Positions 1 to 64,000 of a stretch of 64,000 bases of DNA are shown here, piece after piece. A program made the translations under genes and the position numbers. The stretch is from Saprospiraceae bacterium. Lineage in GTDB: Bacteria > Bacteroidota > Bacteroidia > Chitinophagales > Saprospiraceae. Below the pieces are notes generated by a model. The model was not told where the DNA came from, searched no databases, and saw only the letters and a list, made by a program, of their open reading frames with translations. The first letter of the stretch is position 1, and every line of letters begins with the position of its first letter. Location: contig JAEUUP010000107.1 of assembly GCA_016787525.1 (NCBI GenBank), forward strand, positions 18,988-82,987. The letters are read 5' to 3'.

Positions 1-2
1 GG

Positions 3-1679
3 CGCATTGATGATTGGGGTAAACCTTGGAATTGGGCAGATGTGGCGTTCAATGCCGATAGAAGCAAAGCAACTTATGGCGGCTTTTACACACAAGAACA
101 AGCCAAAGAGATTGTGGCTTATGCCCAAGCACGCAATATTACAGTCGTACCCGAAATAGAAATGCCGGGTCATTCGCAAGCGGCAATGGCAGCTTTTCCC
201 GAATTGTCATGCCACCCCTCAGTACATTTTGGTACTTCGGGCGATTTTTATGCGAACAAAGTGGAAGGCAATTATTGTGCTGGAAATGATGCGGCTTTTA
301 CGTTTTTGGAAGATGTTTTGACCGAAGTGATGGCAATTTTTCCTTCAAAATACATTCATGTCGGTGGTGATGAAGTTGAAAAAGACAGTTGGAAAAAATG
401 CCCAAAATGTCAAAATCGCATGAAAACCGAAGGTTTGAAAAACGAAAATGAACTGCAAAGCTATTTCATTCGCAGAATGGAAAAGTTTTTAACGGCTAAA
501 AACCGAAAATTGATTGGTTGGGACGAAATTTTGGAAGGTGGTCTCGCACCTGATGCTACGGTGATGAGTTGGCGCGGCGAAGCAGGGGGTATTGAAGCGG
601 CAAAAATGAAGCACAATGTCGTTATGTCACCAGGCTCGCCCTGCTATTTTGACCATTATCAAGGCGACCCCGAAACTGAACCTGCAGCGTTTGGCGGTTT
701 CAATACTTTGAAAAAAGTCTATAACTACGAACCGATTCCTGCAGAAATGACTGCCGAAGATGCAAAATACGTGTTGGGCGCACAAGCCAATCTGTGGACG
801 GAGATGATTCGCAAACGGGAAGGTATCGAATACATGATTTTGCCTCGATTATTGGCATTATCAGAAGTCGTTTGGTCGCCAAAAACGCAGCGCAATTGGT
901 TGGGTTTCAATCAGCGTTTACAACCGCATTTGGTCGGTTTTGAACATAAAGGGCTACATTATTCAAAAGGTAATTTTAAAGTGGATATAAAACCTGTGGT
1001 GGATAATGGGAAAATTTCCATCTCTTTGGAGACTGAAAATACTGAGGGGGTGATTTTTTATACGACCGACGGCTCAATGCCCACGATTGGTAGTACAAAA
1101 TATGACAAACCTTTTGAGGTCAATAAAGCAATGACTGTGAAAGCGGCATTGGCGTTGAATAATCAAATAATGACCTTGAAACCTGCCGAACAGTCTTTCA
1201 CAACCAATAAAGCAACGGGTAAAAACGTGCAATATGCCACACCTTTCAATAAAAATTACCCTGCGAATGGCGTAAATAGTTTGACGGATGGTTTCAGAGG
1301 GACAAAAGACCATGGCAAACAATGGCACGGCTTCAGTGGCAAAGACATGGTGGCGACGATTGATTTGGGCGTGGCAACGACTGCGAGTCGTATTACGATT
1401 GGTTGTTTGCAAAACTATGGTTCGTGGATATTTTTTCCGCAATCGGTCAAGTTTGAAGTGTCGGAAGATGGGCAGAATTTTACAGAAATAAAAACGGTAC
1501 AAAATACGATTCCACCGATTTCGGGTTCTGCACAAATACAAGATTTTAAAGTAGAATTTGCAGAAAAAAAGATAAAAGCCATACGTGTAACGGCTAAAAG
1601 CTTAGGCGTTTGTCCGAAAGGACACCCTGGCGAAGGAGGCGAAGCGTGGGTTTTTGTAGATGAAATATTGGTGGATTAG
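3..1679 (+). CDS. Beta-N-acetylhexosaminidase, GH20 (5' truncated by window edge)
   Basis: The reading frame is open to the left edge, so the N-terminus lies outside the window. GH20 enzymes remove terminal GlcNAc/GalNAc from glycans. Visible catalytic-barrel motifs are PEIEMPGHS and HVGGDE; the Asp-Glu pair that polarises the substrate acetamido group and acts as acid is encoded at 369-374. After the barrel come a chitobiase C-terminal domain (FYTTDGSMPT, about nt 1050-1200) and a discoidin-like module ending in WVFVDEILVD. The barrel closely resembles that of the second GH20 at 52285-53886, which lacks these C-terminal modules. The 10-mer TACTGAGGGG at 1040 is read in frame as NTEG. A strong hairpin follows the stop codon. 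Confidence 0.93.
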   Translation, partial: RIDDWGKPWNWADVAFNADRSKATYGGFYTQEQAKEIVAYAQARNITVVPEIEMPGHSQAAMAAFPELSCHPSVHFGTSGDFYANKVEGNYCAGNDAAFTFLEDVLTEVMAIFPSKYIHVGGDEVEKDSWKKCPKCQNRMKTEGLKNENELQSYFIRRMEKFLTAKNRKLIGWDEILEGGLAPDATVMSWRGEAGGIEAAKMKHNVVMSPGSPCYFDHYQGDPETEPAAFGGFNTLKKVYNYEPIPAEMTAEDAKYVLGAQANLWTEMIRKREGIEYMILPRLLALSEVVWSPKTQRNWLGFNQRLQPHLVGFEHKGLHYSKGNFKVDIKPVVDNGKISISLETENTEGVIFYTTDGSMPTIGSTKYDKPFEVNKAMTVKAALALNNQIMTLKPAEQSFTTNKATGKNVQYATPFNKNYPANGVNSLTDGFRGTKDHGKQWHGFSGKDMVATIDLGVATTASRITIGCLQNYGSWIFFPQSVKFEVSEDGQNFTEIKTVQNTIPPISGSAQIQDFKVEFAEKKIKAIRVTAKSLGVCPKGHPGEGGEAWVFVDEILVD

Positions 1680-1685
1680 GGCAAG

Positions 1686-1721
1686 CTGTTCGGGGTACTT
1701 TTTGGGGAGTACCCCGAACAG
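1686..1721. terminator. Bidirectional terminator hairpin
   Basis: A perfect 14-bp inverted repeat (1686-1699 with 1708-1721, arms CTGTTCGGGGTACT/AGTACCCCGAACAG) encloses an 8-nt loop. It sits between the convergent ends of the GH20 gene (+) and the metal transporter gene (-), where it can serve both. Confidence 0.75.
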
Positions 1722-1729
1722 TTTCGTAT

Positions 1730-2446
1730 TTAAATTCTAACGCCAAAAACATAGCCCACTAATGCCGATAAGCCCATGGCAATAGTCCCCCAAATCGTGA
1801 TGCGTAGAATCGCTTTTTTGATACTTGAACCGCCCGTTTTGGCTGCAACAATGCCAAGAATGATTAGAAAAACGATGGTTGAACCATAAAGCCAATATTC
1901 CATACTTTTGACAGGTGCAAAAAGTGTTACGACCAGCGGTAAAATGCCACCAACGGTGAATGCTCCCCCAGAAGCCAAAGCCGCTTGGATGGGGTTAGCT
2001 TGACTGATTTCGTTGATACCCAATTCATCTCTGATATGTGCCGCCAAAGCGTCTTTTTCGGTCAATTCAATGGCAACTTGCATCGCTGTTTCTTTTTTCA
2101 AACCTCTTCGCTCGTAGATTTGCGCCAATATTTGCAACTCTTCTTCGGGCATTTCTTCGAGTTCCTGTTTCTCTCTTTCAATATCGGCTTGTTCAGTATC
2201 CGTTTGCGAACTGACCGAAACATATTCACCCGCAGCCATAGACAATGCTCCTGCAACAAGCCCTGCCATAGTCGCCAAAATAATGGGTTCTCTCGTGGAA
2301 CTTGCGGCAGCAACACCGATAGCAAGGCTCGAAATAGAAATGATACCATCATTTGCACCCAAAACGGCGGCTCTAAGCCAATTGCTGCGGTGTATAAAAT
2401 GGCTGTCTAAATAATTGTCAATTGTAAGCGTTTCTACTTTTTCCAT
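1730..2446 (-). CDS. VIT1/CCC1-family Fe2+/Mn2+ transporter
   Basis: A 238-residue membrane protein. The N-terminal stretch NWLRAAVLGANDGIISISSLAIGVAAAS is the first transmembrane helix signature of the VIT1/CCC1 family, which exports iron or manganese from the cytosol. A second hydrophobic segment with GALSMAAGEYVSVSSQ follows, then a charged cytosolic stretch rich in Glu (QADIEREKQELEEMPEEE, a likely metal-binding region), then three C-terminal helices. The start is the ATG at 2446. It has no obvious link to the glycan genes around it and carries no copy of the 10-mer. Family assignment is firm; the metal is inferred. Confidence 0.9.
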   Translation of the reverse strand: MEKVETLTIDNYLDSHFIHRSNWLRAAVLGANDGIISISSLAIGVAAASSTREPIILATMAGLVAGALSMAAGEYVSVSSQTDTEQADIEREKQELEEMPEEELQILAQIYERRGLKKETAMQVAIELTEKDALAAHIRDELGINEISQANPIQAALASGGAFTVGGILPLVVTLFAPVKSMEYWLYGSTIVFLIILGIVAAKTGGSSIKKAILRITIWGTIAMGLSALVGYVFGVRI

Positions 2447-2493
2447 TTTTTATCTATTTTCTAAAGACAAAAATAGTCATTATTTTCATAACA

Positions 2494-4017
2494 CTATTTT
2501 GTATTTACACTTAGGGCAAAAGTCGAGCAAGGCAACCCCTCAGTATTTACCAAGTTCCCATCGCTAAAAGGTTTCCAACCGTATAAAACACGTTTTACTT
2601 TTAAAGAGGTTGTGATAATCATCTTCCGTTTTTTTAAAACAGCAGGAACTTCGTGAATAATGCCATTCATTGTTTCAACAAATACCCCCCTCAGTATTTG
2701 ACCTTCTGAAACAGTTATTTTACAGTCAAAATGAACAATAATTTGTCCTTTTTTATAAACAGCTTTTAAGGGCTTGGGTCCTTCAAAAGCCATTGTCTTT
2801 TTATAAGTTTTCGATAATGCTATTTTGGCTAAACGCTCGCCAACCGTTTTTTTATCTGTTGGATGAACGTCTGTTGGGTGTCCAACATCGCTTGTCACTG
2901 CCATGCCTACATTGTCTAAACTATCGGCTAACCGCCGTTGACTGTCTCTAAAATAACCCCAATTTTCCGATTTATAGCCTTTTTCTGTCGAAATTGAAGA
3001 CAATTGACAAAAGTAAAACGGTAAATTTTCACCCCATTGTTTGCGCCAATCGGCAATAAGCAAGGGAAACAGTCGCTCATGCTGTTGCACCCGCACGAGA
3101 CTTAGAGAATTACTTTCGCCTTGATACCACAAAAAGCCTTTGATTGGAAATACTGTAAACGGCTGCATAGCTTCGCTTAAAAAACTCGGTTTGTAAAGGT
3201 GGTTATAACCCAATGTGTCCTTTGGCACTAATGACGGATTGTTTTTTAAAAGGCTGTCCAAATTTTGATGCCCCCTCAGTATGCACCACGGTTCGAGGTA
3301 TGCGTTGTTCATCCAATCGCCTTCAAATAGCTTGTGCAAAGCCGTATCGGAACGTGTTGCCTCTTCACGCAACCATGCTTCCAAAGGTGAACCACCAACA
3401 GCTAAATGAATCAAACCTATTGGAATATCGGTGTTTTGTTCCACCATTTGACCAAAATAATACGCTACTGCAGAAAAGCCTTTCGCGCTCGTGGAGTCGG
3501 AAATTGACCAATTACCTTCATAAAAATTTTCGGGTTGAAGGTGCTTTAATTCATTGATTTTGAAAGGCTTATTGATGGGCGGCAAGGCTTTTTTATAATT
3601 AAAAAGCCTCAAATGGGGATTAAAAGCCGTTTTTAAGGTTGTTTGTGCGTGTTTTTCGTTTGACAATGGAAATTCCATATTCGATTGTCCTGCACACAAC
3701 CATACATCGCCAATGAGGATATTATCTAAAACGATGATTTCTGAACCGCTTTGAATGGTGAGTTTTTGTCCGTTTTTTGTTGCTTTTTGAGGGTCAAAAT
3801 AGACCGCCCAAGTAGAGTCCGATTTGACTGTGGTTGAAATAGTTTTAGAAAAAAATGACACAGCTACCCCCTCAGTAGGTTTGCCTTTTCCGAAGATGTG
3901 AATGCGTTTTTCACGTTGCAAAACCATATTGTTATCAAACATTTTGCCCAAACTCAATTGTGCAGTTAAGTCATTGAGTATAAAGCAAAATAGGCAGATA
4001 AAAACAAGGTTTTTCAT
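2494..4017 (-). CDS. Secreted sialate O-acetylesterase (SASA family)
   Basis: A 507-residue protein with a signal peptide (MKNLVFICLFCFILNDLTAQ). It would remove O-acetyl groups from sialic acids so that sialidase can act. The SGNH-type nucleophile block reads GDVWLCAGQSNMEF and the second block FLWYQGESNS; GQSNM and QGESN are hallmarks of the SASA/DUF303 family. The start codon shares one base with the stop of the upstream GntR gene (4017), suggesting translational coupling. It is the last gene of the sialic-acid cluster. Four 10-mers lie within it (2536, 2687, 3272, 3868), one of the densest loads in the window. Function is inferred from family plus context. Confidence 0.9.
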   Translation of the reverse strand: MKNLVFICLFCFILNDLTAQLSLGKMFDNNMVLQREKRIHIFGKGKPTEGVAVSFFSKTISTTVKSDSTWAVYFDPQKATKNGQKLTIQSGSEIIVLDNILIGDVWLCAGQSNMEFPLSNEKHAQTTLKTAFNPHLRLFNYKKALPPINKPFKINELKHLQPENFYEGNWSISDSTSAKGFSAVAYYFGQMVEQNTDIPIGLIHLAVGGSPLEAWLREEATRSDTALHKLFEGDWMNNAYLEPWCILRGHQNLDSLLKNNPSLVPKDTLGYNHLYKPSFLSEAMQPFTVFPIKGFLWYQGESNSLSLVRVQQHERLFPLLIADWRKQWGENLPFYFCQLSSISTEKGYKSENWGYFRDSQRRLADSLDNVGMAVTSDVGHPTDVHPTDKKTVGERLAKIALSKTYKKTMAFEGPKPLKAVYKKGQIIVHFDCKITVSEGQILRGVFVETMNGIIHEVPAVLKKRKMIITTSLKVKRVLYGWKPFSDGNLVNTEGLPCSTFALSVNTK

Positions 4018-4706
4018 TAAAAAATGCGTTGAAAATGGGAATCTAAGTGCGCCCGCATCGCTACTCGAAAGGCATCGGGATTACCATTTTTGATAATTTC
4101 CACCAAATCGCGGTGCGAAACGCCTTTTTTAGAAATAATAGATTTATTCAAAATGCCACTTTCGTGAACGTATTTGAATACAGGTAAAAGGATGTGTTGA
4201 AAGCGTTTGAGCGTATCGTTGCCCGTAATTTCATAGAGTTTTCCGTGAAAACTGATTTCTTGTTTGATGTCAAAAAGATAAGAACTTGTGTCGGTGGGTT
4301 CAGTTTCAACAATTTTTTCTAAGGCTTCGATGTCTTCTTTTTTGACCCGCAAAAAAATCAAATCTGCCATCCCAATTTCCAATGACATACGGAGTTCAAA
4401 GATGTCTTTCAGCTTTTCTTTTTCCATCAACGTCGGAAAAATAGTGCGCTCAAAGACATTTAAAAAGTCAGGATGCGTAACTACCATGCCTTTTTTCTTT
4501 CGAGATTCAATCAAACCCATCATCCGCAAGCGCAACAAGGCCTCTCTGATAACAGTGCGACTCACACCGAGCATCTCCGTCAATTCCAATTCTGTGGGCA
4601 ACGAATCACCCACTTTGAATTTATTTTCCAACAAATAATCTATCAATTCTTTTTCAACCCTATCTGCCAAAGATGTTGTGTCTATCGGGACAAGTTTCTT
4701 TTTCAT
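4017..4706 (-). CDS. GntR-family transcriptional regulator, FadR/FCD type
   Basis: A 229-residue regulator. Residues about 10-75 form a GntR winged helix (VGDSLPTELELTEMLGVSRTVIREALLRLRMMGLIESRKKKGMVV). The C-terminal all-helical FCD domain contains ELRMSLEIGMADLI and a late conserved His (HRDLVEI...AMRAHLDSHF). FCD regulators bind small organic acids or sugar acids. Lying inside the sialic-acid cluster, it is the natural candidate regulator, analogous in role to NanR, which is also a GntR/FCD protein. The effector is inference. No 10-mer is present. Confidence 0.9.
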   Translation of the reverse strand: MKKKLVPIDTTSLADRVEKELIDYLLENKFKVGDSLPTELELTEMLGVSRTVIREALLRLRMMGLIESRKKKGMVVTHPDFLNVFERTIFPTLMEKEKLKDIFELRMSLEIGMADLIFLRVKKEDIEALEKIVETEPTDTSSYLFDIKQEISFHGKLYEITGNDTLKRFQHILLPVFKYVHESGILNKSIISKKGVSHRDLVEIIKNGNPDAFRVAMRAHLDSHFQRIF

Positions 4707-4737
4707 AAAATATAATTTGCCGTAAAAATATGGTTTT

Positions 4738-6315
4738 TTAATCTTTCAATACGTCTTTTAAAGGCACTCTGACAAAATACAAATCTCTCGAGCCTTCATA
4801 AAGGAGACCAATTGTGTTTTTATCAATCATCGTCATGCACGAATAACCATAACATACGCGCTCATCAATGAGCAATTGATTTTTGTCCAACCATGTATTG
4901 CCTTCGTCCAGACTCAATTTTATGGTGATATTTTTACGCTCTTTGGCATCATTTGGGTTTGAAAATGCCAAAATATCCTTGGCATCACCGTTTTTTGTAG
5001 ATGCCACGCGGAGGATGCTCGCCATGCAAATCGGCTCTGTCAAAGCGGTGCGAGAAGTCGGATGTTCCGCCCATGTTTTACCAAAATCCTTTGTTGTGGC
5101 GACACTTCGAGAGCCACCGCGATTGTCGCGCATATTGAGCATGATAGACCCGTCGTTGAGTTCAACGACTTGCGCTTCGGTGGTGTTGGATTTTGCGCCC
5201 GTGCCTGTTTGCCACGTTTGACCATGATTTTTGCTATAAATCAAGGTCGAAAACGGCATTCCTGTCGAATCTCGATATTGTGCAGGAAAAACAAGCGAGC
5301 CATCGCGCATCGAAATACCCATGCCCGGTCCTTGAAAAAACAACCGCCAAGACGGGTTTTTTACTGAGGGGGTGATATTCATTGGCTGCGACCACGTCAC
5401 GCCATCGTCTTCGCTTTTGACCAATATAAATTGTCCTGTTTCATCGGGTGTCATACCTGCGCCCGAACCATTCCAACCTCTGTTGCCATGACTCCACAAG
5501 GCTGCTACCCAAATTGTACCCGTTTGTTTGTCCACCAATACTGAGGGGTCGCCGATGCCATCGGTTGCGCCAACGCCCATGTCCATAATGACTTTCATAG
5601 GTTGCCACGTCAAGCCTCCGTCGGTGCTGCGGCTCATACCCACATCAACATTGGCGGGTAAATCGCGGTCGTGTTCGTAGCGATTGTCATAAACAGCTAT
5701 CAAAGTGCCATTATTTGTCGTTGCGATGCCAGGGATTCGGGTCGTGTGGATATTGTCTTGATTTTTCAAACGCAGGGCATGGCCGATGTATTTGGGTGCA
5801 ATACTGTTCGCTTCTTTGGGCGCAATTGCGCCAATTTGGGCTATTTGCACTTTTTCACATTGAATATTGAGCTTATTTCTGACGTCAGCTGTTGGCGATA
5901 ATTTGCACGATAGCCAAAGGAAATTTTCACCTGCATTGAGTAAATTATTGCAAGGAATGACCATGTTGTTTTTAATATCGCTCACCGAAGCGGTGAGTGT
6001 TGCTGCCGCCATATTAGGATTAGAACCTGAAGCATAAATTTCTATTTTTTCAATATCTTTCAAATCAGTGCTATTGGCAACCGTAAGCTGCAAATGTTCC
6101 AATTTAATGCCCCCTTGACCAAGCGGTAAACGGATAGATATTTTGGATAAAAGATTGACATCCAACCCTTTAAGAATTGGATTTTGCATGTTAAAGCACC
6201 ACACATCGCCTTGAAAACCTTGTGGTGCAGTACCAATTACACTTGTTTTACGACAACAAGAGACGATTAAAAGCAGTATGGGCAATGCTATGAAAAGGGC
6301 TATTTTATTTTTCAT
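4738..6315 (-). CDS. nanH: Sialidase (GH33) lipoprotein
   Basis: Releases terminal sialic acid from glycans. A longer frame extends to 6399, but I chose the ATG at 6315 because it gives a proper lipoprotein signal (MKNKIALFIALPILLLIVSC, lipobox Cys20) and overlaps the previous gene by only 11 nt. Residues about 30-180 are the N-terminal carbohydrate-binding-like domain of Bacteroidetes sialidases. The RIP motif (TTRIPGIA, Arg193) begins the six-bladed propeller. Five Asp-boxes are visible: SRSTDGGLTW (about 228-237), SEDDGVTW, SKNHGQTW, TKDFGKTW and SLDEGNTW. Probably anchored in the outer membrane. Two 10-mers (5362, 5539) lie in the propeller. Confidence 0.93.
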   Translation of the reverse strand: MKNKIALFIALPILLLIVSCCRKTSVIGTAPQGFQGDVWCFNMQNPILKGLDVNLLSKISIRLPLGQGGIKLEHLQLTVANSTDLKDIEKIEIYASGSNPNMAAATLTASVSDIKNNMVIPCNNLLNAGENFLWLSCKLSPTADVRNKLNIQCEKVQIAQIGAIAPKEANSIAPKYIGHALRLKNQDNIHTTRIPGIATTNNGTLIAVYDNRYEHDRDLPANVDVGMSRSTDGGLTWQPMKVIMDMGVGATDGIGDPSVLVDKQTGTIWVAALWSHGNRGWNGSGAGMTPDETGQFILVKSEDDGVTWSQPMNITPSVKNPSWRLFFQGPGMGISMRDGSLVFPAQYRDSTGMPFSTLIYSKNHGQTWQTGTGAKSNTTEAQVVELNDGSIMLNMRDNRGGSRSVATTKDFGKTWAEHPTSRTALTEPICMASILRVASTKNGDAKDILAFSNPNDAKERKNITIKLSLDEGNTWLDKNQLLIDERVCYGYSCMTMIDKNTIGLLYEGSRDLYFVRVPLKDVLKD

Positions 6316-7492
6316 TTTCGTTATTTTTAATCTTTTCCAACGTTTTCCAACACTGATATAAGCCGCGTGGGACATGGTAACAACCTTTCCATTTTCCACC
6401 TTTTAAAGTCAAAAGTGGCTCGCCACGCCTGTTCAAATAACCAAACCATTCGCCAAATTCGGGGTCTGGAAAATGTTGCCAAGTCCATTCATGCACTTTT
6501 TCAAACCAAGTCCAACAACGTTCATCGCCCGTGTGCAAATAGCCTTTCAGCAAAGCAATCAAGGTTTCGATATGCACCCACCACAGTTTTTGATCCCATT
6601 CCAATTGTTGGGGCGGATAGCCTTTTATGTCCATAAAATATAAAATTCCACCATATTGAGCATCCCAAGCGTATTCCAAAGTGTGCAAAGTGATGTCTTT
6701 GGCGCGTTCTATCAAGGCTTTATCGCTTTTGCGTTCGCCCAAATCCATGATAAACCACATCGCTTCAATCGCATGACCTGGGTTTAAAAGTCGCCCTTCA
6801 AAACTGTCTGAAAACTGCCCATCGGGCGTGACATTTTCTAAAATTAAACCCGTTTTTGTATCATAAAACACAGACATCACTTCGTTGAGACAATCCTCAA
6901 TCAAAGCCTCAACTACTGAGGGGGGCAATAAATGCTCGATTTCAAGCGATAAATTGCATAAAATCATGGGCAAAGCGAAGTTTTTTAGAGGTCGTGTGCC
7001 TTCTACCGCTTTTGACCAATGCCGTTTGGGATTGTTTTGTCGCTTTAAAATAGACTCAAAAGTGCTTCGGGCTATGTCAGCATATTCATTGTTATTGGTT
7101 GCTTTATAAAGCTGTCCAAAAGCTTGTGTTGCAAAACAATCGGAGAAAATATTATAAGGTTGGATTAAAGGTTTTCCTTCTCTTGTCAATGAAAAATACC
7201 AAGTGCCATCGTTAGCACGGGCGTATTTTTTCAAAAAATCTGCCCCATGTTCCGCAAAATCCAACCATTCTTGCTTGTGTTCCAAATTGTTATACAACAT
7301 CGAAAAAAACCATGTTTCACGCCCTTGAAGCCAAATAAATTTGTCGGTATCAAACACATGACCCTCTCTCGTCAAGCAGGTGAAATAACCACCCCCCTCA
7401 GTATCTTTGGAGTTTTTCATCCAAAAAGGCATGACATTTTCGAGTAATTCGGCTCGATATTGATTCAGATATTTTTCAATTTTTTTTGACAT
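6305..7492 (-). CDS. N-acylglucosamine 2-epimerase (AGE/RnBP family)
   Basis: A 395-residue (alpha/alpha)6-barrel protein. Typical AGE signatures are GGGYFTCLTREGHVFDTDKFIWLQGRETWFFSMLYN near the N-terminus, LLNPGHAIEAMWFIMDLG in the middle and the C-terminal FGEWFGYLNRRGEP...KGCYHVPRGLYQCW. In Bacteroides sialic-acid operons this family (NanE there) converts ManNAc, the product of the lyase, to GlcNAc; the context here supports the same role. It overlaps the sialidase start by 11 nt. Two 10-mers lie inside. The one at 7394 is read KDTEGGGYF, where related enzymes commonly have a D-x-E-x-GGYF stretch of similar length. Confidence 0.92.
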   Translation of the reverse strand: MSKKIEKYLNQYRAELLENVMPFWMKNSKDTEGGGYFTCLTREGHVFDTDKFIWLQGRETWFFSMLYNNLEHKQEWLDFAEHGADFLKKYARANDGTWYFSLTREGKPLIQPYNIFSDCFATQAFGQLYKATNNNEYADIARSTFESILKRQNNPKRHWSKAVEGTRPLKNFALPMILCNLSLEIEHLLPPSVVEALIEDCLNEVMSVFYDTKTGLILENVTPDGQFSDSFEGRLLNPGHAIEAMWFIMDLGERKSDKALIERAKDITLHTLEYAWDAQYGGILYFMDIKGYPPQQLEWDQKLWWVHIETLIALLKGYLHTGDERCWTWFEKVHEWTWQHFPDPEFGEWFGYLNRRGEPLLTLKGGKWKGCYHVPRGLYQCWKTLEKIKNNENEK

Positions 7493-7545
7493 AAACCTTA
7501 GCTTTAATAAACATTCAACAAAGTCCCCTTTTGGGATTTAGGGGT

Positions 7546-7701
7546 TTATTTTAGAAAACCGCCATTTTTCAAGATTTTAGACCATAAAACATACCCTTCG
7601 CCGAGCAAATGCAGCCCATCGTTGGTGTATTTTTTATCCAAACGCCCTTCTGAATCAAGGAATTTTGAATATAAATCAATATAAGTGACCCCCTCAGTAT
7701 T
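7546..7701 (-). pseudogene. C-terminal remnant of an SGNH/GDSL esterase
   Basis: Between the transporter and the epimerase the minus strand has an open 51-residue frame with no start codon (it runs back into TGA). It reads NTEGVTYIDLYSKFLDSEG, continues through TNDGLHLLGEGYVLW and stops at 7546-7548. DGLHLLGEGY is the C-terminal Asp-x-x-His catalytic block of SGNH hydrolases, and the whole piece looks like the last quarter of a GDSL acetylesterase, a class often found in sialic-acid operons. The recognisable homology begins directly at a 10-mer (TACTGAGGGG, reverse of 7690-7699). The rest of the gene is missing. Confidence 0.75.
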
Positions 7702-7712
7702 TTTACTAACAA

Positions 7713-8942
7713 TTAATCATCTACAAAGTCATTCACCTTGGGGCGCAAAAAAGAAATCTGGATAACCAAAGCCACCAAAACCACACCTGCCAAAATGGCA
7801 AAACTCTGTCCTAAATTACCTTTATCCGTTGATTTACCCAATAAATCAGTGATAAATGCGCCTGCAAAAACACCCACCATATTCATCAAACCATAAGCCG
7901 TTGCGCGGTGTTTGGTATCAACAAACTGGCAAACGATGGGCATATTATTGGTGTCAAACATGCCAAAACCAACGCCGAAACAAAAGGCTGCGCCAATCAC
8001 ATGAAGCAACGAAGTACCAAAACCAATGAGAATCAACGCGGGAATAGTCAATGAAAGTCCAATCGCGCTTGTGTAAATCCGTCCTTTGATGTTTTTCTGC
8101 ACCCATTTATCCGATAAAAGACCGCCGACAATGACACCCAGAAGCGATGAAAACGAAGTCGTAATCGTAGAAAGTGGCCCGGCTTGTGCCATGTCAATAT
8201 TCAATTTGCTGGCAAAAAGAGTAGGCAACCAATTTTTTATCGCCCAACCAGGTAAGCTTGGTATGGCGAAGTAAAAAAGGATAATCCAAAACGAAATATT
8301 GCTCAAAAGCACGCCTAAACCCTTGAAAAGCGGTGTTTTTACTGAGGGGGTGAGTGTTTCAGATGTTGTACTTTTTTTATCTTTCAAAAAGAAAATCAAA
8401 ACAATGGCATACAAAATACCTATCAAACCAAAAGTGTGAAAAGCGGTATTCCATGAAAACTTGTCGGCAATTGTCGCTCCAAATCCGCCTAAAGCCTGAC
8501 CCATATAAATGCCCGTCATGTGGATGCCGACTGCCAAAGACCGTGTTTTCGCCGTATGAAATTCTGCAACCAAGGCTAATCCTGCGGGCATATAAAGGGC
8601 TTCGCTCACACCCATCAATGCTCTTAATCCATACAATTGATTAAAACTCGTGGCATAACCCATCGCAAAAGTGACACCCGACCACACCATTAAACTCCCA
8701 ACGATGAGCCATTTTTTACTGACTTTGTCGGCAATCATACCCGCAACAGGACTCATAAACCCATAAATCCATAGGAAAACTGCCATTAATCGCCCAAAAT
8801 TGGTCGCCATTTGCAGTTCGGCAATATCGATTTGCATAGATGGTTTCATGGTGGCGAGCATTTGCCTGTCCATATAATTGAGCAAGGCCACGACCCACAG
8901 TAGTCCGACTAAAATCCAAGGATAGTTTTTTGATTGCATCAT
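7713..8942 (-). CDS. MFS transporter, probable sialic acid importer
   Basis: A 409-residue major facilitator protein with about 12 transmembrane segments. LNYMDRQMLATMKP is the loop 1 signature of the anion:cation symporter-like MFS group, which includes many sugar-acid carriers; ADKVSKKWLIVGS and SDKWVQKNIKGRIY are the cytoplasmic loop motifs. It sits between the mutarotase and the epimerase, so transport of N-acetylneuraminate across the inner membrane is the likely job (NanT role). Its start overlaps the stop of the Kelch gene (ATGATGA at 8937-8942), so the two are probably translationally coupled. One 10-mer at 8340 (TPSV). Confidence 0.87.
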   Translation of the reverse strand: MMQSKNYPWILVGLLWVVALLNYMDRQMLATMKPSMQIDIAELQMATNFGRLMAVFLWIYGFMSPVAGMIADKVSKKWLIVGSLMVWSGVTFAMGYATSFNQLYGLRALMGVSEALYMPAGLALVAEFHTAKTRSLAVGIHMTGIYMGQALGGFGATIADKFSWNTAFHTFGLIGILYAIVLIFFLKDKKSTTSETLTPSVKTPLFKGLGVLLSNISFWIILFYFAIPSLPGWAIKNWLPTLFASKLNIDMAQAGPLSTITTSFSSLLGVIVGGLLSDKWVQKNIKGRIYTSAIGLSLTIPALILIGFGTSLLHVIGAAFCFGVGFGMFDTNNMPIVCQFVDTKHRATAYGLMNMVGVFAGAFITDLLGKSTDKGNLGQSFAILAGVVLVALVIQISFLRPKVNDFVDD

Positions 8943-10195
8943 TTTTCGTTTTGTATGTCAACGGCTAAAATATAAGGCGTGCGGACACCTGCTCGAATTT
9001 CGCCACTGGGTATGATAATGCGTTTGCCCCATCTAAAAGCCGTAGTTGTGACGGGCGAATGGAGAGGGATAGTGCCGATTTTTGACCATTTATTCGTTTG
9101 TGTATTGTACAATAAAACGTCTTTGCTAAAACCTGGATGTGAAGCCAATATTTGATTTTTCTTTAAAACCAACTCTTGTTTTTTACTGTCTTCTTTTTCA
9201 ATAGCGATAGCAGCTAAAAGTGTTTCGACTTGATGAAACGTTTCGCCTTTATCGCCCCCAAAGAGTACAATATATTGATTGTCAATAGCAATGCCTGTTC
9301 CTGCGGTCAAAGCGGTGATAGTTTGTTGTCCATCGCTGATATTACTGAGGGGTATCCAAATGTTTTGTTTTGTATCAAATTTAAAAACCGAATTGTACAA
9401 ATCGCTGATGCCCGAAGCGGTTTTTGCTCTACCTCCTATGACGTAAATTCCATCAGATTGCGCCACTGTGACGGCATGAGATATTGGTTTGGGCAAATTG
9501 GGTAAAATTTTCCACGCTGCCGTTCCATCATTTATATCAAGGCTTAAAAAAGAATTTGTGGTTTTATTGTCGCTTTCACCGCCAGACACGTACAAAATAC
9601 TCCCCCTCAGTATAGCCGCACAATTTGTCAATGGTAGAGGTAAGGATGGTAAAAACTCTATTTCAATAGCTTGATTCTCAGCGTTCCAACGCATTAAAAA
9701 AACCTTATCCGATACACCATTTTCATTTTCACCACCCATGCAAACTATGCCTTTGGGTGTTGAAACTGACGCACCATAAGCGATATTTCCTGAAAGTTTA
9801 AAAGAAGTTTCTAACCTCTTCACACGACCATTTCTATTTTTTTTAAAAATATAAATATCGTTGTGATACTGCTTTTTGCCTCCTTCCCAAGGCATACCGT
9901 TTGGGAAATTTGCGCCACCTGCCACCATCATCGCCCCATTATGCACGCCTCCGAAAGCACCTGCTACACCGATATTGGGTAGCGAATCTAAAAGTTGCCA
10001 ATTCATCTTAGGCTGTGTACTTTTTTGAGCAGTTATAGTGTTTGATTTTGAAAAAAAGAGCATCAAAAGCATCAATACACTGAGGGGGGGGCAGATTGCG
10101 GATTTTGGGTTTCGGATTTCGGTCAGATGTCGCCGAAATCCGAAATCTCCTATCCGAAATCGCTTTACGCCAATTGGTAGTTTGATTTTATCCAT
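8939..10195 (-). CDS. nanM: Kelch-repeat N-acetylneuraminate mutarotase
   Basis: A six-bladed Kelch propeller, 418 residues. Kelch blades are visible as GAFGGVHNGAMMVAGGANFP, GIVCMGGENENG, SILYVSGGESDN, DGIYVIGGRAK, YIVLFGGDKGE and RIIIPSGEIRAG. NanM converts alpha- to beta-Neu5Ac in the periplasm. The N-terminus is odd. The hydrophobic signal segment (VLMLLMLFFSKSNTITAQ) begins only at residue 40 and is preceded by about 27 residues encoded by an inverted repeat (10110-10145). The ATG at 10195 lies inside the 3' end of nanA; the only closer in-frame ATG (10072) would give a signal peptide with no basic n-region. The repeat therefore seems to have entered the n-region in frame. 10-mers at 9343 and 9603. 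Confidence 0.88.
   Translation of the reverse strand: MDKIKLPIGVKRFRIGDFGFRRHLTEIRNPKSAICPPLSVLMLLMLFFSKSNTITAQKSTQPKMNWQLLDSLPNIGVAGAFGGVHNGAMMVAGGANFPNGMPWEGGKKQYHNDIYIFKKNRNGRVKRLETSFKLSGNIAYGASVSTPKGIVCMGGENENGVSDKVFLMRWNAENQAIEIEFLPSLPLPLTNCAAILRGSILYVSGGESDNKTTNSFLSLDINDGTAAWKILPNLPKPISHAVTVAQSDGIYVIGGRAKTASGISDLYNSVFKFDTKQNIWIPLSNISDGQQTITALTAGTGIAIDNQYIVLFGGDKGETFHQVETLLAAIAIEKEDSKKQELVLKKNQILASHPGFSKDVLLYNTQTNKWSKIGTIPLHSPVTTTAFRWGKRIIIPSGEIRAGVRTPYILAVDIQNEK
10078..10165. repeat. Inverted-repeat element inside the nanM signal peptide
   Basis: A 13-bp perfect inverted repeat (10110-10122 with 10133-10145, arms TTTCGGATTTCGG/CCGAAATCCGAAA) with a 10-nt loop. It is flanked by further CGGATTT/CCGAAAT words and, on the left, by a variant 10-mer with eight Gs (CACTGAGGGG at 10079-10088). 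It is translated in frame as FGFRRHLTEIRNPKS. Short palindromic repeats of this general type are scattered in Bacteroidota genomes; here one is in a coding region. Confidence 0.7.
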
Positions 10196-11094
10196 TCATA
10201 AAATCCGATTTGTTCTAATTCATTTAAAAAATCTTGGTACACAGCATCTGACATTCGAGTTATGGGAAGACGGAAATGGCCGCAATCAATACCCATGGCT
10301 TTCATAAAGGCTTTACCAACTCGGATGCCACCGTATTTACCCAATAAACGGACGATTTCGATGGATTTATGCTGATATTCTAAGGCTTTTGCTAAATGAC
10401 CGTTCTGAAACGCGCTGATAACTTGGTGATAAACAGGAGCTGCATAATTATAGGTGCTGCCAACTGCCCCACGCACACCCATAGCCATTGCCGCCAATAA
10501 TTCTTCATCACGCCCCCAAAGTATATCGTATTTGCCGTCAGCAAAATCGAGGCATTGGGCGCAATCCATCAAATTAGCATCACTGTATTTGATGCCAACG
10601 AAATTAGGTATCTGCTCATGGACGATTTTTAAAAACGGCAACATGTGCAGATGCACGTTTGATAAAACAGGAATATGGTAATAGTAGAAAGGCATATTGG
10701 GTGCTGCTGCGGCCACTTCTGCGCAACAATCGGCTAATATATTAACGCTGTTGGGTTTAAAATAATAGGGCGGTAGATACGCTATGGCATCGTAACCGCA
10801 AGAAGCAGCTTCTTGCGCCAATATTTTACAGGCTTCTACTGAGGGGCTGCCCGCCATAAATATTGTAACGAGCCGACCCTTTGCCGCCTTTATCCATGCG
10901 TGCATCAGGGTAATTTGTTCTTCATGTGTGAGCGATACACCCTCACCCGTAGAGCCACCAACAAACACGCCTTTTACCTTGTTTTCATGTAAAAAGTCAG
11001 CGTATTGAGGTATAATATCTACGTTAAGGCTGTTATCTACATTCATGGGTGTAAATGGTGCAGCAATAAGCCCCTCAATTTTTTTGAAATTCAT
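10165..11094 (-). CDS. nanA: N-acetylneuraminate lyase (DapA/NAL family)
   Basis: A 309-residue class I aldolase that cleaves Neu5Ac to ManNAc and pyruvate. Visible key parts are GGSTGEG (about 46-52) for carboxylate binding, the tyrosine of YYYHIP (Tyr139) and the Schiff-base lysine in FVGIKYSD (Lys169). YHIP plus GIKYSD is the pattern of neuraminate lyases rather than dihydrodipicolinate synthase, and the surrounding genes agree. It follows SusD by 81 nt containing an inverted repeat, and its 3' end overlaps the annotated start of nanM by 31 nt. One 10-mer at 10837 is read SPSVEA. Confidence 0.93.
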   Translation of the reverse strand: MNFKKIEGLIAAPFTPMNVDNSLNVDIIPQYADFLHENKVKGVFVGGSTGEGVSLTHEEQITLMHAWIKAAKGRLVTIFMAGSPSVEACKILAQEAASCGYDAIAYLPPYYFKPNSVNILADCCAEVAAAAPNMPFYYYHIPVLSNVHLHMLPFLKIVHEQIPNFVGIKYSDANLMDCAQCLDFADGKYDILWGRDEELLAAMAMGVRGAVGSTYNYAAPVYHQVISAFQNGHLAKALEYQHKSIEIVRLLGKYGGIRVGKAFMKAMGIDCGHFRLPITRMSDAVYQDFLNELEQIGFYEWIKSNYQLA

Positions 11095-11111
11095 AATAAA
11101 TTGGATTATGA

Positions 11112-11171
11112 ATTATGAGTGATGAAATTACGGGTCATCAATTTGATAACTCATAATTCATCACTCATAAT
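11112..11171. repeat. Inverted repeat between susD-like gene and nanA
   Basis: A perfect 15-bp inverted repeat: ATTATGAGTGATGAA at 11112-11126 pairs with TTCATCACTCATAAT at 11157-11171, with a 30-nt AT-rich spacer holding a second small GATAACTC-type pairing. In the transcript it lies between SusD and nanA, so it could stop some transcripts after SusCD or protect their 3' ends, giving more receptor than enzyme. Confidence 0.6.
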
Positions 11172-11175
11172 CAGA

Positions 11176-12693
11176 TTAATAACCAGGTGTTTGAGTCAAT
11201 TTTGGGTCAGAGTTGAGCATACCGACTGTTATGGGTAGTAAAAACTTAAACTCTTGACCGGGTGCTAAAAAAGCAGGTTTGATATTGGCAAAAACATAAC
11301 TGTTGCCTGCTCTGCGCAAAGCCCACCAACGTTTGCCTTCGCCGATAAATTCACGCAGATATTCATCCAAAATAGCGTTCATATTTTCCGTTACTGTTCC
11401 TTTTGTAAAAACAGCAGGTGTTGCGTAAGCCCTTTGACGAATCAAATTGATTTCGGCTGCAGGGTCTTCACCCAATTTAGTTTTGGCTTCTGCCAATAGC
11501 AAAAGTACGTCAGCAAAGCGATAAATTGGAAAATCATTGTCATAAAGCTGCGCTCCTGCATCCACACGCCCGATAAACTTTGTCAGCATCACACCTGCTG
11601 TGTCGTAAGGTGCTGTATTGCGATTCATCACGCGGAATGTGCCAGCAATTCTTTTATCATTGTTTTCTGTCAACCGCTTTATCATAGCTTTGGACATACC
11701 AATGCGACTTGCGCCAGACACAAAAGGATAGGTTGTCGCAACTGAAACAGGTGTTGCTGGAGGTGGATTAAAAATTAACGTTCCTGCTTGGGTTGTATTG
11801 ACAAGAAAATTACCATAAACACCTTGTGTTGCTTGGTCTTTTTCGTAGCTAATAGCAAAAATGATTTCCTTATTATTTGTCTCTTTAGTTGGGTCAAAAG
11901 TGTCGGCATAAGTGGTATTGAGACCCAAAGTCGAAAGAGCTTTGACTTCCTCCAAAGCCGCTTTAGCTTTTGTCAAATCGGCATTACCGCCACCCATAAG
12001 CATTCCTGACCAGAGTAAAATATCGCCTTGTAAGGTCAAAGTAGCAGCACGATTCCAATAGACCCGTTTAGCTGTAAAAGTGTTATTTCCTGCAAAAAAC
12101 TCCAAAGATTTGTCAATATCGCTCTTAATTTGCGCTAAAACCGCTTCGGGCGTGGCACGTTCTTTATACAAATCGGATAGTTTGCCAATAGTTGAAACGG
12201 GTTCAGTTGTCAAAGGTACGCCGCCCCACGTTTTGAGCATGGTGTAATATACATACGCCCGCAAACCATACATTTCGGCTAAAGCACTTTTGCGTTGTGC
12301 TTCCGTGATTGGTGCTTTTGGGAAAAGGCTGATGACAGTGTTGATTCTGTCCAGCAAACTATAAAAACCTGCCCAGTTGCCCGCAGGCGCATTGGAAGCC
12401 AATAGATTATGCGTATAATATTGCTTAGGTGCAGCATCTTCGGACTCTGTGAACAGACCATCCGCCCAGATTTCAGAGCGCATTTCGCCGAAAGTGAAAA
12501 GGGTGCTGTGAAAACCTCTGAATGTAGTGTAAACCCCGTTATATAAGGTTAAAGCAGCATTCGGGTCGGTTAGAACCAAAGTTTGATTGAGTGAAGTTTG
12601 TGGTACAACTTCCTCCAATTGGCTTTTGCACGCTGAAAGGCTGACAAAAAGACAAGCGGCAAAAGCTATTTTATATATTTTAATGAATTTCAT
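11176..12693 (-). CDS. SusD/RagB-family surface glycan-binding lipoprotein
   Basis: A 505-residue protein with a lipoprotein signal (MKFIKIYKIAFAACLFVSLSAC, Cys22). TPR-like SusD features are RKSALAEMYGLRAYVYYTMLKTWGGVPL, the mid-region WNRAATLTLQGDILLWSGM and the C-terminal LLLAEAKTKLGEDPAAEINLIRQRAY...FIGEGKRWWALRR, all family hallmarks. It caps the adjacent SusC pore and binds the glycan outside the cell. In this cluster the ligand is probably sialic acid or a sialylated oligosaccharide. It is separated from susC by 164 nt holding a long hairpin. No 10-mer occurs inside, although two lie in the spacer. Confidence 0.94.
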   Translation of the reverse strand: MKFIKIYKIAFAACLFVSLSACKSQLEEVVPQTSLNQTLVLTDPNAALTLYNGVYTTFRGFHSTLFTFGEMRSEIWADGLFTESEDAAPKQYYTHNLLASNAPAGNWAGFYSLLDRINTVISLFPKAPITEAQRKSALAEMYGLRAYVYYTMLKTWGGVPLTTEPVSTIGKLSDLYKERATPEAVLAQIKSDIDKSLEFFAGNNTFTAKRVYWNRAATLTLQGDILLWSGMLMGGGNADLTKAKAALEEVKALSTLGLNTTYADTFDPTKETNNKEIIFAISYEKDQATQGVYGNFLVNTTQAGTLIFNPPPATPVSVATTYPFVSGASRIGMSKAMIKRLTENNDKRIAGTFRVMNRNTAPYDTAGVMLTKFIGRVDAGAQLYDNDFPIYRFADVLLLLAEAKTKLGEDPAAEINLIRQRAYATPAVFTKGTVTENMNAILDEYLREFIGEGKRWWALRRAGNSYVFANIKPAFLAPGQEFKFLLPITVGMLNSDPKLTQTPGY

Positions 12694-12734
12694 TAGTCAA
12701 ATCGTTTAATTTTTGAAAAAATACTGAGGGGGTG

Positions 12735-12790
12735 TTTACGATTTACGATTTACGATTTACGATTTACGATTTACGATTTACGATTTACGA
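12735..12790. repeat. Tandem heptamer (TTTACGA)8
   Basis: Eight exact head-to-tail copies of TTTACGA between the susC- and susD-like genes. 10-mers flank the array at 12722-12731 and 12805-12814. The copy number is the sort that changes by slippage, and the right-hand copies form one arm of the hairpin described next. Confidence 0.95.
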
Positions 12791-12851
12791 TTTTGGAAGT
12801 CAAATACTGAGGGGGTACACATTCGTGAATCCAAAATCGTAAATCGTAAAT
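12776..12851. promoter_or_regulatory. Long hairpin with a 10-mer in the loop, susC-susD spacer
   Basis: A perfect 22-bp inverted repeat: 12776-12797 pairs with 12830-12851. The 32-nt loop carries TACTGAGGGGG. The left arm is the end of the heptamer array and the right arm starts just past the susC stop codon (12858), so in the minus-strand message the hairpin follows SusC directly. It has no U-tract, so it would more likely attenuate or stabilise than terminate. Extra heptamers allow alternative pairings in register. Confidence 0.75.
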
Positions 12852-12857
12852 ATTTTG

Positions 12858-15800
12858 CTATAATGTCAAATTCAAACCAATGATTACAGTTCTGGGTAAT
12901 GGGAAACGACCTACGTCGTTGCCACCAACATCGGGGAAATTGCCACTGTATTTGGTGAAATATGCTAAATTTGACCCTGCTACATAGATTCTGAACCCTT
13001 GGATTTTGTTTTTCAAATATTTTTTAAAAAACTCACTGGGCAATTCATAACTCAATGTCAATTCGCGCAAACCGATGTAGTTGCCATTTTCATAGAAATT
13101 GGCAGGAGCTGGCGCTGCTTGTGTTGTGCCACCACCTGCATCCATGAAGTAATTTCTGCCATAATTTGCCCAATAATAGCGTGGCAAAGTGCCGCTTGGA
13201 TTGTCTGGATGCCAAGTGTTTTTTACGTCAACAGGGCCATTTTGAGAACCTTGCACTTGCGACATACCCCGCAAAAATGATTGATTGAGAATTTTGAAGC
13301 CCAAAGCATAGTCAAACTGACCGAATAAACTCAAACCTTTCCAACTGATTGAGCCATTGAATCCGCCCATGAATTGAGGTGTCGTGCGTCCGACAAAAGT
13401 GAAATCTCTGAAATCCAAAGTATCATTTTTGTCTATGTCGCGCCAACGAGCATCGCCCAATTGTTTTGCTCTTTTGTTAGGTGAAGGCAAAAATGAATTG
13501 AAAAAATTGGCACGAGCATCCAAATCTCCTTGTGAAGTGTAAATACCGTCATAGATAGGCACCCAAATTTCGTCTAAACCTACGCGCAAACCTTCCTGCA
13601 AGCCTGAAACTTGTATGATTTGATTGGAAGCAGGGTCAAAGACTCGGATTGTGCTTTGTCGGTTACGTTCCAAACCATTATCAGGCAATTTGACTACATA
13701 GTTTTTGACATGGAAGAAATTTGCCCCGAGTTGCACGCTCAAACCATTGGGCGTTTTGGGTCTGAGAACATCTGCCCGAAGTTCTAATTCAATCCCCTTG
13801 TTTTGCAGTTGACCTAAATTGGTTGTGAAAGAGGTAAAACCTGTCCATGCAGGAATCCCCAAAGAAGCGATTTTGTCATAAACATTGCGGATAAAATAGT
13901 CGCCAATGATGGTGATGCGGTTGTCGAATAAGCCCAAATCCAAGCCGAAATTCAGGGCTTGTGCGCGTTCCCATCTCAAATCGGTGTTGAAAATACCACT
14001 TGCGGCTGTCCCTGGATTGCCATTGTAAATGCCCGTGTTGCCATAAACGGCGGCTGTTGCAAAATCACCTAAAGGCTCGATACTGCCATTTTCGCCCCAA
14101 CTGATTCGCGGTTTCAAGGTGCTGATATATTTATTAATGCCAGAGTTGGCAAAGAATTTTTCACCTTGAACATTCCAACCAACTGAAACACCGGGGAATA
14201 AACCATAGCGATTGGTTGCCAATTTGGATGTGCCATCGTAGCGCAAATTGACAGTTGCTAAGAAACGAGAATCGAAATTGTAGTTGATACGCCCGATGCC
14301 TGATGCCAAACGTTGCCAAGAGTTGAAGGCAGAAGACGGAATGCCTACGGCTGTGGTTGCGGCACTGAGGTAAGGGATAAAGTCCGTAGCTGCACCGCTT
14401 GCAGCCGCGCTGGTTGCAAAGTTTCTGAATTCAAAAAACTCGCCGCCACCTAAGACCGAAATCGAATGTACGCCAATGTATTTTGAATACTGCAAGAAAG
14501 CATTATATGAATATTGCGTTGTTCTATTACTCGAAACAGACGAGCTACGCGTATTGACAAAAGCACCGCCTGTGCCATTTTGATAGGCTTTTGTAAAACT
14601 TTCACTCGAATTGTAGCGCATAAAACCTGAACCCGAAGCCAGAAGTTTTAATGAAGGCAAAATAGAATACTCTAAATTGATGCCTCCCGCAAACCGCTGC
14701 TCTGTGGTTTTATTGATAAATTTATCTTGAAAATAAGCGGGATTGCCTAATGTGCCACCGTCCACACCGGGTAGAATTTCGCCTGTAACATCTTTTGTAT
14801 AGCGTACAGTTGGCGCAACGCCGACCAAACGCTGAATTAAGCCACCACCCAAGCCACCATTATTGTCAGCTGTCAAATATGAAGGTGATGAATTGTCGCT
14901 ATAAACACTGGTATTGAGGCTGATTTTGAGGTCTTTATTGACATTCAAACCGCCATTGAAATTCAAACTATAACGGCTGAGTTTTGACCCAAGCACCATA
15001 CCAACGTCTTTCAATGCGCCCAAACCCAAGGCAAAATTGCCCATATCGTTCGCACCTGAGAAGTTGATGTAGTGGTCATCCAATTTACTTTGTTGTAGAA
15101 TCATATCCTCCAATTCGCGCTGACCTGTCGAACGGAACAAAATACTGTCCGATACTGAGGGGTTGAATGGGTTTTTATCAACCAACAATTTCCAGTTCGG
15201 GTCATTGATTAATTGCCTATTTGTGTTGGATACCAATTGTGTTGAGTAGCGACCATCGGCGGCTGTCCAACCTGAGTTGGTCGCCCATCCCCATGCACCT
15301 GTCAATTGGTTGCGTGTACTTGTGGTGTCGCCATCGTTGCCCAACTTGCCCAGTGCAAAACGGCTGCCAATGCCCATCCTGTTCCAGCGAATGTAATCTT
15401 CGGCACTCAAATATTCCACAGGATTGCGCCGCACGTAATTAGTAGCATTTCGATATGAATAAGACACTTGTGTTTTGCCTTTTTTACCTTTTTTGGTCGA
15501 AACCAAAATCACACCGTTGGAAGCTCTTGCGCCATAGATTGCCGTCGAAGCAGCATCTTTCAAGAGGTCAATACTTTCCACATCAGCCATATTGATACCA
15601 TATAAAGACGTGACGATGATACCATCCAAAACAATCAACGGTGAACCGCTACCACTAAAATCCGTTCCACCTCGAAAACTGATAGTTGGTGTAGAGCCAG
15701 GTTGGCCCGTCGTTTGTTGTACCCGAAGCCCCGAGACTGTACCTTGTAGCACAGAGCCAACATTGGTACGTGGTACTGATTTCAAGGCTTTTTCGTCAGT

Positions 15801-16175
15801 GCTTGACACCGCACCTGTCAATGTCCGACGTGATTGCTCGCCATAACCAATGACAACTACTTCGTCTAATTCACCCGAAGGTTTCATCTTAATACTGAGG
15901 GGTATCGTTTCATCTATTTTGATTTCTAATGAGGCATATCCGACAAAGCTGCACACTAAAATCGTAGCACCTTGAGGCACTTTTAAGCTAAAACTACCAT
16001 CAGCAGCCGAAATTGTGCCATTCGATGTGCCTTTCACAACGACAGCGACAAACTCCATAGGCTTACCCGTTTCATCGGTAATCGTACCGCTGATGTTTTT
16101 ATCTTGTGCATAAGCTTGTTGCGAAAGTAGCGTCAGAACCAGCAAAAACAGGCGATAAAGTATTTTCTTCATCAT
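12858..16175 (-). CDS. SusC/RagA-family TonB-dependent receptor
   Basis: A 1105-residue outer-membrane importer. A signal peptide (MMKKILYRLFLLVLTLLSQQAYAQ) is followed by a carboxypeptidase-regulatory-like domain (ISGTITDETGKPMEFVAVVVKGTSNGTISAADGSFSLKVPQGA), the plug (DEVVVIGYGEQSRRTLTGAVSS, SNGVILVSTKKGKKGKTQVSYSY) and a 22-strand barrel ending in PLPRTVIIGLNLTL. It forms the import pore with SusD and heads the sialic-acid cluster, reading toward nanA. Two 10-mers (15153, 15893); the second is in the CarboxypepD-like domain (IPLSIKM), in a beta-strand where such wording is natural. Confidence 0.95.
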   Translation of the reverse strand: MMKKILYRLFLLVLTLLSQQAYAQDKNISGTITDETGKPMEFVAVVVKGTSNGTISAADGSFSLKVPQGATILVCSFVGYASLEIKIDETIPLSIKMKPSGELDEVVVIGYGEQSRRTLTGAVSSTDEKALKSVPRTNVGSVLQGTVSGLRVQQTTGQPGSTPTISFRGGTDFSGSGSPLIVLDGIIVTSLYGINMADVESIDLLKDAASTAIYGARASNGVILVSTKKGKKGKTQVSYSYRNATNYVRRNPVEYLSAEDYIRWNRMGIGSRFALGKLGNDGDTTSTRNQLTGAWGWATNSGWTAADGRYSTQLVSNTNRQLINDPNWKLLVDKNPFNPSVSDSILFRSTGQRELEDMILQQSKLDDHYINFSGANDMGNFALGLGALKDVGMVLGSKLSRYSLNFNGGLNVNKDLKISLNTSVYSDNSSPSYLTADNNGGLGGGLIQRLVGVAPTVRYTKDVTGEILPGVDGGTLGNPAYFQDKFINKTTEQRFAGGINLEYSILPSLKLLASGSGFMRYNSSESFTKAYQNGTGGAFVNTRSSSVSSNRTTQYSYNAFLQYSKYIGVHSISVLGGGEFFEFRNFATSAAASGAATDFIPYLSAATTAVGIPSSAFNSWQRLASGIGRINYNFDSRFLATVNLRYDGTSKLATNRYGLFPGVSVGWNVQGEKFFANSGINKYISTLKPRISWGENGSIEPLGDFATAAVYGNTGIYNGNPGTAASGIFNTDLRWERAQALNFGLDLGLFDNRITIIGDYFIRNVYDKIASLGIPAWTGFTSFTTNLGQLQNKGIELELRADVLRPKTPNGLSVQLGANFFHVKNYVVKLPDNGLERNRQSTIRVFDPASNQIIQVSGLQEGLRVGLDEIWVPIYDGIYTSQGDLDARANFFNSFLPSPNKRAKQLGDARWRDIDKNDTLDFRDFTFVGRTTPQFMGGFNGSISWKGLSLFGQFDYALGFKILNQSFLRGMSQVQGSQNGPVDVKNTWHPDNPSGTLPRYYWANYGRNYFMDAGGGTTQAAPAPANFYENGNYIGLRELTLSYELPSEFFKKYLKNKIQGFRIYVAGSNLAYFTKYSGNFPDVGGNDVGRFPLPRTVIIGLNLTL

Positions 16176-16604
16176 ATTGAGTGAGTTAGAATTTGAGAAA
16201 TGAAATTTATTATGTCATACATAATGCAAATGTAAATAGATTTTTTGAATTGAGAATTTTTTTTAGAAAAAAAATAATGCACCGTTAAAACTTAGGTAGT
16301 TCGACGTAAGCAACCAATAATTGCTTTTACTATAAGTCATTTAGTACCTAAAATAACTTAAAATAGCCGCCTTTGGCGGCAAAGAATTACCGAAGTATTG
16401 ATAAGTATTTGAATAAAAATAATTTAGAAGCAACGGCTAATGACGTTTAACGACCAATGTTGAAAATACTGAGGGGGTATATTTCTCACAAGTACCTTTT
16501 TTGTACCTTGCGGCTCATACAGTAAGTTGTTAAAGTCATTGAGAAAAAATGAGTCGTTGGACTCGCACGAACAGTAGTCTTTTATAAAAGATAAAAAAAT
16601 AAAA
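16176..16604. other. Divergent intergenic region between SusC and GH125 genes
   Basis: A 429-bp AT-rich region between two divergently transcribed genes. It holds the candidate SusC promoter near its left end and one 10-mer (16467-16476). No plausible gene is seen; the short minus-strand frame over 16424-16747 is mostly the antisense of GH125. Confidence 0.6.
16227..16234 (-). promoter_or_regulatory. Candidate -7 promoter element for the SusC operon
   Basis: On the minus strand the sequence reads TACATTTG, matching the Bacteroidetes -7 consensus TAnnTTTG. It lies about 50 nt upstream of the SusC start, a sensible leader length. I see no convincing -33 TTTG at the usual spacing, so support is partial. 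Confidence 0.35.
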
Positions 16605-18029
16605 ATGGCACACATCACTCGAAGATCATTTATCCAAAACGCAAGCCTTGCGGGTATGGGTTTATTCATCAATACAAAAGCATTTTCGCAAGATTTTCCA
16701 ACCGTTCGCGTACCCTTAGAAAAGCGGAATTTCAGTAGTGCCGCCATTGAAACAACGATTCAGCGTATGAAAACACGCATAAAAGACCCTGAATTGGCAT
16801 GGCTGTTTGAAAATTGTTTTCCTAATACCTTGGATACGACGGTCATTTTTAAAATGAAAAATGGGCGACCCGATACGTTTGTCATCACAGGTGACATCCA
16901 CGCGATGTGGTTGCGCGACAGCACGGCACAAGTCACACCTTATTTGTCTTTGATGAAAGACGACGAACGGTTGAAACAGCTCATCGCAGGTGTCATCAAT
17001 CGCCAAACTGAGTGCATTTTGATTGACCCTTACGCCAATGCTTTTAACGATGGTGCAGGAAAATCGGAATGGATGAGTGACCATACAGATATGAAACCCG
17101 AATTGCACGAGCGCAAATGGGAACTGGATTCACTGTGCTACACCGTTCGTTTAGCGTATAACTATTGGAAAATTACACAAGATACCAGCGTTTTTGACGC
17201 TCAATGGCTCAAAGCCGCTCAAACAATCATTGCAACGTGCCGCGAGCAACAGCGTTTTAAAGGCGTTGGAAAATATAGATTTGGACGCACAACATCGTGG
17301 TCAACGGATACTGTCCCTGGCAATGGATACGGCAATGTGACGAAGCCTAATGGATTGATTCACAGTATTTTTCGCCCATCAGATGATGCAACATTGTACC
17401 CGTTTTTGATTCCTTCTAATCTGTTTGCCGTGGTGTCTTTCCGACAAATGGGAGAAATTTCGGAACTGGTTTATAAAGATTTAGCTTTCGCAAAAGAGTG
17501 CCGTGATTTTGCAAATGAGGTAGAAGAAGCGATAAAAAAGCACGCCATTATCAAGCATCCAGAGTTTGGAAAAATATATGCGATGGAAGTAGATGGCTTC
17601 GGAAACTGCCTGTTGCAAGACGATGCGAATGTGCCGAATTTGATGGCTTTGCCCTATCTCGGTGCGGTCAAAGCGGACGATAAAATTTATAAAAACACGC
17701 GAAAATTTGTTTTAAGCGACTCCAACCCTTATTTTTTCAGAGGAAAAGCAGCCGAGGGGGTAGGTAGCCCGCATACTTTGGTGAATCAAATTTGGCATTT
17801 AAGTCTCATTATGCGGGCGATGACTTCAAGCGATGATAAAGAGATTGTGCAACAATTGCGTTTTTTGAAAAACACGCATGCCAACACGGGTTTTATGCAT
17901 GAATCATTTGACAAAGACGATGCTGCTAAATTTACCCGTAAATGGTTTGCATGGGCGAACACACTTTTCGGAGAAATGATATTGAAAGTGGAGAAAGAAC
18001 GACCACATCTGCTGAATAGCTTATTGTAG
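16605..18029 (+). CDS. Exo-alpha-1,6-mannosidase, GH125 (DUF1237)
   Basis: A 474-residue exported enzyme with a Tat-like leader (MAHITRRSFIQNASLAGMGLF). GH125 removes alpha-1,6-linked mannose from N-glycan cores and mannan. Diagnostic stretches are FVITGDIHAMWLRDSTAQVTPYL, WELDSLCYTVRLAYNYWK and DDANVPNLMALPYLG, the last containing the acidic catalytic region of the (alpha/alpha)6 barrel. It fits the PNGase F, GH18, GH20 and GH29 genes downstream as a protein-N-glycan degradation set. No exact 10-mer; a degenerate GCCGAGGGGGTA lies at 17751-17762. Confidence 0.92.
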   Translation: MAHITRRSFIQNASLAGMGLFINTKAFSQDFPTVRVPLEKRNFSSAAIETTIQRMKTRIKDPELAWLFENCFPNTLDTTVIFKMKNGRPDTFVITGDIHAMWLRDSTAQVTPYLSLMKDDERLKQLIAGVINRQTECILIDPYANAFNDGAGKSEWMSDHTDMKPELHERKWELDSLCYTVRLAYNYWKITQDTSVFDAQWLKAAQTIIATCREQQRFKGVGKYRFGRTTSWSTDTVPGNGYGNVTKPNGLIHSIFRPSDDATLYPFLIPSNLFAVVSFRQMGEISELVYKDLAFAKECRDFANEVEEAIKKHAIIKHPEFGKIYAMEVDGFGNCLLQDDANVPNLMALPYLGAVKADDKIYKNTRKFVLSDSNPYFFRGKAAEGVGSPHTLVNQIWHLSLIMRAMTSSDDKEIVQQLRFLKNTHANTGFMHESFDKDDAAKFTRKWFAWANTLFGEMILKVEKERPHLLNSLL

Positions 18030-18045
18030 ATACCCCTCAGTAAAA

Positions 18046-18070
18046 CATTCAAAAAATACACTTTTGAATG
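18046..18070. terminator. Hairpin after the GH125 gene
   Basis: CATTCAAAA (18046-18054) pairs with TTTTGAATG (18062-18070) across a 7-nt loop, 17 nt after the GH125 stop and just past a 10-mer (18033-18042). There is no long T-run, so termination is only likely. Confidence 0.45.
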
Positions 18071-18153
18071 ACAAAAACATGAACAACTTTCAGTAATTGC
18101 CTTTGTCTTTGGCTATATCAAGTACCTTCAATTTGCCTAAAAAAGACAAAACA

Positions 18154-19056
18154 ATGCATCAATTGCTTAACAACGAGGACAATATATTCGACACAGTGCA
18201 GCTAAATAAGAATTTGGTTGTTTTTTCTGCACTCAAAGAGTTTTATCATACCGTCAAATCACAAGGTTTTGCCATTCGGTATGTTGTTGATGGCACAGAA
18301 CATTATCATCTGAATGGACACGATTATCCCGTCAGAGCGGGTCAATATTTGCTTTCAAACGCGACAAGCGAAGGACATATTAAGGTCGAAGGTTCTAAAA
18401 GAGTCAATGGTATTTGTTTGAATATCATGCCCGAATTGCTTGCCGATGTCGCAGCAACGATACGCCGACCCGATACGGCTTATGTGGATATGGATTTGGG
18501 ACTTTTTTTCAGCTCAAATCTGTTTTTAGAGAATATTTATGACATTCATCAAACCCATTTAGGCAAGTGTCTTTTTGACATAAATACCTCTTTGCAAAAA
18601 GAACCGCTCTACCAGAAAGATTTGAACATCGAATTTTTCTACCTAATATGCGAGAAAATTATCGCAGACCAAGCTCCTATTTTCAAACAATTGCAAACCA
18701 TTCCAAGCGTCAAAGCGGCAACTAAAAAAGACCTTTTGAGGCGTATTTTGAAGGCAAAAGATTATATTGATGGTGTTTTTATCGAGCCTTTGACCATCGA
18801 AACGGTGGCAAAAGAGGTGTGTTTATCCGAGTACCATTTTTTTAGACTTTTTAAATCGGTTTGGGGGTTATCGCCTCATCAATACATTCTCAAAAAACGA
18901 TTAGAATATGCTCAAAATATACTAAAACATGATAAAAACGCGGTTTCCTTTGCAGCTTATGAGTCTGGGTTTGTAGATATTCACGCTTTTAGTAAGGCTT
19001 TTAAAAAACATTTTGGCTACGCGCCTTCTGCTTTGCTGAGCAGAAAAGGTTTCTGA
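18154..19056 (+). CDS. AraC-family transcriptional regulator
   Basis: A 300-residue regulator. The frame can be extended to a TTG at 18097, but the ATG at 18154 gives the more natural N-terminus (MHQLLNNEDN). Residues about 20-110 form a cupin-like sensor (FAIRYVVDGTEHYHLNGHDYPVRAGQYLLSNA). Residues about 190-300 carry two helix-turn-helix motifs (LTIETVAKEVCLSEYHFFRLFKSVWGLSPHQYILKKRLEYAQNIL...SFAAYESGFVDIHAFSKAFKKHFGYAPS). It precedes a small membrane peptide and an outer-membrane receptor that it may control; the inducer is unknown. Confidence 0.92.
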   Translation: MHQLLNNEDNIFDTVQLNKNLVVFSALKEFYHTVKSQGFAIRYVVDGTEHYHLNGHDYPVRAGQYLLSNATSEGHIKVEGSKRVNGICLNIMPELLADVAATIRRPDTAYVDMDLGLFFSSNLFLENIYDIHQTHLGKCLFDINTSLQKEPLYQKDLNIEFFYLICEKIIADQAPIFKQLQTIPSVKAATKKDLLRRILKAKDYIDGVFIEPLTIETVAKEVCLSEYHFFRLFKSVWGLSPHQYILKKRLEYAQNILKHDKNAVSFAAYESGFVDIHAFSKAFKKHFGYAPSALLSRKGF

Positions 19057-19162
19057 CATTTTTAAAATTCCGCAAATCTACCCCCTCAGTATCCACAACA
19101 AAATTTCTCATAAATCAATTGAATTTAGCAGGATTTGACAAATTATGCACATTGTAAGCGCA

Positions 19163-19170
19163 TAGTTTTG
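19163..19170 (+). promoter_or_regulatory. Candidate -7 element upstream of the small membrane peptide gene
   Basis: TAGTTTTG fits the Bacteroidetes -7 consensus TAnnTTTG and lies 31 nt before the ATG at 19202. The -33 partner is not at ideal spacing (a TTTG occurs 25 nt upstream), so this is tentative. Confidence 0.3.
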
Positions 19171-19201
19171 GGCTTTATTTCACCTAACAAAATCTAAGAT
19201 T

Positions 19202-19333
19202 ATGATCAAAGAAGCGTTTTTTAAATCCAACACATTCAGAGTGCTTTTGATTTTTATCATTGTATTGTCTATTATCAAAATTATTCAAGCAGGCTACTTA
19301 ACGGGGCAATGGTTGCATGGCGTGACACACTAA
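19202..19333 (+). CDS. Small single-pass membrane peptide (43 aa), hypothetical
   Basis: The frame runs from the ATG at 19202 to the TAA at 19331 and encodes 43 residues: a basic start (MIKEAFFKSNTFR), one transmembrane helix (VLLIFIIVLSIIKIIQAGYL) and a short tail TGQWLHGVTH. A candidate -7 element lies just upstream. It fills the gap between the AraC gene and the beta-barrel gene. Codon use looks like the neighbours and the helix is well formed, but I recognise no named family. Function unknown. Confidence 0.5.
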   Translation: MIKEAFFKSNTFRVLLIFIIVLSIIKIIQAGYLTGQWLHGVTH

Positions 19334-19394
19334 AACGCTCCTCAGTCACGCTTCCATCGTGATTAGAAATATTTTTCACTAAAATCACTATTTT

Positions 19395-21845
19395 ATGCGT
19401 TCAAACACTCTTTTTATTTCAATATTTGTACTGATTTCGACGGTTAATACAGCTTTTTCGCAAGGTTTTGCCAAAATAAAAGGCATCACCAAAAACTCGA
19501 ACAATGAGATTGTTGTCGGTGCGACAGTCATTTTGACCAAAGCTAAAAATGGGGTCATTCTTAAAAGTGCGATAACCGATGCTGATGGTCAATTTGAATT
19601 GGAACAACTCAAATTTGATACGTGCAAACTGTCTATCACTTTCATCGGTTTGGAAAAATACACCTCTGGAACACTCATTTTGAGTGCCGAAAATGCCCAA
19701 ATTGATTTAGGTATCCTCAAACTCGTACCGTCGAGTACCGAATTAAAAACGGCAACTGTAACAGCTCAAAAAGCCTTTGTCGTGCAGAAAATTGATAGAA
19801 CGGTTGTCACACCCGATGCTTTGATTAGCAATGCTGGCACAACTTCATTAGAAGTTTTGGAAAAATCTCCAGGTGTAACGGTGGATATGAATGGCAATAT
19901 TTCTTTGAAAGGCAAATCGGGTGTTATGGTGTTTATTGACGACAAACCGAGTCATTTGGCGGCTGCCGATTTAGCCAATTATTTGCGTTCAATTCCGTCT
20001 GCCAATATTGAAATCATCGAAATTATGACCAATCCGCCTGCAAAATACGATGCAGCAGGCAATGCGGGTATCATCAATATCAAGATGAAAAAAAGTGTTG
20101 CCAAAGGTTTTAACGGTGGTATCAATTTGGCGTATGGACAAGGGCGACACAGCCGCACGAACAACAGTGTGAGTTTTAATTACCGCATCAATAAAGTCAA
20201 TTTTTTTTCAAATTTGAGTGTTAATCAAAACAACAGTTATCAAGATTTGACCATAGAACGGCGGTATTTTACCTCTGCGGGCGCACCGCTTTCGACTTTT
20301 ACCCAAAATTCACTGATTGAACCCAAAGCGGGCAGCCAAAATCTTAAATTGGGACTTGATTTTTATGCCAATAAAAACACGACTTGGGGCATCGTTTTGA
20401 GTGGTTTTAGAAACCCAATGACACGCGATGTAACTAATAATGCCGTTGTGACAGATGGAAAAAATGCGGTAACAGGCTTAGTTGAAGCAACCAATCCTAT
20501 TGATGCGCTTTTGCAAAATGGCAGCATCAACTTGAATGTCACGCATAAAATAGGCACAAAAGGTAAGGAAATTACTGCAAATATTGACAATATCGCTTAC
20601 AAATCGAGTATTGACCAAACGCTGACCAATCGCCTTTTGCAACCCGACCACACTTTTATCAGTCAAACTGTTTTGGAGTCCGCCTTACCTTCAACCATTA
20701 ATATCAAAGCTGCAAAAATTGATTACGCACAACCTTTGTCTAACGGTGCAAAGTTTGAAGTTGGTGCAAAATTAAGCCTTGTGAATACGAGCAATATCGC
20801 AGATTTTTTCGATATAAACGGCTCAAATCGCACGCCGAATTACGAGTTTTCAAACAATTTCAAATACGATGAAAACATCAATGCGGCTTATTTGAATTAT
20901 TCAAGAGATTTGAAAAAAATATCTGTACAAGCGGGTTTGCGCTTTGAAAACACGAATATTAAAGGCAATCAATTGGGGAATGTGGTGGTTAAAGACTCGT
21001 CATTTACACGTCAATACAGCAACTTGTTCCCGACTTTTTATCTGCAATATCGCCCCGATTCGCTCAACAAGCATGTGTGGGGATTGTCTGTTGGCAGACG
21101 TATTGACCGCCCGAATTACAAAGATATGAATCCATTTACCTACCCAATGGATAGGTTCACGTATTACGGCGGCAACCCTTTTTTGCTACCCACATTTTCA
21201 TATAATGTGGAATTGTCGCATACATTCCGAAGTTTTTTGACGACAACTCTTCAATTCAGTCAAGCAGATAACGTCATCAACGAAACGAATGAGCAGCGCG
21301 GCAATATCTATTACAGCCGCCCTGGTAATTTTGCGAAACAAATTGCCTATGGCATATCAGTCAGCGGTGCATATCCTATCAAAAAATGGTGGACTTTGCA
21401 ACTCTACTCTGCTTTTATGAACAATACATTCAAGAGCCAAGTTTATACCGAAACACTCGACGACTCACGGTGGTATTGGGTTTTTATGCCTACTAACCAA
21501 TTTATAATCAATAAATTATGGAATGCTGAATTGTCTGGTAGTTACCAAACTAAAGTGCTATCGGGGCAGTTTATTGTTTATCCAATTGGGCAAATCCGAG
21601 CAGGCGTTTCGCGAAAAATAATGAAAGAAAAAGCCACACTTAAACTCAATGTGAGCGATGTTTTTTACACCAATCAAATCAAAGGTGACATTCGGAACAT
21701 TGCCAATGCTTCTGCCAATTGGTTCAGTTATTTGGATAGTCGCGTGGCAACTTTAGCCTTTTCTTACCGATTCAGCAAAGGACAAAACCTGAAAGTGCGG
21801 CAAAGCGGAGGCTCCGAAAGCGAGCAAAAAAGGGTGAAAACTTAG
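19395..21845 (+). CDS. TonB-dependent-receptor-like outer-membrane beta-barrel protein
   Basis: An 816-residue protein: signal peptide (MRSNTLFISIFVLISTVNTAFSQ), carboxypeptidase-regulatory-like domain (KGITKNSNNEIVVGATVILTKAKNGVILKSAITDADGQFELEQL), plug-like region (SLEVLEKSPGVTVDMNGNISLKGKSGVMVFIDDKP...NPPAKYDAAGNAGIINIKMKK), then a large barrel ending in aromatic strands (LAFSYRFSKGQNLKV). This is the outer membrane beta-barrel family related to TonB receptors, often paired with a regulator. The AraC protein upstream suggests inducible expression. Substrate unknown. No 10-mers in 2.4 kb, one of the longer gaps. Confidence 0.88.
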   Translation: MRSNTLFISIFVLISTVNTAFSQGFAKIKGITKNSNNEIVVGATVILTKAKNGVILKSAITDADGQFELEQLKFDTCKLSITFIGLEKYTSGTLILSAENAQIDLGILKLVPSSTELKTATVTAQKAFVVQKIDRTVVTPDALISNAGTTSLEVLEKSPGVTVDMNGNISLKGKSGVMVFIDDKPSHLAAADLANYLRSIPSANIEIIEIMTNPPAKYDAAGNAGIINIKMKKSVAKGFNGGINLAYGQGRHSRTNNSVSFNYRINKVNFFSNLSVNQNNSYQDLTIERRYFTSAGAPLSTFTQNSLIEPKAGSQNLKLGLDFYANKNTTWGIVLSGFRNPMTRDVTNNAVVTDGKNAVTGLVEATNPIDALLQNGSINLNVTHKIGTKGKEITANIDNIAYKSSIDQTLTNRLLQPDHTFISQTVLESALPSTINIKAAKIDYAQPLSNGAKFEVGAKLSLVNTSNIADFFDINGSNRTPNYEFSNNFKYDENINAAYLNYSRDLKKISVQAGLRFENTNIKGNQLGNVVVKDSSFTRQYSNLFPTFYLQYRPDSLNKHVWGLSVGRRIDRPNYKDMNPFTYPMDRFTYYGGNPFLLPTFSYNVELSHTFRSFLTTTLQFSQADNVINETNEQRGNIYYSRPGNFAKQIAYGISVSGAYPIKKWWTLQLYSAFMNNTFKSQVYTETLDDSRWYWVFMPTNQFIINKLWNAELSGSYQTKVLSGQFIVYPIGQIRAGVSRKIMKEKATLKLNVSDVFYTNQIKGDIRNIANASANWFSYLDSRVATLAFSYRFSKGQNLKVRQSGGSESEQKRVKT

Positions 21846-21848
21846 ATA

Positions 21849-21885
21849 AAAAGGCTGTCTATTCTGACAGCCTTTTCTATTTTTG
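21849..21885 (+). terminator. Rho-independent terminator after the beta-barrel gene
   Basis: AAAAGGCTGTC (21849-21859) pairs with GACAGCCTTTT (21866-21876) across a 6-nt loop and runs into TTTTCTATTTTT. It lies 3 nt past the stop region of the receptor gene and looks like a strong intrinsic terminator. Confidence 0.85.
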
Positions 21886-21940
21886 TCTATAAAAATAATG
21901 ACTTCTAGTAACCATACCCCTCAGTAAAAACCGAGTTTTT

Positions 21941-22942
21941 ATGAAGAATCATACACTCAATCGCAGACATTTTTTGAAAAAAGCGAGCATTTTAACTACA
22001 TCAATAAGTTTGCTCGATAATGCTTTTTCTTTTTTGCCTTTGCCACTTCACGCGAATAGGGCAAAAGGCAAAGCTGTAAAAATCGGTTGGATAACCGATG
22101 TGCATCATGGTTATTGCACCGATGCTCAAAAGCGACTGGAAACTTTCATTCACGAAGCCAATGGTAAGAAACTCGATTTCATACTGCAAGGCGGCGATTT
22201 TTGCCATCCAACTGCCGAATCTAAGCCGTTTTTAGATGTTTGGAACAGTTTTAAGGGTGAAAAATACCATGTTTTGGGCAACCATGATATGGATAAAGGC
22301 ACAAAACAGCAAATCATGGATATGTGGGGCATGAAGGAGAAGTATTATTCTTTCGACAAAGGCGATTTCCATTTCATCGTTTTGGATTGCAACTATATTC
22401 TAAAAGATGGACAATATCTCGACTACGCCCATGGTAATTTTTACATTTCCCAGAAGAATCGAGACCATATCCACCCAGAGCAAATTGAGTGGTTGAAAAA
22501 CGATTTAGCAACTACAAATAAACAGTGTATTATCATTTCGCATCAATCCATTGATGAAATATGGGGTGGCTATGGCGTGTCGAACCGTTTGGATGTGCGC
22601 AAAGTGATTGACGATGCCAATAATCGGGCGGATTTTCAAAAAGTCGTCGCTTGTTTCTGTGGGCATCATCATGTGGATGACCACAGTTATATCAACAAAG
22701 TTCATTATTTTCAGATGAATAGTGCTTCCTACTACTATGTCGGCGAAGGTTTTGGTTCAGATGGGGCAAAAGCCATGTACAAAGACCCGCTTTTTGCCTT
22801 CGTCACGATTGACCCGTCGGGGAAAATTGCGATTGAAGGTCGGCAAAGCCAATTCGTCTCGCCAACACCTATGGAGAAAAAATACCGAGACGCAGCCCGT
22901 ATTTCAGCAGTTATATCTGACCGAAAGGAACGATTTAGGTAG
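21941..22942 (+). CDS. Exported calcineurin-like metallophosphoesterase
   Basis: A 333-residue protein with a Tat-like leader (MKNHTLNRRHFLKKASILTTSISLL). The metal-binding motifs are in order: ITDVHHG (D-x-H), LQGGDFCHP (GD), LGNHDMD (GNHD), ISHQSI (His) and CGHHHVDD (GHxH). It hydrolyses a phosphoester or phosphodiester outside the cytoplasm; substrate unknown. It is the first of three such genes interleaved with glycoside hydrolases here, so removing phosphate from decorated glycans or glycolipids is conceivable but is inference. A 10-mer lies 15 nt upstream (21917-21926). Confidence 0.88.
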   Translation: MKNHTLNRRHFLKKASILTTSISLLDNAFSFLPLPLHANRAKGKAVKIGWITDVHHGYCTDAQKRLETFIHEANGKKLDFILQGGDFCHPTAESKPFLDVWNSFKGEKYHVLGNHDMDKGTKQQIMDMWGMKEKYYSFDKGDFHFIVLDCNYILKDGQYLDYAHGNFYISQKNRDHIHPEQIEWLKNDLATTNKQCIIISHQSIDEIWGGYGVSNRLDVRKVIDDANNRADFQKVVACFCGHHHVDDHSYINKVHYFQMNSASYYYVGEGFGSDGAKAMYKDPLFAFVTIDPSGKIAIEGRQSQFVSPTPMEKKYRDAARISAVISDRKERFR

Positions 22943-22980
22943 AAAACCATACGATATAATTAGATTCTTTGCAGATAGTC

Positions 22981-23012
22981 TAAAACTTTTTTAAAATTTT
23001 TAAAAAGTTTTA
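22981..23012. terminator. AT-rich hairpin after the metallophosphoesterase gene
   Basis: TAAAACTTTTT (22981-22991) pairs with AAAAAGTTTTA (23002-23012). The stem is almost all A-T, so it is weak but flanked by T-runs on both strands. Confidence 0.4.
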
Positions 23013-23111
23013 TCCCTTTAGTAATAAAATAATTAAGTTTGTTCCATTTAGTGGGTAAATTGATGATACCCCTCAGTATTTCGGTAGGTTTAGCAAAACG
23101 GAACATCTTAA

Positions 23112-24209
23112 ATGAAATCTTACAAATTACTACTCCTTTTGACCTTAGAATTTTGGGCGACAAACTCAATATGCTCTCAACAAGACCCAAACTATAAAAT
23201 CATCGCCTACTATACAGGCAGTGGCGACAAGATAAAAGAATATCCTGTTGAAAAACTCACTCATATTATATACAGCTTTCTCAAAATCAAAGAAGACACG
23301 CTCACCGTTGCCAACGAAAAACAAGAGCAATCGCTCAAACAGATAGTGGCTTTGAAAGAAAAATATCCCAATCTCAAAGTCATGGTTTCGATAGGTGGTT
23401 GGGGCGGTTGTGCGCCTTGTTCTGACCTTTTTGCCTCCGAAAAACATCGTCAAACTTTCGCTAAAACGACTGTGGAGTTTTTTAAAAAATACAATGTGGA
23501 TGGCATTGACCTCGATTGGGAATATCCAACGATAAAAGGTTATCCTGGGCATAAATTCCAAGAGGCAGACAAAGATAATTTCACAGCCTTGGTCAAAACC
23601 TTGCGCCAAGAAATGGGCAATCAATACATTTTAACCTTTGCTGCGGGTGGTTTTGAGCATTTTTTGAAAAAATCGGTGGATTGGAAAGCCATCATGCCTC
23701 ATCTGGATTTTGTGAATTTGATGACTTACGATTTGACAAATGGATACAGCAAAGTCACAGGTCATCATACGCCTTTGCACAGCGATAAAAAGCAAAAAGA
23801 ATCAACGAGCCATTGCGTCAATTGGCTTTTGAAACACAAAATCCCTGCTGAAAAACTGATAGTTGGAGCAGCTATGTATGCCCGCATTTGGGAATATGTA
23901 CCCGATACAACCAACGGTTTGTATCAAAGAGGAAAGTTTAAACAGGGGCTTCCTTTCAAAAAATTTGAATCGTATTTTACAGCAGAAAGAGGCTTTAAAT
24001 ACTTTTTTGATGAAAAAACGCAATCGCCGTATCAATACAGCAGTAAAGAAAAACTGTTTGCCACTTTTGACGATGAACGTTCCATCGCGGCAAAATCTAA
24101 ATTTGTCCGTGACAAAAAATTGGGTGGTATCATGTTCTGGCAGTTAGCAGAAGACAAAGAGCAAGGTGGTTTGGTGGACGCGATATACAAAAACTTAAAA
24201 GGGGATTAG
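23112..24209 (+). CDS. GH18 chitinase/endo-beta-N-acetylglucosaminidase
   Basis: A 365-residue secreted enzyme with signal peptide (MKSYKLLLLLTLEFWATNSICSQ). The GH18 catalytic motif D-x-x-D-x-D-x-E is seen as DGIDLDWE at 130-137 (Glu137 is the acid); the substrate-binding SIGGWGG (about 93-99) and the late MFWQLAED are also present. GH18 cuts chitin or, in some members, the chitobiose core of N-glycans. MFWQLAED and the insertion domain look chitinase-like, while neighbours (PNGase F, GH20, GH29, GH125) point to N-glycans; I cannot decide between these. No 10-mer inside; copies flank it at 23069 and directly after the stop at 24212. Confidence 0.92.
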   Translation: MKSYKLLLLLTLEFWATNSICSQQDPNYKIIAYYTGSGDKIKEYPVEKLTHIIYSFLKIKEDTLTVANEKQEQSLKQIVALKEKYPNLKVMVSIGGWGGCAPCSDLFASEKHRQTFAKTTVEFFKKYNVDGIDLDWEYPTIKGYPGHKFQEADKDNFTALVKTLRQEMGNQYILTFAAGGFEHFLKKSVDWKAIMPHLDFVNLMTYDLTNGYSKVTGHHTPLHSDKKQKESTSHCVNWLLKHKIPAEKLIVGAAMYARIWEYVPDTTNGLYQRGKFKQGLPFKKFESYFTAERGFKYFFDEKTQSPYQYSSKEKLFATFDDERSIAAKSKFVRDKKLGGIMFWQLAEDKEQGGLVDAIYKNLKGD

Positions 24210-24267
24210 TCCCCCTCAGTAAAAACTAAAATTTTGCTTATTTTTTCAATAAAAACACCTTATTAAA

Positions 24268-25701
24268 ATGAAAAAACTATACGCATTGGGCGTTTTTTTC
24301 TTGTTTTTAAACCTAATCACAGCGCAACAACACAGCGAGCAAAACCATAAAGGTTACATTCCTCCCACCGACCCCGCAGTGCAAACTAAACTGAAGACGT
24401 GGAGTACGAACAAATTTGGCTTATTGATGCACTGGGGAACATACAGCCAATGGGGCATCGTCGAAAGTTGGAGTTTGTGTCCCGAAGATGAAGGCTGGTG
24501 TGAGCGTCGTGGACCTTACAAAGAAAACTGGTACGAATACAAAAAAGCGTATGAAGCTCTACAATATTCGTTCAATCCAACGCAGTTTAACCCTGAAAAA
24601 TGGGCAAAAGCTGCGAAAGGCGCGGGCATGAAATACGTGGTTTTTACGACAAAACATCACGACGGTTTTTGTATGTTCGATTCAAAATACACGGATTATA
24701 AAATTACAAACTCGCCTTTTAAAAGCAGTCCGCGCAGCAATGTAGCAAAGGAGATTTTCAACGCCTTTAGAAACGATGGCTTTATGACGGGCGCGTATTT
24801 TTCAAAACCAGATTGGCATTGTCCCGATTATTGGTGGTCGTATTTTCCACCAAAAGATAGAAATTCGAGTTATCCACCACAGAAATACCCTGAAAGATGG
24901 AATAAATTCAAACAATTCACCTACAACCAAATCGAGGAATTGATGACTGATTATGGTAAAATGGACATTCTTTGGCTCGACGGTGGCTGGGTGCGTCCAT
25001 TTAGCACGATTGATACCTCCATTTCATGGCAAAAAACCATTCCTTTTGACCAAGATATTGACATGGCACGCATCGCCAAACGCGGACGTGAATTGCAGCC
25101 TGGGTTGATTGTTGTGGACAGAACCGTTACAGGTGAGTTTGAAAATTACGTCACGCCAGAGCATCAAATACCAGATGGTTATATGGCAATTCCATGGGAA
25201 ACGTGTATGACAATGGGCGATTCGTGGAGTTATATTCCGAAAGAAAACTATAAATCTGCACGCAAAATCATTCACCTTTTGGTAGATATTGCTTCTAAAA
25301 ATGGCAATTTACTGCTGAACATCGCACCAAGTCCACAAGGCGATTTTCACCCCGAAGCCTATACCCGTTTGGCTGAAATCGGTAAATGGATGGACGTGAA
25401 CGGCGAAGCCATTTATGGTACGGTAGGCGATAATAAGATAGGGAAACAAGGCAAATTGGAATTCACACACAAAGGCACAACAACGTATGCCATTTACAGA
25501 GCCGATGAAGGTGAAAAAATGCCTAATAGTTTGGAAATCAATAATTTAAAACTTGGTAAAACGGCAAAAATTAGTTTGGTTGGCACATCGGACAATCTGA
25601 AATGGTCTGAAAGTGATGGCAAAATCAAAATAGAGATACCCCTCAGTATCAACAAGCAAAAATTAGTAGATTATGCTTGGGTATTTAAAATAAGTCAATA
25701 A
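24268..25701 (+). CDS. Alpha-L-fucosidase, GH29
   Basis: A 477-residue secreted enzyme (signal peptide MKKLYALGVFFLFLNLITAQ). GH29 signatures are FGLLMHWGTYSQWGIVESW (about 50-68), TTKHHDGFCMFDS (128-139) and MDILWLDGGW, where Asp238 is the expected nucleophile. A beta-sandwich follows the barrel. It removes fucose from glycoprotein glycans. A 10-mer at 25639 encodes IPLSI in the C-terminal domain. The second GH29 in the window (41279) has a different architecture with an added C-terminal module. Confidence 0.93.
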   Translation: MKKLYALGVFFLFLNLITAQQHSEQNHKGYIPPTDPAVQTKLKTWSTNKFGLLMHWGTYSQWGIVESWSLCPEDEGWCERRGPYKENWYEYKKAYEALQYSFNPTQFNPEKWAKAAKGAGMKYVVFTTKHHDGFCMFDSKYTDYKITNSPFKSSPRSNVAKEIFNAFRNDGFMTGAYFSKPDWHCPDYWWSYFPPKDRNSSYPPQKYPERWNKFKQFTYNQIEELMTDYGKMDILWLDGGWVRPFSTIDTSISWQKTIPFDQDIDMARIAKRGRELQPGLIVVDRTVTGEFENYVTPEHQIPDGYMAIPWETCMTMGDSWSYIPKENYKSARKIIHLLVDIASKNGNLLLNIAPSPQGDFHPEAYTRLAEIGKWMDVNGEAIYGTVGDNKIGKQGKLEFTHKGTTTYAIYRADEGEKMPNSLEINNLKLGKTAKISLVGTSDNLKWSESDGKIKIEIPLSINKQKLVDYAWVFKISQ

Positions 25702-25707
25702 ATCCTG

Positions 25708-25738
25708 TCATACTAAGCCCTTAAAAGGCTTAGTATGA
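25708..25738. terminator. Hairpin between GH29 and the second metallophosphoesterase
   Basis: TCATACTAAGCC (25708-25719) pairs perfectly with GGCTTAGTATGA (25727-25738) over a 7-nt loop. It covers the ATG at 25735, which argues that the phosphoesterase starts at the next ATG, 25756. Confidence 0.65.
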
Positions 25739-25755
25739 TTCAACTCATCAAAAAT

Positions 25756-26577
25756 ATGAGCATTTCACGCAGGTCTTTTATCAAAAATATCTCTTTTGCT
25801 TCTGTTTTATTGGTTGGTGGGGGCATCGAAACGTTGTCTGCGACAGAAGTTTTAGAACGGCGCAAAAAAGTCAAATTACGTTTTGTAGTGGCTTCAGATG
25901 GTCATTATGGGCAACCTAAAACAGAGTTTGATGCTTTTTTTAAAGAAATAACCACGCAAATCAATGCCTTTCATCAACAGAATCCATTGGATTTCACGGT
26001 TATCAATGGCGATATTATTCACAACGAAAAGCCCTTACTCGTTCATTCGAAGCAAAAATTAGATGCTTTGACGATGCCTTATTATGTCACGCGAGGCAAT
26101 CACGATATGGTTACGCCAGAGCATTGGCAAGAGGTTTGGAAAATGCCACTCAACCATGATGTCGTTGTCAAAAAAAATGCTTTGCTTTTGGGCGATACCT
26201 CCAATGAGGCGGGCAAATATTTGCCGCCTGATTTGGCATGGATGCAGGCTAAATTGGAAGCACATAAAAACCTCAAAAATGTCTTTATTTTCCTACACAT
26301 TCCACAAGCCAAATGGACGGCAAATGGTATTGATACACCTGCTTTTTTTGATTTAATCAAAAAATATCCAAATGTGAGAGCCGTTTTTCATGGTCATGAA
26401 CACGACCAAGATGGCGTAAAAATGGTGGATAAAGTACCGTTTTTATTCGATTCGCACATAGGCGGCAGTTGGGGAACGTCTTACAAAGGTTTTAGAGTGG
26501 TAGAATTGATGAAAGACAATTCATTGGTCACGTATATGATGAATCCTAAGGAAAAAATGAATGAATTAATGTATTGA
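25756..26577 (+). CDS. Exported metallophosphoesterase (second of three)
   Basis: About 273 residues from the chosen ATG, which opens a Tat-like leader (MSISRRSFIKNISFASVLLVGGG); an ATG at 25735 is in the preceding hairpin. Motifs are VASDGHYG (D-x-H), INGDIIHN (GD), TRGNHDM (GNHD), FLHIPQA and FHGHEHDQ (GHxH). Calcineurin-like fold, secreted. It is followed after 21 nt by another phosphoesterase gene, so the two are probably co-transcribed. Substrate unknown. Confidence 0.86.
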   Translation: MSISRRSFIKNISFASVLLVGGGIETLSATEVLERRKKVKLRFVVASDGHYGQPKTEFDAFFKEITTQINAFHQQNPLDFTVINGDIIHNEKPLLVHSKQKLDALTMPYYVTRGNHDMVTPEHWQEVWKMPLNHDVVVKKNALLLGDTSNEAGKYLPPDLAWMQAKLEAHKNLKNVFIFLHIPQAKWTANGIDTPAFFDLIKKYPNVRAVFHGHEHDQDGVKMVDKVPFLFDSHIGGSWGTSYKGFRVVELMKDNSLVTYMMNPKEKMNELMY

Positions 26578-26598
26578 TTTTCAATTTTTTAAATCGAA

Positions 26599-27585
26599 AT
26601 GAACAGACGTGAATTAATTCTATCGCTCGCAACGGTATCAGGTGGCTTGGGTTTCAAAAAAGATCAAAAACCTGTCTACATGGAACGCCAAAGCTCCTTT
26701 GCTATAGATGGCAATCGGGTTCGGTTTTTTCATCCCGACATTAAAGAACGGTTTAATGTCATCATGTTGGCAGATACGCATTTGTTTAGAGACGATGAAC
26801 GAGGTGATGCTTTTAAAGAATACAGTGGGCGCATGGCAAAAGCCTATAACCAAACCAAACATTTTTTAACAAAAGAGTCAACAAATCCAGAAGAAAGTTT
26901 TGAAAAGACCTTAGCCATCGCCCAAAAAGAAGAGGCAAAATTAGTGGCATTGATTGGCGATATTCTCAGTTTTCCGTCCGAAGCTGCCGTAGATTGGGTA
27001 TCTGAATGCTTGAAAAAAGCCAATTTGCCTTATTTATATGTAGCAGGAAATCACGATTGGCACTACGAAGGCATGGCAGGTTCGATTGCTTTTTTGCGTG
27101 AAACATGGATTCAAAAACGCCTGTTACCACTTTATCAAACCGATAATCCTATGATGACGGTGCGTGAAATCAATGGCGTGCGTTTGGTGGCTTTGGACAA
27201 CTCCAATTACCAAATCACATCCGAACAGTTGGCATTTTTTCAAAAAGAAGTGGCTACAAAAAAACCTTTGGTTTTGATGGTGCATATACCCTTTTATGCG
27301 CCCGAAAGGTCAGTCGGTTTTGGCTGCGGACACCCTGATTGGGGGGCAAAAACGGATAAAAATTACCAGCTGGAACGCCGTGAAAGATGGTCAGAAACGG
27401 GGCATACCAATACGACGATGACTTTTTATAAAGAGGTGATAAATGCCCCCAATTTGCTCGGCGTTTTGGCGGGGCATATACACGAACAATCGCTTGATGT
27501 CCTCAACGGATTGCCCCAAATAGTGACTTATGCCAATGCACATGGGGCATATTTAAAAGTAGAATTTGTGCCAAATAAAAAATAG
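26599..27585 (+). CDS. Metallophosphoesterase (third of three)
   Basis: A 328-residue calcineurin-like phosphoesterase. MLADTHLF, ALIGDILSF, VAGNHDWHYEG, MVHIPFY and LAGHIHEQ supply the metal ligands in the usual order. The N-terminus (MNRRELILSLATVSGGLGF) resembles a short Tat leader. The enzyme is distinct in sequence from the two upstream copies, so this is not a recent duplication. It is followed 26 nt later by the PNGase F gene and probably belongs to the same transcript. Confidence 0.86.
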   Translation: MNRRELILSLATVSGGLGFKKDQKPVYMERQSSFAIDGNRVRFFHPDIKERFNVIMLADTHLFRDDERGDAFKEYSGRMAKAYNQTKHFLTKESTNPEESFEKTLAIAQKEEAKLVALIGDILSFPSEAAVDWVSECLKKANLPYLYVAGNHDWHYEGMAGSIAFLRETWIQKRLLPLYQTDNPMMTVREINGVRLVALDNSNYQITSEQLAFFQKEVATKKPLVLMVHIPFYAPERSVGFGCGHPDWGAKTDKNYQLERRERWSETGHTNTTMTFYKEVINAPNLLGVLAGHIHEQSLDVLNGLPQIVTYANAHGAYLKVEFVPNKK

Positions 27586-27611
27586 TTTACACACCCTATA
27601 AGTATCTGAAT

Positions 27612-29552
27612 TTGAAAAAAATTATCTATTTTATCGCTTTTTTAGCACCTTTTTTAGGCAAAAGTCAAACATCAGACACGCTGCATGTCATCACACACAA
27701 TCGGGAAACGGTTGTGACAGACCCCTCAGTAGGAGAGAAGTTTTACAAGCGTTGGGGCGTTTTTCCTAATGCCAATATGCCGATTCGTAAAATCACCATG
27801 CACGTCAAATTTGGCTGCCCCGATACCATGCGCTGCGCCGATTGGGATTATTCGGATAGAATCAGTATCCGCAGAACGGGCGGTGTAAAAGGGGCTTCAC
27901 AGGATTATGAAATCGGGCGTATGCTCACGCCTTATGGCGGGGTTTTTGGCAAAGATTGGCATTTTGAATGGCAGTTAGATGTAACAGATTTTAGCCTTTT
28001 GCTGCGGGATAGTGTTGAAATTGAGTACAATCACTCAGGCTATGAATCGAATACCGATAGAGGTTGGGCAATAACGGTTGATTTTGAAATCATAAAAGGA
28101 ACGCCTACCAACAAGCCTATTTCAATCCAAAAAATTTATGATGCCCATTTTAAATATGGCGATGCTAAAAATCCGATTGAAAAAATGTTAAGCCCTGTGG
28201 CTTTTACAGCGCATAAAAAAGCGGAATTTGCCCGTTTGCGAATCGTGCAAACGGGTCATGGCATGGATAAACCCGATGGTTGTGCGGAGTTTTGCAATAA
28301 ATATCGTGAAATTTGGTACGATGGTAATTTGATTGAAAAAAAGGATATATGGAAAAAATGTGGCGATAATCCCCTCTATCCACAAGCGGGAACGTGGTTG
28401 ATAGATAGGGCGTATTGGTGTCCGGGCAATTTGATGCAGCCCGATATGTATAATTTGGCGGTCAAAAAAGGGGCAACGCACAGCATTGATATAAATATGC
28501 AAAACTATCAATCGCCCCAGCCGAGTGCCGTTTGGAATATCACTGCCTATTTAATTCAATATGAAAAAGCGGAAAATGCGATAGATGTAGCTCTTGAAGA
28601 TATAATAGTTCCGTCTTCAAAATCCATTTACAACCGCCAAAATCCCGCAGGGGCAAATCCACAAATAGTGGTTAAAAATGTAGGCAATGTGACCCTTAAC
28701 AACATGATTATTGGCTACGGTACTGTCCGTGAGGACTCCTTTGGAGAGGGGTATGCCCAACAAACCTTGAATTGGTCGGGTACTTTGTTGTCTCAACAAT
28801 CTGCTGTTATCACGTTACCGAATACAATAGCGTTTAAAAAAGGTAAAAATAGATTTCAAGTAGAACTGTCAAAACCGAATGGCGGAAAAGATTTATATAG
28901 TGCCGATAATAAAATGACGACTGAATTTGAAGCACCACCCACACATGACAATACGGTTGTTTTTTATATGCTTACCAATAATCAGCCCGAACACAATGGC
29001 TATACTTTAAAAAACAGTGCAGGAACTATCGTTTTTGAACGAAAAATAGGTGAATTAAAAGCTAATACGGAATATCGAGATACTTTCAAACTACAACCTG
29101 ATGCGTATGAATTTACCCTCATAGATACCGCAGGTAATGGTCTTGAGTTTTGGTTCAATGGCAGAGGTGGACGAGGAACGGCTCGATTGATGAACGATAA
29201 AGGCGCATTGTTGAAAGCGGTAGAGTCCGATTTTGGCTCTATTTGGCAATATCGTTTTGTCGTAGGTGATGCGCCAGATGCCGTTAAAAATGAAGAATAT
29301 GCCATCGGTTTGTTCCCAACTCGTACAAAAGACAAGACGACTTTGGATTTTTTCTCTAATACACCGCAAGATGTCATCGTGCGCTTAGTAACCGACCCCC
29401 TCAGTAAAATTGTCGAGGAACACCATTATACCCAACTCAAAGAAGGCATTTTTACTTATGATTTAAAACGCTATCCGAAAGGGCGTTTTTACTTAAAAGT
29501 GATTGTCAATGGTGAAGAAAAATTCAATAAACGGATTCGCTACAATGAATAA
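27612..29552 (+). CDS. PNGase F-like peptide-N4-(N-acetylglucosaminyl)asparagine amidase with T9SS tail
   Basis: A 646-residue secreted enzyme expected to release whole N-glycans from glycoproteins. Two PNGase F beta-sandwich domains are recognisable: CADWDYSDRISIRR with the catalytic-region Asp; YEIGRMLTPYGG; LDVTDFSLLL; TGHGMDKPDGCAEFC, carrying the conserved Glu; and AGTWLIDRAYWCPG. A C-terminal T9SS type A sorting domain (GLFPTRTKDKTTLDF...GRFYLKVIVNGEEKFNKRIRYNE) directs export through the type IX system. The start appears to be TTG at 27612, with no ATG nearby. The gene holds two 10-mers (27722, 29397) and one 31-nt repeat (28721-28751), read in frame as TVREDSFGEGY. It is the key enzyme of the proposed N-glycan locus. 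Confidence 0.93.
   Translation: MKKIIYFIAFLAPFLGKSQTSDTLHVITHNRETVVTDPSVGEKFYKRWGVFPNANMPIRKITMHVKFGCPDTMRCADWDYSDRISIRRTGGVKGASQDYEIGRMLTPYGGVFGKDWHFEWQLDVTDFSLLLRDSVEIEYNHSGYESNTDRGWAITVDFEIIKGTPTNKPISIQKIYDAHFKYGDAKNPIEKMLSPVAFTAHKKAEFARLRIVQTGHGMDKPDGCAEFCNKYREIWYDGNLIEKKDIWKKCGDNPLYPQAGTWLIDRAYWCPGNLMQPDMYNLAVKKGATHSIDINMQNYQSPQPSAVWNITAYLIQYEKAENAIDVALEDIIVPSSKSIYNRQNPAGANPQIVVKNVGNVTLNNMIIGYGTVREDSFGEGYAQQTLNWSGTLLSQQSAVITLPNTIAFKKGKNRFQVELSKPNGGKDLYSADNKMTTEFEAPPTHDNTVVFYMLTNNQPEHNGYTLKNSAGTIVFERKIGELKANTEYRDTFKLQPDAYEFTLIDTAGNGLEFWFNGRGGRGTARLMNDKGALLKAVESDFGSIWQYRFVVGDAPDAVKNEEYAIGLFPTRTKDKTTLDFFSNTPQDVIVRLVTDPLSKIVEEHHYTQLKEGIFTYDLKRYPKGRFYLKVIVNGEEKFNKRIRYNE
28721..28751 (-). repeat. 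31-nt long repeat, copy 1 (reverse orientation)
   Basis: On the minus strand it begins CCCCTCTCCAAAGGAG and ends CTCACGGACAGTA. It differs from the copies at 59823 and 60657 at only one or two positions. Both ends match the 10-mer (CCCCT...CAGTA). It lies inside the PNGase F gene at about residues 370-380 and keeps the frame. Confidence 0.9.
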
Positions 29553-29685
29553 AACTATGATAAAATTACTATCCTCTTTATGCTTCATAAGCAGTTTTTT
29601 AACTGTTTTCAGTCAAAATCAAGCTGTTTTAGTGAAAAACGGGCTACCACAATTTTCAATTGCTATTTACACCCTATTTTTTTAA
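29545..29685 (+). pseudogene. Truncated N-terminal copy of the DUF4838 gene
   Basis: The frame MNKTMIKLLSSLCFISSFLTVFSQNQAVLVKNGLPQFSIAIYTLFF ends at TAA 29683-29685. It matches the start of the intact gene at 30568 (AQKQAVLVKNRQPLFSI) for signal peptide plus about 16 residues, then diverges and stops. At DNA level 21 nt are identical (29620-29640 and 30625-30645), with weaker similarity on both sides. It overlaps the PNGase stop by 8 nt. It looks like the stump of a gene split by, or duplicated around, the N-acetyltransferase gene. Confidence 0.7.
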
Positions 29686-29707
29686 TACGCTCAACTAATT
29701 TCAATTT

Positions 29708-30523
29708 ATGTCACTTCTAAAAGCCTATTGTGACAGATTAAATATATCTATTACTGATTACTCAATGTCACTCGATTTTCTCAATCAGTTGCATTTAAAG
29801 CACTGTTTTACTATTCCATTTGAAAATTTGAGTATTATGCTTGGCAAATTTCCCTCTTTGGAAAAAGAAGATTTAAGGCATAAAATATTAGTCAAAAATC
29901 ATGGGGGTTATTGTTTCGAACTCAATGGACTATTGTATGAATTGCTAAAGGAATTGGGTTTTGAGGTACATTGTCTGTGTGCCCGCATATTATTTGGCAG
30001 TGTTAGGGTTTCTTATCGCAGTCATCAAATTTTATTATTGCGTTTTGAAGGTCAAAATTATATTTTGGATGTCGGTTATCGGAGTGGCATTCTGATGCCG
30101 CTTCCTTTGATATTTAATAAAGTGGTTGAGCAACACAGCGAATGTTTTCGCTTTTTGGAAAACTCCAATAATCAAGGTTTTCAAAATGAGATTGTGTTGC
30201 AAAAAAAGATATTAGGCACTTGGGAAAACCTGTACTCATTTTATTTAATGCCTTATGAGCCGATTGATTTCAAGCCGTTGAATTATTGCACTGCCACATT
30301 ACCCAATTCTACTTTTACAAGTAAACGCATTGTATCACATAAAACAGTCACTGGCAGCAAATCACTTTTGGATAATATTTTAGTAGAACTTAAAAATGGG
30401 GTGAAATCTGAAAAACACATTCAAACATCTGGATTATATACTGAAATACTTGCAGATGATTTTGGGATTAATATTACCCAACAAGAAGGTGATGTATTGT
30501 TTGGGATGGGTAAAAATGCTTGA
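29708..30523 (+). CDS. Arylamine N-acetyltransferase (NAT) family protein
   Basis: A 271-residue cytosolic enzyme that moves acetyl from acetyl-CoA to arylamines or related acceptors. The cysteine-protease-like triad is visible: Cys69 in HGGYCFELNGLL, His106 in YRSHQILLL and Asp121 in ILDVGYRSG; the family motif is normally RGGxC, so His replaces Arg here. IPFENLSIMLG is the conserved N-terminal stretch. The gene has no signal peptide and no exact 10-mer and interrupts a run of secreted glycan enzymes, between a stump and an intact copy of the DUF4838 gene, so it looks like an insertion. Confidence 0.88.
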   Translation: MSLLKAYCDRLNISITDYSMSLDFLNQLHLKHCFTIPFENLSIMLGKFPSLEKEDLRHKILVKNHGGYCFELNGLLYELLKELGFEVHCLCARILFGSVRVSYRSHQILLLRFEGQNYILDVGYRSGILMPLPLIFNKVVEQHSECFRFLENSNNQGFQNEIVLQKKILGTWENLYSFYLMPYEPIDFKPLNYCTATLPNSTFTSKRIVSHKTVTGSKSLLDNILVELKNGVKSEKHIQTSGLYTEILADDFGINITQQEGDVLFGMGKNA

Positions 30524-30567
30524 AAATGTACCCGCTCAGTATTTTTAACTTAAAACCTATTTGAAAA

Positions 30568-32841
30568 ATGAAAAATCTCCTCCTTTGCCTTCTTTGCCTA
30601 CCCCTTAGTATTTTTGCCCAAAAACAAGCTGTTTTAGTGAAAAACAGGCAGCCTCTATTTTCAATAACTTTATCGGCAAATCCTTCTGATGCTGATGAAA
30701 AGGCAGCGATTTTATTACAATCTACTATCAAAAAAATAGCAGGTTATGAGTTGAAAATTTTGAAAACGGATAATGTCACTGTTAAGAATACCATTTTTAT
30801 CACCCCCTCAGTATCAAGTCTTCCAAAAGGGTTTAAAAAGCATTTTACACCTGATTTTGAAGCGAAAAGCAAGCAATTAGCAAATGATGGCTTTTTGATT
30901 TCTGTTCAAAATGATAATATTTTGCTTGTAAATGGTGGCAAAAAAGGAGCATATTATGGTGTTGTTCATCTACTTGAAAAATATTTAGGCTGTCGAATGT
31001 ATGCGCCAGATGCTGAGGTAATGCCCAAAAAATCAACTCTTTCGCTGCCTATTTTATGCGAAATGGACAAACCTGCTAATAGCATTCGTATCGTCAACGG
31101 TGTTTTAACGCAACAAAATGAAGCGTATCGCAATTGGCAACGATTGAACGACCACAATGAAGAATTTGCAAAAGGTTATTATGTGCATACGTTCAACCGC
31201 CTTGTGCCGTGGGAAAACCATTTTGAGGCGCACCCCGAATATTTTGCTTTGATGGGTGGCAAACGGATTATTGACCAATTGTGTTTGACAAATCCCGATG
31301 TGTTTGAGTTAACTCTCAAAAAATTGAAGGAGGAAATGGCAAAACAGCCTGAAAAAACATTGTGGTCGGTTAGTCAGGGTGATAATTTTTCGTATTGTCA
31401 ATGTGATAAATGTGCTAAAATTATTGCTGATGAAGGTTCTCCTGCGGGCCCGATTATTCATTTTGTGAATAAAGTGGCGGCTGAATTTCCCGATAAAATG
31501 ATTTCGACTTTGGCCTATCAATATTCTCGAAAAGCACCCAAAACGGTCAAGCCTGCCGAAAATGTGCAAATCATGTTGTGTACGATTGAACTCAATCGCA
31601 GTAAAGACATCGAAAACGACCCCCTCAGTATTTCGTTCTTAAAAGACATTACAGATTGGGGGAAAATCAGTAAAAACATCTATCTATGGGATTATACGGT
31701 CAACTTTTCGCACCACATCACGCCTTTTCCGAATTTACATACGCTGCAAAAGAACATTCAGTTTTTTACAAAAAACAATGTCAATGCCCATTTTCAACAA
31801 ACCAATGCGGCTATCGGGCATGAATTTTCACCCTTAAAAGCTTATTTGATAGCCCGTTTGTTGTGGAATCCAAATGTGAATGTGGATTCGGTAATGACCG
31901 ATTTTTTGAACGGTTATTATGATGCCGGCGGTGTTTTTATTCAAAAATACATCAACCATTTGACCACTGAAATTAAAAAAACGGGCGAATGGTTGGATAT
32001 TTACGGGCATCCGATGGCGCACGCGAAGACGTTTTTATCGGCTGAAAATATGGCGCAGTATAATCGTTATTTTGATGATGCCGAAGATGCTGTTAAAAAC
32101 AACCCTTCAGTATTACAACGAGTAAAAGTCTGCCGTTTGCCCATTCAATATGCTATGATGGAAATTGGTAAAAGTGATATGTTTGGCGCAAGAGGGTTTT
32201 ATACAGAGGATAAATCAAAATTTATTTTAAAACCCCAAATGCAGCAATTAATTGAGGATTTTTACACCGTTTGCAAGCAAAATAAAGTGCTAAATGTAAA
32301 TGAAGCGGGTTTGACACCCGAAGAATATTACCAAGCCACAAAGCGATTTATCAATGTACAAGTCGAAGGAAACATCGCTTTTCGGAAAAAAACGATGGCA
32401 AATCCTTCGCCTTCGCCTAAATACAGCGGCGCAGATTTAGCAATTTTAACAAATGGCGTACAAGGTGCAAACGATTACAAAGCCCATTGGCTCGGTTGGG
32501 AAGCAAAGGATTTTGAACTCGTGCTTGACCTTGAAACTGTAAAACAGCCTCAAACCATCCAAATTTCAACTCTTTACGATCCTAAAAGCTGGATTTTACA
32601 TCCCAAATCTGTCACTTGTTTAGTTTCAGAAGATGGCGTGACATATCGTACATTGGAAACCCAAATGATTGAAGGCGAGCAACGTAAGGAAAACGTGACG
32701 CATAGTTTTAGTTTTAATAAAAATATCGGTACTTGTCGTTATATCAAATTTTCAGTTGTTGGGACTAAGAAATTGTTTAATTGGCATCCGTCGGCGGGTG
32801 GTGGGTCTTGGGTTTTTGTTGATGAAATTGTGGTTAGGTGA
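30568..32841 (+). CDS. Secreted DUF4838 glycosidase-like protein with C-terminal discoidin-like module
   Basis: A 757-residue secreted protein (signal peptide MKNLLLCLLCLPLSIFAQ). Residues about 20-150 form the alpha-glucuronidase/GH20-type N-terminal sandwich (KAAILLQSTIKKIAGYELKI...NGGKKGAYYGVVHLLEKYLGCRMYAPDAEVMP). The DUF4838 barrel follows (WSVSQGDNFSYCQCDKCAKI). The last about 140 residues form a module (HWLGWEAKDFELVLDLE...SWILHPKSV...SWVFVDEIVVR) shared with four other proteins in the window. Probably an exo-glycosidase, but the substrate is not established. 10-mers at 30804 and 31621; variants at 30601 (in the signal peptide) and 32103. Confidence 0.85.
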   Translation: MKNLLLCLLCLPLSIFAQKQAVLVKNRQPLFSITLSANPSDADEKAAILLQSTIKKIAGYELKILKTDNVTVKNTIFITPSVSSLPKGFKKHFTPDFEAKSKQLANDGFLISVQNDNILLVNGGKKGAYYGVVHLLEKYLGCRMYAPDAEVMPKKSTLSLPILCEMDKPANSIRIVNGVLTQQNEAYRNWQRLNDHNEEFAKGYYVHTFNRLVPWENHFEAHPEYFALMGGKRIIDQLCLTNPDVFELTLKKLKEEMAKQPEKTLWSVSQGDNFSYCQCDKCAKIIADEGSPAGPIIHFVNKVAAEFPDKMISTLAYQYSRKAPKTVKPAENVQIMLCTIELNRSKDIENDPLSISFLKDITDWGKISKNIYLWDYTVNFSHHITPFPNLHTLQKNIQFFTKNNVNAHFQQTNAAIGHEFSPLKAYLIARLLWNPNVNVDSVMTDFLNGYYDAGGVFIQKYINHLTTEIKKTGEWLDIYGHPMAHAKTFLSAENMAQYNRYFDDAEDAVKNNPSVLQRVKVCRLPIQYAMMEIGKSDMFGARGFYTEDKSKFILKPQMQQLIEDFYTVCKQNKVLNVNEAGLTPEEYYQATKRFINVQVEGNIAFRKKTMANPSPSPKYSGADLAILTNGVQGANDYKAHWLGWEAKDFELVLDLETVKQPQTIQISTLYDPKSWILHPKSVTCLVSEDGVTYRTLETQMIEGEQRKENVTHSFSFNKNIGTCRYIKFSVVGTKKLFNWHPSAGGGSWVFVDEIVVR

Positions 32842-32904
32842 TAATCAATTCAGTATTTTTAATATACGTATTCGGATGAATTTTATTCTTAAAAAACGAG
32901 ACAC

Positions 32905-35364
32905 ATGATAAAGCTAAACTGTTTTTTGTTGCTATCTATCCTTTTAAGCATCAATATTTGCCAAGCGCAAACCACCTACGATTTTACCGAAGGTTTGGGT
33001 GCGGGACCTTGTCACCAGTACGGACGAGAGGCTCTTTTCTCCGATTTGCTGGCACATCAACTGATTCAAGGCAAATTAGCGCAACCTACTGAGGGGGGTA
33101 CTTTGACTAATGACAAACAAGGGAAACCCATCAAATGGCAGCGCATCAAAGCCGATACAGCCAATCGTTTGCGCGATGCTTCTCTCAATAATGGCTATTT
33201 GTATTTGACATATAACTCAAAAGAGGAGAAACTGGCGATTTTTCAAGGTATTGGTCATGCAGGTTTGTTTTTCAATGGCGTGCCATTTTCGGGCGATGTG
33301 AACCGACATGAGTGGTTGTATCATCTTGTAAAAATAAAAAAAGGTTTGAATGAAATATACATGCGGGTGGGTTTTGGCGGACGTTTTCAAGGCGTGACAG
33401 CTAAATTGATTTTTCCTGAAAAACCTGTTTTTATCAGTACAAAGGATTCGACTTTACCGCATATTTTAATTGAAAAAACAGCAGAACCACTGCTTGGCGG
33501 CATTGTTTTAATCAATTTGACAGAAAAACCGCTTAAAAATCTGAAAATAAAAACCACGATAGAAGGTAATTCGATGGTGTCAGATGTGCCAATAATCAGC
33601 CAAATGACAACTCGAAAAGTGCCTTTTCAGATGAATGTTTCTAAAATCACGCAAAAAGGCGATGTTAATTGCACTATCACTTTGCTTGAAAACAATAAGG
33701 TTTTAGATGAAAAAAACATCGTTTTAAATGCTGTTTCTGAAAAGGAACACCACAGCAGCACTTTTATCAGTGCCATTGATGGCAGCGTTCAATATTATGC
33801 TGTTGCGCCACAAACGACTCCGCCGACGGCTGAATCTGCTTTGTTTTTGTCTGTGCATGGTGCAGGGGTAGAGGCTATTGGGCAGGCACGCGCTTATAAA
33901 CCCAAAGATTGGGGAACATTGGTCGCACCGACAAATCGCCGTCCGAGAGGTTTTAATTGGGAAGATTGGGGACGCTTAGATGCGCTTGAAGTTTTGGATA
34001 TTGCCACCAAACGATTCAATCCCAATCCGCAAAAGATATATCTCACAGGTCATTCGATGGGCGGACATGGCTCTTGGTATTTGGGTGCGACTTATCCGGG
34101 CAAATGGGCGGGCGTTGCACCTTGTGCGGGGTATCCAACTTTGATGGGTTATGGCTCTGCGGATGGTAAAATTCCGACCAATAGCGAGAATAAAGCCGAA
34201 CAAATGCTCTTGCGTGCCAGCAATCAGAGCAATGTGATTGCTTTAGCAAATAATTACAAAGCCAGTGGCATTTATATCTTGCACGGTGATGCTGACCGTG
34301 TTGTTTCGGTGGAATATGCCCGTGAAATGCGCAAGGTTTTGAGCAATTTTCACAATGATTTCTCTTATTACGAATACCCCAATGGCTCACATTGGTATAG
34401 CAATGAAAGCGTGGATTGGCAACCGCTTTTTGATTTTTTCAAATGGCATAAAATACCTAAGCACGAAGATTTAGATACCATCAATTTCACTACGGCGAAT
34501 CCTGCCGTTTCCTCAACATATCATTGGGCGGGGATTGAGCAGCAGGAGTACCCCCTCAGTTACAGCAATATTCAAGTCAAAAGGGATAAGGATAAAAAGC
34601 AAATTGAGATTAAAACGGATAATGCACGCATGGTCAAATTATTGCCCACAGCTTTTGCAAAAGATAAGTCTTTTAAACTCATAATTGATGGTTTTGAGGT
34701 TTGCGCTGCTTGTAAAACAGACGATAAAACCTTGTTTTTTATTAAAAATGAAAAATGGACACAAGCCGAAGCCCCCACGCAAAACCAACGCAGTTCTGTA
34801 AGAAATGGCACATTTAAAGAAGGTTTCAACCATAAAATGGTCTTTGTGTACAGTACAAATGGGACAAAAGAAGAAAACGATGCAAGCTATCAAAAAGCCG
34901 TTTTGGATGCTGAAACTTGGTATTACAGGGGCAACGGTGCAATGGATATTGTAGCGGATAAAGATTTTACCCCCTCAGTATTTGCTGACCGTGGCGTTAT
35001 AATTTATGGCAATGCCACCACAAACAGCGCGTGGAAAACATTGCTCATTAACAGCCCTTTACAAGTGCAAAGAGGCAGTGTCAAAATAGGGGATGAGGAG
35101 ATGAAAGGTGACGATTTGGGTATTTATTTCACTTATCCACGTCCTGATAGTCGTATCGCCTCCGTTTCAGTCGTGGCAGGAACGGGTTTAGTGGGGATGA
35201 AGGCGACTTTTGCCAATCAATACTTCGCAGGTGCAAGTGGTTTTCCCGATTATCTCATTTTCGGAGCGGATATGATGAAAGATGGCGCAAAAGCCATCAA
35301 AATGACAGGTTTTTTTGATAATAATTGGCAGTTTTTGAAAAAGGATGTGGCTAAAGGAGAGTAA
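32905..35364 (+). CDS. Secreted alpha/beta-hydrolase (prolyl-oligopeptidase/esterase type)
   Basis: An 819-residue exported protein (signal peptide MIKLNCFLLLSILLSINICQAQ). An N-terminal beta-rich region (about 20-270) precedes an alpha/beta-hydrolase domain: oxyanion region FLSVHGAGVEA, nucleophile elbow TGHSMGGHGSWYLGATYPGKWAGVAPCAG, acid HGDADRVVSVEYARE and histidine YPNGSHWY. A long C-terminal region follows. Such enzymes may be carbohydrate esterases or peptidases; in a glycan locus a deacylase is plausible. 10-mers at 33087 and 34971 plus a near copy at 34552. An inverted repeat follows the stop. Confidence 0.82.
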   Translation: MIKLNCFLLLSILLSINICQAQTTYDFTEGLGAGPCHQYGREALFSDLLAHQLIQGKLAQPTEGGTLTNDKQGKPIKWQRIKADTANRLRDASLNNGYLYLTYNSKEEKLAIFQGIGHAGLFFNGVPFSGDVNRHEWLYHLVKIKKGLNEIYMRVGFGGRFQGVTAKLIFPEKPVFISTKDSTLPHILIEKTAEPLLGGIVLINLTEKPLKNLKIKTTIEGNSMVSDVPIISQMTTRKVPFQMNVSKITQKGDVNCTITLLENNKVLDEKNIVLNAVSEKEHHSSTFISAIDGSVQYYAVAPQTTPPTAESALFLSVHGAGVEAIGQARAYKPKDWGTLVAPTNRRPRGFNWEDWGRLDALEVLDIATKRFNPNPQKIYLTGHSMGGHGSWYLGATYPGKWAGVAPCAGYPTLMGYGSADGKIPTNSENKAEQMLLRASNQSNVIALANNYKASGIYILHGDADRVVSVEYAREMRKVLSNFHNDFSYYEYPNGSHWYSNESVDWQPLFDFFKWHKIPKHEDLDTINFTTANPAVSSTYHWAGIEQQEYPLSYSNIQVKRDKDKKQIEIKTDNARMVKLLPTAFAKDKSFKLIIDGFEVCAACKTDDKTLFFIKNEKWTQAEAPTQNQRSSVRNGTFKEGFNHKMVFVYSTNGTKEENDASYQKAVLDAETWYYRGNGAMDIVADKDFTPSVFADRGVIIYGNATTNSAWKTLLINSPLQVQRGSVKIGDEEMKGDDLGIYFTYPRPDSRIASVSVVAGTGLVGMKATFANQYFAGASGFPDYLIFGADMMKDGAKAIKMTGFFDNNWQFLKKDVAKGE

Positions 35365-35383
35365 AGTTTCCTTTATTTGTGTA

Positions 35384-35419
35384 CACATTGACGAGGTTTT
35401 TTACAATTTCGTCAATGTG
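35384..35419. terminator. Hairpin after the alpha/beta-hydrolase gene
   Basis: CACATTGACGA (35384-35394) pairs with TCGTCAATGTG (35409-35419) across 14 nt containing GGTTTTTTAC. It marks the end of the N-glycan block before the ethanolamine genes. Confidence 0.6.
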
Positions 35420-35487
35420 ATAAATCTTACTGATACAGACTGATGCTTTATTGAGCTGAATGCCTACAAATTTTTTAAGACTCGCTT

Positions 35488-36792
35488 ATGAATGCAACGC
35501 AACCAACTTTAAAAAAAGCATTAACCACCGTCCATCTATGGTCTATTGCCGTCGGTTTGGTTATTTCAGGTGAATATTTCGGCTGGAACTACGGCTGGGG
35601 GGTGGCGGGTACAGTCGGAATGCTCATAGCAACCCTCATCGTCACCGTCCTTTATCTCACTTTTGTGTTCAGCTTCACGGAATTGACGACTTCTATTCCG
35701 AATGCGGGTGGTCCTTTCACTTATGCCTACAAAGCTTTTGGTCCTGTCGGTGGCTTAATCGCTGGGTACGCCACATTGGTGGAATTTTTGTTCGCCACGC
35801 CCGCCATTGCTTATGCTTTGGGCAGTTATATCCACTTTCTTTATCCCGAACAGACCGATGTATTGACTGTGGCAGTCTTGAATTACTTTATTTTCACGGG
35901 CATCAACTTATTGGGCATCAAAGAATCGGCTGTTTTCACTTTAGTTATCACTTTGTTGGCGATTGTTGAATTGTTGATTTACATAGGTATCGTTGCGCCG
36001 CATTTTCAATTCCATCATTTCATGCACGAGAGTATGCCTTTTGGCTTTCAAGGTGTTTTTGCGGCTTTACCTTTTGCGATATGGTTCTATTTGGCGATTG
36101 AAGGCGTGGCAATGGTCGCTGAAGAAACCAAAGACCCCCAAAAGACGATTCCCAAGGGTTATATTTTGGGCATATTGACTTTGGTGATTCTCGCATTGGG
36201 CGTTATGGTTGTCACAGGAGGTATCACTGATTGGCGCAAACTCGCCACGATTGACTATCCATTGCCCGAATCCATCGGTATTGTTTTAGGCAAAGACAGC
36301 AGTTGGACCAAACTCTTTGCCAGTATCGGCTTATTTGGCTTAGTGGCATCGTTTCACAGTATTATTATGGGCTATTCGCGACAAATTTTTTCCTTATCGA
36401 GAGAAGGATATTTGCCCGCGTTTTTATCAAACGTTCATCCGCGTTTTCAAACGCCTCATTGGGCTTTGATTGTGGGCGGTTTGGTCGGCATTCTCGCCCT
36501 TTATTCGGGCAAAACCAATGAATTAATCATCCTTTCGGCTTTGGGTGCAGTTGTGATGTATGTCGTCAGCATGATGAGTCTGTTTGTGCTGAGACAGAAA
36601 GAACCTGCATTGGAACGCCCTTTTCGCGCGCCTTTTTACCCTTATTTTCCGCTTATTGCCTTGTTGCTCTCTGCCATTTGTTTGGTGGCGATGGTGTATT
36701 ACAACGTGGTTTTGAGCGTTGTTTTCTTTGCAGGATTGTTTGTTTTGATTGTTTTGTTTTTGATTTTTAAAAAATCCACCCCTATCAATTGA
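35488..36792 (+). CDS. APC-family amino acid/ethanolamine permease
   Basis: A 434-residue inner-membrane protein with about 12 transmembrane helices. The start ALTTVHLWSIAVGLVISGEYFGWNYGWGVAGTVGML is characteristic of the ethanolamine permease (Eat) branch, and SFTELTTSIPNAGGPFTYAYKAFGPVGGLIAGYA is the APC helix 2-3 signature. EutB and EutC follow, so ethanolamine uptake is well supported. It is separated from eutB by a 250-bp tandem duplication. A 10-mer (36798-36807, with seven Gs) lies 6 nt past the stop codon. Confidence 0.9.
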   Translation: MNATQPTLKKALTTVHLWSIAVGLVISGEYFGWNYGWGVAGTVGMLIATLIVTVLYLTFVFSFTELTTSIPNAGGPFTYAYKAFGPVGGLIAGYATLVEFLFATPAIAYALGSYIHFLYPEQTDVLTVAVLNYFIFTGINLLGIKESAVFTLVITLLAIVELLIYIGIVAPHFQFHHFMHESMPFGFQGVFAALPFAIWFYLAIEGVAMVAEETKDPQKTIPKGYILGILTLVILALGVMVVTGGITDWRKLATIDYPLPESIGIVLGKDSSWTKLFASIGLFGLVASFHSIIMGYSRQIFSLSREGYLPAFLSNVHPRFQTPHWALIVGGLVGILALYSGKTNELIILSALGAVVMYVVSMMSLFVLRQKEPALERPFRAPFYPYFPLIALLLSAICLVAMVYYNVVLSVVFFAGLFVLIVLFLIFKKSTPIN

Positions 36793-36816
36793 TATAATAC
36801 TGAGGGGGGGTATGTC

Positions 36817-37066
36817 GGATATTTTCAAAGCACCCAATTCGCATTTTCAATCCCGTTAGGGATGAAATTATGGTAGAACATGAATAAATAGACCTCCTCA
36901 GTCCCGTAGGGACGGTTATATGTCTGCGATAAATGCGTCCCTCTGGGATTTTTGGGTATATTTTACAACGAATGACTATCGTAAAAGTGTCTTTACAGGA
37001 CTTTTTGTGCAAACATTTATAATCGTAATAGAGTAAACCCCTTTTTGTCTCAAAAGTGTGCGTGAA
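36817..37066. repeat. 250-bp tandem repeat, unit A
   Basis: The first of two near-identical head-to-tail copies (start GGATATTTTCAAAGCA). Each unit has three small palindromes: ATCCCGTTAGGGAT, GTCCCGTAGGGAC and TCCCTCTGGGA. Apparent minus-strand frames (RIYRRHITVPTGLRRSI) are products of the repeat, not genes. It lies between the permease and eutB. Confidence 0.92.
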
Positions 37067-37306
37067 GGATATTTTCAAAGCATCCAATTCGCATTTTCAA
37101 TCCCGTTAGGGATGAAATTATGGTAGAACATAAATGAATAGACCTTCTCAGTCCCGTAGGGACGGTTATATGTCTGCGATAAATGCGTCCCTCTGGGACT
37201 TTTGGGTATATTTTACAACGAATGACTATCGTAAAAGTGTCTTTACAGGACTTTTCGTGCAAACATTTACAATAGTAATAGAGTAAAACCCTTTTTTGCC
37301 TCAAAA
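37067..37306. repeat. 250-bp tandem repeat, unit B
   Basis: The second copy, with only scattered single-base differences and one small indel relative to unit A; similarity ends at TTTTTTGCCTCAAAA just before the eutB leader. With unit A it fills nearly the whole 576-bp gap between permease and eutB, so the transcript, if continuous, passes through six hairpins. Confidence 0.92.
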
Positions 37307-37368
37307 AACTTTCTTTTTGCCTCAAACAAAACGCTTTTTTGATTCAAGAAAATATAATATTAGAATAA

Positions 37369-38742
37369 ATGCCTTATCACTATACTGTCAAAAATCGCCG
37401 TTATGCCTTCGAGGATTTGAAAACCCTCTTAGCCAAAGCCACGCCGTTCAGAACAGGCGATGCTTTGGCGGGATTGACGGCGGAAAGCTACGAAGAGCGC
37501 ATTGCGGCACAGATTGCCTTAGCCGATGTGCCTTTGCAAACCTTTTTGAACGACCTTGTGATTCCATACGAGACGGATGAAGTCTCGCGCTTGATTGTTG
37601 ACAGCCATGATACTGAGGGGTTCAAAAAAATCGCGCATTTCACGGTCGGAGATTTGCGCAATTGGTTGTTGTTGGAGGAAACGGATGCGGCGATTTTGCA
37701 AAAAATGGCTTTCGCCTTCACGCCTGAAATGGTGGCTGCCGTGAGCAAATTGATGCGCAACCAAGACCTCATCGCCGTTGCCCAAAAATGCACAGTCGTC
37801 ACGCAATTCAGAAACACGATTGGCTTGAAAGGGCGGCTGTCCACCCGTTTGCAACCCAATCACCCCACGGACGATGCCAAAGGCATTGCCGCCAGCATCA
37901 TTGATGGTCTGTTGAATGGCAGTGGCGATGCGGTCATCGGTATCAATCCCGCTACCGATAGCCCTGCTGTGGTGGCACGGCTTTTACACATGCTCGATGG
38001 ACTGATTGCACGGTTCGATATGCCGACTCAAAGCTGTGTTTTAGCCCATGTCACAACGACTTTACAACTCATCGAGGAGAAAGTGCCTGTGGATTTGGTT
38101 TTTCAATCCATCGGTGGCACAGAAAAAACCAACAGCAGTTTCGGTGTCTCGCTTGCCCTTTTGGATGAAGCCTACGCCGCCGCATTGAGCTTAAAAAGAG
38201 GCACAATAGGGAATAATGTGATGTATTTTGAAACGGGTCAAGGGTCGGCACTATCCGCCAATGCCCACGAAAGCGTTGACCAGCAGACGTGCGAAGCTCG
38301 TGCTTATGCCGTTGCAAGAAAATACGCACCGCATTTGGTCAATTCCGTCGTCGGTTTTATCGGTCCTGAGTATTTATACGATGGCAAACAAATCATTCGA
38401 GCCGCTTTAGAAGACCATTTTTGTGGCAAATTGCTCGGTTTACCAATGGGTATGGACATTTGTTACACCAATCACGCCGAAGCCGATCAAGATGATATGG
38501 ACAATCTATTGACGCTGCTCGGTGTGGCGGGTTGCAACTTCATCATGGGCGTTCCTGGGGCAGATGATATTATGTTGAACTATCAATCTACTTCTTTTCA
38601 CGATGCTTTATACCTGCGCAAGGTTTTGAATAAAAAAGCATCGCCAGAATTTGAATCGTGGTTGCTGAATCAAGGCATTATGGACGAAAAAGGGCGCAAG
38701 TTGCCCATAAAAGAGGCACATTTGCTTTTGAACGCGGTTTAG
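37369..38742 (+). CDS. eutB: Ethanolamine ammonia-lyase large subunit
   Basis: A 457-residue large subunit of the adenosylcobalamin-dependent enzyme that converts ethanolamine to acetaldehyde and ammonia. Recognisable EutB stretches are FEDLKTLLAKATPFRTGDALAGLTAESYEERIAAQIALADVPL, RLSTRLQPNHPTDDAKGIAASIIDGLLNGSGDAVIGINPATDS, FQSIGGTEKTNSSFGVSLALLDEAY, FETGQGSALSANAH and LPMGMDICYTNHAEADQDDMDNLLTLLGVAGCNFIMGVPGADDIMLNYQSTSFHD. EutC follows after 92 nt. No microcompartment, EutA reactivase or aldehyde dehydrogenase gene is in the window. One 10-mer at 37611 (TEGF). Confidence 0.96.
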   Translation: MPYHYTVKNRRYAFEDLKTLLAKATPFRTGDALAGLTAESYEERIAAQIALADVPLQTFLNDLVIPYETDEVSRLIVDSHDTEGFKKIAHFTVGDLRNWLLLEETDAAILQKMAFAFTPEMVAAVSKLMRNQDLIAVAQKCTVVTQFRNTIGLKGRLSTRLQPNHPTDDAKGIAASIIDGLLNGSGDAVIGINPATDSPAVVARLLHMLDGLIARFDMPTQSCVLAHVTTTLQLIEEKVPVDLVFQSIGGTEKTNSSFGVSLALLDEAYAAALSLKRGTIGNNVMYFETGQGSALSANAHESVDQQTCEARAYAVARKYAPHLVNSVVGFIGPEYLYDGKQIIRAALEDHFCGKLLGLPMGMDICYTNHAEADQDDMDNLLTLLGVAGCNFIMGVPGADDIMLNYQSTSFHDALYLRKVLNKKASPEFESWLLNQGIMDEKGRKLPIKEAHLLLNAV

Positions 38743-38771
38743 AGCAGTTGGGCAAAATCATTTTCGTGAAC

Positions 38772-38803
38772 ACGTATCGGATACTTCAAAAGTACCGATA
38801 CGT
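38772..38803 (+). promoter_or_regulatory. Hairpin in the eutB-eutC spacer
   Basis: ACGTATCGG (38772-38780) pairs with CCGATACGT (38795-38803), with inner TAC/GTA pairing. An alternative CGGATAC/GTATCCG pairing overlaps it. It may adjust EutC expression. I do not see a cobalamin riboswitch in the 92-nt spacer, which is too short for one. Confidence 0.5.
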
Positions 38804-38834
38804 ATCCGCGACTCTTTGTACTTAAAACAAAAAC

Positions 38835-39593
38835 ATGAATGACTCAAAATTAATAAAGCCCGATGCGTGGGAGTTTCTAAAAACCCATACCGATGCCCGC
38901 ATCGCTTTGGGTAGCGTCGGTACAGCCATGCCCTTGGCAGAAGTCTTAGCTTTTAAGATGGCACACGCCCATGCCCGGGATGCCGTCTATTCCGAACTGA
39001 ATGAAAGCGCATTGATAGACGATTTAGCCACATTCGATTTGCCCATTTACACGCTGCAAAGCCAAGTGAACAACAGGCACACCTATTTACAAAGACCCGA
39101 TTGGGGTAGAAAACTATCAGAAGCCTCGAAAAAAGAATTGGCGCAAGCAAAAGGCAACGCCGACATCGCTTTCATCATGGCAGACGGCTTATCCGCCACC
39201 GCCATCAACAAACACGCCTTTTTGTTGCTGAAAATATTGATTCCGCTGTTGCAACAAGCGGGTTTTTCGATAGCCCCCCTCAGTATAGTGAGGCAAGGAC
39301 GTGTTGCCATCGGCGACGACATCGGCGAAACACTCCAAGCAAAATGTTCAGTCGTTCTCATAGGCGAACGCCCAGGCTTATCATCGCCTGATAGCATGGG
39401 CGCATACTTAACTTACCAGCCCAAAGTCGGTTTGACGGATGAAAGTCGCAATTGCGTCTCAAACATCCGTTCAGAAGGCTTATCGTATCAAACCGCCGCA
39501 GAGAAAATATTTTATTTGATTCAAGAATCTTTTCGCTTACAGTACAGCGGCGTTTCATTGAAAGACAATACCGATTCAGGGCTTTTGACTTAA
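38835..39593 (+). CDS. eutC: Ethanolamine ammonia-lyase small subunit
   Basis: A 252-residue small subunit that completes the B12-binding active enzyme with EutB. Typical motifs are DARIALGSVGTAMPLAEVLAFKMAHAHARDAVYSEL, LQSQVNNRHTYLQRPDWGRKLS, IAFIMADGLSATAINKHAFLLL, VRQGRVAIGDDIGETLQAKCSVVLIGERPGLSSPDSMGAYLTYQPKVGLTDESRNCVSNIRSEGLSY. Length and content are those of the family. 10-mers occur at 39276 (APLSI) and 17 nt past the stop (39610). Confidence 0.95.
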   Translation: MNDSKLIKPDAWEFLKTHTDARIALGSVGTAMPLAEVLAFKMAHAHARDAVYSELNESALIDDLATFDLPIYTLQSQVNNRHTYLQRPDWGRKLSEASKKELAQAKGNADIAFIMADGLSATAINKHAFLLLKILIPLLQQAGFSIAPLSIVRQGRVAIGDDIGETLQAKCSVVLIGERPGLSSPDSMGAYLTYQPKVGLTDESRNCVSNIRSEGLSYQTAAEKIFYLIQESFRLQYSGVSLKDNTDSGLLT

Positions 39594-39655
39594 ATTCATT
39601 TCGACCGACCCCCTCAGTATTATTTTGTTTTTGGGAAAAATTCAAGCGTATAAAA

Positions 39656-41167
39656 ATGAAAAAATCACTGTTTTACCTACTCATATGCACCTATTTTGCA
39701 CCGCTTTGGGGTCAAAACACCTTCAAAAAAGGCGCGAAACCCAATATCATCTACATCTATGCCGATGATTTGGGCTACGCCGAATTGGGTTGTTATGGAC
39801 AAAAAAAGATAAAAACGCCCCATCTCGACAAAATGGCAAACGAAGGCATGCGTTTCACGCAACACTATTCGAGTGCGCCCGTTTGCGCCCCTTCCCGCTG
39901 CATGTTGATGACAGGTAAGCACGGCGGACATTCATACATCAGAGGCAATTACGAACTCGGCGGTTTTGAAGACAATACTGAGGGGGGACAAATGCCATTG
40001 CCCGAAGGCATACAGACTTTGCCCAAAATGTTGAAAAAAGCGGGCTACACAACGGCTCTTTGCGGCAAATGGGGTTTAGGGATGAACAATACAACTGGCT
40101 CGCCATCGAATCAAGGGTTTGATTATTATTACGGCTATCTATGTCAGAAGCAAGCACACAATTTTTACCCCACCCACCTTTGGGAAAACGACCGATGGGA
40201 CACTTTGAACAACCCAAGCATCTACGTGCATCGCCCTTTAGACGCTCAAAAAGCCACAGACAAAGACTTCGATTACTTCAAAGGCAAAGACTTTGCCCCC
40301 GCCAAAATGACCGAGAAAGCCTTGGGTTTTATGGATGCCAATCAGAAAAAGCCTTTCTTCCTCTATTTAGCCTATACCTTACCACACGTCTCGTTGCAAG
40401 CCCCAGATGAATACATCGCACGGTACAAAGGGCAATTTGACGAAAAACCTTACTACGGAAATAAGGGTTATGCCTCGACAAAATACCCCCTCAGTACCTA
40501 CGCCGCCATGATTGGTTTTTTGGATGACCAAGTCGGCTTGATTTTAGAAAAAATCAAAACTTTGGGTTTGGATAAAAACACCATCATCCTGTTTTCAAGC
40601 GATAATGGCGCAACATTCAACGGTGTCGGCGGTACAGATGTCGCTTTTTTCAACAGCGTAGATGGTTTGCGCGGCTTCAAAATGGATGTTTATGAAGGCG
40701 GCATACGCGTCCCCTTCCTCGCACGTTGGACAGACAAGATTCCAGCTGGTACAATCAGCGACCACCCCTCAGTACAATACGATTTGATGGCAACTTTGGC
40801 AGAACTGACAGGTCAAAAATTAGAAAAAACCGATGGTCTTTCCTTTCTTCCAGAGCTTTTAGGACAAAAAAACAAACAGAAAAGGCACGACTTTCTCTTT
40901 TTCGAGTATCCCGAAAAAGGTGGACAAGTCGCCATTCGATTAGGCGATTGGAAAGGCGTTAGAACCGACGTGCGCAAAAACCCACAAGCCGCTTGGCAAT
41001 TATTCAATCTGAAAACAGACCGAAATGAGACAACAGATGTGTCCTTACAACACCCAGATATAATCCAACAATTGGAAACAATTCAAAAACGAGAACACCA
41101 ACCCGCTCATGTCAAAGAATGGGAGTTCATCGCACCAAAAATAAATGTCAAAAACATAAATGAATAG
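39656..41167 (+). CDS. Secreted sulfatase, type I (S1 family)
   Basis: 503 residues from the ATG at 39656, chosen because it opens a signal peptide (MKKSLFYLLICTYFAPLWGQ); the longer frame back to 39452 overlaps eutC. The formylglycine motif is canonical: CAPSR with Cys77, followed by MLMTGKHGG. The metal-binding start IIYIYADDLGYAELGCYG and the LFSSDNGAT block are present. It removes sulfate from glycans or arylsulfates. Three 10-mers (39976, 40487, 40765); at 40765 DHPSVQYDLMATLAELTG occupies a stretch that is conserved in shape in sulfatases. Confidence 0.94.
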   Translation: MKKSLFYLLICTYFAPLWGQNTFKKGAKPNIIYIYADDLGYAELGCYGQKKIKTPHLDKMANEGMRFTQHYSSAPVCAPSRCMLMTGKHGGHSYIRGNYELGGFEDNTEGGQMPLPEGIQTLPKMLKKAGYTTALCGKWGLGMNNTTGSPSNQGFDYYYGYLCQKQAHNFYPTHLWENDRWDTLNNPSIYVHRPLDAQKATDKDFDYFKGKDFAPAKMTEKALGFMDANQKKPFFLYLAYTLPHVSLQAPDEYIARYKGQFDEKPYYGNKGYASTKYPLSTYAAMIGFLDDQVGLILEKIKTLGLDKNTIILFSSDNGATFNGVGGTDVAFFNSVDGLRGFKMDVYEGGIRVPFLARWTDKIPAGTISDHPSVQYDLMATLAELTGQKLEKTDGLSFLPELLGQKNKQKRHDFLFFEYPEKGGQVAIRLGDWKGVRTDVRKNPQAAWQLFNLKTDRNETTDVSLQHPDIIQQLETIQKREHQPAHVKEWEFIAPKINVKNINE

Positions 41168-41188
41168 CCCTTTGATTCAGATTTGATT

Positions 41189-41223
41189 CAGGTTTGGGAA
41201 ACTTTCAAAGTTTCCTAAACCTG
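41189..41223. terminator. Hairpin after the first sulfatase gene
   Basis: CAGGTTTGGGAAACTTT pairs with the following AAAGTTTCCTAAACCTG (one G-T pair), leaving a very short loop. No long T-run follows. Confidence 0.65.
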
Positions 41224-41278
41224 AAAAACTATATCGTTAATTTTTAAAAACAGCTTAAATACCTATTGTATGTCTAAA

Positions 41279-43309
41279 ATGAAAAACATAAAATTCATCT
41301 ACTTTTCTACGCTTTGCCTTTTTTTGAGCCAAGTTCTCATAATGAAGGCACAGAATTATGTGCAAATCTTGCCAACAGATAGTCCGTCCGACATCATCAA
41401 AAAAGCAGCTCAAACCACCCCCTCAGTACGTCAACTGCGCTGGCAAGAACTGGAACTTACAGCCTTTTTCCATTTTGGTATCAATACTTACACCGACAGA
41501 GAATGGGGTCACGGGCATGAAGACGAAAAACTGTTCAACCCAACTCAATTTGATGCCGACCAATGGGTCAGCGTCTGCAAACAAGCAGGCATCAAGCAAG
41601 TTATTTTAACTGCGAAACACCACGACGGTTTTTGTCTGTGGCAAAGTGCATACACAGACCATTCTGTGAAACACAGCCCGTGGAAAGACGGCAAAGGCGA
41701 TGTCATGAAAGAGGTGTCGGAAGCCTGCAAAAAGCACAAAATAGGTTTCGGTGTGTATTTGTCACCTTGGGATAGAACGGAATCAAGCTACGGCACCGAC
41801 GCTTACAACGATTTTTTCATCAATCAACTGACCGAATTATTGACAAAATACGGTCAAATTGACGAAGTGTGGTTCGATGGCGCAAATGGCGAAGGACCAA
41901 ACGGCAAACGCCAAGTCTATGATTTTGAACGCTACTACAAACTCATTCGCCAACTGCAACCACAAGCCACCATTGCCATCATGGGTCCTGATGTCCGCTG
42001 GGTCGGCACAGAATCGGGTTACGGACGTGAAACCGAATGGAGTGTGATGCCCATTGATGCCCGTTTGCAAGAAAGTATTGCCAAAAACTCTCAATCGGAT
42101 GCCACTTTTGCGCCAATGGGCGATATGACAGACTCAGATTTGGCAAGTCGCTCTAAAATAATAGGCGCAAAAGGCTTGATTTGGTATCCTTCCGAAACCG
42201 ATGTGTCTATTCGTCCAGGTTGGTTCTATCATGAAGCAGAAGACAATCGAGTTAAAACGCCAGAAAAGCTGTTCGATATTTATTTCAGTTCAGTGGGACG
42301 CAACAGCGTATTATTACTCAATTTGCCACCCGATAAACGTGGTTTAATCCACGAAAACGATGTCAAAAATCTATTAGCTTGGCGAAAGTTGATAGATGAA
42401 ACCTTTAAAACCAATATGGCAAAAGGCGCAAAGATTGTCTCTAAAAATGGTTTGAACAGCACACTTATTTTAGACGGCAAAAACAATACGCATTTTACGA
42501 CCAAAGGACAAGACACCACCACAACCATCGAATTGAATCTGAATGGCATGAAAACCTTCGATGTCCTACTCTTGCAAGAGAACATCCGCATCGGGCAACG
42601 TATCGAATCATTTAAATTGGAATACTGGGATAAAAACGCTTGGAAAGAAGTCATAACAGGTACGACGGTCGGCTACAAACGATTGATGCGCTTCGATGCC
42701 ATTACCACCAACAAAGTGCGCCTACACATCCTATCGTCTCGTTTGAATCCGACGATTGCAGAGTTGGGCTTGTACAAATTACCCCCCTCAGTATTGTACA
42801 AAGCCAATACCTTAGAAAAAATGCGCAAATCCCCTAAAAACCATAAAGCCGTTGGCAAACCTGCACAACTCAAAACGTCACCCGACCCAAAATACAACAA
42901 AGGCGGCGACAAAGCTTGGCAAAACGGTACATTCGGCAGCAACACAGCTTTCAACGACGGCGAATGGCTCGGTTGGAACGGTCAAAATTTTGAAGGCACG
43001 ATTGATTTTCAAAAAAGTGAACCAATTAAAAAAGTAAGTATTGACTTTTTTAATCTGACACAAAGCTGGATTTTTATGCCTTCCGAAGTCATTTTATTGG
43101 CTTCTGATGACGGTATCAATTTTAAAGAAATCGAAAAGCAAAGTAATTTCGGAATTGCAGAAGAAGGCGTGCGCAGAGTGAATTTCAAAGTGAATATACA
43201 AGCCAAATTCCTTAAAATTGTAGCCAAAAACTACGGTTCGATACCGAAAGGCTACGAAGGTTTTGGCTCGCCTACTTGGTTGTTTGTTGATGAGGTTGTG
43301 GTAGAGTAA
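41279..43309 (+). CDS. Alpha-L-fucosidase, GH29, with C-terminal discoidin-like module
   Basis: An in-frame ATG lies three codons earlier (41270); I prefer 41279 because it gives a standard signal peptide (MKNIKFIYFSTLCLFLSQVLIMKAQ). The GH29 barrel shows FFHFGINTYTDREWG, LTAKHHDGFCLWQS, VYLSPWDRT and QIDEVWFDGANGEG (nucleophile Asp). After the barrel come a beta-sandwich (about 370-500) and a C-terminal module (WLGWNGQNFEGTIDFQ...QSWIFMPSEV...TWLFVDEVVVE) shared with the other glycan proteins here. 10-mers at 41419 (TPSV) and 42784 (PPSV). Confidence 0.92.
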   Translation: MKNIKFIYFSTLCLFLSQVLIMKAQNYVQILPTDSPSDIIKKAAQTTPSVRQLRWQELELTAFFHFGINTYTDREWGHGHEDEKLFNPTQFDADQWVSVCKQAGIKQVILTAKHHDGFCLWQSAYTDHSVKHSPWKDGKGDVMKEVSEACKKHKIGFGVYLSPWDRTESSYGTDAYNDFFINQLTELLTKYGQIDEVWFDGANGEGPNGKRQVYDFERYYKLIRQLQPQATIAIMGPDVRWVGTESGYGRETEWSVMPIDARLQESIAKNSQSDATFAPMGDMTDSDLASRSKIIGAKGLIWYPSETDVSIRPGWFYHEAEDNRVKTPEKLFDIYFSSVGRNSVLLLNLPPDKRGLIHENDVKNLLAWRKLIDETFKTNMAKGAKIVSKNGLNSTLILDGKNNTHFTTKGQDTTTTIELNLNGMKTFDVLLLQENIRIGQRIESFKLEYWDKNAWKEVITGTTVGYKRLMRFDAITTNKVRLHILSSRLNPTIAELGLYKLPPSVLYKANTLEKMRKSPKNHKAVGKPAQLKTSPDPKYNKGGDKAWQNGTFGSNTAFNDGEWLGWNGQNFEGTIDFQKSEPIKKVSIDFFNLTQSWIFMPSEVILLASDDGINFKEIEKQSNFGIAEEGVRRVNFKVNIQAKFLKIVAKNYGSIPKGYEGFGSPTWLFVDEVVVE

Positions 43310-43338
43310 GAGTAATTTAAAAATACAAAATATTGACA

Positions 43339-45111
43339 ATGAAAAACTTACGAATTTATATTCTATTATTACTTTTTACCCCCCTCAGTATAAACGGGCT
43401 TTTTGCACAAAATTTAAAATGGTGGAAACCTTCTGATAGCCCATTCCCAACCGTTGATGGACAATATTGGTCGAGCGAAATGCAAGATTCGCTGTTTCGT
43501 TTGCCGCCCCGAGCCGAGCCTTTGGTGCGAAAGCCTGTTTGGAATTTGGCAAAAAACAGTGCAGGGCTTTTTATTCGTTTTGTGAGCAATGCACCGCAAA
43601 TTACGGTCAGATATAAGGTTTCGGGCAACGTCGCAATGTCGCACATGCCTGCTACGGGCGTTAGCGGCGTGGATTTATACGCCATTGACAGCGACGGCGA
43701 ATGGCATTATTGCAACGGTCGGTACAGTTTTAAAGACACCATTTCCTATACTTTTGATAAACTAAAAGCCAATGATGGGTATCATAAATTGGGGCGTGAA
43801 TATCGCTTGTATTTGCCTTTATACAACACTATTCGGGATTTAGAAATTGGCGTGCCTGATAGTGCCTTGTTTCAACCTTTGCCTAAAATGCGGGAAAAAC
43901 CGATTGTCGTATATGGCACTTCGATAGCGCAAGGGGCGTGTGCGTCTCGCCCTGCAATGGCTTGGACGAATATCATCAGCCGAAAATTCGACCGTCCTGT
44001 TATCAATCTGGCTTTTTCTGGGAATGGGCAATTGGAAAAGGAATTGATGGGGTTTATCAATGAAATTGAGGCAAAAGTGTATGTTTTGGACTGTTTGCCG
44101 AATATGACAGGCGCACGTTTTGACAGTACAGAATTGCGCAAACGCATCATTGAATCGGTTAAAAGTATCCGTCAAAAACACCCGAATACGCCTATTTTAT
44201 TAACTGACCATGCAGGATATACTGAGGGGTATCTGATGCCTGAAAGACAAAAGCTGTTTGAGGAGGCGAATAAAAATTTAGCAATTGCTTTTACCCAACT
44301 TCAAAAAGAGGGCATTTCTGGCATTTTTACCCTAAAAATAAGCGAAATCAATTTGGATTTAGACGCTATGGTGGACGGTACGCATCCCAACGATTACGGC
44401 ATGATGCAATATGCAGAAGCCTACGAAAAGAAATTGAGGGAAATAATGAATGAACCAAAAGGTAAAGTAAAAACGCAAATACCGATTCGCCAAAGACGTG
44501 AACCTGCGAGCTATGAATGGGAAAATAGGCATTATGCGATGCTGGATTTGAATAAAACAGAGCCGACTAAAATTGTTTTTATTGGCAATTCTATTACGCA
44601 TAATTGGGGTGGAAAGCCATTGAATAACCGCATTCGGGGCGCAAGTTCATGGCAAAAATACCTTGAGCCTTTGCAAACACGTAATTTTGGTTTCGGTTGG
44701 GATAGAGTTGAAAATGTCTTATGGCGCATCTATCACGAGGAATTAGACGGTATTTCACCCGAAAAAATAGTGATTAATATTGGGACAAATAATCTGCATT
44801 TAAATACAGATGAAGAAATAGTTGAAGGCTTAAAAATGCTTGTAGAAGCGATAAAAATAAGGCAATCACAGGCTAAAATCTATCTTTTGGGTATTTATCC
44901 CCGCCGAGCGCAAGAGCAAAGAGTCGTTTCATTGAACAAAGGGATAAAAGACCTTGCCCAAGCGATGGCTATTGAATATGGCGATATTGGTACAAATCTC
45001 TTGTTAAATACAGGTAAAATTGATGAAAAACTCTTTTCCGATGGTTTGCACCCGAATACTGAGGGGTATGAGTTGTTGGGAAAAGCTATTTTTAATATTT
45101 TAAAAAACTAA
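43339..45111 (+). CDS. Secreted protein with two SGNH hydrolase domains
   Basis: 590 residues from the ATG at 43339 (a TTG at 43333 is also in frame). Signal peptide MKNLRIYILLLLFTPLSINGLFAQ contains a 10-mer. The first SGNH domain has nucleophile block VVYGTSIAQGACASRP, NLAFSGNG and the late DGTHPNDYGM. The second has FIGNSITHNW, INIGTNN and DGLHPNTEGY. So both domains keep Ser, Asn and Asp-x-x-His residues, and both appear active. Probably a carbohydrate acetylesterase pair. Two more 10-mers (44220, 45057), the last overlapping the catalytic DGLHPNTEGY. Confidence 0.88.
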   Translation: MKNLRIYILLLLFTPLSINGLFAQNLKWWKPSDSPFPTVDGQYWSSEMQDSLFRLPPRAEPLVRKPVWNLAKNSAGLFIRFVSNAPQITVRYKVSGNVAMSHMPATGVSGVDLYAIDSDGEWHYCNGRYSFKDTISYTFDKLKANDGYHKLGREYRLYLPLYNTIRDLEIGVPDSALFQPLPKMREKPIVVYGTSIAQGACASRPAMAWTNIISRKFDRPVINLAFSGNGQLEKELMGFINEIEAKVYVLDCLPNMTGARFDSTELRKRIIESVKSIRQKHPNTPILLTDHAGYTEGYLMPERQKLFEEANKNLAIAFTQLQKEGISGIFTLKISEINLDLDAMVDGTHPNDYGMMQYAEAYEKKLREIMNEPKGKVKTQIPIRQRREPASYEWENRHYAMLDLNKTEPTKIVFIGNSITHNWGGKPLNNRIRGASSWQKYLEPLQTRNFGFGWDRVENVLWRIYHEELDGISPEKIVINIGTNNLHLNTDEEIVEGLKMLVEAIKIRQSQAKIYLLGIYPRRAQEQRVVSLNKGIKDLAQAMAIEYGDIGTNLLLNTGKIDEKLFSDGLHPNTEGYELLGKAIFNILKN

Positions 45112-45114
45112 AAA

Positions 45115-45543
45115 ATGCGTCAAAAATTCAATATTGTTACGCTTGGCGTAAACGACTTTCAGAAATCAGTTGATTTTTATGAAAAGGGATTAGGTTGGGA
45201 AAAATCATCCGCGAGCCAAGGCGATATTGCTTTTTTCTCATTGGGTGGTATCGTTTTGAGCCTTTATCCGAGACATCTCTTGGCGGAAGATGCCACAGTG
45301 GATGCCCAAAGCAGCGGTTTTTCGGGTATCACTATTGCCTACAATGCCAAGTCAGAAACCGAAGTAGATGAGGTATTGGCAGAAGTTCAAAAAATAGGCG
45401 CAACCCTTGTCAAGCCAGCTCAAAAGGTCTTTTGGGGCGGATACAGTGGTTATTTCAAAGACCTTGATGGGCATCTGTTTGAAGTGGCATACAATCCTTT
45501 TTTAGAAATGGATGGAAACGATAATCTTATTTTACCCACCTGA
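45115..45543 (+). CDS. VOC (glyoxalase/bleomycin-resistance fold) protein
   Basis: A 142-residue cytosolic protein of the vicinal-oxygen-chelate fold. VTLGVNDFQKSVDFYEKGLGWE opens the first beta-alpha-beta unit; GISGITIAYNAKSETEVDEVLAEVQKIGATLVKPAQKVFWGGYSGYFKDLDGHLFEVAYNPF is the second, ending in the usual metal-ligand Glu region (LFEVAYN). It starts 3 nt after the SGNH gene stop, so it is co-transcribed with it. Substrate unknown. Confidence 0.88.
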   Translation: MRQKFNIVTLGVNDFQKSVDFYEKGLGWEKSSASQGDIAFFSLGGIVLSLYPRHLLAEDATVDAQSSGFSGITIAYNAKSETEVDEVLAEVQKIGATLVKPAQKVFWGGYSGYFKDLDGHLFEVAYNPFLEMDGNDNLILPT

Positions 45544-45579
45544 TTTTTCATCAATTTATCAAATTCTGCAACCATCACA

Positions 45580-47013
45580 ATGAAAAAACTGCATTTTCTA
45601 ATTTTATACTGTTTAATTTTCCCCCTCAGTATCAGCAACCTTTTTGCCCAAAATAAACCAAATATACTTATCCTTTTTACCGATGACCACACTTATTCTG
45701 CCGTTGGCGGTATGGGCAATAATGTGGTGAAAACGCCCAATATGGATAAACTCATGAAAGAAGGCACAACTTTCACAAGGGCGAGTTGCTTGGGCGGTAA
45801 ACATGGAGCATTGTGTGTAGTCAGTCGGGCAGGACTTATGACGGGGCGGTATTTGAATAGTTTACAGGGTGGGGCAGATGTGATACCGCCTGAGCAAGTT
45901 ATGATGCCTGAACTTCTAAAAAAGCATGGGTATAAAACTTTTGCTACGGGTAAATGGCATAATAATAAGGAGTCGCACGTTAGGGCTTTTGACGAAGCGG
46001 ACAATATCTTTTTCGGGGGTATGAATTTTCCAAAAGAGGGCGGGCATGAACATACGGGTATGTATCATTTTGACCCGACAGGGCAATATCCAAAATCGGC
46101 ACAGTTCAAGGCGGAGAAGTATTCAAGCACTATGTTTGCTGATGCTGCTATTGATTTTTTGACTAAAAACAAGGATAATCAACAGCCGTTTTTTGCTTAT
46201 GTGGCGTTCACTTCGCCGCATGACCCTCGCTCGCCGCCGCCGCCTTATGATAAAATGTATGACCCTCATAAAATGCCTTTGCCTAAAAATTTCCTACCAA
46301 AACACCCTTTTGATAATGGTGAAATGGACGTGCGAGACGAACAATTATTGCCGCCTACCCGCACGCCTGACATGATAAAAAAGGAAATTGCCTTATATTA
46401 TGGTATGATAAGCGAAGTGGATGCCCAAATTGGGCGCATTCTGGAAGCCTTAAAAGCCAATGGGCAGGATAAAAATACACTCGTCATTTTTGCAGGCGAT
46501 AATGGTTTGGCGATGGGTTCGCATGGTCTGATAGGCAAACAAAGCGTGTATGACCACAGTATGCGGGTGCCATTGGTACTGAGGGGGGTAAATATTCCGA
46601 AGAATCAGAAAAATGAAGCGTTGGTATCGTTGGCAGATATTTTCCCAACCGTATGTGCCTATTTGAATATTGAAAAGCCGAATTCGAGTGAGGGTAAAAA
46701 TATGTTGGAAGCGATTGCTAATCCAAAGCGTGTTTTTAGGGAAAATATGTATTATAAATATCGGGATATACAGTTGGCTGTGCGCACGCATGATGATTGG
46801 AAATTGATAAAATATAATGTCAACGGCGTAGAACACACCCAATTATTTAATCTCAATAAAGACCCGTGGGAAACTAAAAACTTAGCGGAAATGCCTAAAT
46901 TTCAGCAAAAACTAATGGACATGACCAATATTCTGAAAAAAGAAATGGTTTTCTATCACGATAATTTGGATTTGAATAAAGCGAATTGGGGCAAAACTGA
47001 GAAGCCAAAATAA
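45580..47013 (+). CDS. Secreted sulfatase with unusual CVVSR motif
   Basis: A 477-residue S1-family sulfatase. Signal peptide MKKLHFLILYCLIFPLSISNLFAQ carries a 10-mer (45622). Metal-binding ILILFTDDHTY and FAGDNGLAMGSHGLIGK are present. The formylglycine site reads CVVSR (Cys79), followed by AGLMTGRY; the usual pattern is C-x-P/A-x-R, so Val at the third position is atypical. It may still be modified, or be inefficiently matured. A second 10-mer at 46577 reads VLRGV, where related sulfatases have a similar RG stretch. It probably removes sulfate from glycans. Confidence 0.9.
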   Translation: MKKLHFLILYCLIFPLSISNLFAQNKPNILILFTDDHTYSAVGGMGNNVVKTPNMDKLMKEGTTFTRASCLGGKHGALCVVSRAGLMTGRYLNSLQGGADVIPPEQVMMPELLKKHGYKTFATGKWHNNKESHVRAFDEADNIFFGGMNFPKEGGHEHTGMYHFDPTGQYPKSAQFKAEKYSSTMFADAAIDFLTKNKDNQQPFFAYVAFTSPHDPRSPPPPYDKMYDPHKMPLPKNFLPKHPFDNGEMDVRDEQLLPPTRTPDMIKKEIALYYGMISEVDAQIGRILEALKANGQDKNTLVIFAGDNGLAMGSHGLIGKQSVYDHSMRVPLVLRGVNIPKNQKNEALVSLADIFPTVCAYLNIEKPNSSEGKNMLEAIANPKRVFRENMYYKYRDIQLAVRTHDDWKLIKYNVNGVEHTQLFNLNKDPWETKNLAEMPKFQQKLMDMTNILKKEMVFYHDNLDLNKANWGKTEKPK

Positions 47014-47033
47014 TAGAACGGAAATCACCTACA

Positions 47034-47060
47034 TGTCGGATATTTTAAAAATATCCGACA
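47034..47060. terminator. Bidirectional terminator after the second sulfatase
   Basis: TGTCGGATATTT (47034-47045) pairs with AAATATCCGACA (47049-47060) over a 3-nt loop. It lies between convergent genes (sulfatase + and the 47115 gene -). Confidence 0.75.
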
Positions 47061-47114
47061 CGTATAGTTTATCTAAAAAATTGAAAAACAATTATTTATG
47101 AATATCTGACCGAA

Positions 47115-47852
47115 CTATAAGATTGGCAAAAAAGGGTCTGTTTCAAAATGCGACACTGTTTTGATATTCATAATAGGAATAACTGAATTTGTGCCTTTCA
47201 CTTTGTGCGCAGTGGACACTTTTGCGCCTGTTGGCAAAGTCATCCAATCGTCCCAACTGAACTCCAAACCGCCGATAGGCAGAATTTTGACCCATATTTT
47301 CCAAGCTATTGGCAAACCTGTTTCATCTATGAGCCAAACGTAAGAGTCGCCAGGCGTAACACCTCCTGACTTGTACGACACCATAAGCCCCTCACGACCG
47401 TCAGGCAACGTCACCGTACTCCGTTCTACGCCATCATCAAAAATTTTAACAACAGGATTGAGCCAAAAAGCGTCATTTATGAAGAATTTATAGGCTTTTT
47501 GGATGAGGTCTTGCGCTTGTTTGGGGTCAGTTACTTCGGTTTGATTTGTCCATGCTTTGCCCGAAATATTGGCAATATTCAACAAAACTTTATTGTTTTT
47601 CCATTCTACTTGAGCCAGATTTCGACTTTTGTCCCATATTAAAGTATTGCCAGCCCGCGAAGTCCAACTGATGATAGGCGTTGAATCCCACGCAGATTTA
47701 TTGACCGCTTGAAGCATTTTTTGAGCTAAAATCTCTGCTTTTTCGCCTTTGATGCCCACAGGTAATTTTTCATTGAATGTAAAGAACGCTACACCCAGTA
47801 ACACGATGATTATCAATAAGATAATCCCAATTATTTTGAACAATTTTTTCAT
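47115..47852 (-). CDS. Membrane-anchored hypothetical protein
   Basis: About 245 residues from the ATG at 47852 (the frame extends to 47903). One N-terminal transmembrane helix (KKLFKIIGIILLIIIVLLGVAFFTF) precedes an extracytoplasmic domain with many Trp (IISWTSRAGNTLIWDK, AQVEWKNNKVLLN, WKIWVKILPIGGLEFSWDDWMTLPTGAKVS). I do not recognise a characterised family; the pattern resembles lipid- or sterol-type beta-sandwich domains only loosely. It is the only minus-strand gene right of 16.2 kb and is divergent from the Bro-N gene. Confidence 0.75.
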   Translation of the reverse strand: MKKLFKIIGIILLIIIVLLGVAFFTFNEKLPVGIKGEKAEILAQKMLQAVNKSAWDSTPIISWTSRAGNTLIWDKSRNLAQVEWKNNKVLLNIANISGKAWTNQTEVTDPKQAQDLIQKAYKFFINDAFWLNPVVKIFDDGVERSTVTLPDGREGLMVSYKSGGVTPGDSYVWLIDETGLPIAWKIWVKILPIGGLEFSWDDWMTLPTGAKVSTAHKVKGTNSVIPIMNIKTVSHFETDPFLPIL

Positions 47853-48086
47853 CTGTTTGAATTTAAAGCTGGTTTGGAACTGATAGAAATGGACTCTAAA
47901 CACCGCAGCCTCTAAAATGTTGAGAAAAAAACTATTTGAACCCGTTTTACGATTTTATCGCTCATTCACCCCCTCAGTATTTCCCAAATTTTATTTACTT
48001 TTACTCTTGAGTACGAGGGCGAAAAGGTTTTAAGCCAATCATTTAAGAACCTTCGCACTTATAAAAGGCATAAAATCACTATAATT

Positions 48087-48920
48087 ATGGAAAAAAATAA
48101 GACAATTATACCTTTTGCGCACAAAGAAATTCGGAAGGTTTGGCATGAAGAAGATTGGTATTTTTCAATCGTTGATGTTATAGAAGTGTTGACTGAAAGT
48201 CAGGCACCCAGCAAATATTGGAACGCTTTAAAACGAAGAGAGCCGCAAGTATCTACAATTTGTAGAAAGTTGAAAATGCTGGCACCCGACAAAAAAATGC
48301 GCCCAACAGATTGCGCCAATACTGAGGGGGTCCTCCGCATCGTCATGTCTGTGCCATCGCCAAGAGCAGAGCCTTTGAAACTGTGGCTGGCAGAAGTCGG
48401 CAGAGAGCGCATAGAAGAAACCGAAAATCCCGAACTATTGACACGACGACAAGCCGAAATCTATAAAGCCAAAGGTTATTCTGATGAATGGATTGCTCAT
48501 CGTATCAAAACAATAACCGTTCGGAATGAACTGACGGAGGAGTGGAAAAACAGGGGTGTCAAAGAAGGTCAAGAGTACAGTATTCTGACCGCCACTATTG
48601 CAAAAGGGACTTTTGGTTTGACCCCAAGCGAACACGGTGAACTGAAAGGTTTGGATAAACAAAATCTGCGCGACCACATGACACCTATGGAATTGATTTT
48701 GACTGCTTTTAGTGAAGAAGCGACGCGTTTGATAGCCATTGACAATGACGTAAAAGGATTTCATGAAAACCATGAAGCGGCTGCAAAAGGTGGAAATTTG
48801 GCAGGTGAGGCGAGAGAAAGGCTCGAAGCACATTTGAAAAAACCCGTTGTGTCGAGCGATAATTTTTTACACTTGAAAGGTCTTGATGCGTTGGAGGAAT
48901 CGCCGCCTGAAGATACGTAA
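48087..48920 (+). CDS. Bro-N domain protein (phage antirepressor/DinD-like)
   Basis: A 277-residue DNA-binding-type protein. Residues about 10-110 form a Bro-N domain (VWHEEDWYFSIVDVIEVLTESQAPSKYWNALKRRE...TDCANTEGVLRIVMSVPSPRAEPLKLWLAEVGRERIEE). The C-terminal part (LTRRQAEIYKAKGYSDEWIAHRIKTITVRNELTEEWKNRG...GLTPSEHGELKGL) resembles the DinD/damage-inducible group. Such genes are often phage-derived but also stand alone on chromosomes. The 10-mer at 48320 encodes NTEG in the conserved Bro-N stretch. No other phage gene is near it. Confidence 0.87.
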   Translation: MEKNKTIIPFAHKEIRKVWHEEDWYFSIVDVIEVLTESQAPSKYWNALKRREPQVSTICRKLKMLAPDKKMRPTDCANTEGVLRIVMSVPSPRAEPLKLWLAEVGRERIEETENPELLTRRQAEIYKAKGYSDEWIAHRIKTITVRNELTEEWKNRGVKEGQEYSILTATIAKGTFGLTPSEHGELKGLDKQNLRDHMTPMELILTAFSEEATRLIAIDNDVKGFHENHEAAAKGGNLAGEARERLEAHLKKPVVSSDNFLHLKGLDALEESPPEDT

Positions 48921-48997
48921 AATACAGTTGAGCAAGATTTTAGAAAAGAAGACTTGGGTATAAAAATTTGATTTTCAATCATTTAATCTAAAAGACC

Positions 48998-50590
48998 ATG
49001 ATAAAAATTCGCTTCATTTCAACGATTTTTTGCTTTTTTATCATTATTTATTCAGCTTTTTCTCAAGAACTTCGACTGGCTCATTTTTTCCCTGATGAAC
49101 TTGTTCGACGAATCCGAATGCCAAATGCGGAAGAACGGTTTATATCTTCTTCTGTTCGTTCCAGAGCTATCAAGGTGTATTTAGGAAATTATAATCTTCT
49201 CCGTATTTTTGATTATAGCTCTTTAACTAATAATGAGCCTTTATCAGTTTTTAATACTTATATTAATGAGATAGGGAGTGACACACTCATGAAATTCCAG
49301 TATTATGCTAATAGGAAAAGAGGATTTAGACGTGAAGATGGTCAAATCCTTTCTGAAATATCAACAGATACAATCTGGCGTTATTATCTTTCAGAGGTTA
49401 ACGGTCTAAAAACAAAGCTTGTGGGTGTTTATTCTGTGGACAAAAAATATAATTACTGCCTTTTTGACACACTTAATTTGGGTTTAAAAGGATGTATCAG
49501 TGAAAGAAATTTTATTCGTGCGAATTGTAATGGATTTGGAGAACGCTTTATTACTACAAAATTTACAGATGTGAGTAAAGTACAACAAAATGCACTTGTA
49601 CTGAATGAAAATTTCGATACATTGGCAAAATTTAGGTTGCCCGATAAAGCCATCAATAGTTTTATTTCACATGATTTTGGCTTAGGAATTGTACCAATGT
49701 TTGGGGTTTCAAGTTCGTCTAATCCAGGTGAGCCACGGTATTCTATGTTTAAAATGTTTGACCTTGAAGGTAATCAACGTTTTTCTGATTCAATAACTAA
49801 CACTACTAATTATACGCTTTATACTCATTTGGGCAAATGGCTTGGTAAGTATGACGTTACTTGGAATCAGAATATAGCAGACACGACATACAGTTTACTC
49901 TCGTTAACTGATTTTAGAATTGTTCACCAATTTAAAAAAATTACTAACGTTCAAGCCGTGACTTTCGGTAAAGCAGGTGAAAAAATATTAGCTTATAATG
50001 GTTTAGGAGATACAATTTACATATATAATCAAGATTTTAGTTTATTTAAAAAGATCCCCGTTATCCCTTCTTTTAAAGCGTATATGTTGAATCATATTTC
50101 TGATAATTTACTCAATAATGATGATGAATTTGAACTTTTTTACATCAAATCGGATTTTTGGGCAGTAACTTCTGAGCTACGAATTGCAAACAGTCAAGGG
50201 AAAATTATGTTATCAACTCCAAATTATTCAAGCTATGATATCAGCCAAATTCCTGGCATGAAAAATAAATTGGTTGTAACAGCCGAAAACAGCACTTCCG
50301 TTTATGAATTAGAGACAGAAACCATTTCGTCCGTTTCAAATTCAACATTGTTGCATCCCGTTGTTTTTCCGAATCCATTTTCCGATAATTTAACCGTCAA
50401 AATCAATTCAAATGAAGAAATGTACCCCCTCAGTATTCGACTTTTTGATATGCTCGGTAAAGAACAGCGAACTTGGCAAATGAAGGAAAATGAGTTCCAA
50501 ATCAACCTCTCAGATATGCCCAAAAGCATTTATTTCTTAGAAATTTCTAACGGACAACATCGAGCTGTAAAAAAAATTGTGAAACAGTAA
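48998..50590 (+). CDS. Secreted hypothetical protein with T9SS type A sorting domain
   Basis: A 530-residue protein. A signal peptide (MIKIRFISTIFCFFIIIYSAFSQ) is followed by a long region of probable WD/propeller-like beta repeats without recognised enzymatic motifs. The C-terminal 80 residues form a T9SS type A domain (VVFPNPFSDNLTVKINSN...LFDMLGKEQRTW...MPKSIYFLEISNGQHRAVKKIVKQ), so it is exported to the surface. Its A+T is higher than in the enzymes around it. One 10-mer (50426) lies in the sorting domain (YPLSI). Function unknown. Confidence 0.85.
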   Translation: MIKIRFISTIFCFFIIIYSAFSQELRLAHFFPDELVRRIRMPNAEERFISSSVRSRAIKVYLGNYNLLRIFDYSSLTNNEPLSVFNTYINEIGSDTLMKFQYYANRKRGFRREDGQILSEISTDTIWRYYLSEVNGLKTKLVGVYSVDKKYNYCLFDTLNLGLKGCISERNFIRANCNGFGERFITTKFTDVSKVQQNALVLNENFDTLAKFRLPDKAINSFISHDFGLGIVPMFGVSSSSNPGEPRYSMFKMFDLEGNQRFSDSITNTTNYTLYTHLGKWLGKYDVTWNQNIADTTYSLLSLTDFRIVHQFKKITNVQAVTFGKAGEKILAYNGLGDTIYIYNQDFSLFKKIPVIPSFKAYMLNHISDNLLNNDDEFELFYIKSDFWAVTSELRIANSQGKIMLSTPNYSSYDISQIPGMKNKLVVTAENSTSVYELETETISSVSNSTLLHPVVFPNPFSDNLTVKINSNEEMYPLSIRLFDMLGKEQRTWQMKENEFQINLSDMPKSIYFLEISNGQHRAVKKIVKQ

Positions 50591-50626
50591 GCTCATTTAT
50601 CATTCATCGAAAACCAATTTTGAATC

Positions 50627-51916
50627 ATGAAAAACCAATTCACCAATCGCCGTGACTTTATAAAGCAAATCGGCACAACCGCATTAGGCTTTACGATTTT
50701 ACCATCGTTTGCACGCAAAATAGCACCGAGTAACCGCCTAAGAGTCGCACATATCGGAGTCAATGGCATGGGAACCGCTCATCTGCGTGCATTTGCCGCT
50801 ATTCCAGAAGTCGAAATCGTCGGTTTGTGCGATTTAGACAGTACTCATTTGGCGAAAGCGCAAAAAGTGTTGCGAGAGCTGCGACCCAATGATAAGGCAG
50901 AAACATATGCTGATTTTCGGCGCATTTTGGACAGAAAAGATGTAGATGCCATCACCTGCGCCACGCCCGACCACTGGCATGCCCAAATTGCCATCATGGC
51001 TTTTCAGGCTGGAAAAGATGTCTATGGCGAAAAACCGCTGTCCTACGATGTGCGCGAAGGACAACAAATGCTCAAAGCCATGAAACGCCACAACCGCATT
51101 TTTCAATTAGGGACTCAAATTCATGCAGGCGACAACTATCATCGTGTGGCAGAATTGATTCAAGCGGGTGTGATTGGCAAAGTAAAAACGGTGAGGCTTT
51201 GGAAAACGGGCCCACCACCGATTTTGGGTCCTTCAAATTTTCAGAAACCACCTGCACATTTGGATTGGAATACGTGGTTGGGTCCTGCGCCTTATTCGGA
51301 ATACACGCCAGAGCGTTGTCACTTCAATTATCGCTATTTTTTGGACTATTCGGGTGGCGTTTTTCAAGATTTTTGGTGTCATATTGCCGACATTGTGTGG
51401 TGGTCTATCAAGCCGCAAAAACTCTCACGCGTCAAGGCGAAAGGCGAAAAATCAGAAGGTGTTGGCGATACGCCTAAATGGATTGATGTCGAGTACGATT
51501 TTGAAGACCTCAAATTGTACTGGACTTCCACTGCGCCCAATGTAGCAGGTGCTGAAAAACGGCATATAGGCGCGTATTTTGAAGGTGATAAAGGGACTTT
51601 AATCTGCGATTACAGCACTTGCGAGATTACCATCAACGGCGTGACAGTTTCAGACATGCCAGAGATACCCCTCAGTATTCCGCGCTCAAAAGGGCATCAT
51701 CAGAACTTTGTAACGGCAGTCAAAAATCGAACGCAACCCGAATCCAATCTCGAATATGCGCGACAAATGACGATGCCCATGCACTTGGGTTTGATTTCTT
51801 ATCGGTTGGGCGGAAAAGAATTGTTTTGGAATCATAAAAAGGAAAAATTCCGCAACGATGCCGCCGCCAATGCTTTGCTTTCGAGAGAATATCGAAAAGG
51901 GTGGAAGTGGTATTAA
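50627..51916 (+). CDS. Gfo/Idh/MocA-family oxidoreductase, Tat-exported
   Basis: A 429-residue protein. A Tat leader (MKNQFTNRRDFIKQIGTTALGF) precedes the NAD(P)-binding Rossmann start (RLRVAHIGVNGMGTAHLRAFAAIPEVEIVGLCDLD). DRKDVDAITCATPDHWHAQIAIMAFQAGKDVYGEKPLSYDVREGQQMLKAM is the family core with the catalytic EKP lysine. Exported members include GH109-type glycosidases that use bound NAD+; that is possible here but cannot be fixed from sequence alone. 10-mer at 51668 (IPLSI). Two hairpins follow. Confidence 0.88.
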   Translation: MKNQFTNRRDFIKQIGTTALGFTILPSFARKIAPSNRLRVAHIGVNGMGTAHLRAFAAIPEVEIVGLCDLDSTHLAKAQKVLRELRPNDKAETYADFRRILDRKDVDAITCATPDHWHAQIAIMAFQAGKDVYGEKPLSYDVREGQQMLKAMKRHNRIFQLGTQIHAGDNYHRVAELIQAGVIGKVKTVRLWKTGPPPILGPSNFQKPPAHLDWNTWLGPAPYSEYTPERCHFNYRYFLDYSGGVFQDFWCHIADIVWWSIKPQKLSRVKAKGEKSEGVGDTPKWIDVEYDFEDLKLYWTSTAPNVAGAEKRHIGAYFEGDKGTLICDYSTCEITINGVTVSDMPEIPLSIPRSKGHHQNFVTAVKNRTQPESNLEYARQMTMPMHLGLISYRLGGKELFWNHKKEKFRNDAAANALLSREYRKGWKWY

Positions 51917-51989
51917 GAATAGATTTTTAACAAAAGAAAAGCATCGTGTAGATATTGGAGTCCTTGATACTAAAGGAATAATGATTTAA

Positions 51990-52033
51990 CCCTGATTTTA
52001 AAGGCGACGTACTCGACACCTTTAAAATCAGGG
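51990..52033. terminator. 15-bp stem-loop after the oxidoreductase gene
   Basis: CCCTGATTTTAAAGG (51990-52004) pairs perfectly with CCTTTAAAATCAGGG (52019-52033), with a 14-nt loop. No U-tract; it could be a 3'-end stabiliser or terminator. Confidence 0.6.
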
Positions 52034-52085
52034 AATATTGATAAATTAAAAAAAGAACATATAAGCCCCCCTCAGTACACTGAAT

Positions 52086-52130
52086 AAAAATGCTTGTTAA
52101 ACGACTTTGATCGTTTGCAAGCATTTTTTT
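52086..52130 (+). terminator. Rho-independent terminator
   Basis: AAAAATGCTTG (52086-52096) pairs with CAAGCATTTTT (52118-52128), with an inner AAACGA/TCGTTT stem, followed directly by a T-run. The best intrinsic terminator of the window. The 10-mer at 52068 ends 9 nt before it. Confidence 0.8.
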
Positions 52131-52284
52131 ATGTGGCTATTCAAAAAAAGTAAATGAAGATTTAAAACTTTTATAAAAAAATTAAAAAGTTAAAAAAACT
52201 TTCTTTATCCTTGTCACTTAATTCGATATGCACACCCCCCTCAGTATAAAAGACATCACAAACAATTCTAAACCAATTCTTTTT

Positions 52285-53886
52285 ATGAAAAACAGCTCGT
52301 TTTTTTTGTTCAGCTTTTTATTTTTAATAACTCAAATCGCTTTCTCGCAATCCCATATTATACCAAAACCCAGCGAAATTACCGTTTCGCCTGACGGAAA
52401 ACAGATTGTTATTTCGTCTAAAACCAAAATTGTTATCAAAAATAAATCGTTGACAAGCACTGCCGAATTTCTGAATGGTTACTTGAGAGAAGTATATGGT
52501 TTTGAGTTGACGACCACACCTGTGGGAAATGGAAAAAATCTTATTGTTTTAGATATTCAAAAAACAGATAATACTGTAAGTGGCGGCTACGCACTGTCCG
52601 TTCATCAAAACGGTGTATCAATAAAAGGCAACGACGCAGCAGGTGTTTTTTATGGGATGCAAAGCCTTTTGCAATTATTACCCACCCAAAAATCGAGCAG
52701 TTTGAGTGTGCCGATGGTCGAGATAAAGGATGCACCTCGTTTCAGCTATCGCGGTATGATGCTCGATGTGAGTCGCCATTTTTTCTCGGTGGCTTATGTC
52801 AAACGCTTTATTGATTTCATTGCTTTGCACAAGATGAATGTTTTTCATTGGCATTTGACCGACGACCAAGGTTGGCGTGTGGAAGTCAAAAAACACCCTA
52901 AACTGATGTCTATCAGTGCTTTCCGCGACAGTACGATTGTTGGACATCACCCTGGAAAAGGTAAAGATGGCGTGCGACACGGCGGTTACTACACACAAGA
53001 AGAAATCAAAGAAGTGGTCAAATACGCCGCTGACCGTTTCGTAGAAGTGATTCCCGAAATAGAGATGCCAGGTCATTCGGAGGCAACATTGGCGGCTTTT
53101 CCGAATTTAGGCTGCACAGGCGGACCTTATATTGTGGCTCAAAATTTTGGTGTTCACAAAGAGGTTTTGTGCGCTGGGAATGACGATGTTTTTGCTTTTT
53201 TACAAGATGTGATTGACGAAATCGCACCTTTATTTCCTTCAAAATACATACACGTTGGCGGCGATGAATGTCCGAAAGACCGTTGGAAAACCTGCGCAAA
53301 ATGTCAAAAACGCATCAAAGACCTCAATTTGAAAGATGAACACGAATTGCAAAGTTATTTTATCCAACGTATGGAAAAATACATCAACAGCAAGGGCAAA
53401 AAGCTGATTGGTTGGGACGAAATATTGGAAGGCGGTTTGTCGAAAACGGCTATTGTGATGAGTTGGCGTGGCGAAAAAGGCGGTATTGAAGCGGCAAAAC
53501 AGAAAAATACGGTCATTATGACTCCGACAACTTATGTCTATTTCGATTATGGTCAAGTCAAACCCGAAGATTCGTTGGTCATTGGCGGCTTTTTACCGCT
53601 CGAAAAAGTCTATGGCTACGAGCCGATTCCGAAGGAACTGACTGCTGACGAAGCGCAATATGTTCTGGGTGGTCAAGCGAATTTGTGGACGGAATACGTG
53701 GCATATCCTTCCAAAGTGGAATATATGCTGTTTCCTCGCATGACGGCTCTGAGTGAGGTTTTATGGAGTAAAAAAGAGCAACGAAATTATGATGATTTTC
53801 AAAAACGGTTGTTGACGCAGTTTCAACGATACGATTTATGGAAAGTAAATTATCATAAGGCGTGGTTGAATGGGTATAAAAAATAG
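52285..53886 (+). CDS. Beta-N-acetylhexosaminidase, GH20 (complete)
   Basis: 533 residues from the ATG at 52285, which opens the signal peptide MKNSSFFLFSFLFLITQIAFSQ; a frame from 52228 includes a 10-mer that I regard as leader DNA. An N-terminal GH20b domain (about 22-150) is followed by the barrel: YRGMMLDVSRHFF, NVFHWHLTDDQGWRVEV, VIPEIEMPGHSEAT and HVGGDECPKD with catalytic Asp327-Glu328. It closely resembles the GH20 at the left edge but lacks the C-terminal chitobiase and discoidin-like modules. It ends 15 nt before the cytochrome/DUF1553 gene. Confidence 0.95.
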   Translation: MKNSSFFLFSFLFLITQIAFSQSHIIPKPSEITVSPDGKQIVISSKTKIVIKNKSLTSTAEFLNGYLREVYGFELTTTPVGNGKNLIVLDIQKTDNTVSGGYALSVHQNGVSIKGNDAAGVFYGMQSLLQLLPTQKSSSLSVPMVEIKDAPRFSYRGMMLDVSRHFFSVAYVKRFIDFIALHKMNVFHWHLTDDQGWRVEVKKHPKLMSISAFRDSTIVGHHPGKGKDGVRHGGYYTQEEIKEVVKYAADRFVEVIPEIEMPGHSEATLAAFPNLGCTGGPYIVAQNFGVHKEVLCAGNDDVFAFLQDVIDEIAPLFPSKYIHVGGDECPKDRWKTCAKCQKRIKDLNLKDEHELQSYFIQRMEKYINSKGKKLIGWDEILEGGLSKTAIVMSWRGEKGGIEAAKQKNTVIMTPTTYVYFDYGQVKPEDSLVIGGFLPLEKVYGYEPIPKELTADEAQYVLGGQANLWTEYVAYPSKVEYMLFPRMTALSEVLWSKKEQRNYDDFQKRLLTQFQRYDLWKVNYHKAWLNGYKK

Positions 53887-53901
53887 CTAAAATTATGAAC
53901 A

Positions 53902-56229
53902 ATGAAAATCAAACCAATTATTCTAATCATCGCTATTTTAGGTAGTTCGACGGCTTGGTATGCCTGCCGTACTGAGGGGGGAAGTAACAGCATTCCTGAC
54001 AAAATCAGTTACAATTTCCACATTCGTCCCATCCTTTCCGACAAGTGCTTTGCTTGTCACGGTCCCGATGCCAATAAGCGAAAAGCGGACTTTCGTTTAG
54101 ATATTGAAGAATATGCTTTCAAACCGTTGAAGGAAACCAAAGGCGCATTTGCCATTGTGCGAGGCAAACCCGAAGAGTCGGAATTGTTCAAACGCATCAC
54201 GTCCAAAGACCCAAACTATCAGATGCCTACGCCTGATTCGCATTTGGGTAGTTTGAATGAAAATGAGATAAAAATCATTGAAAAATGGATAAAACAAGGC
54301 GCGAAATACGAAAAACACTGGGCTTTTATCAAACCCGAAAAAGCCGCTTTGCCTTCAGTAAAAGACAAAAATTGGGTTAAAAATGAAATAGATTATTTCA
54401 CACAAGCCAAAATGACCGAAAAAGGCTTGACACCCAATCCAGAAGCGGGCAAAGAATATTTGCTCAAAAGAGCTGCTTTAGACCTCACAGGTTTGTTGCC
54501 TTCTCTGGATTTGATGAATGAATTTACGGCTGATAACAGTGAAAATGCTTACGAAAAAGCCATTGATAAACTCTTAACCACCCCTCAGTATGGCGAGAAA
54601 ATGGCAGTGCATTGGCTCGATTTGGCACGTTATGCCGATAGTTATGGCTATCAAGATGACAATATTCGCACGCAATGGGCTTGGCGCGATTGGGTGATTC
54701 ATGCTTTCAATGAAAATATGCCTTACGATAAATTCATCACATGGCAATTGGCAGGCGATATGTTGCCAGACTCGAACAAAGAAGCCATACTCGCCACAGC
54801 TTTTTTACGCAACCACAAATACACCGAAGAAGGCGGCATTATTCCAGAAGAATACCGCATTGAGTACAATTTGGATAAAACGAAAACATATTCAAAAGGC
54901 ATTTTGGGATTGACTGCCGAATGTGCGCAATGCCACGACCACAAATACGACCCAATTTCACAAAAGGATTATTATCAATTGTTTGCGTTTTTCAACAACA
55001 GTAAAGAAAAGGGTTTCGAGGGCGATGTCAGTCAATCGCAACCCGCCAAAAATCCTAAATTGCAACTGACCGATAAGGAAATAAAAGCCATTTACACTTT
55101 TATCAACAAAAAAGATACGGGCAGTCTAACAGTATCTGTCATGGGTGAATTGAATGGCAAAAGAGATACGCCACGTGTGACACGCATATTGAAACGTGGT
55201 GCTTACGATCAGCCGAGCGATACTGTCAAAGCCGCCGCTTTGGCAGCCGTTATGCCTTTTGATACGACCCGATTACCACGTAACAGACTCGGTTTGGCAC
55301 AATGGACAGTGGATAAAAACAATCCTTTGACGGCGCGAGTGTTCGTTAATCAATTGTGGCAAGAGTTTTTGGGCAATGGTTTGGTCAAAACCACAGGTGA
55401 CTTTGGTATGCAAGGCAATTTGCCCACGCATCCAGAGCTTTTGGATTGGCTTGCTGTGGATTTTATGGAACATAATTGGGACATCAAACGCCTCGTGAAG
55501 CAGATTTTATTATCTGCTACCTACCGACAATCGGCAAAAGTGAGAGACGAACACTTAGCTATTGACCCCGAAAACCTCTATTTGGCGCGATACGCTCGCA
55601 CGAGAGTCAAAGCCGAATTTGTTCGAGACATCGTTTTAGGCAGTAGTGGTTTGTTGCATAAAGACATTGGCGGCCCAAGTGTCAAACCTTATCAACCCAA
55701 AGGTCTGTGGGAAAGAGCGACATCTGGCAGGGGCGTTTTAGCCAAATATGAATTGGACGAAGGCGAAGCCCTGTATCGTCGTGGTATGTACACGTTTATC
55801 AAATTGACCGTACCGCCGCCTTCGATGATACTTTTCGATGCCAGCAACCGCGACCAATGTGAGGTCAAACGCTCCAAAACGAGTACGCCTTTGCAAGCTC
55901 TCATCATGCTCAACGACCCCTCAGTATTGGAGGCTTCAAGAGCCTTTGCACAACGGCTTTTGACAGAACAGAACGGTATTGATGATAAAATCAACAAGGC
56001 ATTTCAGACCATTATTTGCCGAAAACCATCGGAGAAAGAGCAAAAAATTCTGAAATCTTATTTTGAAGAACAATTGGTTTTGTTTAAAAATAAAAAATTA
56101 GATGCCGAAAAAACATTGTCAATCGGTGCTTCACCTATCAATAAACAAGTGGATTTGAACGAATCGGCAGCGTTGATGAAGGTGGTGAGTACGATTTATA
56201 ATATGGAGGAGGCGATTACGAAGACGTAA
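53902..56229 (+). CDS. DUF1549/DUF1553 surface protein with cytochrome c motif
   Basis: A 775-residue exported protein of a class best known from Planctomycetes. A planctomycete cytochrome c domain carries heme motif CFACH (49-53) in FHIRPILSDKCFACHGPDANKRKADFRLD; then DUF1549 (ALDLTGLLPSLDLMNEF...YGEKMAVHWLDLARYADSYGYQDDNIRTQW...CAQCHDHKYDPISQKDYYQLFAFFNN, a second CxxCH) and C-terminal DUF1553 (ALMDPSV-type region, NDPSVLEASRAFAQRLL). Leads a block with a DUF1501 partner. Thought to act on surface polysaccharides; activity unproven. Three 10-mers (53970, 54581, 55917), all at natural-looking positions. Confidence 0.9.
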   Translation: MKIKPIILIIAILGSSTAWYACRTEGGSNSIPDKISYNFHIRPILSDKCFACHGPDANKRKADFRLDIEEYAFKPLKETKGAFAIVRGKPEESELFKRITSKDPNYQMPTPDSHLGSLNENEIKIIEKWIKQGAKYEKHWAFIKPEKAALPSVKDKNWVKNEIDYFTQAKMTEKGLTPNPEAGKEYLLKRAALDLTGLLPSLDLMNEFTADNSENAYEKAIDKLLTTPQYGEKMAVHWLDLARYADSYGYQDDNIRTQWAWRDWVIHAFNENMPYDKFITWQLAGDMLPDSNKEAILATAFLRNHKYTEEGGIIPEEYRIEYNLDKTKTYSKGILGLTAECAQCHDHKYDPISQKDYYQLFAFFNNSKEKGFEGDVSQSQPAKNPKLQLTDKEIKAIYTFINKKDTGSLTVSVMGELNGKRDTPRVTRILKRGAYDQPSDTVKAAALAAVMPFDTTRLPRNRLGLAQWTVDKNNPLTARVFVNQLWQEFLGNGLVKTTGDFGMQGNLPTHPELLDWLAVDFMEHNWDIKRLVKQILLSATYRQSAKVRDEHLAIDPENLYLARYARTRVKAEFVRDIVLGSSGLLHKDIGGPSVKPYQPKGLWERATSGRGVLAKYELDEGEALYRRGMYTFIKLTVPPPSMILFDASNRDQCEVKRSKTSTPLQALIMLNDPSVLEASRAFAQRLLTEQNGIDDKINKAFQTIICRKPSEKEQKILKSYFEEQLVLFKNKKLDAEKTLSIGASPINKQVDLNESAALMKVVSTIYNMEEAITKT

Positions 56230-56232
56230 AAA

Positions 56233-57144
56233 ATGAATCACATCAAATTAATATTCATTATTCTGCTTTTTTCTATAAAAAGCTTTGGTCAAACGGAATT
56301 TATGCCGATTGGCTCAACCACATATACCGCTTATATAGCTTATGGAGACGAAGGCAGTGCTGTTTTCAATCCGCTGAAAGACACTTTGTGTAATGGCGAA
56401 CCTTGTCGAAAGGTAAAAAACACAAGAAAGAACAAGAAAACGAATGCCATTTTCACAGAATATGTCTATTTTCAACAAAAAAGTGATTCCATTTTTGAAT
56501 ACAATGAATATAATAAAAAATGGTTTTTTTTATTTAAAAATCACTATAATGTTGGTGATTCATTTGATATTAAAGAGGTTATAGCAAATTCTGCTTTTAC
56601 AAATACCAACGTTTATGTTGACTCTGTTGTGGTTGCAAATGGTATCAAACGTTATGCTTGTCGCATAAAATGCTTACCATATTCAAATATAAGCCCTTTG
56701 ATTTTTACTCATTTCAATCTTTACGATAAATTCATACCTGACCAAAACTGGCATTTATACAGTATTTGTACCCGGGCTTATAATGACGGTTACTACTATT
56801 ATCCACTTTGCTACACAGAAAACGCAATTGACTATCATACACCTTTATATACAGGGCCCAATTGTGATTCAATTACGCGCACTCTAAATCCAATACAGTT
56901 GCCTGAAAATTTGGATTTTACACTATCGCCAAACCCCGCAAATAGCTTTTTGTCAATAAAAAGTGGTCAAAAACAATCTATTCGATTGAATATTCTAAAC
57001 ATACAAGGTCAATTGATTTTAGAAAAAACGATAGTTGCACCAGATGAACTTAATATCAGTGAATTTCCAAATGGCATTTATTTAGTAAAAGCAGAAAGTG
57101 AAAAAGGTATTTCGAAAACTCAAAAACTCATTGTACATCATTAA
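56233..57144 (+). CDS. Secreted hypothetical protein with T9SS type A sorting domain
   Basis: A 303-residue protein with signal peptide (MNHIKLIFIILLFSIKSFGQ) and C-terminal T9SS type A domain (LDFTLSPNPANSFLSIKSG...LNILNIQGQLILEKTI...FPNGIYLVKAESEKGISKTQKLIVHH). The middle is a single beta-rich region with two Cys pairs (LCNGEPCR, YACRIKCLPY). No enzymatic motif seen. It interrupts the DUF1553-DUF1501 pair, and like 48998-50590 it is more A+T-rich than the enzymes around it, so it may be an insertion. No 10-mer. Confidence 0.82.
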   Translation: MNHIKLIFIILLFSIKSFGQTEFMPIGSTTYTAYIAYGDEGSAVFNPLKDTLCNGEPCRKVKNTRKNKKTNAIFTEYVYFQQKSDSIFEYNEYNKKWFFLFKNHYNVGDSFDIKEVIANSAFTNTNVYVDSVVVANGIKRYACRIKCLPYSNISPLIFTHFNLYDKFIPDQNWHLYSICTRAYNDGYYYYPLCYTENAIDYHTPLYTGPNCDSITRTLNPIQLPENLDFTLSPNPANSFLSIKSGQKQSIRLNILNIQGQLILEKTIVAPDELNISEFPNGIYLVKAESEKGISKTQKLIVHH

Positions 57145-57220
57145 AATACAAAAAAATAAAACTCATTTTACCCCCTCAGTATAAGAGCTGTTTTTTAATC
57201 AAATTCAGAATTTACAAAAA

Positions 57221-57685
57221 ATGAAAATAATAAATATCGCCTTATCGGTGAGCCTGTTGATGGCTTCTTGCAATACACAAAGTATTGAAAATAAATCAAA
57301 ATCTGTCAATCCCCTTCTCGGAACGTGGAAGTTGCAGACAGGCGTTTTGATTGAAAAAGGCGATACCACGACCACCGACTACACAAAAGAGGTGTCTTTT
57401 ATTAAAATTATTAACGATACACATTTTGCTTTCATTCAACATGATTTGGCAAAAGGGAAAGGCGCAAAGCCTGTATTTTCTGCGGGTGGTGGCAGCTATA
57501 CATTTTCTGATAGCACTTACACAGAACATCTTGAATATTGCAACGAAAGAGCTTGGGAAGACAATAAATTCTCATTTACGATAACAGTGCGTGGCGATAC
57601 ACTTGTCCAAAAAGGGGTTGAAAAAATCGAAGGAACGGATGTTAACCGCCTAAATATTGAAACGTATGTCAAAGTGAAAAAATAA
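57221..57685 (+). CDS. Small lipocalin-like lipoprotein (hypothetical)
   Basis: A 154-residue lipoprotein (MKIINIALSVSLLMASC, Cys17). NPLLGTWKLQTG and the later GGGSYTFSDSTYTEHLEYC resemble small Bacteroidetes lipocalin-like/DUF4488-type domains, which form one beta-barrel with unknown ligands. It begins 40 nt past a 10-mer (57172) and ends 5 nt before the DUF1501 gene, so it is in the same transcript as that gene. Confidence 0.72.
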   Translation: MKIINIALSVSLLMASCNTQSIENKSKSVNPLLGTWKLQTGVLIEKGDTTTTDYTKEVSFIKIINDTHFAFIQHDLAKGKGAKPVFSAGGGSYTFSDSTYTEHLEYCNERAWEDNKFSFTITVRGDTLVQKGVEKIEGTDVNRLNIETYVKVKK

Positions 57686-57689
57686 AATC

Positions 57690-59132
57690 ATGGAAAAAGA
57701 AATATTAGAACACGGACTCAATATAAACCGCCGCAAATTCCTCTCAAGCCTCGGCATCGGCATCGGCAGTGCGGCATTAGGCTCTTTGCTGATTCCTGAT
57801 TTATTCGGCAGCAAAGAAGATGCGATTATGGCAGGTTTGCCGCATTTTGCACCCAAGGCAAAACGGGTTATTTATCTATTCCAAAACGGTGCGCCCTCGC
57901 AATTGGATTTGTTTGACTACAAACCCAAATTGAATGAAATGCACGGACAAGACCTCCCTGCGTCTATTCGCATGGGTCAACGACTGACAGGAATGACTGC
58001 CAATCAAGCCAAATTTCCATTAGCGGGTTCAGTTTTTAAATTCAAGCAATACGGCGAACATGGCACTTGGTTGAGCGAGTTGCTGCCGCATACTTCTAAG
58101 ATTGTCAACGATTTATGTGTTATAAAAACCATTCACACCGAAGCCATCAACCACGACCCAGCTTTGACCTTCTTCCAAACAGGGGCGCAAGTTGGCAACC
58201 GTCCGAGTTTTGGCTCGTGGTTGAGTTATGGTTTGGGCAGCGAAAACAAAAATTTGCCTGCGTTTTGTGTGTTATTGTCCAAAGGAAAAGGCAACGGGCA
58301 AGGCGTATATTCAAAATTGTGGACAAATGGTTTTTTGGATTCCACGCATCAAGGCGTGCAATTCAGCAGCGGCGACAATCCTGTTTTGTACCTCAACAAT
58401 CCCGATGCCATTGACAAAGAAGACCGCCGCCGTATGCTCGACAAAGTGGCTGAACTCAATGGCGAAAGCTACAAAGAATTTGGCGACCCTGAAATTCAAG
58501 CGAAAATTCAGCAATACGAAATGGCATTCCGTATGCAAACGGCTGTGCCAGAAGTCACGGATATTCGCAACGAACCCAAAGACATCATCAAATTGTACGG
58601 ACCCGATTGCCTCATTCCTGGCACTTATGCCGCGAATTGCCTTTTAGCCCGAAAACTCTCCGAAAACGGTGTGCGTTTCGTGCAATTGTACCATCAAGGT
58701 TGGGACGGACACGGCAATCTCCCTGGCGAAATCAGAGGGCAATGTATGGACACCGACCAAGCATCAGCGGCTCTCATCACCGACTTGAAACAACGGGGTT
58801 TGCTCGACGAAACGCTCGTGATTTGGGGCGGCGAATTTGGCCGCACCAACTACTGTCAAGGTCCTTTGACCAAAGAAAGTTATGGTCGTGACCACCACCC
58901 ACGCTGTTTTACAATTTGGATGGCAGGCGGTGGCGTAAAGCCTGGCGTTTATGGTGAAACCGATGAATTTGGTTATAATATTACCGAAAATCCTGTTCAT
59001 GTCAATGATTTTCATGCCACAGCCTTGCATTTGATGGGTCTTGACCATGAAAAATTAACCTATAAGCATTTGGGCAGACGGTATCGTTTGACGGATGTGG
59101 CGGGGAAAGTGGTTAAGGGAATTGTGGCGTGA
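57690..59132 (+). CDS. DUF1501 protein (alkaline-phosphatase/sulfatase superfamily), Tat-exported
   Basis: A 480-residue protein with a Tat leader (LNINRRKFLSSLGIGIGSAALGSLL). DUF1501 belongs to the alkaline phosphatase-like clan; typical stretches are RVIYLFQNGAPSQLDLFDYKPKLNEMHGQDLP, INHDPALTFFQTG, VRFVQLYHQGWDGHGNLPGEIRGQC, TLVIWGGEFGRTNYCQG and YGRDHHPRCFTIWMAGGGVKPG with metal-ligand-like His residues. Nearly always encoded beside a DUF1549/DUF1553 gene, as here. Hydrolytic activity is inferred. It lies in a 3.8-kb stretch with no 10-mer. Confidence 0.92.
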   Translation: MEKEILEHGLNINRRKFLSSLGIGIGSAALGSLLIPDLFGSKEDAIMAGLPHFAPKAKRVIYLFQNGAPSQLDLFDYKPKLNEMHGQDLPASIRMGQRLTGMTANQAKFPLAGSVFKFKQYGEHGTWLSELLPHTSKIVNDLCVIKTIHTEAINHDPALTFFQTGAQVGNRPSFGSWLSYGLGSENKNLPAFCVLLSKGKGNGQGVYSKLWTNGFLDSTHQGVQFSSGDNPVLYLNNPDAIDKEDRRRMLDKVAELNGESYKEFGDPEIQAKIQQYEMAFRMQTAVPEVTDIRNEPKDIIKLYGPDCLIPGTYAANCLLARKLSENGVRFVQLYHQGWDGHGNLPGEIRGQCMDTDQASAALITDLKQRGLLDETLVIWGGEFGRTNYCQGPLTKESYGRDHHPRCFTIWMAGGGVKPGVYGETDEFGYNITENPVHVNDFHATALHLMGLDHEKLTYKHLGRRYRLTDVAGKVVKGIVA

Positions 59133-59144
59133 AATACGAATGAC

Positions 59145-59750
59145 ATGGAAAAAAAATTTTGGATTCTTTGTTTCCTTACTTTAATGATTTCATGTAAAGA
59201 GTCATTTAAAAAAGGCATTGTTACATCACCTGACTTTAAAAGTGAATTTGAACTTGATAGTACAGTAGAACTTCAAAATGTAAGAGATGCAGCTTATGGG
59301 TATTTATTTTCATACCCAACAAGTTTTAAAGAGCAAATTGATACTGCAGATAACATAGTGTTTTATTCAATTGACAAAAAAGCAAAATTAATGTGCTTTG
59401 TAGAGGGTAATGTTGCAGTTGCAGATTCTTTAACAAACTACCTGTTTGAATACTATCAAAATGTTAATAAAGGCAATCATCCATACATAAAAGGCTCTAA
59501 ATCAATAAAAAAACAATTGATTTATAATAACTTATGGAATAACAAGGGTGAATTTACCATTTTAGGGCAATCAGATACAACTGAGTTTATTTGGAAAACA
59601 GAATTATCTGAATTTCCAATTAGTGGCGATTTGATTTTTAAAAATATGTTATTTACATACCCAATTTTAGAACGCAGTAAATATCAAGCCATAGGTATTG
59701 AGATGGCAAAAGAGTTTGGAAACCAGTTTACTCGGTTGAAAAGGGAATAA
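59145..59750 (+). CDS. Hypothetical lipoprotein
   Basis: A 201-residue protein with lipoprotein signal (MEKKFWILCFLTLMISC, Cys17). It is A+T-rich, and contains no motif I recognise; the central part alternates charged and beta-prone segments (FYSIDKKAKLMCFVEGNVAVADS, EFTILGQSDTTEFIWKTELSEFPISGD). It sits 12 nt after the DUF1501 gene and 14 nt before the NHL gene, so it is probably co-transcribed. Codon use differs from both neighbours; it may have been acquired separately. Confidence 0.7.
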   Translation: MEKKFWILCFLTLMISCKESFKKGIVTSPDFKSEFELDSTVELQNVRDAAYGYLFSYPTSFKEQIDTADNIVFYSIDKKAKLMCFVEGNVAVADSLTNYLFEYYQNVNKGNHPYIKGSKSIKKQLIYNNLWNNKGEFTILGQSDTTEFIWKTELSEFPISGDLIFKNMLFTYPILERSKYQAIGIEMAKEFGNQFTRLKRE

Positions 59751-59764
59751 GCTAACCAATCATC

Positions 59765-60835
59765 ATGCAAAGAAAAGATTTCATAAAAACCACGTCCTTC
59801 GGCTTGCTCGGCGCAATGCTGACCCCTCTCCACAGGAGTCCTTACGGACAGTATCTCGCCAAAAATGAAGTCATTTTGGGACATAATAACAAACGCTACA
59901 AAATCAATACCCGTTGGAGTCAAGCGGATGTGGCGCGTTATCCTGTCAATAATTGCCATGAAATGGTGCAGGACAAAAAAGGTCGAATCTTGCTTTTGAC
60001 CGACGAAACCCGCAATAATGTCTTGATTTATGATAAAAATGGTAAAATATTGGATAGTTGGGGCAAAGAATATCCTGGCGCACATGGTTTGACGTTATTC
60101 AATGAAAACGGTGAAGATGTCTTGTTTATTTGCGATAATACACGCCATCAAGTCATAAAAACCACGATTGACGGGCGGGTTTTGATGACTTTGGATTATC
60201 CCAAAGAGACGGGCGTTTATGCAAAAGCGGAAGAATATGTGCCGACGGAAACGGCTATTGCACCGAATGGCGATATTTATGTGGCGGATGGATATGGGAA
60301 AGATTATGTCATTCAGTACAACCACAAAGGCGAATATATCCGTCATTTTGGCGGCAAAGGCGATACGGCGGCGCATTTGAGCAATGCTCATGGTGTTTGT
60401 GTGGATATGCGTGATAAGGCGAATCCGTGTTTAATGGTGACTTCTCGGGTACAAAATGCTTTTAAAAAGTATGATTTAGAAGGCAAATATTTAGAAACGA
60501 TTGACCTGAAAGGGGCTTGGGTGTGTCGTCCTGTTATAAAAGGTGATTATTTGTATGCGGCTGTTTTACAATCGAATAGCCGTCAATGGGCGCAATCAGG
60601 TTTTGTAACCATTTTGGATAAAAACAATAAGGTCGTCTCCAATTTGGCTGGTAGTACCCCTCTCCAAAGGAGTCCTGACGGACAGTATAGTGGTGCGCAA
60701 GTCGAAGAAATGTACCAAACCATCAAGGCATTTCAGTATCCACACGATGTATTGATTGACGATGAAGAAAATATGTATGTGGCACAGTGGAATTCGGGCA
60801 AAACGTATCCGATAAAGTTAGAACCAGTTGTTTAA
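59765..60835 (+). CDS. NHL-repeat six-bladed propeller protein
   Basis: A 356-residue exported protein with leader MQRKDFIKTTSFGLLGAML. NHL blades are seen as GRILLLTDETRNNVLIYDKNGKILDSWG, GEDVLFICDNTRHQVIKTTIDGRVLMTL, GDIYVADGYGKDYVIQYNHKGEYIRHFGGKG, and PHDVLIDDEENMYVAQWNSGKTYP. Relatives are lyase-like or binding propellers of the periplasm. It carries two copies of the 31-nt repeat in frame: one right after the signal segment (residues about 20-30, TPLHRSPYGQY) and one at about 298-308 (TPLQRSPDGQY). No other gene here has two. No short 10-mer is present. Confidence 0.85.
   Translation: MQRKDFIKTTSFGLLGAMLTPLHRSPYGQYLAKNEVILGHNNKRYKINTRWSQADVARYPVNNCHEMVQDKKGRILLLTDETRNNVLIYDKNGKILDSWGKEYPGAHGLTLFNENGEDVLFICDNTRHQVIKTTIDGRVLMTLDYPKETGVYAKAEEYVPTETAIAPNGDIYVADGYGKDYVIQYNHKGEYIRHFGGKGDTAAHLSNAHGVCVDMRDKANPCLMVTSRVQNAFKKYDLEGKYLETIDLKGAWVCRPVIKGDYLYAAVLQSNSRQWAQSGFVTILDKNNKVVSNLAGSTPLQRSPDGQYSGAQVEEMYQTIKAFQYPHDVLIDDEENMYVAQWNSGKTYPIKLEPVV
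59823..59853 (+). repeat. 31-nt long repeat, copy 2
   Basis: It begins CCCCTCTCCACAGGAG and ends TTACGGACAGTA. Preceded by A like all three copies. It contains two potential small hairpins (CTCC/GGAG and GTCC/GGAC) and is read in frame at the end of the leader of the propeller protein. Confidence 0.9.
60657..60687 (+). repeat. 31-nt long repeat, copy 3
   Basis: It begins CCCCTCTCCAAAGGAG and ends TGACGGACAGTA, read in frame as TPLQRSPDGQY in the C-terminal blade region. It differs from copy 2 at two positions. Confidence 0.9.
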
Positions 60836-60838
60836 TGA

Positions 60839-60871
60839 AACGTCGGGGAGGTTTGAAACCTCCCCGACGTT
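60839..60871. terminator. Strong GC-rich hairpin after the propeller gene
   Basis: A perfect 16-bp inverted repeat with one central base: AACGTCGGGGAGGTTT and its reverse complement AAACCTCCCCGACGTT. No T-run follows, so it may be a processing or stabilising element before the next gene. Confidence 0.7.
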
Positions 60872-60889
60872 AGTCAATAATAAATTTCT

Positions 60890-61690
60890 ATGAAAAATAT
60901 ACACTTTTTAATCGTTTTTCTATCAAACGTTGCCGTTTTATCGGCACAAGATGCCTTTCAATTAGCACCGCCGTTGTTAAAATACCCCTCAGTATTTTTC
61001 ACAAAAGAAGCTAAAATTGACTTGGTTTTTGCCGAACCCAATACTCAAATTCACTATACTTTAAACGGGGAAGAACCGACTGAAAATGCGCAACGCTATA
61101 CGCACCCCCTCAGTATCACAAAGAATTTTACAACCGTCAAAGCGCGGGTTTTCGGAAAAAACTACTTGCCTTCTGATGTTGTGCAAGCGACGTTTATCAA
61201 AGAAGGTTTGCCCATAAAATCTGCTGAAACGACACTGCCCAATCCAAAATACAAAGGTTCTGGTGCGAAGACTTTGATAGACAATGAAGGTGGAAAAACC
61301 ACCGTTTCAAGCCCCACATGGTTGGGTTTTCAGACAGATACTGTTGATGTTATTTTGAATTTACACAAAAAAGAAAAGTTCAAAAAGGTGCTTATTGGTC
61401 TTTTGCGAGACTATGGTTCTTGGATTTTTTTGCCTGAAAAGATAGCGATTTACGCTTTTGACGATAAAAAAAATTATTTTCAATTACTTGATAATCAAAT
61501 ATTTAACCAATCAAAAGACATAAAAGGTAGTTTTTATACCCCCTCAGTATTGTCGCTTAAAAAAAGTATCAAAACAGACAAAATCAAAATCCAATTGCAT
61601 GTAGTAAAACAAATACCCGATTGGCATGTCGGCAAAGGGAATCGGAGTTGGATTTTTATAGACGAAATAAAAGTGTACGGAGATGAATAA
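60890..61690 (+). CDS. Secreted chitobiase-C domain plus discoidin-like module protein
   Basis: A 266-residue protein with signal peptide (MKNIHFLIVFLSNVAVLSAQ). Residues about 25-110 form a chitobiase/hexosaminidase C-terminal domain (IDLVFAEPNTQIHYTLNGEEPTENAQRY...VKARVFGKNYLPSDV). Residues about 120-266 form the shared module (PNPKYKGSGAKTLIDNEG...TWLGFQTDTVDVILNLHK...GSWIFLPEKI...RSWIFIDEIKVYGDE). No catalytic domain, so probably a binding protein of a surface complex. It overlaps the next gene by 8 nt. Three 10-mers (60985, 61106, 61540), the highest density per kb here. Confidence 0.85.
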   Translation: MKNIHFLIVFLSNVAVLSAQDAFQLAPPLLKYPSVFFTKEAKIDLVFAEPNTQIHYTLNGEEPTENAQRYTHPLSITKNFTTVKARVFGKNYLPSDVVQATFIKEGLPIKSAETTLPNPKYKGSGAKTLIDNEGGKTTVSSPTWLGFQTDTVDVILNLHKKEKFKKVLIGLLRDYGSWIFLPEKIAIYAFDDKKNYFQLLDNQIFNQSKDIKGSFYTPSVLSLKKSIKTDKIKIQLHVVKQIPDWHVGKGNRSWIFIDEIKVYGDE

Positions 61691-63848
61691 AACGAAAAAC
61701 CTAACTTATAATACCACTTTTGCGCTCAATTGCCTTTTACTTTTCCTTGTTGTGTTTGGCAATACTTTGGCTGTCCCGATTGGGTTGCAGTTCGTGGGGC
61801 GTATGCACCCTTTGCTTTTGCATTTTCCAATAGTTTTATTGGTTTTAGCGGCTGTTTGGGAGGTTTTTTTAAGCAAAAAATTAGGAAATACTGAGGGGGG
61901 GCAACCAATAACTAATAACGAAATCGGCGACTGGATTTTGTTATCGGCTGCACTCACGGCTGTCTTATCGGCATTGATGGGTTTGTTTTTATCGCAAGAA
62001 GAGGGTTACAAAGCGGAAGCGATTTTTTGGCACAAATGGACAGGCGTGGCAGTGGCATTTCTGTCGTTTGTCTGGTACAGTTTTCGGCAAACTGCGCGGC
62101 AGGCAAAAGGTTTGAGGGCGTTAGCGAGTGTGTCAAGTCTCGCAGCAGTCGTGTGGGCGGGGCATCAAGGCGCAAATATCACGCATGGCGAAAGTTTTTT
62201 AACAGCACCTTTTCAGACTAAAAATGAAGAAAAACAGGTGTCCGCCGATGAAGCCGTGATATTTACGGATTTGGTAAAACCTATTTTGGAGAAAAAATGT
62301 ATGAGTTGCCACAATACGCAAAAAGCCAAAGGCGATTTGATAATGGAAACACAAGAGCAATTACTGAGGGGGGGCAAAAATGGCAAATTGTGGGACTTGG
62401 CGGCGGCTGATTTGGGTTTGATGATGCAACGGGTTCACTTGCCATTGGATGAAAAAAAGCATATGCCACCCGCAGGAAAACCCCAATTGACCACCGAAGA
62501 AACGGCTATTTTATTTCATTGGCTGAAAAATGGGGCGAGTTTTACTAAAAAAGTGAGCGAATTGGCGGATACAGATACTTTGAAAATACTGGCAAAAGCT
62601 ATTTTAAAATCAAGCGATACCGAAGTTTATACATTCAAAGCGGCGGACGAAAGCACCATTAAAAAATTGAATAATAATTATCGTGTCATTTCGCCTTTGT
62701 CGCTCAATTCTCCAGCTTTGAGTGTCGAGTTTTTTGGTGCTTCTTTTTTTTCGAGCGAAAAATTGAGCGAATTGAAAGGCATTAAAGAACAATTGGTGCA
62801 TTTGGGTTTGAATAAAATGCCTGTGAAAGATGAAGATTTAAAAACGATAGCGGGTTTTGGGAATTTGAGAAAACTAAATTTATCGTTTACGCAAATAACA
62901 GGCGCGACTTTGGGCGAATTGAAAAGCCTAAAACATTTGCGCCAACTGTCGCTTTCGGGTACACCTGTCACTATGGCACAATTAGAAGATCTAGCGCAGA
63001 TGCCCGCGTTAAAAACCTTGCAACTGTGGAATACAGGCGTTTCGCCACAAGATTTGGCTGCTTTGAAGTCAAAATTGCCCAATATTTCGATTGAATCGGG
63101 TTTTAGAGGCGATACGGTTGTTGCCCGTTTGAGTATGCCGATTTTAGAAAACGATGAAGTACAGGTTTTTAAAGAAGATACTAAAATCACGCTCAAACAC
63201 TATGTGAAAGGGGCAGTCATTCGCTACACTTTGGACGGAACTGCGCCCGATAGCCTCAAATCGCCCGCTTATACTGAGGGGGGGATTTTGATTAATCAAT
63301 CCACAACTTTGAAAGCCAAAGCCTTTTTAGAAGGGTGGGTGAGTAGCGATACTTTGACGCAACAATTCTACAAAGCGGGTCTTGTTGCCGATTCTGTGCG
63401 GTTTGTTCAAGCACCCAATCCACAATATTCGGGTAAAGGAAAGATGCTTTTTGATGGCAAAATGGGCGATTCTAATTTCAAAAGTGGCAAATGGTTGGGT
63501 TTCAAAGAAAATCCAATGGAAGCTGTTTTGTATTTCAATCAACCCGTTACAGTCTCAAAAGTAACGATGAATACGCTGGTTTTGATTGGCAGTTATATCA
63601 TGCCTGCCCAAGAACTGCAAGTGTGGGGCGGCAGCAGTCCGTCAAACTTGACTTTGCTCAAAACGTTGACACCTACTCAACCGACGAAAGAAGCACCATT
63701 TTATACGAAAGGTTTTGAATTTAGTTTTCCAGCTAAACAAGTCAGTGTCTTGAAATTAGTCGGCAAATCTGTTCAAAAACTACCGCCGTGGCATCCTGGC
63801 AAAGGCGACAAAGGTTGGTTTTTTATTGACGAAATATTTATCAATTGA
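61683..63848 (+). CDS. Membrane cytochrome c protein with LRR, chitobiase-C and discoidin-like domains
   Basis: A 721-residue multi-domain protein. Four or five N-terminal transmembrane helices (DUF2231-like, residues about 5-165) precede a single cytochrome c motif near residue 206 (KKCMSCHNTQKAKGDLIMETQEQLL with MPP later). Residues about 310-475 show leucine-rich repeats (LRKLNLSFTQITGATLGELKSLKHLRQLSLSGTPVTMAQLEDLAQMPALKTLQLWNTGVS). Then a chitobiase-C domain (KGAVIRYTLDGTAPDS) and the shared module (KWLGFKENPMEAVLYF...GWFFIDEIFIN). It likely sits in the inner membrane facing the periplasm, linking electron transfer with glycan sensing; inference only. 10-mers at 61889, 62362, 63272. Confidence 0.88.
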   Translation: MNKTKNLTYNTTFALNCLLLFLVVFGNTLAVPIGLQFVGRMHPLLLHFPIVLLVLAAVWEVFLSKKLGNTEGGQPITNNEIGDWILLSAALTAVLSALMGLFLSQEEGYKAEAIFWHKWTGVAVAFLSFVWYSFRQTARQAKGLRALASVSSLAAVVWAGHQGANITHGESFLTAPFQTKNEEKQVSADEAVIFTDLVKPILEKKCMSCHNTQKAKGDLIMETQEQLLRGGKNGKLWDLAAADLGLMMQRVHLPLDEKKHMPPAGKPQLTTEETAILFHWLKNGASFTKKVSELADTDTLKILAKAILKSSDTEVYTFKAADESTIKKLNNNYRVISPLSLNSPALSVEFFGASFFSSEKLSELKGIKEQLVHLGLNKMPVKDEDLKTIAGFGNLRKLNLSFTQITGATLGELKSLKHLRQLSLSGTPVTMAQLEDLAQMPALKTLQLWNTGVSPQDLAALKSKLPNISIESGFRGDTVVARLSMPILENDEVQVFKEDTKITLKHYVKGAVIRYTLDGTAPDSLKSPAYTEGGILINQSTTLKAKAFLEGWVSSDTLTQQFYKAGLVADSVRFVQAPNPQYSGKGKMLFDGKMGDSNFKSGKWLGFKENPMEAVLYFNQPVTVSKVTMNTLVLIGSYIMPAQELQVWGGSSPSNLTLLKTLTPTQPTKEAPFYTKGFEFSFPAKQVSVLKLVGKSVQKLPPWHPGKGDKGWFFIDEIFIN

Positions 63849-63860
63849 AGGATTTGAATA

Positions 63861-63886
63861 GAGAGTGTTCACAAAACTGTGTCAAT
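63861..63886 (+). mobile_element. Probable left inverted repeat of an IS256-family element
   Basis: The sequence GAGAGTGTTCACAAAACTGT at 63861-63880 followed by GTCAAT resembles IS256-family ends (typically GxGTGTT...). It lies 13 nt past the cytochrome gene stop and 24 nt before the transposase start. The partner end lies outside the window. Confidence 0.6.
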
Positions 63887-63909
63887 ACAAAATCTAATTA
63901 CCTTTGTAA

Positions 63910-64000
63910 ATGGAAAAGACATTTAATTTTGAGCACTACAAGAGCGAAGCAGTATCAGGACTGCTGAATGGTCAGCCGTTAACAGGAAAAGACGGAGTAT
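63910..64000 (+). CDS. IS256-family transposase, N-terminal part (cut by window edge)
   Basis: The frame from ATG 63910 encodes MEKTFNFEHYKSEAVSGLL followed by NGQPLTGKDGV and runs off the edge. F-x-F-x-x-x-x-x-x-A...LLNG-x-PLTGKDGV is the N-terminal signature of IS256 mutator-type DDE transposases. It is the only mobile element gene in the window. Confidence 0.85.
   Translation, partial: MEKTFNFEHYKSEAVSGLLNGQPLTGKDGV

What the first reader, a model, noticed from the sequence alone, without database searches (positions are those of the whole stretch)
1040..63281. A single 10-mer, CCCCTCAGTA, recurs about once per kilobase across the whole window
Seen: about 61 exact copies by hand count (37 in one orientation, 24 in the other), in coding and intergenic DNA. 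With an assumed 40% G+C I estimate well under one chance occurrence in 64 kb on both strands. Known parallels are the DNA uptake sequences of Neisseria and Pasteurellaceae, HIP1 of cyanobacteria, and Chi sites. I know of no such word described for this group. Possible roles: uptake signal for natural transformation, recombination (Chi-like) site, protein-binding site for chromosome organisation, or residue of a miniature repeat.
Basis: partly seen in the sequence, partly recalled or inferred. Interest (0 to 1): 0.95.

Follow-up and report, generated by a model that had tools for sequence, protein, structure and literature searches.

The report
Helix-phased DNA word every kilobase
In one bacterium, likely of the Saprospiraceae, a single 10-letter DNA word occurs 6,920 times (about once per kilobase) and the DNA on both sides rises and falls in A+T content in step with the double helix, so the word likely anchors a protein complex that would wrap the chromosome; none of the several hundred relatives examined is rich in it, but several phage fragments are.

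Summary
The window holds 62 exact copies (0.03 expected), the 7.27-Mb genome 6,920 (reversed word: 3). No other genome among 397 drawn from its family or 394 from its phylum has more than 14. The word is about 1,700-fold over-represented, has few one-mismatch variants, is non-palindromic and shows no clear polarity. None of 451 sampled four-kilobase windows lacks it; copies closer than about 200 bp are depleted.

Two new features shape the reading. A+T content oscillates around the word with a period near 10.6 bp, on both sides out to about 75-100 bp, with nearly the same phase in spacers and in five coding frame classes. And phage contigs carry the word at 0.3-1 per kb with the same near flanks. 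This resembles the 130-bp, 10.75-bp-period gyrase motif; I commit to a wrapped complex, gyrase-type, as likeliest (0.45). A DNA-uptake signal is a close rival (0.35): density, hairpin pairs at gene ends and phage accumulation fit it; the exclusion zone, the long wave and the missing pilus ATPase do not. No wet evidence exists for either.

The parts
215..224 (+). word copy, in ORF 3-1679
1040..1049 (-). word copy, in ORF
2536..2545 (+). word copy, in ORF 2494-4017 (NTEG)
2687..2696 (+). word copy, in ORF 2494-4017 (ILRG)
3272..3281 (+). word copy, in ORF 2494-4017 (ILRG)
3868..3877 (+). word copy, in ORF 2494-4017 (PTEG)
5362..5371 (-). word copy, in ORF
5539..5548 (-). word copy, in ORF
6914..6923 (-). 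word copy, in ORF
7394..7403 (+). word copy, in ORF
7690..7699 (+). word copy, intergenic
8340..8349 (-). word copy, in ORF
9343..9352 (-). word copy, in ORF
9603..9612 (+). word copy, in ORF
10837..10846 (-). word copy, in ORF
12722..12731 (-). word copy, intergenic
12805..12814 (-). word copy, intergenic
15153..15162 (-). word copy, in ORF
15893..15902 (-). word copy, in ORF
16467..16476 (-). word copy, intergenic
18033..18042 (+). word copy, intergenic, 3 bases after a stop codon
19082..19091 (+). word copy, intergenic
21917..21926 (+). word copy, intergenic
23069..23078 (+). word copy, intergenic
24212..24221 (+). word copy, intergenic, 2 bases after a stop codon
25639..25648 (+). word copy, in ORF
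27722..27731 (+). word copy, in ORF
29397..29406 (+). word copy, in ORF
30804..30813 (+). word copy, in ORF
31621..31630 (+). word copy, in ORF
33087..33096 (-). word copy, in ORF
34971..34980 (+). word copy, in ORF
36798..36807 (-). word copy, just after the stop of ORF 35488-36792 (inside a small called ORF on the other strand)
37611..37620 (-). word copy, in EutB-family ORF
39276..39285 (+). word copy, in ORF
39610..39619 (+). word copy, upstream part of sulfatase ORF, before where its homologues begin
39976..39985 (-). word copy, in sulfatase ORF (NTEG), no insertion against homologues
40487..40496 (+). word copy, in sulfatase ORF (PLST), no insertion
40765..40774 (+). word copy, in sulfatase ORF; Pro where the 25 homologues shown have another residue
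41419..41428 (+). word copy, in ORF
42784..42793 (+). word copy, in ORF
43381..43390 (+). word copy, in ORF
44220..44229 (-). word copy, in ORF
45057..45066 (-). word copy, in ORF
45622..45631 (+). word copy, in ORF
46577..46586 (-). word copy, in ORF
47970..47979 (+). word copy, intergenic
48320..48329 (-). word copy, in ORF
50426..50435 (+). word copy, in ORF
51668..51677 (+). word copy, in ORF
52068..52077 (+). word copy, intergenic
52237..52246 (+). word copy, at ORF start
53970..53979 (-). word copy, near the N terminus of the PSD1/PSCyt ORF (TEG)
54581..54590 (+). word copy, in PSD1/PSCyt ORF (TPQY)
55917..55926 (+). word copy, in PSD1/PSCyt ORF (DPSV)
57172..57181 (+). word copy, intergenic
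60985..60994 (+). word copy, in ORF
61106..61115 (+). word copy, in ORF
61540..61549 (+). word copy, in ORF
61889..61898 (-). word copy, in ORF
62362..62371 (-). word copy, in ORF
63272..63281 (-). word copy, in ORF

Best explanation
CCCCTCAGTA is the 10-bp core of a genome-wide DNA site that likely anchors a protein complex which would bend or wrap about 150-200 bp of the chromosome around itself, most likely DNA gyrase or a gyrase-like nucleoid protein. Shown: 6,920 copies, about one per kb; an A+T wave of about 10.6 bp phased to the word on both sides; even spacing; depletion of gaps below about 200 bp; higher density at gene ends; the same word and near flanks in phage contigs. Inferred: that a protein reads the core and wraps the flanks, that many sites are occupied on the chromosome (which would give the exclusion zone), and that the protein is gyrase or a recruiter of it, acting at gene ends where positive supercoils gather ahead of RNA polymerase.
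For: A+T wave phased to the word in 1,179 sites, from about -70 to +85 by eye; windowed amplitude above the maximum of 200 jittered nulls in all six windows between -100 and +110. Period 10.62 (bootstrap 10.54-10.68) at 13..104, 10.52 at 13..80, 10.64 (10.56-10.73) at -100..-9 (1.86 Mb). Nearly the same phase in 263 intergenic sites and in five coding frame/strand classes (197, 93, 177, 308 and 141 sites), so codons do not cause it. Near flanks alike in phage contigs (101 sites; 97 after stricter removal of duplicates). In the two outer windows six control words reach at most 0.019 against 0.038 and 0.033 for the word, in the near 3' window 0.029 against 0.106. Literature yardstick: the E. coli gyrase motif is 130 bp, with flanks -63..-17 and 20..66 of 10.75-bp periodicity (PMC6379681, section 23 read, other passages seen). 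Exclusion zone: 39 of 1,800 gaps under 100 bp against 170.5 expected, 73 against 249.6 under 150 bp. Regularity: 0 of 451 four-kb windows empty, variance 1.92 at mean 3.92. Density per kb: convergent spacers 2.59, codirectional 1.96, divergent 1.37, coding 0.89. No clear strand polarity. Virus records carry it at 0.3-1 per kb, one with a Mu-type transposition protein.
Against: I know of no gyrase that reads a strict 10-mer, and the E. coli motif is symmetric and degenerate whereas this core is neither. The wave's symmetry centre is ambiguous (about 2, 7 and 12 score alike), and next to the word the wave is nearly three times stronger on the 3' side. In the near 5' window one control word, GCCCC, reaches 0.033 against 0.038 for the word. 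GyrA and GyrB of this genome look ordinary by eye (48.9% and 54.6% identity to E. coli by tblastn). In the phage contigs close pairs are not depleted (9 of 88 gaps under 100 bp against 7.1 expected), though two of those records were found through hairpin pairs, and the outer-window wave there is below the null's 95th percentile. Real uptake words also have helix-spaced A+T tracts just 3' of the core: 55 USS in five Pasteurellaceae phages show them at +12..14 and +24..25, amplitude 0.102, and 55 sites are too few to exclude a weak long wave. The spacer excess could be mere permissiveness.
Confidence: 0.45

Rival explanations
1. A DNA-uptake signal: a surface receptor would bind the word on incoming DNA and favour kin DNA during natural transformation, and biased uptake plus recombination would drive the word to one per kb. 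It would be the first strong one in Bacteroidota that I know of and would use a machinery without type IV pili.
For: Length, density, non-palindromy, lack of clear polarity, coding and intergenic copies, restriction to one genome among those examined; exact inverted pairs as hairpins behind stop codons, for example C36 65981/66012, as described for DUS (PMC3630211, passages); accumulation in phages, as for USS (PMC6776037, passages; 17 USS in phage HP1). ComEC, an adjacent four-HHH protein and DprA are present. Riemerella anatipestifer needs ComEC, DprA, ComF, RecA and four proteins without homologues in known transformation machinery, one of them with HHH domains (PMC8459023, abstract and sections 19-20). 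R. columbina prefers its own DNA, yet only A/T-rich k-mers were listed for it (PMC7965970, section 16). One-mismatch load, 167 per 1,184, is of the order of the 21% given for K. oralis.
Against: Close spacing is depleted here, whereas 23% of H. influenzae USS lie within 100 bp of another (PMC7811141, passages). The wave reaches about 75-100 bp on both sides; the USS motif used in the literature is 29 bp (PMC1939737, passages), and one search shows two 3' tracts only. No T2SS/T4P ATPase over cut-off. Two DUF5689 matches pass the cut-off, but by eye they are secreted nuclease-like and phospholipase-D-like proteins with no barrel gene beside them. Competence genes are also in relatives that lack the word.
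Confidence: 0.35
2. A lineage-specific nucleoid protein, not gyrase, reads the asymmetric core and wraps DNA, as a bacterial analogue of nucleosome positioning.
For: Same wave, exclusion and spacing data; an asymmetric core fits a single DNA-binding domain better than the symmetric gyrase; gyrase genes look ordinary by eye.
Confidence: 0.12
3. A Chi-like recombination signal or a polar segregation mark (KOPS or AIMS type).
For: Short, abundant, exact, in phages too.
Against: 3,463 versus 3,457 copies by strand (across contigs of unknown orientation); neighbours on the same strand 616, opposite 550, where 75% polarity would give 62.5% (arithmetic; the Chi value is recalled); correlation with GC skew -0.08 over 23 bins.
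Confidence: 0.04
4. A methyltransferase- or restriction-linked iterated word (HIP1 type), a dispersed repeat or a sequencing artefact.
For: High copy number.
Against: Not palindromic; of eight sub-words none exceeds its expectation by more than 1.2-fold outside the full word; coding copies keep frames and are no insertions; the word is in virus records of seven IMG/VR datasets.
Confidence: 0.04

Closest known systems
DNA uptake sequences of Neisseriaceae (DUS) and Pasteurellaceae (USS)
   Same: Strict 9-12-mer about once per kb, both strands, genes and spacers, inverted pairs at gene ends, lineage dialects, accumulation in resident phages, helix-spaced A+T tracts 3' of the core.
   Different: No T4P ATPase over cut-off in this genome; close pairs depleted instead of common; two-sided wave to about 75-100 bp.
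DNA gyrase binding motif and strong gyrase sites (Mu SGS, BIME-2)
   Same: About 10.6-10.75-bp phased composition over roughly 130-200 bp; association with the ends of transcription units; a strong gyrase site is known in phage Mu, and a Mu-like record carries this word.
   Different: Here a strict asymmetric 10-mer is hard-wired about 7,000 times; the E. coli motif is degenerate and symmetric.
HIP1 of cyanobacteria
   Same: One short word dominates the genome.
   Different: HIP1 is palindromic and linked to methyltransferases (start of the abstract of PMC4390886 in a listing).
Chi and KOPS/AIMS
   Same: Short words read by chromosome machinery.
   Different: Those are polar relative to replication (recalled; AIMS seen in a listing only); this one shows no clear polarity.

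Membership tests
DUS/USS | Short exact word greatly over-represented, about 1 per kb, in genes and spacers, unpolarised | tested here: met
DUS/USS | Inverted pairs as hairpins at gene ends | tested here: met
   21 of 183 intergenic and 21 of 647 coding sites have a partner with up to 2 mismatches within 90 bp; several exact pairs follow stop codons
DUS/USS | Frequent close pairs (23% of USS within 100 bp in H. influenzae) | tested here: not met
   39 of 1,800 gaps under 100 bp, 170.5 expected; yardstick; in phage contigs 9 of 88
DUS/USS | Accumulation in resident phages | tested here: met
   that these phages reside in this lineage is inferred from the word
DUS/USS | Type IV pilus machinery | tested here: not met
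   4 weak PF00437 matches, none over cut-off
DUS/USS | Core transformation genes (ComEC, HHH/ComEA-like, DprA) | tested here: met
   ComEC and DprA also in relatives without the word
DUS/USS | The word raises DNA uptake or transformation | not testable with these tools
   needs an assay
Gyrase strong site | About 10.75-bp phased composition over about 130 bp | tested here: met
   period here 10.5-10.7
Gyrase strong site | Symmetry about the 4-bp cleavage site | tested here: inconclusive
   centres near 2, 7 and 12 score alike
Gyrase strong site | Degenerate core | tested here: not met
   strict 10-mer
Gyrase strong site | Binding and cleavage by gyrase | not testable with these tools
   needs purified enzyme
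Chi/KOPS | Replication polarity | tested here: not met
   contigs are unplaced, so an indirect test
HIP1 | Palindrome holding a methyltransferase target | tested here: not met
   word not palindromic; sub-words at most 1.2-fold over expectation
Miniature repeat/MITE | Longer conserved repeat, inserted | tested here: not met

The most novel reading that the evidence does not exclude
A bacterial lineage hard-wires its chromosome with some 7,000 nucleosome-positioning-like sites: one exact 10-mer per kilobase anchors a wrapped complex with a footprint of about 200 bp, the sites keep their distance from one another, and the phages of that lineage have been made to carry the same sites.
Probability: 0.42. 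Interest if true: 0.96.

Novelty: new variant of a known kind. Interest (0 to 1): 0.87.

Why it matters
If it is a wrapping site, it is a sequence-encoded, evenly spaced scaffold of a bacterial chromosome, written into genes and carried by phages; gyrase placement or nucleoid architecture could then be read from sequence alone. If it is an uptake signal, it is, as far as I know, the first strong one outside two proteobacterial families, in a phylum where one transformer, R. columbina, prefers its own DNA with no signal identified (PMC7965970). Either way the word may serve as a host tag that links virus contigs and metagenome fragments to this lineage.

Tried and rejected
Strand runs seen in the first listing of the genome search looked like replication polarity; the list is cut, and fetched DNA of the same stretch (C6:60001-80000: 14 plus, 10 minus, where the list shows plus only) does not show them. 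An insertion or repeat origin was tested with three protein families: 10 of 11 sites lie where homologues align, none is an insertion in this genome; the eleventh (39610) lies before the homologues begin. Near homologues of the PSD1 protein (82-89% identity) keep word-compatible peptides (28 of 31 TEG, 29 of 31 PSV; 0 of 30 for both in far ones); over three families retention at derived site columns was 0.75, 0.88 and 0.75 against 0.51, 0.63 and 0.14 elsewhere, but on 5, 6 and 1 columns, so I use it only as a hint of a wider clade. A direct-pair scan of virus contigs gave nothing. Sampled pieces (15.7-80 kb each) of 11 relatives show no 10-mer of comparable copy number. The Riemerella surface pair was sought through DUF5689; two proteins pass the cut-off but by eye are not clearly that pair. 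Of 17 records from the two hairpin scans, 15 carry only the one hairpin and are treated as chance. Record G823 repeats the first 7 copies of G802 with a constant offset of 84 and is not counted as independent. Two 'edge' sites were dropped from the phase classes; 12 of 1,835 sites near piece ends were dropped from the profiles. The near-homologue and phage datasets were reached through the word or through this genome, so they do not measure how common the word is elsewhere.

Full report
WHAT IS THERE. The window contains 62 exact copies of CCCCTCAGTA, 38 on the plus and 24 on the minus strand; dinucleotide shuffles give 0.03. The genome that holds the window (7,267,541 bp, 169 contigs, 98% complete) contains 3,463 + 3,457 = 6,920 copies, one per 1.05 kb; the word read backwards has 3. 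Of 39 relatives in a first draw, 397 other genomes of the family and 394 other genomes of the phylum draw, none has more than 14 copies (the draws overlap). The only other genome held for its genus has 3. Named genomes that match its ComEC best are mostly Saprospiraceae MAGs at 35-38% identity, so the family is likely Saprospiraceae; the organism itself is not named by any search.

ANATOMY. In 1,177,578 fetched bases there are 1,184 exact copies, about 1,700 times the second-order Markov expectation, first among all 10-mers with 30 or more copies. One-mismatch variants total 167 (20 permuted control words: mean 36, maximum 86) and two-mismatch variants 313 (controls: mean 561); sub-words exceed expectation by at most 1.2-fold outside the full word. 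Position -1 is C or A in about 95% of copies and +10 is T in about 60%. The word occurs in five of six coding frames; the sixth would put a stop codon in the gene. In three protein families it sits in aligned segments without insertion in this genome, often where homologues already carry compatible residues (TPQY, PLST, DPSV), in one case with a proline that none of the 25 homologues shown has. I infer that it arises by point substitution.

THE HELICAL WAVE. Averaged over 1,179 sites, A+T content rises and falls around the word with peaks near -6, -17, -27, -38, -48, -60, -70 and +10, +21, +31, +42, +52, +63, +73. Against a null in which each site is jittered by up to 5 bases, amplitudes are 0.106 (null maximum 0.021) at 14..46, 0.038 (0.016) at 46..78, 0.019 (0.014) at 78..110, 0.038 (0.013) at -43..-11, 0.033 (0.012) at -75..-43 and 0.022 (0.014) at -100..-75; further out it lies within the range of the null. 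Six control words from the same DNA (476-1,605 sites each) give at most 0.029 in the near 3' window and 0.019 in the two outer windows, but one, GCCCC, reaches 0.033 in the near 5' window, close to the word's 0.038. The period is 10.52 to 10.68 bp downstream, depending on the stretch fitted, and 10.62-10.64 upstream. The phase is nearly the same in 263 intergenic sites and in five coding classes that differ in frame and strand, so neither codons nor amphipathic helices make it.

SPACING AND PLACE. In 1,862,299 bases, a quarter of the genome (1,835 sites, 1,800 gaps), only 39 gaps are under 100 bp (170.5 expected) and 73 under 150 bp (249.6 expected); counts approach expectation by 200-250 bp. 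No 4-kb window of 451 lacks the word, the variance being half of Poisson. The longest gap, 6,877 bp, holds a serine-recombinase-like ORF and an RHS-like ORF, and a 4.2-kb gap of 30% G+C holds one 1,308-aa ORF (these names are by eye). Six windows below 34% G+C average 0.5 per kb against 1.09 in the 49 richest. So the word looks scarce in foreign-looking DNA and probably accumulates slowly. Density per kb is 2.59 between convergent genes, 1.96 between codirectional, 1.37 between divergent and 0.89 in coding DNA (crude gene calls of my own). Some exact inverted pairs form hairpins right behind stop codons.

PHAGES. Two hairpin-pair scans and four 14-mer scans of IMG/VR, with the pieces returned, gave 290 pieces, 18 with three or more words. 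Whole-record counts: 25 in 26,484 bp (G802), 28 in 36,799 (G803), 17 in 22,761 (G819), 14 in 42,049 (G820), 30 in 42,293 (G821), 5 in 8,341 (G822) and 4 in 4,053 (G824), from seven IMG/VR datasets; G823 (7 in 7,432) appears to be the same virus as G802, and G825 and G826 (2 and 3 copies) are left aside. PHROG matches name a terminase and a Mu-type transposition protein in G802, terminases in G803 and G819, a weak tape-measure match in G820 and a weak portal match in G822; the one tested protein of G821 gave none, but G821 shares proteins with G803 and G819. No protein of G824 was tested. These contigs were found because they carry the word, so I cannot say what share of the lineage's phages have it, and that they infect this lineage is inferred. 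Pooled sites (101, including those of G825 and G826) show the same -1 and +10 preferences; the near-flank wave exceeds the null's 95th percentile on both sides, the outer windows do not (97 distinct sites).

READING. Two known systems come close. Uptake words share density, placement, hairpins and accumulation in temperate phages. But in H. influenzae 23% of USS lie within 100 bp of another, the reverse of what is seen on this chromosome, though the phage contigs show no such depletion; no pilus-type ATPase passes cut-off in this genome; and the wave is longer than the two A+T tracts seen 3' of 55 USS copies, too few to rule out a weak long wave there. ComEC, an adjacent protein with four HHH_3 stretches and DprA are present; ComEC and DprA are also in most of the 12 relatives searched, which lack the word. 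The gyrase motif of E. coli, 130 bp with 10.75-bp periodic flanks and a link to the regions behind transcription units, matches the wave, the size of the exclusion zone and the gene-end excess; a strict asymmetric core does not, and gyrA and gyrB here look ordinary. Because the exclusion zone and the reach of the wave agree at about 150-200 bp by independent measures, I think the sites are occupied on the chromosome itself, and I commit to a wrapped complex, gyrase-type, at 0.45, with uptake at 0.35 and an unknown nucleoid protein at 0.12. All three are inferences; what is shown is the sequence pattern.

NOVELTY. The letters of the word occur in 62 PMC papers; the 20 listed are biomedical studies with no bearing on bacterial genomes, and the other 42 were not listed. 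Searches for uptake words in Bacteroidetes, HIP-like words, Saprospiraceae competence and over-represented words listed nothing on such a word; R. columbina was searched by its authors, who list only A/T-rich k-mers. The library holds open-licence papers only.

Noticed in passing
G000:C7, L061:16723-19845 (minus): comEC lies next to a gene for a 402-aa protein with four HHH_3 stretches; a homologue of it lies just downstream of comEC in four named loci, L094, L096, L098 and L099.
   Followed up: partly
window 28721-28752: A stretch of about 31 bp recurs at 91-100% identity on seven other contigs of this genome, and at 87-97% twice more on the window's own contig; unrelated to the word.
   Followed up: no
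window about 12700-12830: Short tandem-like repeats of ATCGTAA next to two word copies.
   Followed up: no
G000:C136:12103-18979: Longest word-free stretch seen (6.9 kb, 35.5% G+C), with a serine-recombinase-like and an RHS-like ORF by eye.
   Followed up: partly
G000:C99:31272-35486: Word-free 4.2 kb at 29.8% G+C with one 1,308-aa ORF, perhaps a modification or defence gene.
   Followed up: no
L042:2759-3181 (G000:C48): ORF made of SSERLD repeats, beside OLD/TOPRIM-like ORFs (by eye) in another word-free gap.
   Followed up: no
G802 (IMGVR_UViG_3300037309_000133) and G823 (IMGVR_UViG_3300043176_000003): What appears to be the same Mu-like virus is in two datasets, with word positions shifted by a constant 84 bases.
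   Followed up: partly
intergenic codirectional spacers, 840 kb sample: Word orientation follows transcription in 72 of 114 copies; unexplained.
   Followed up: no
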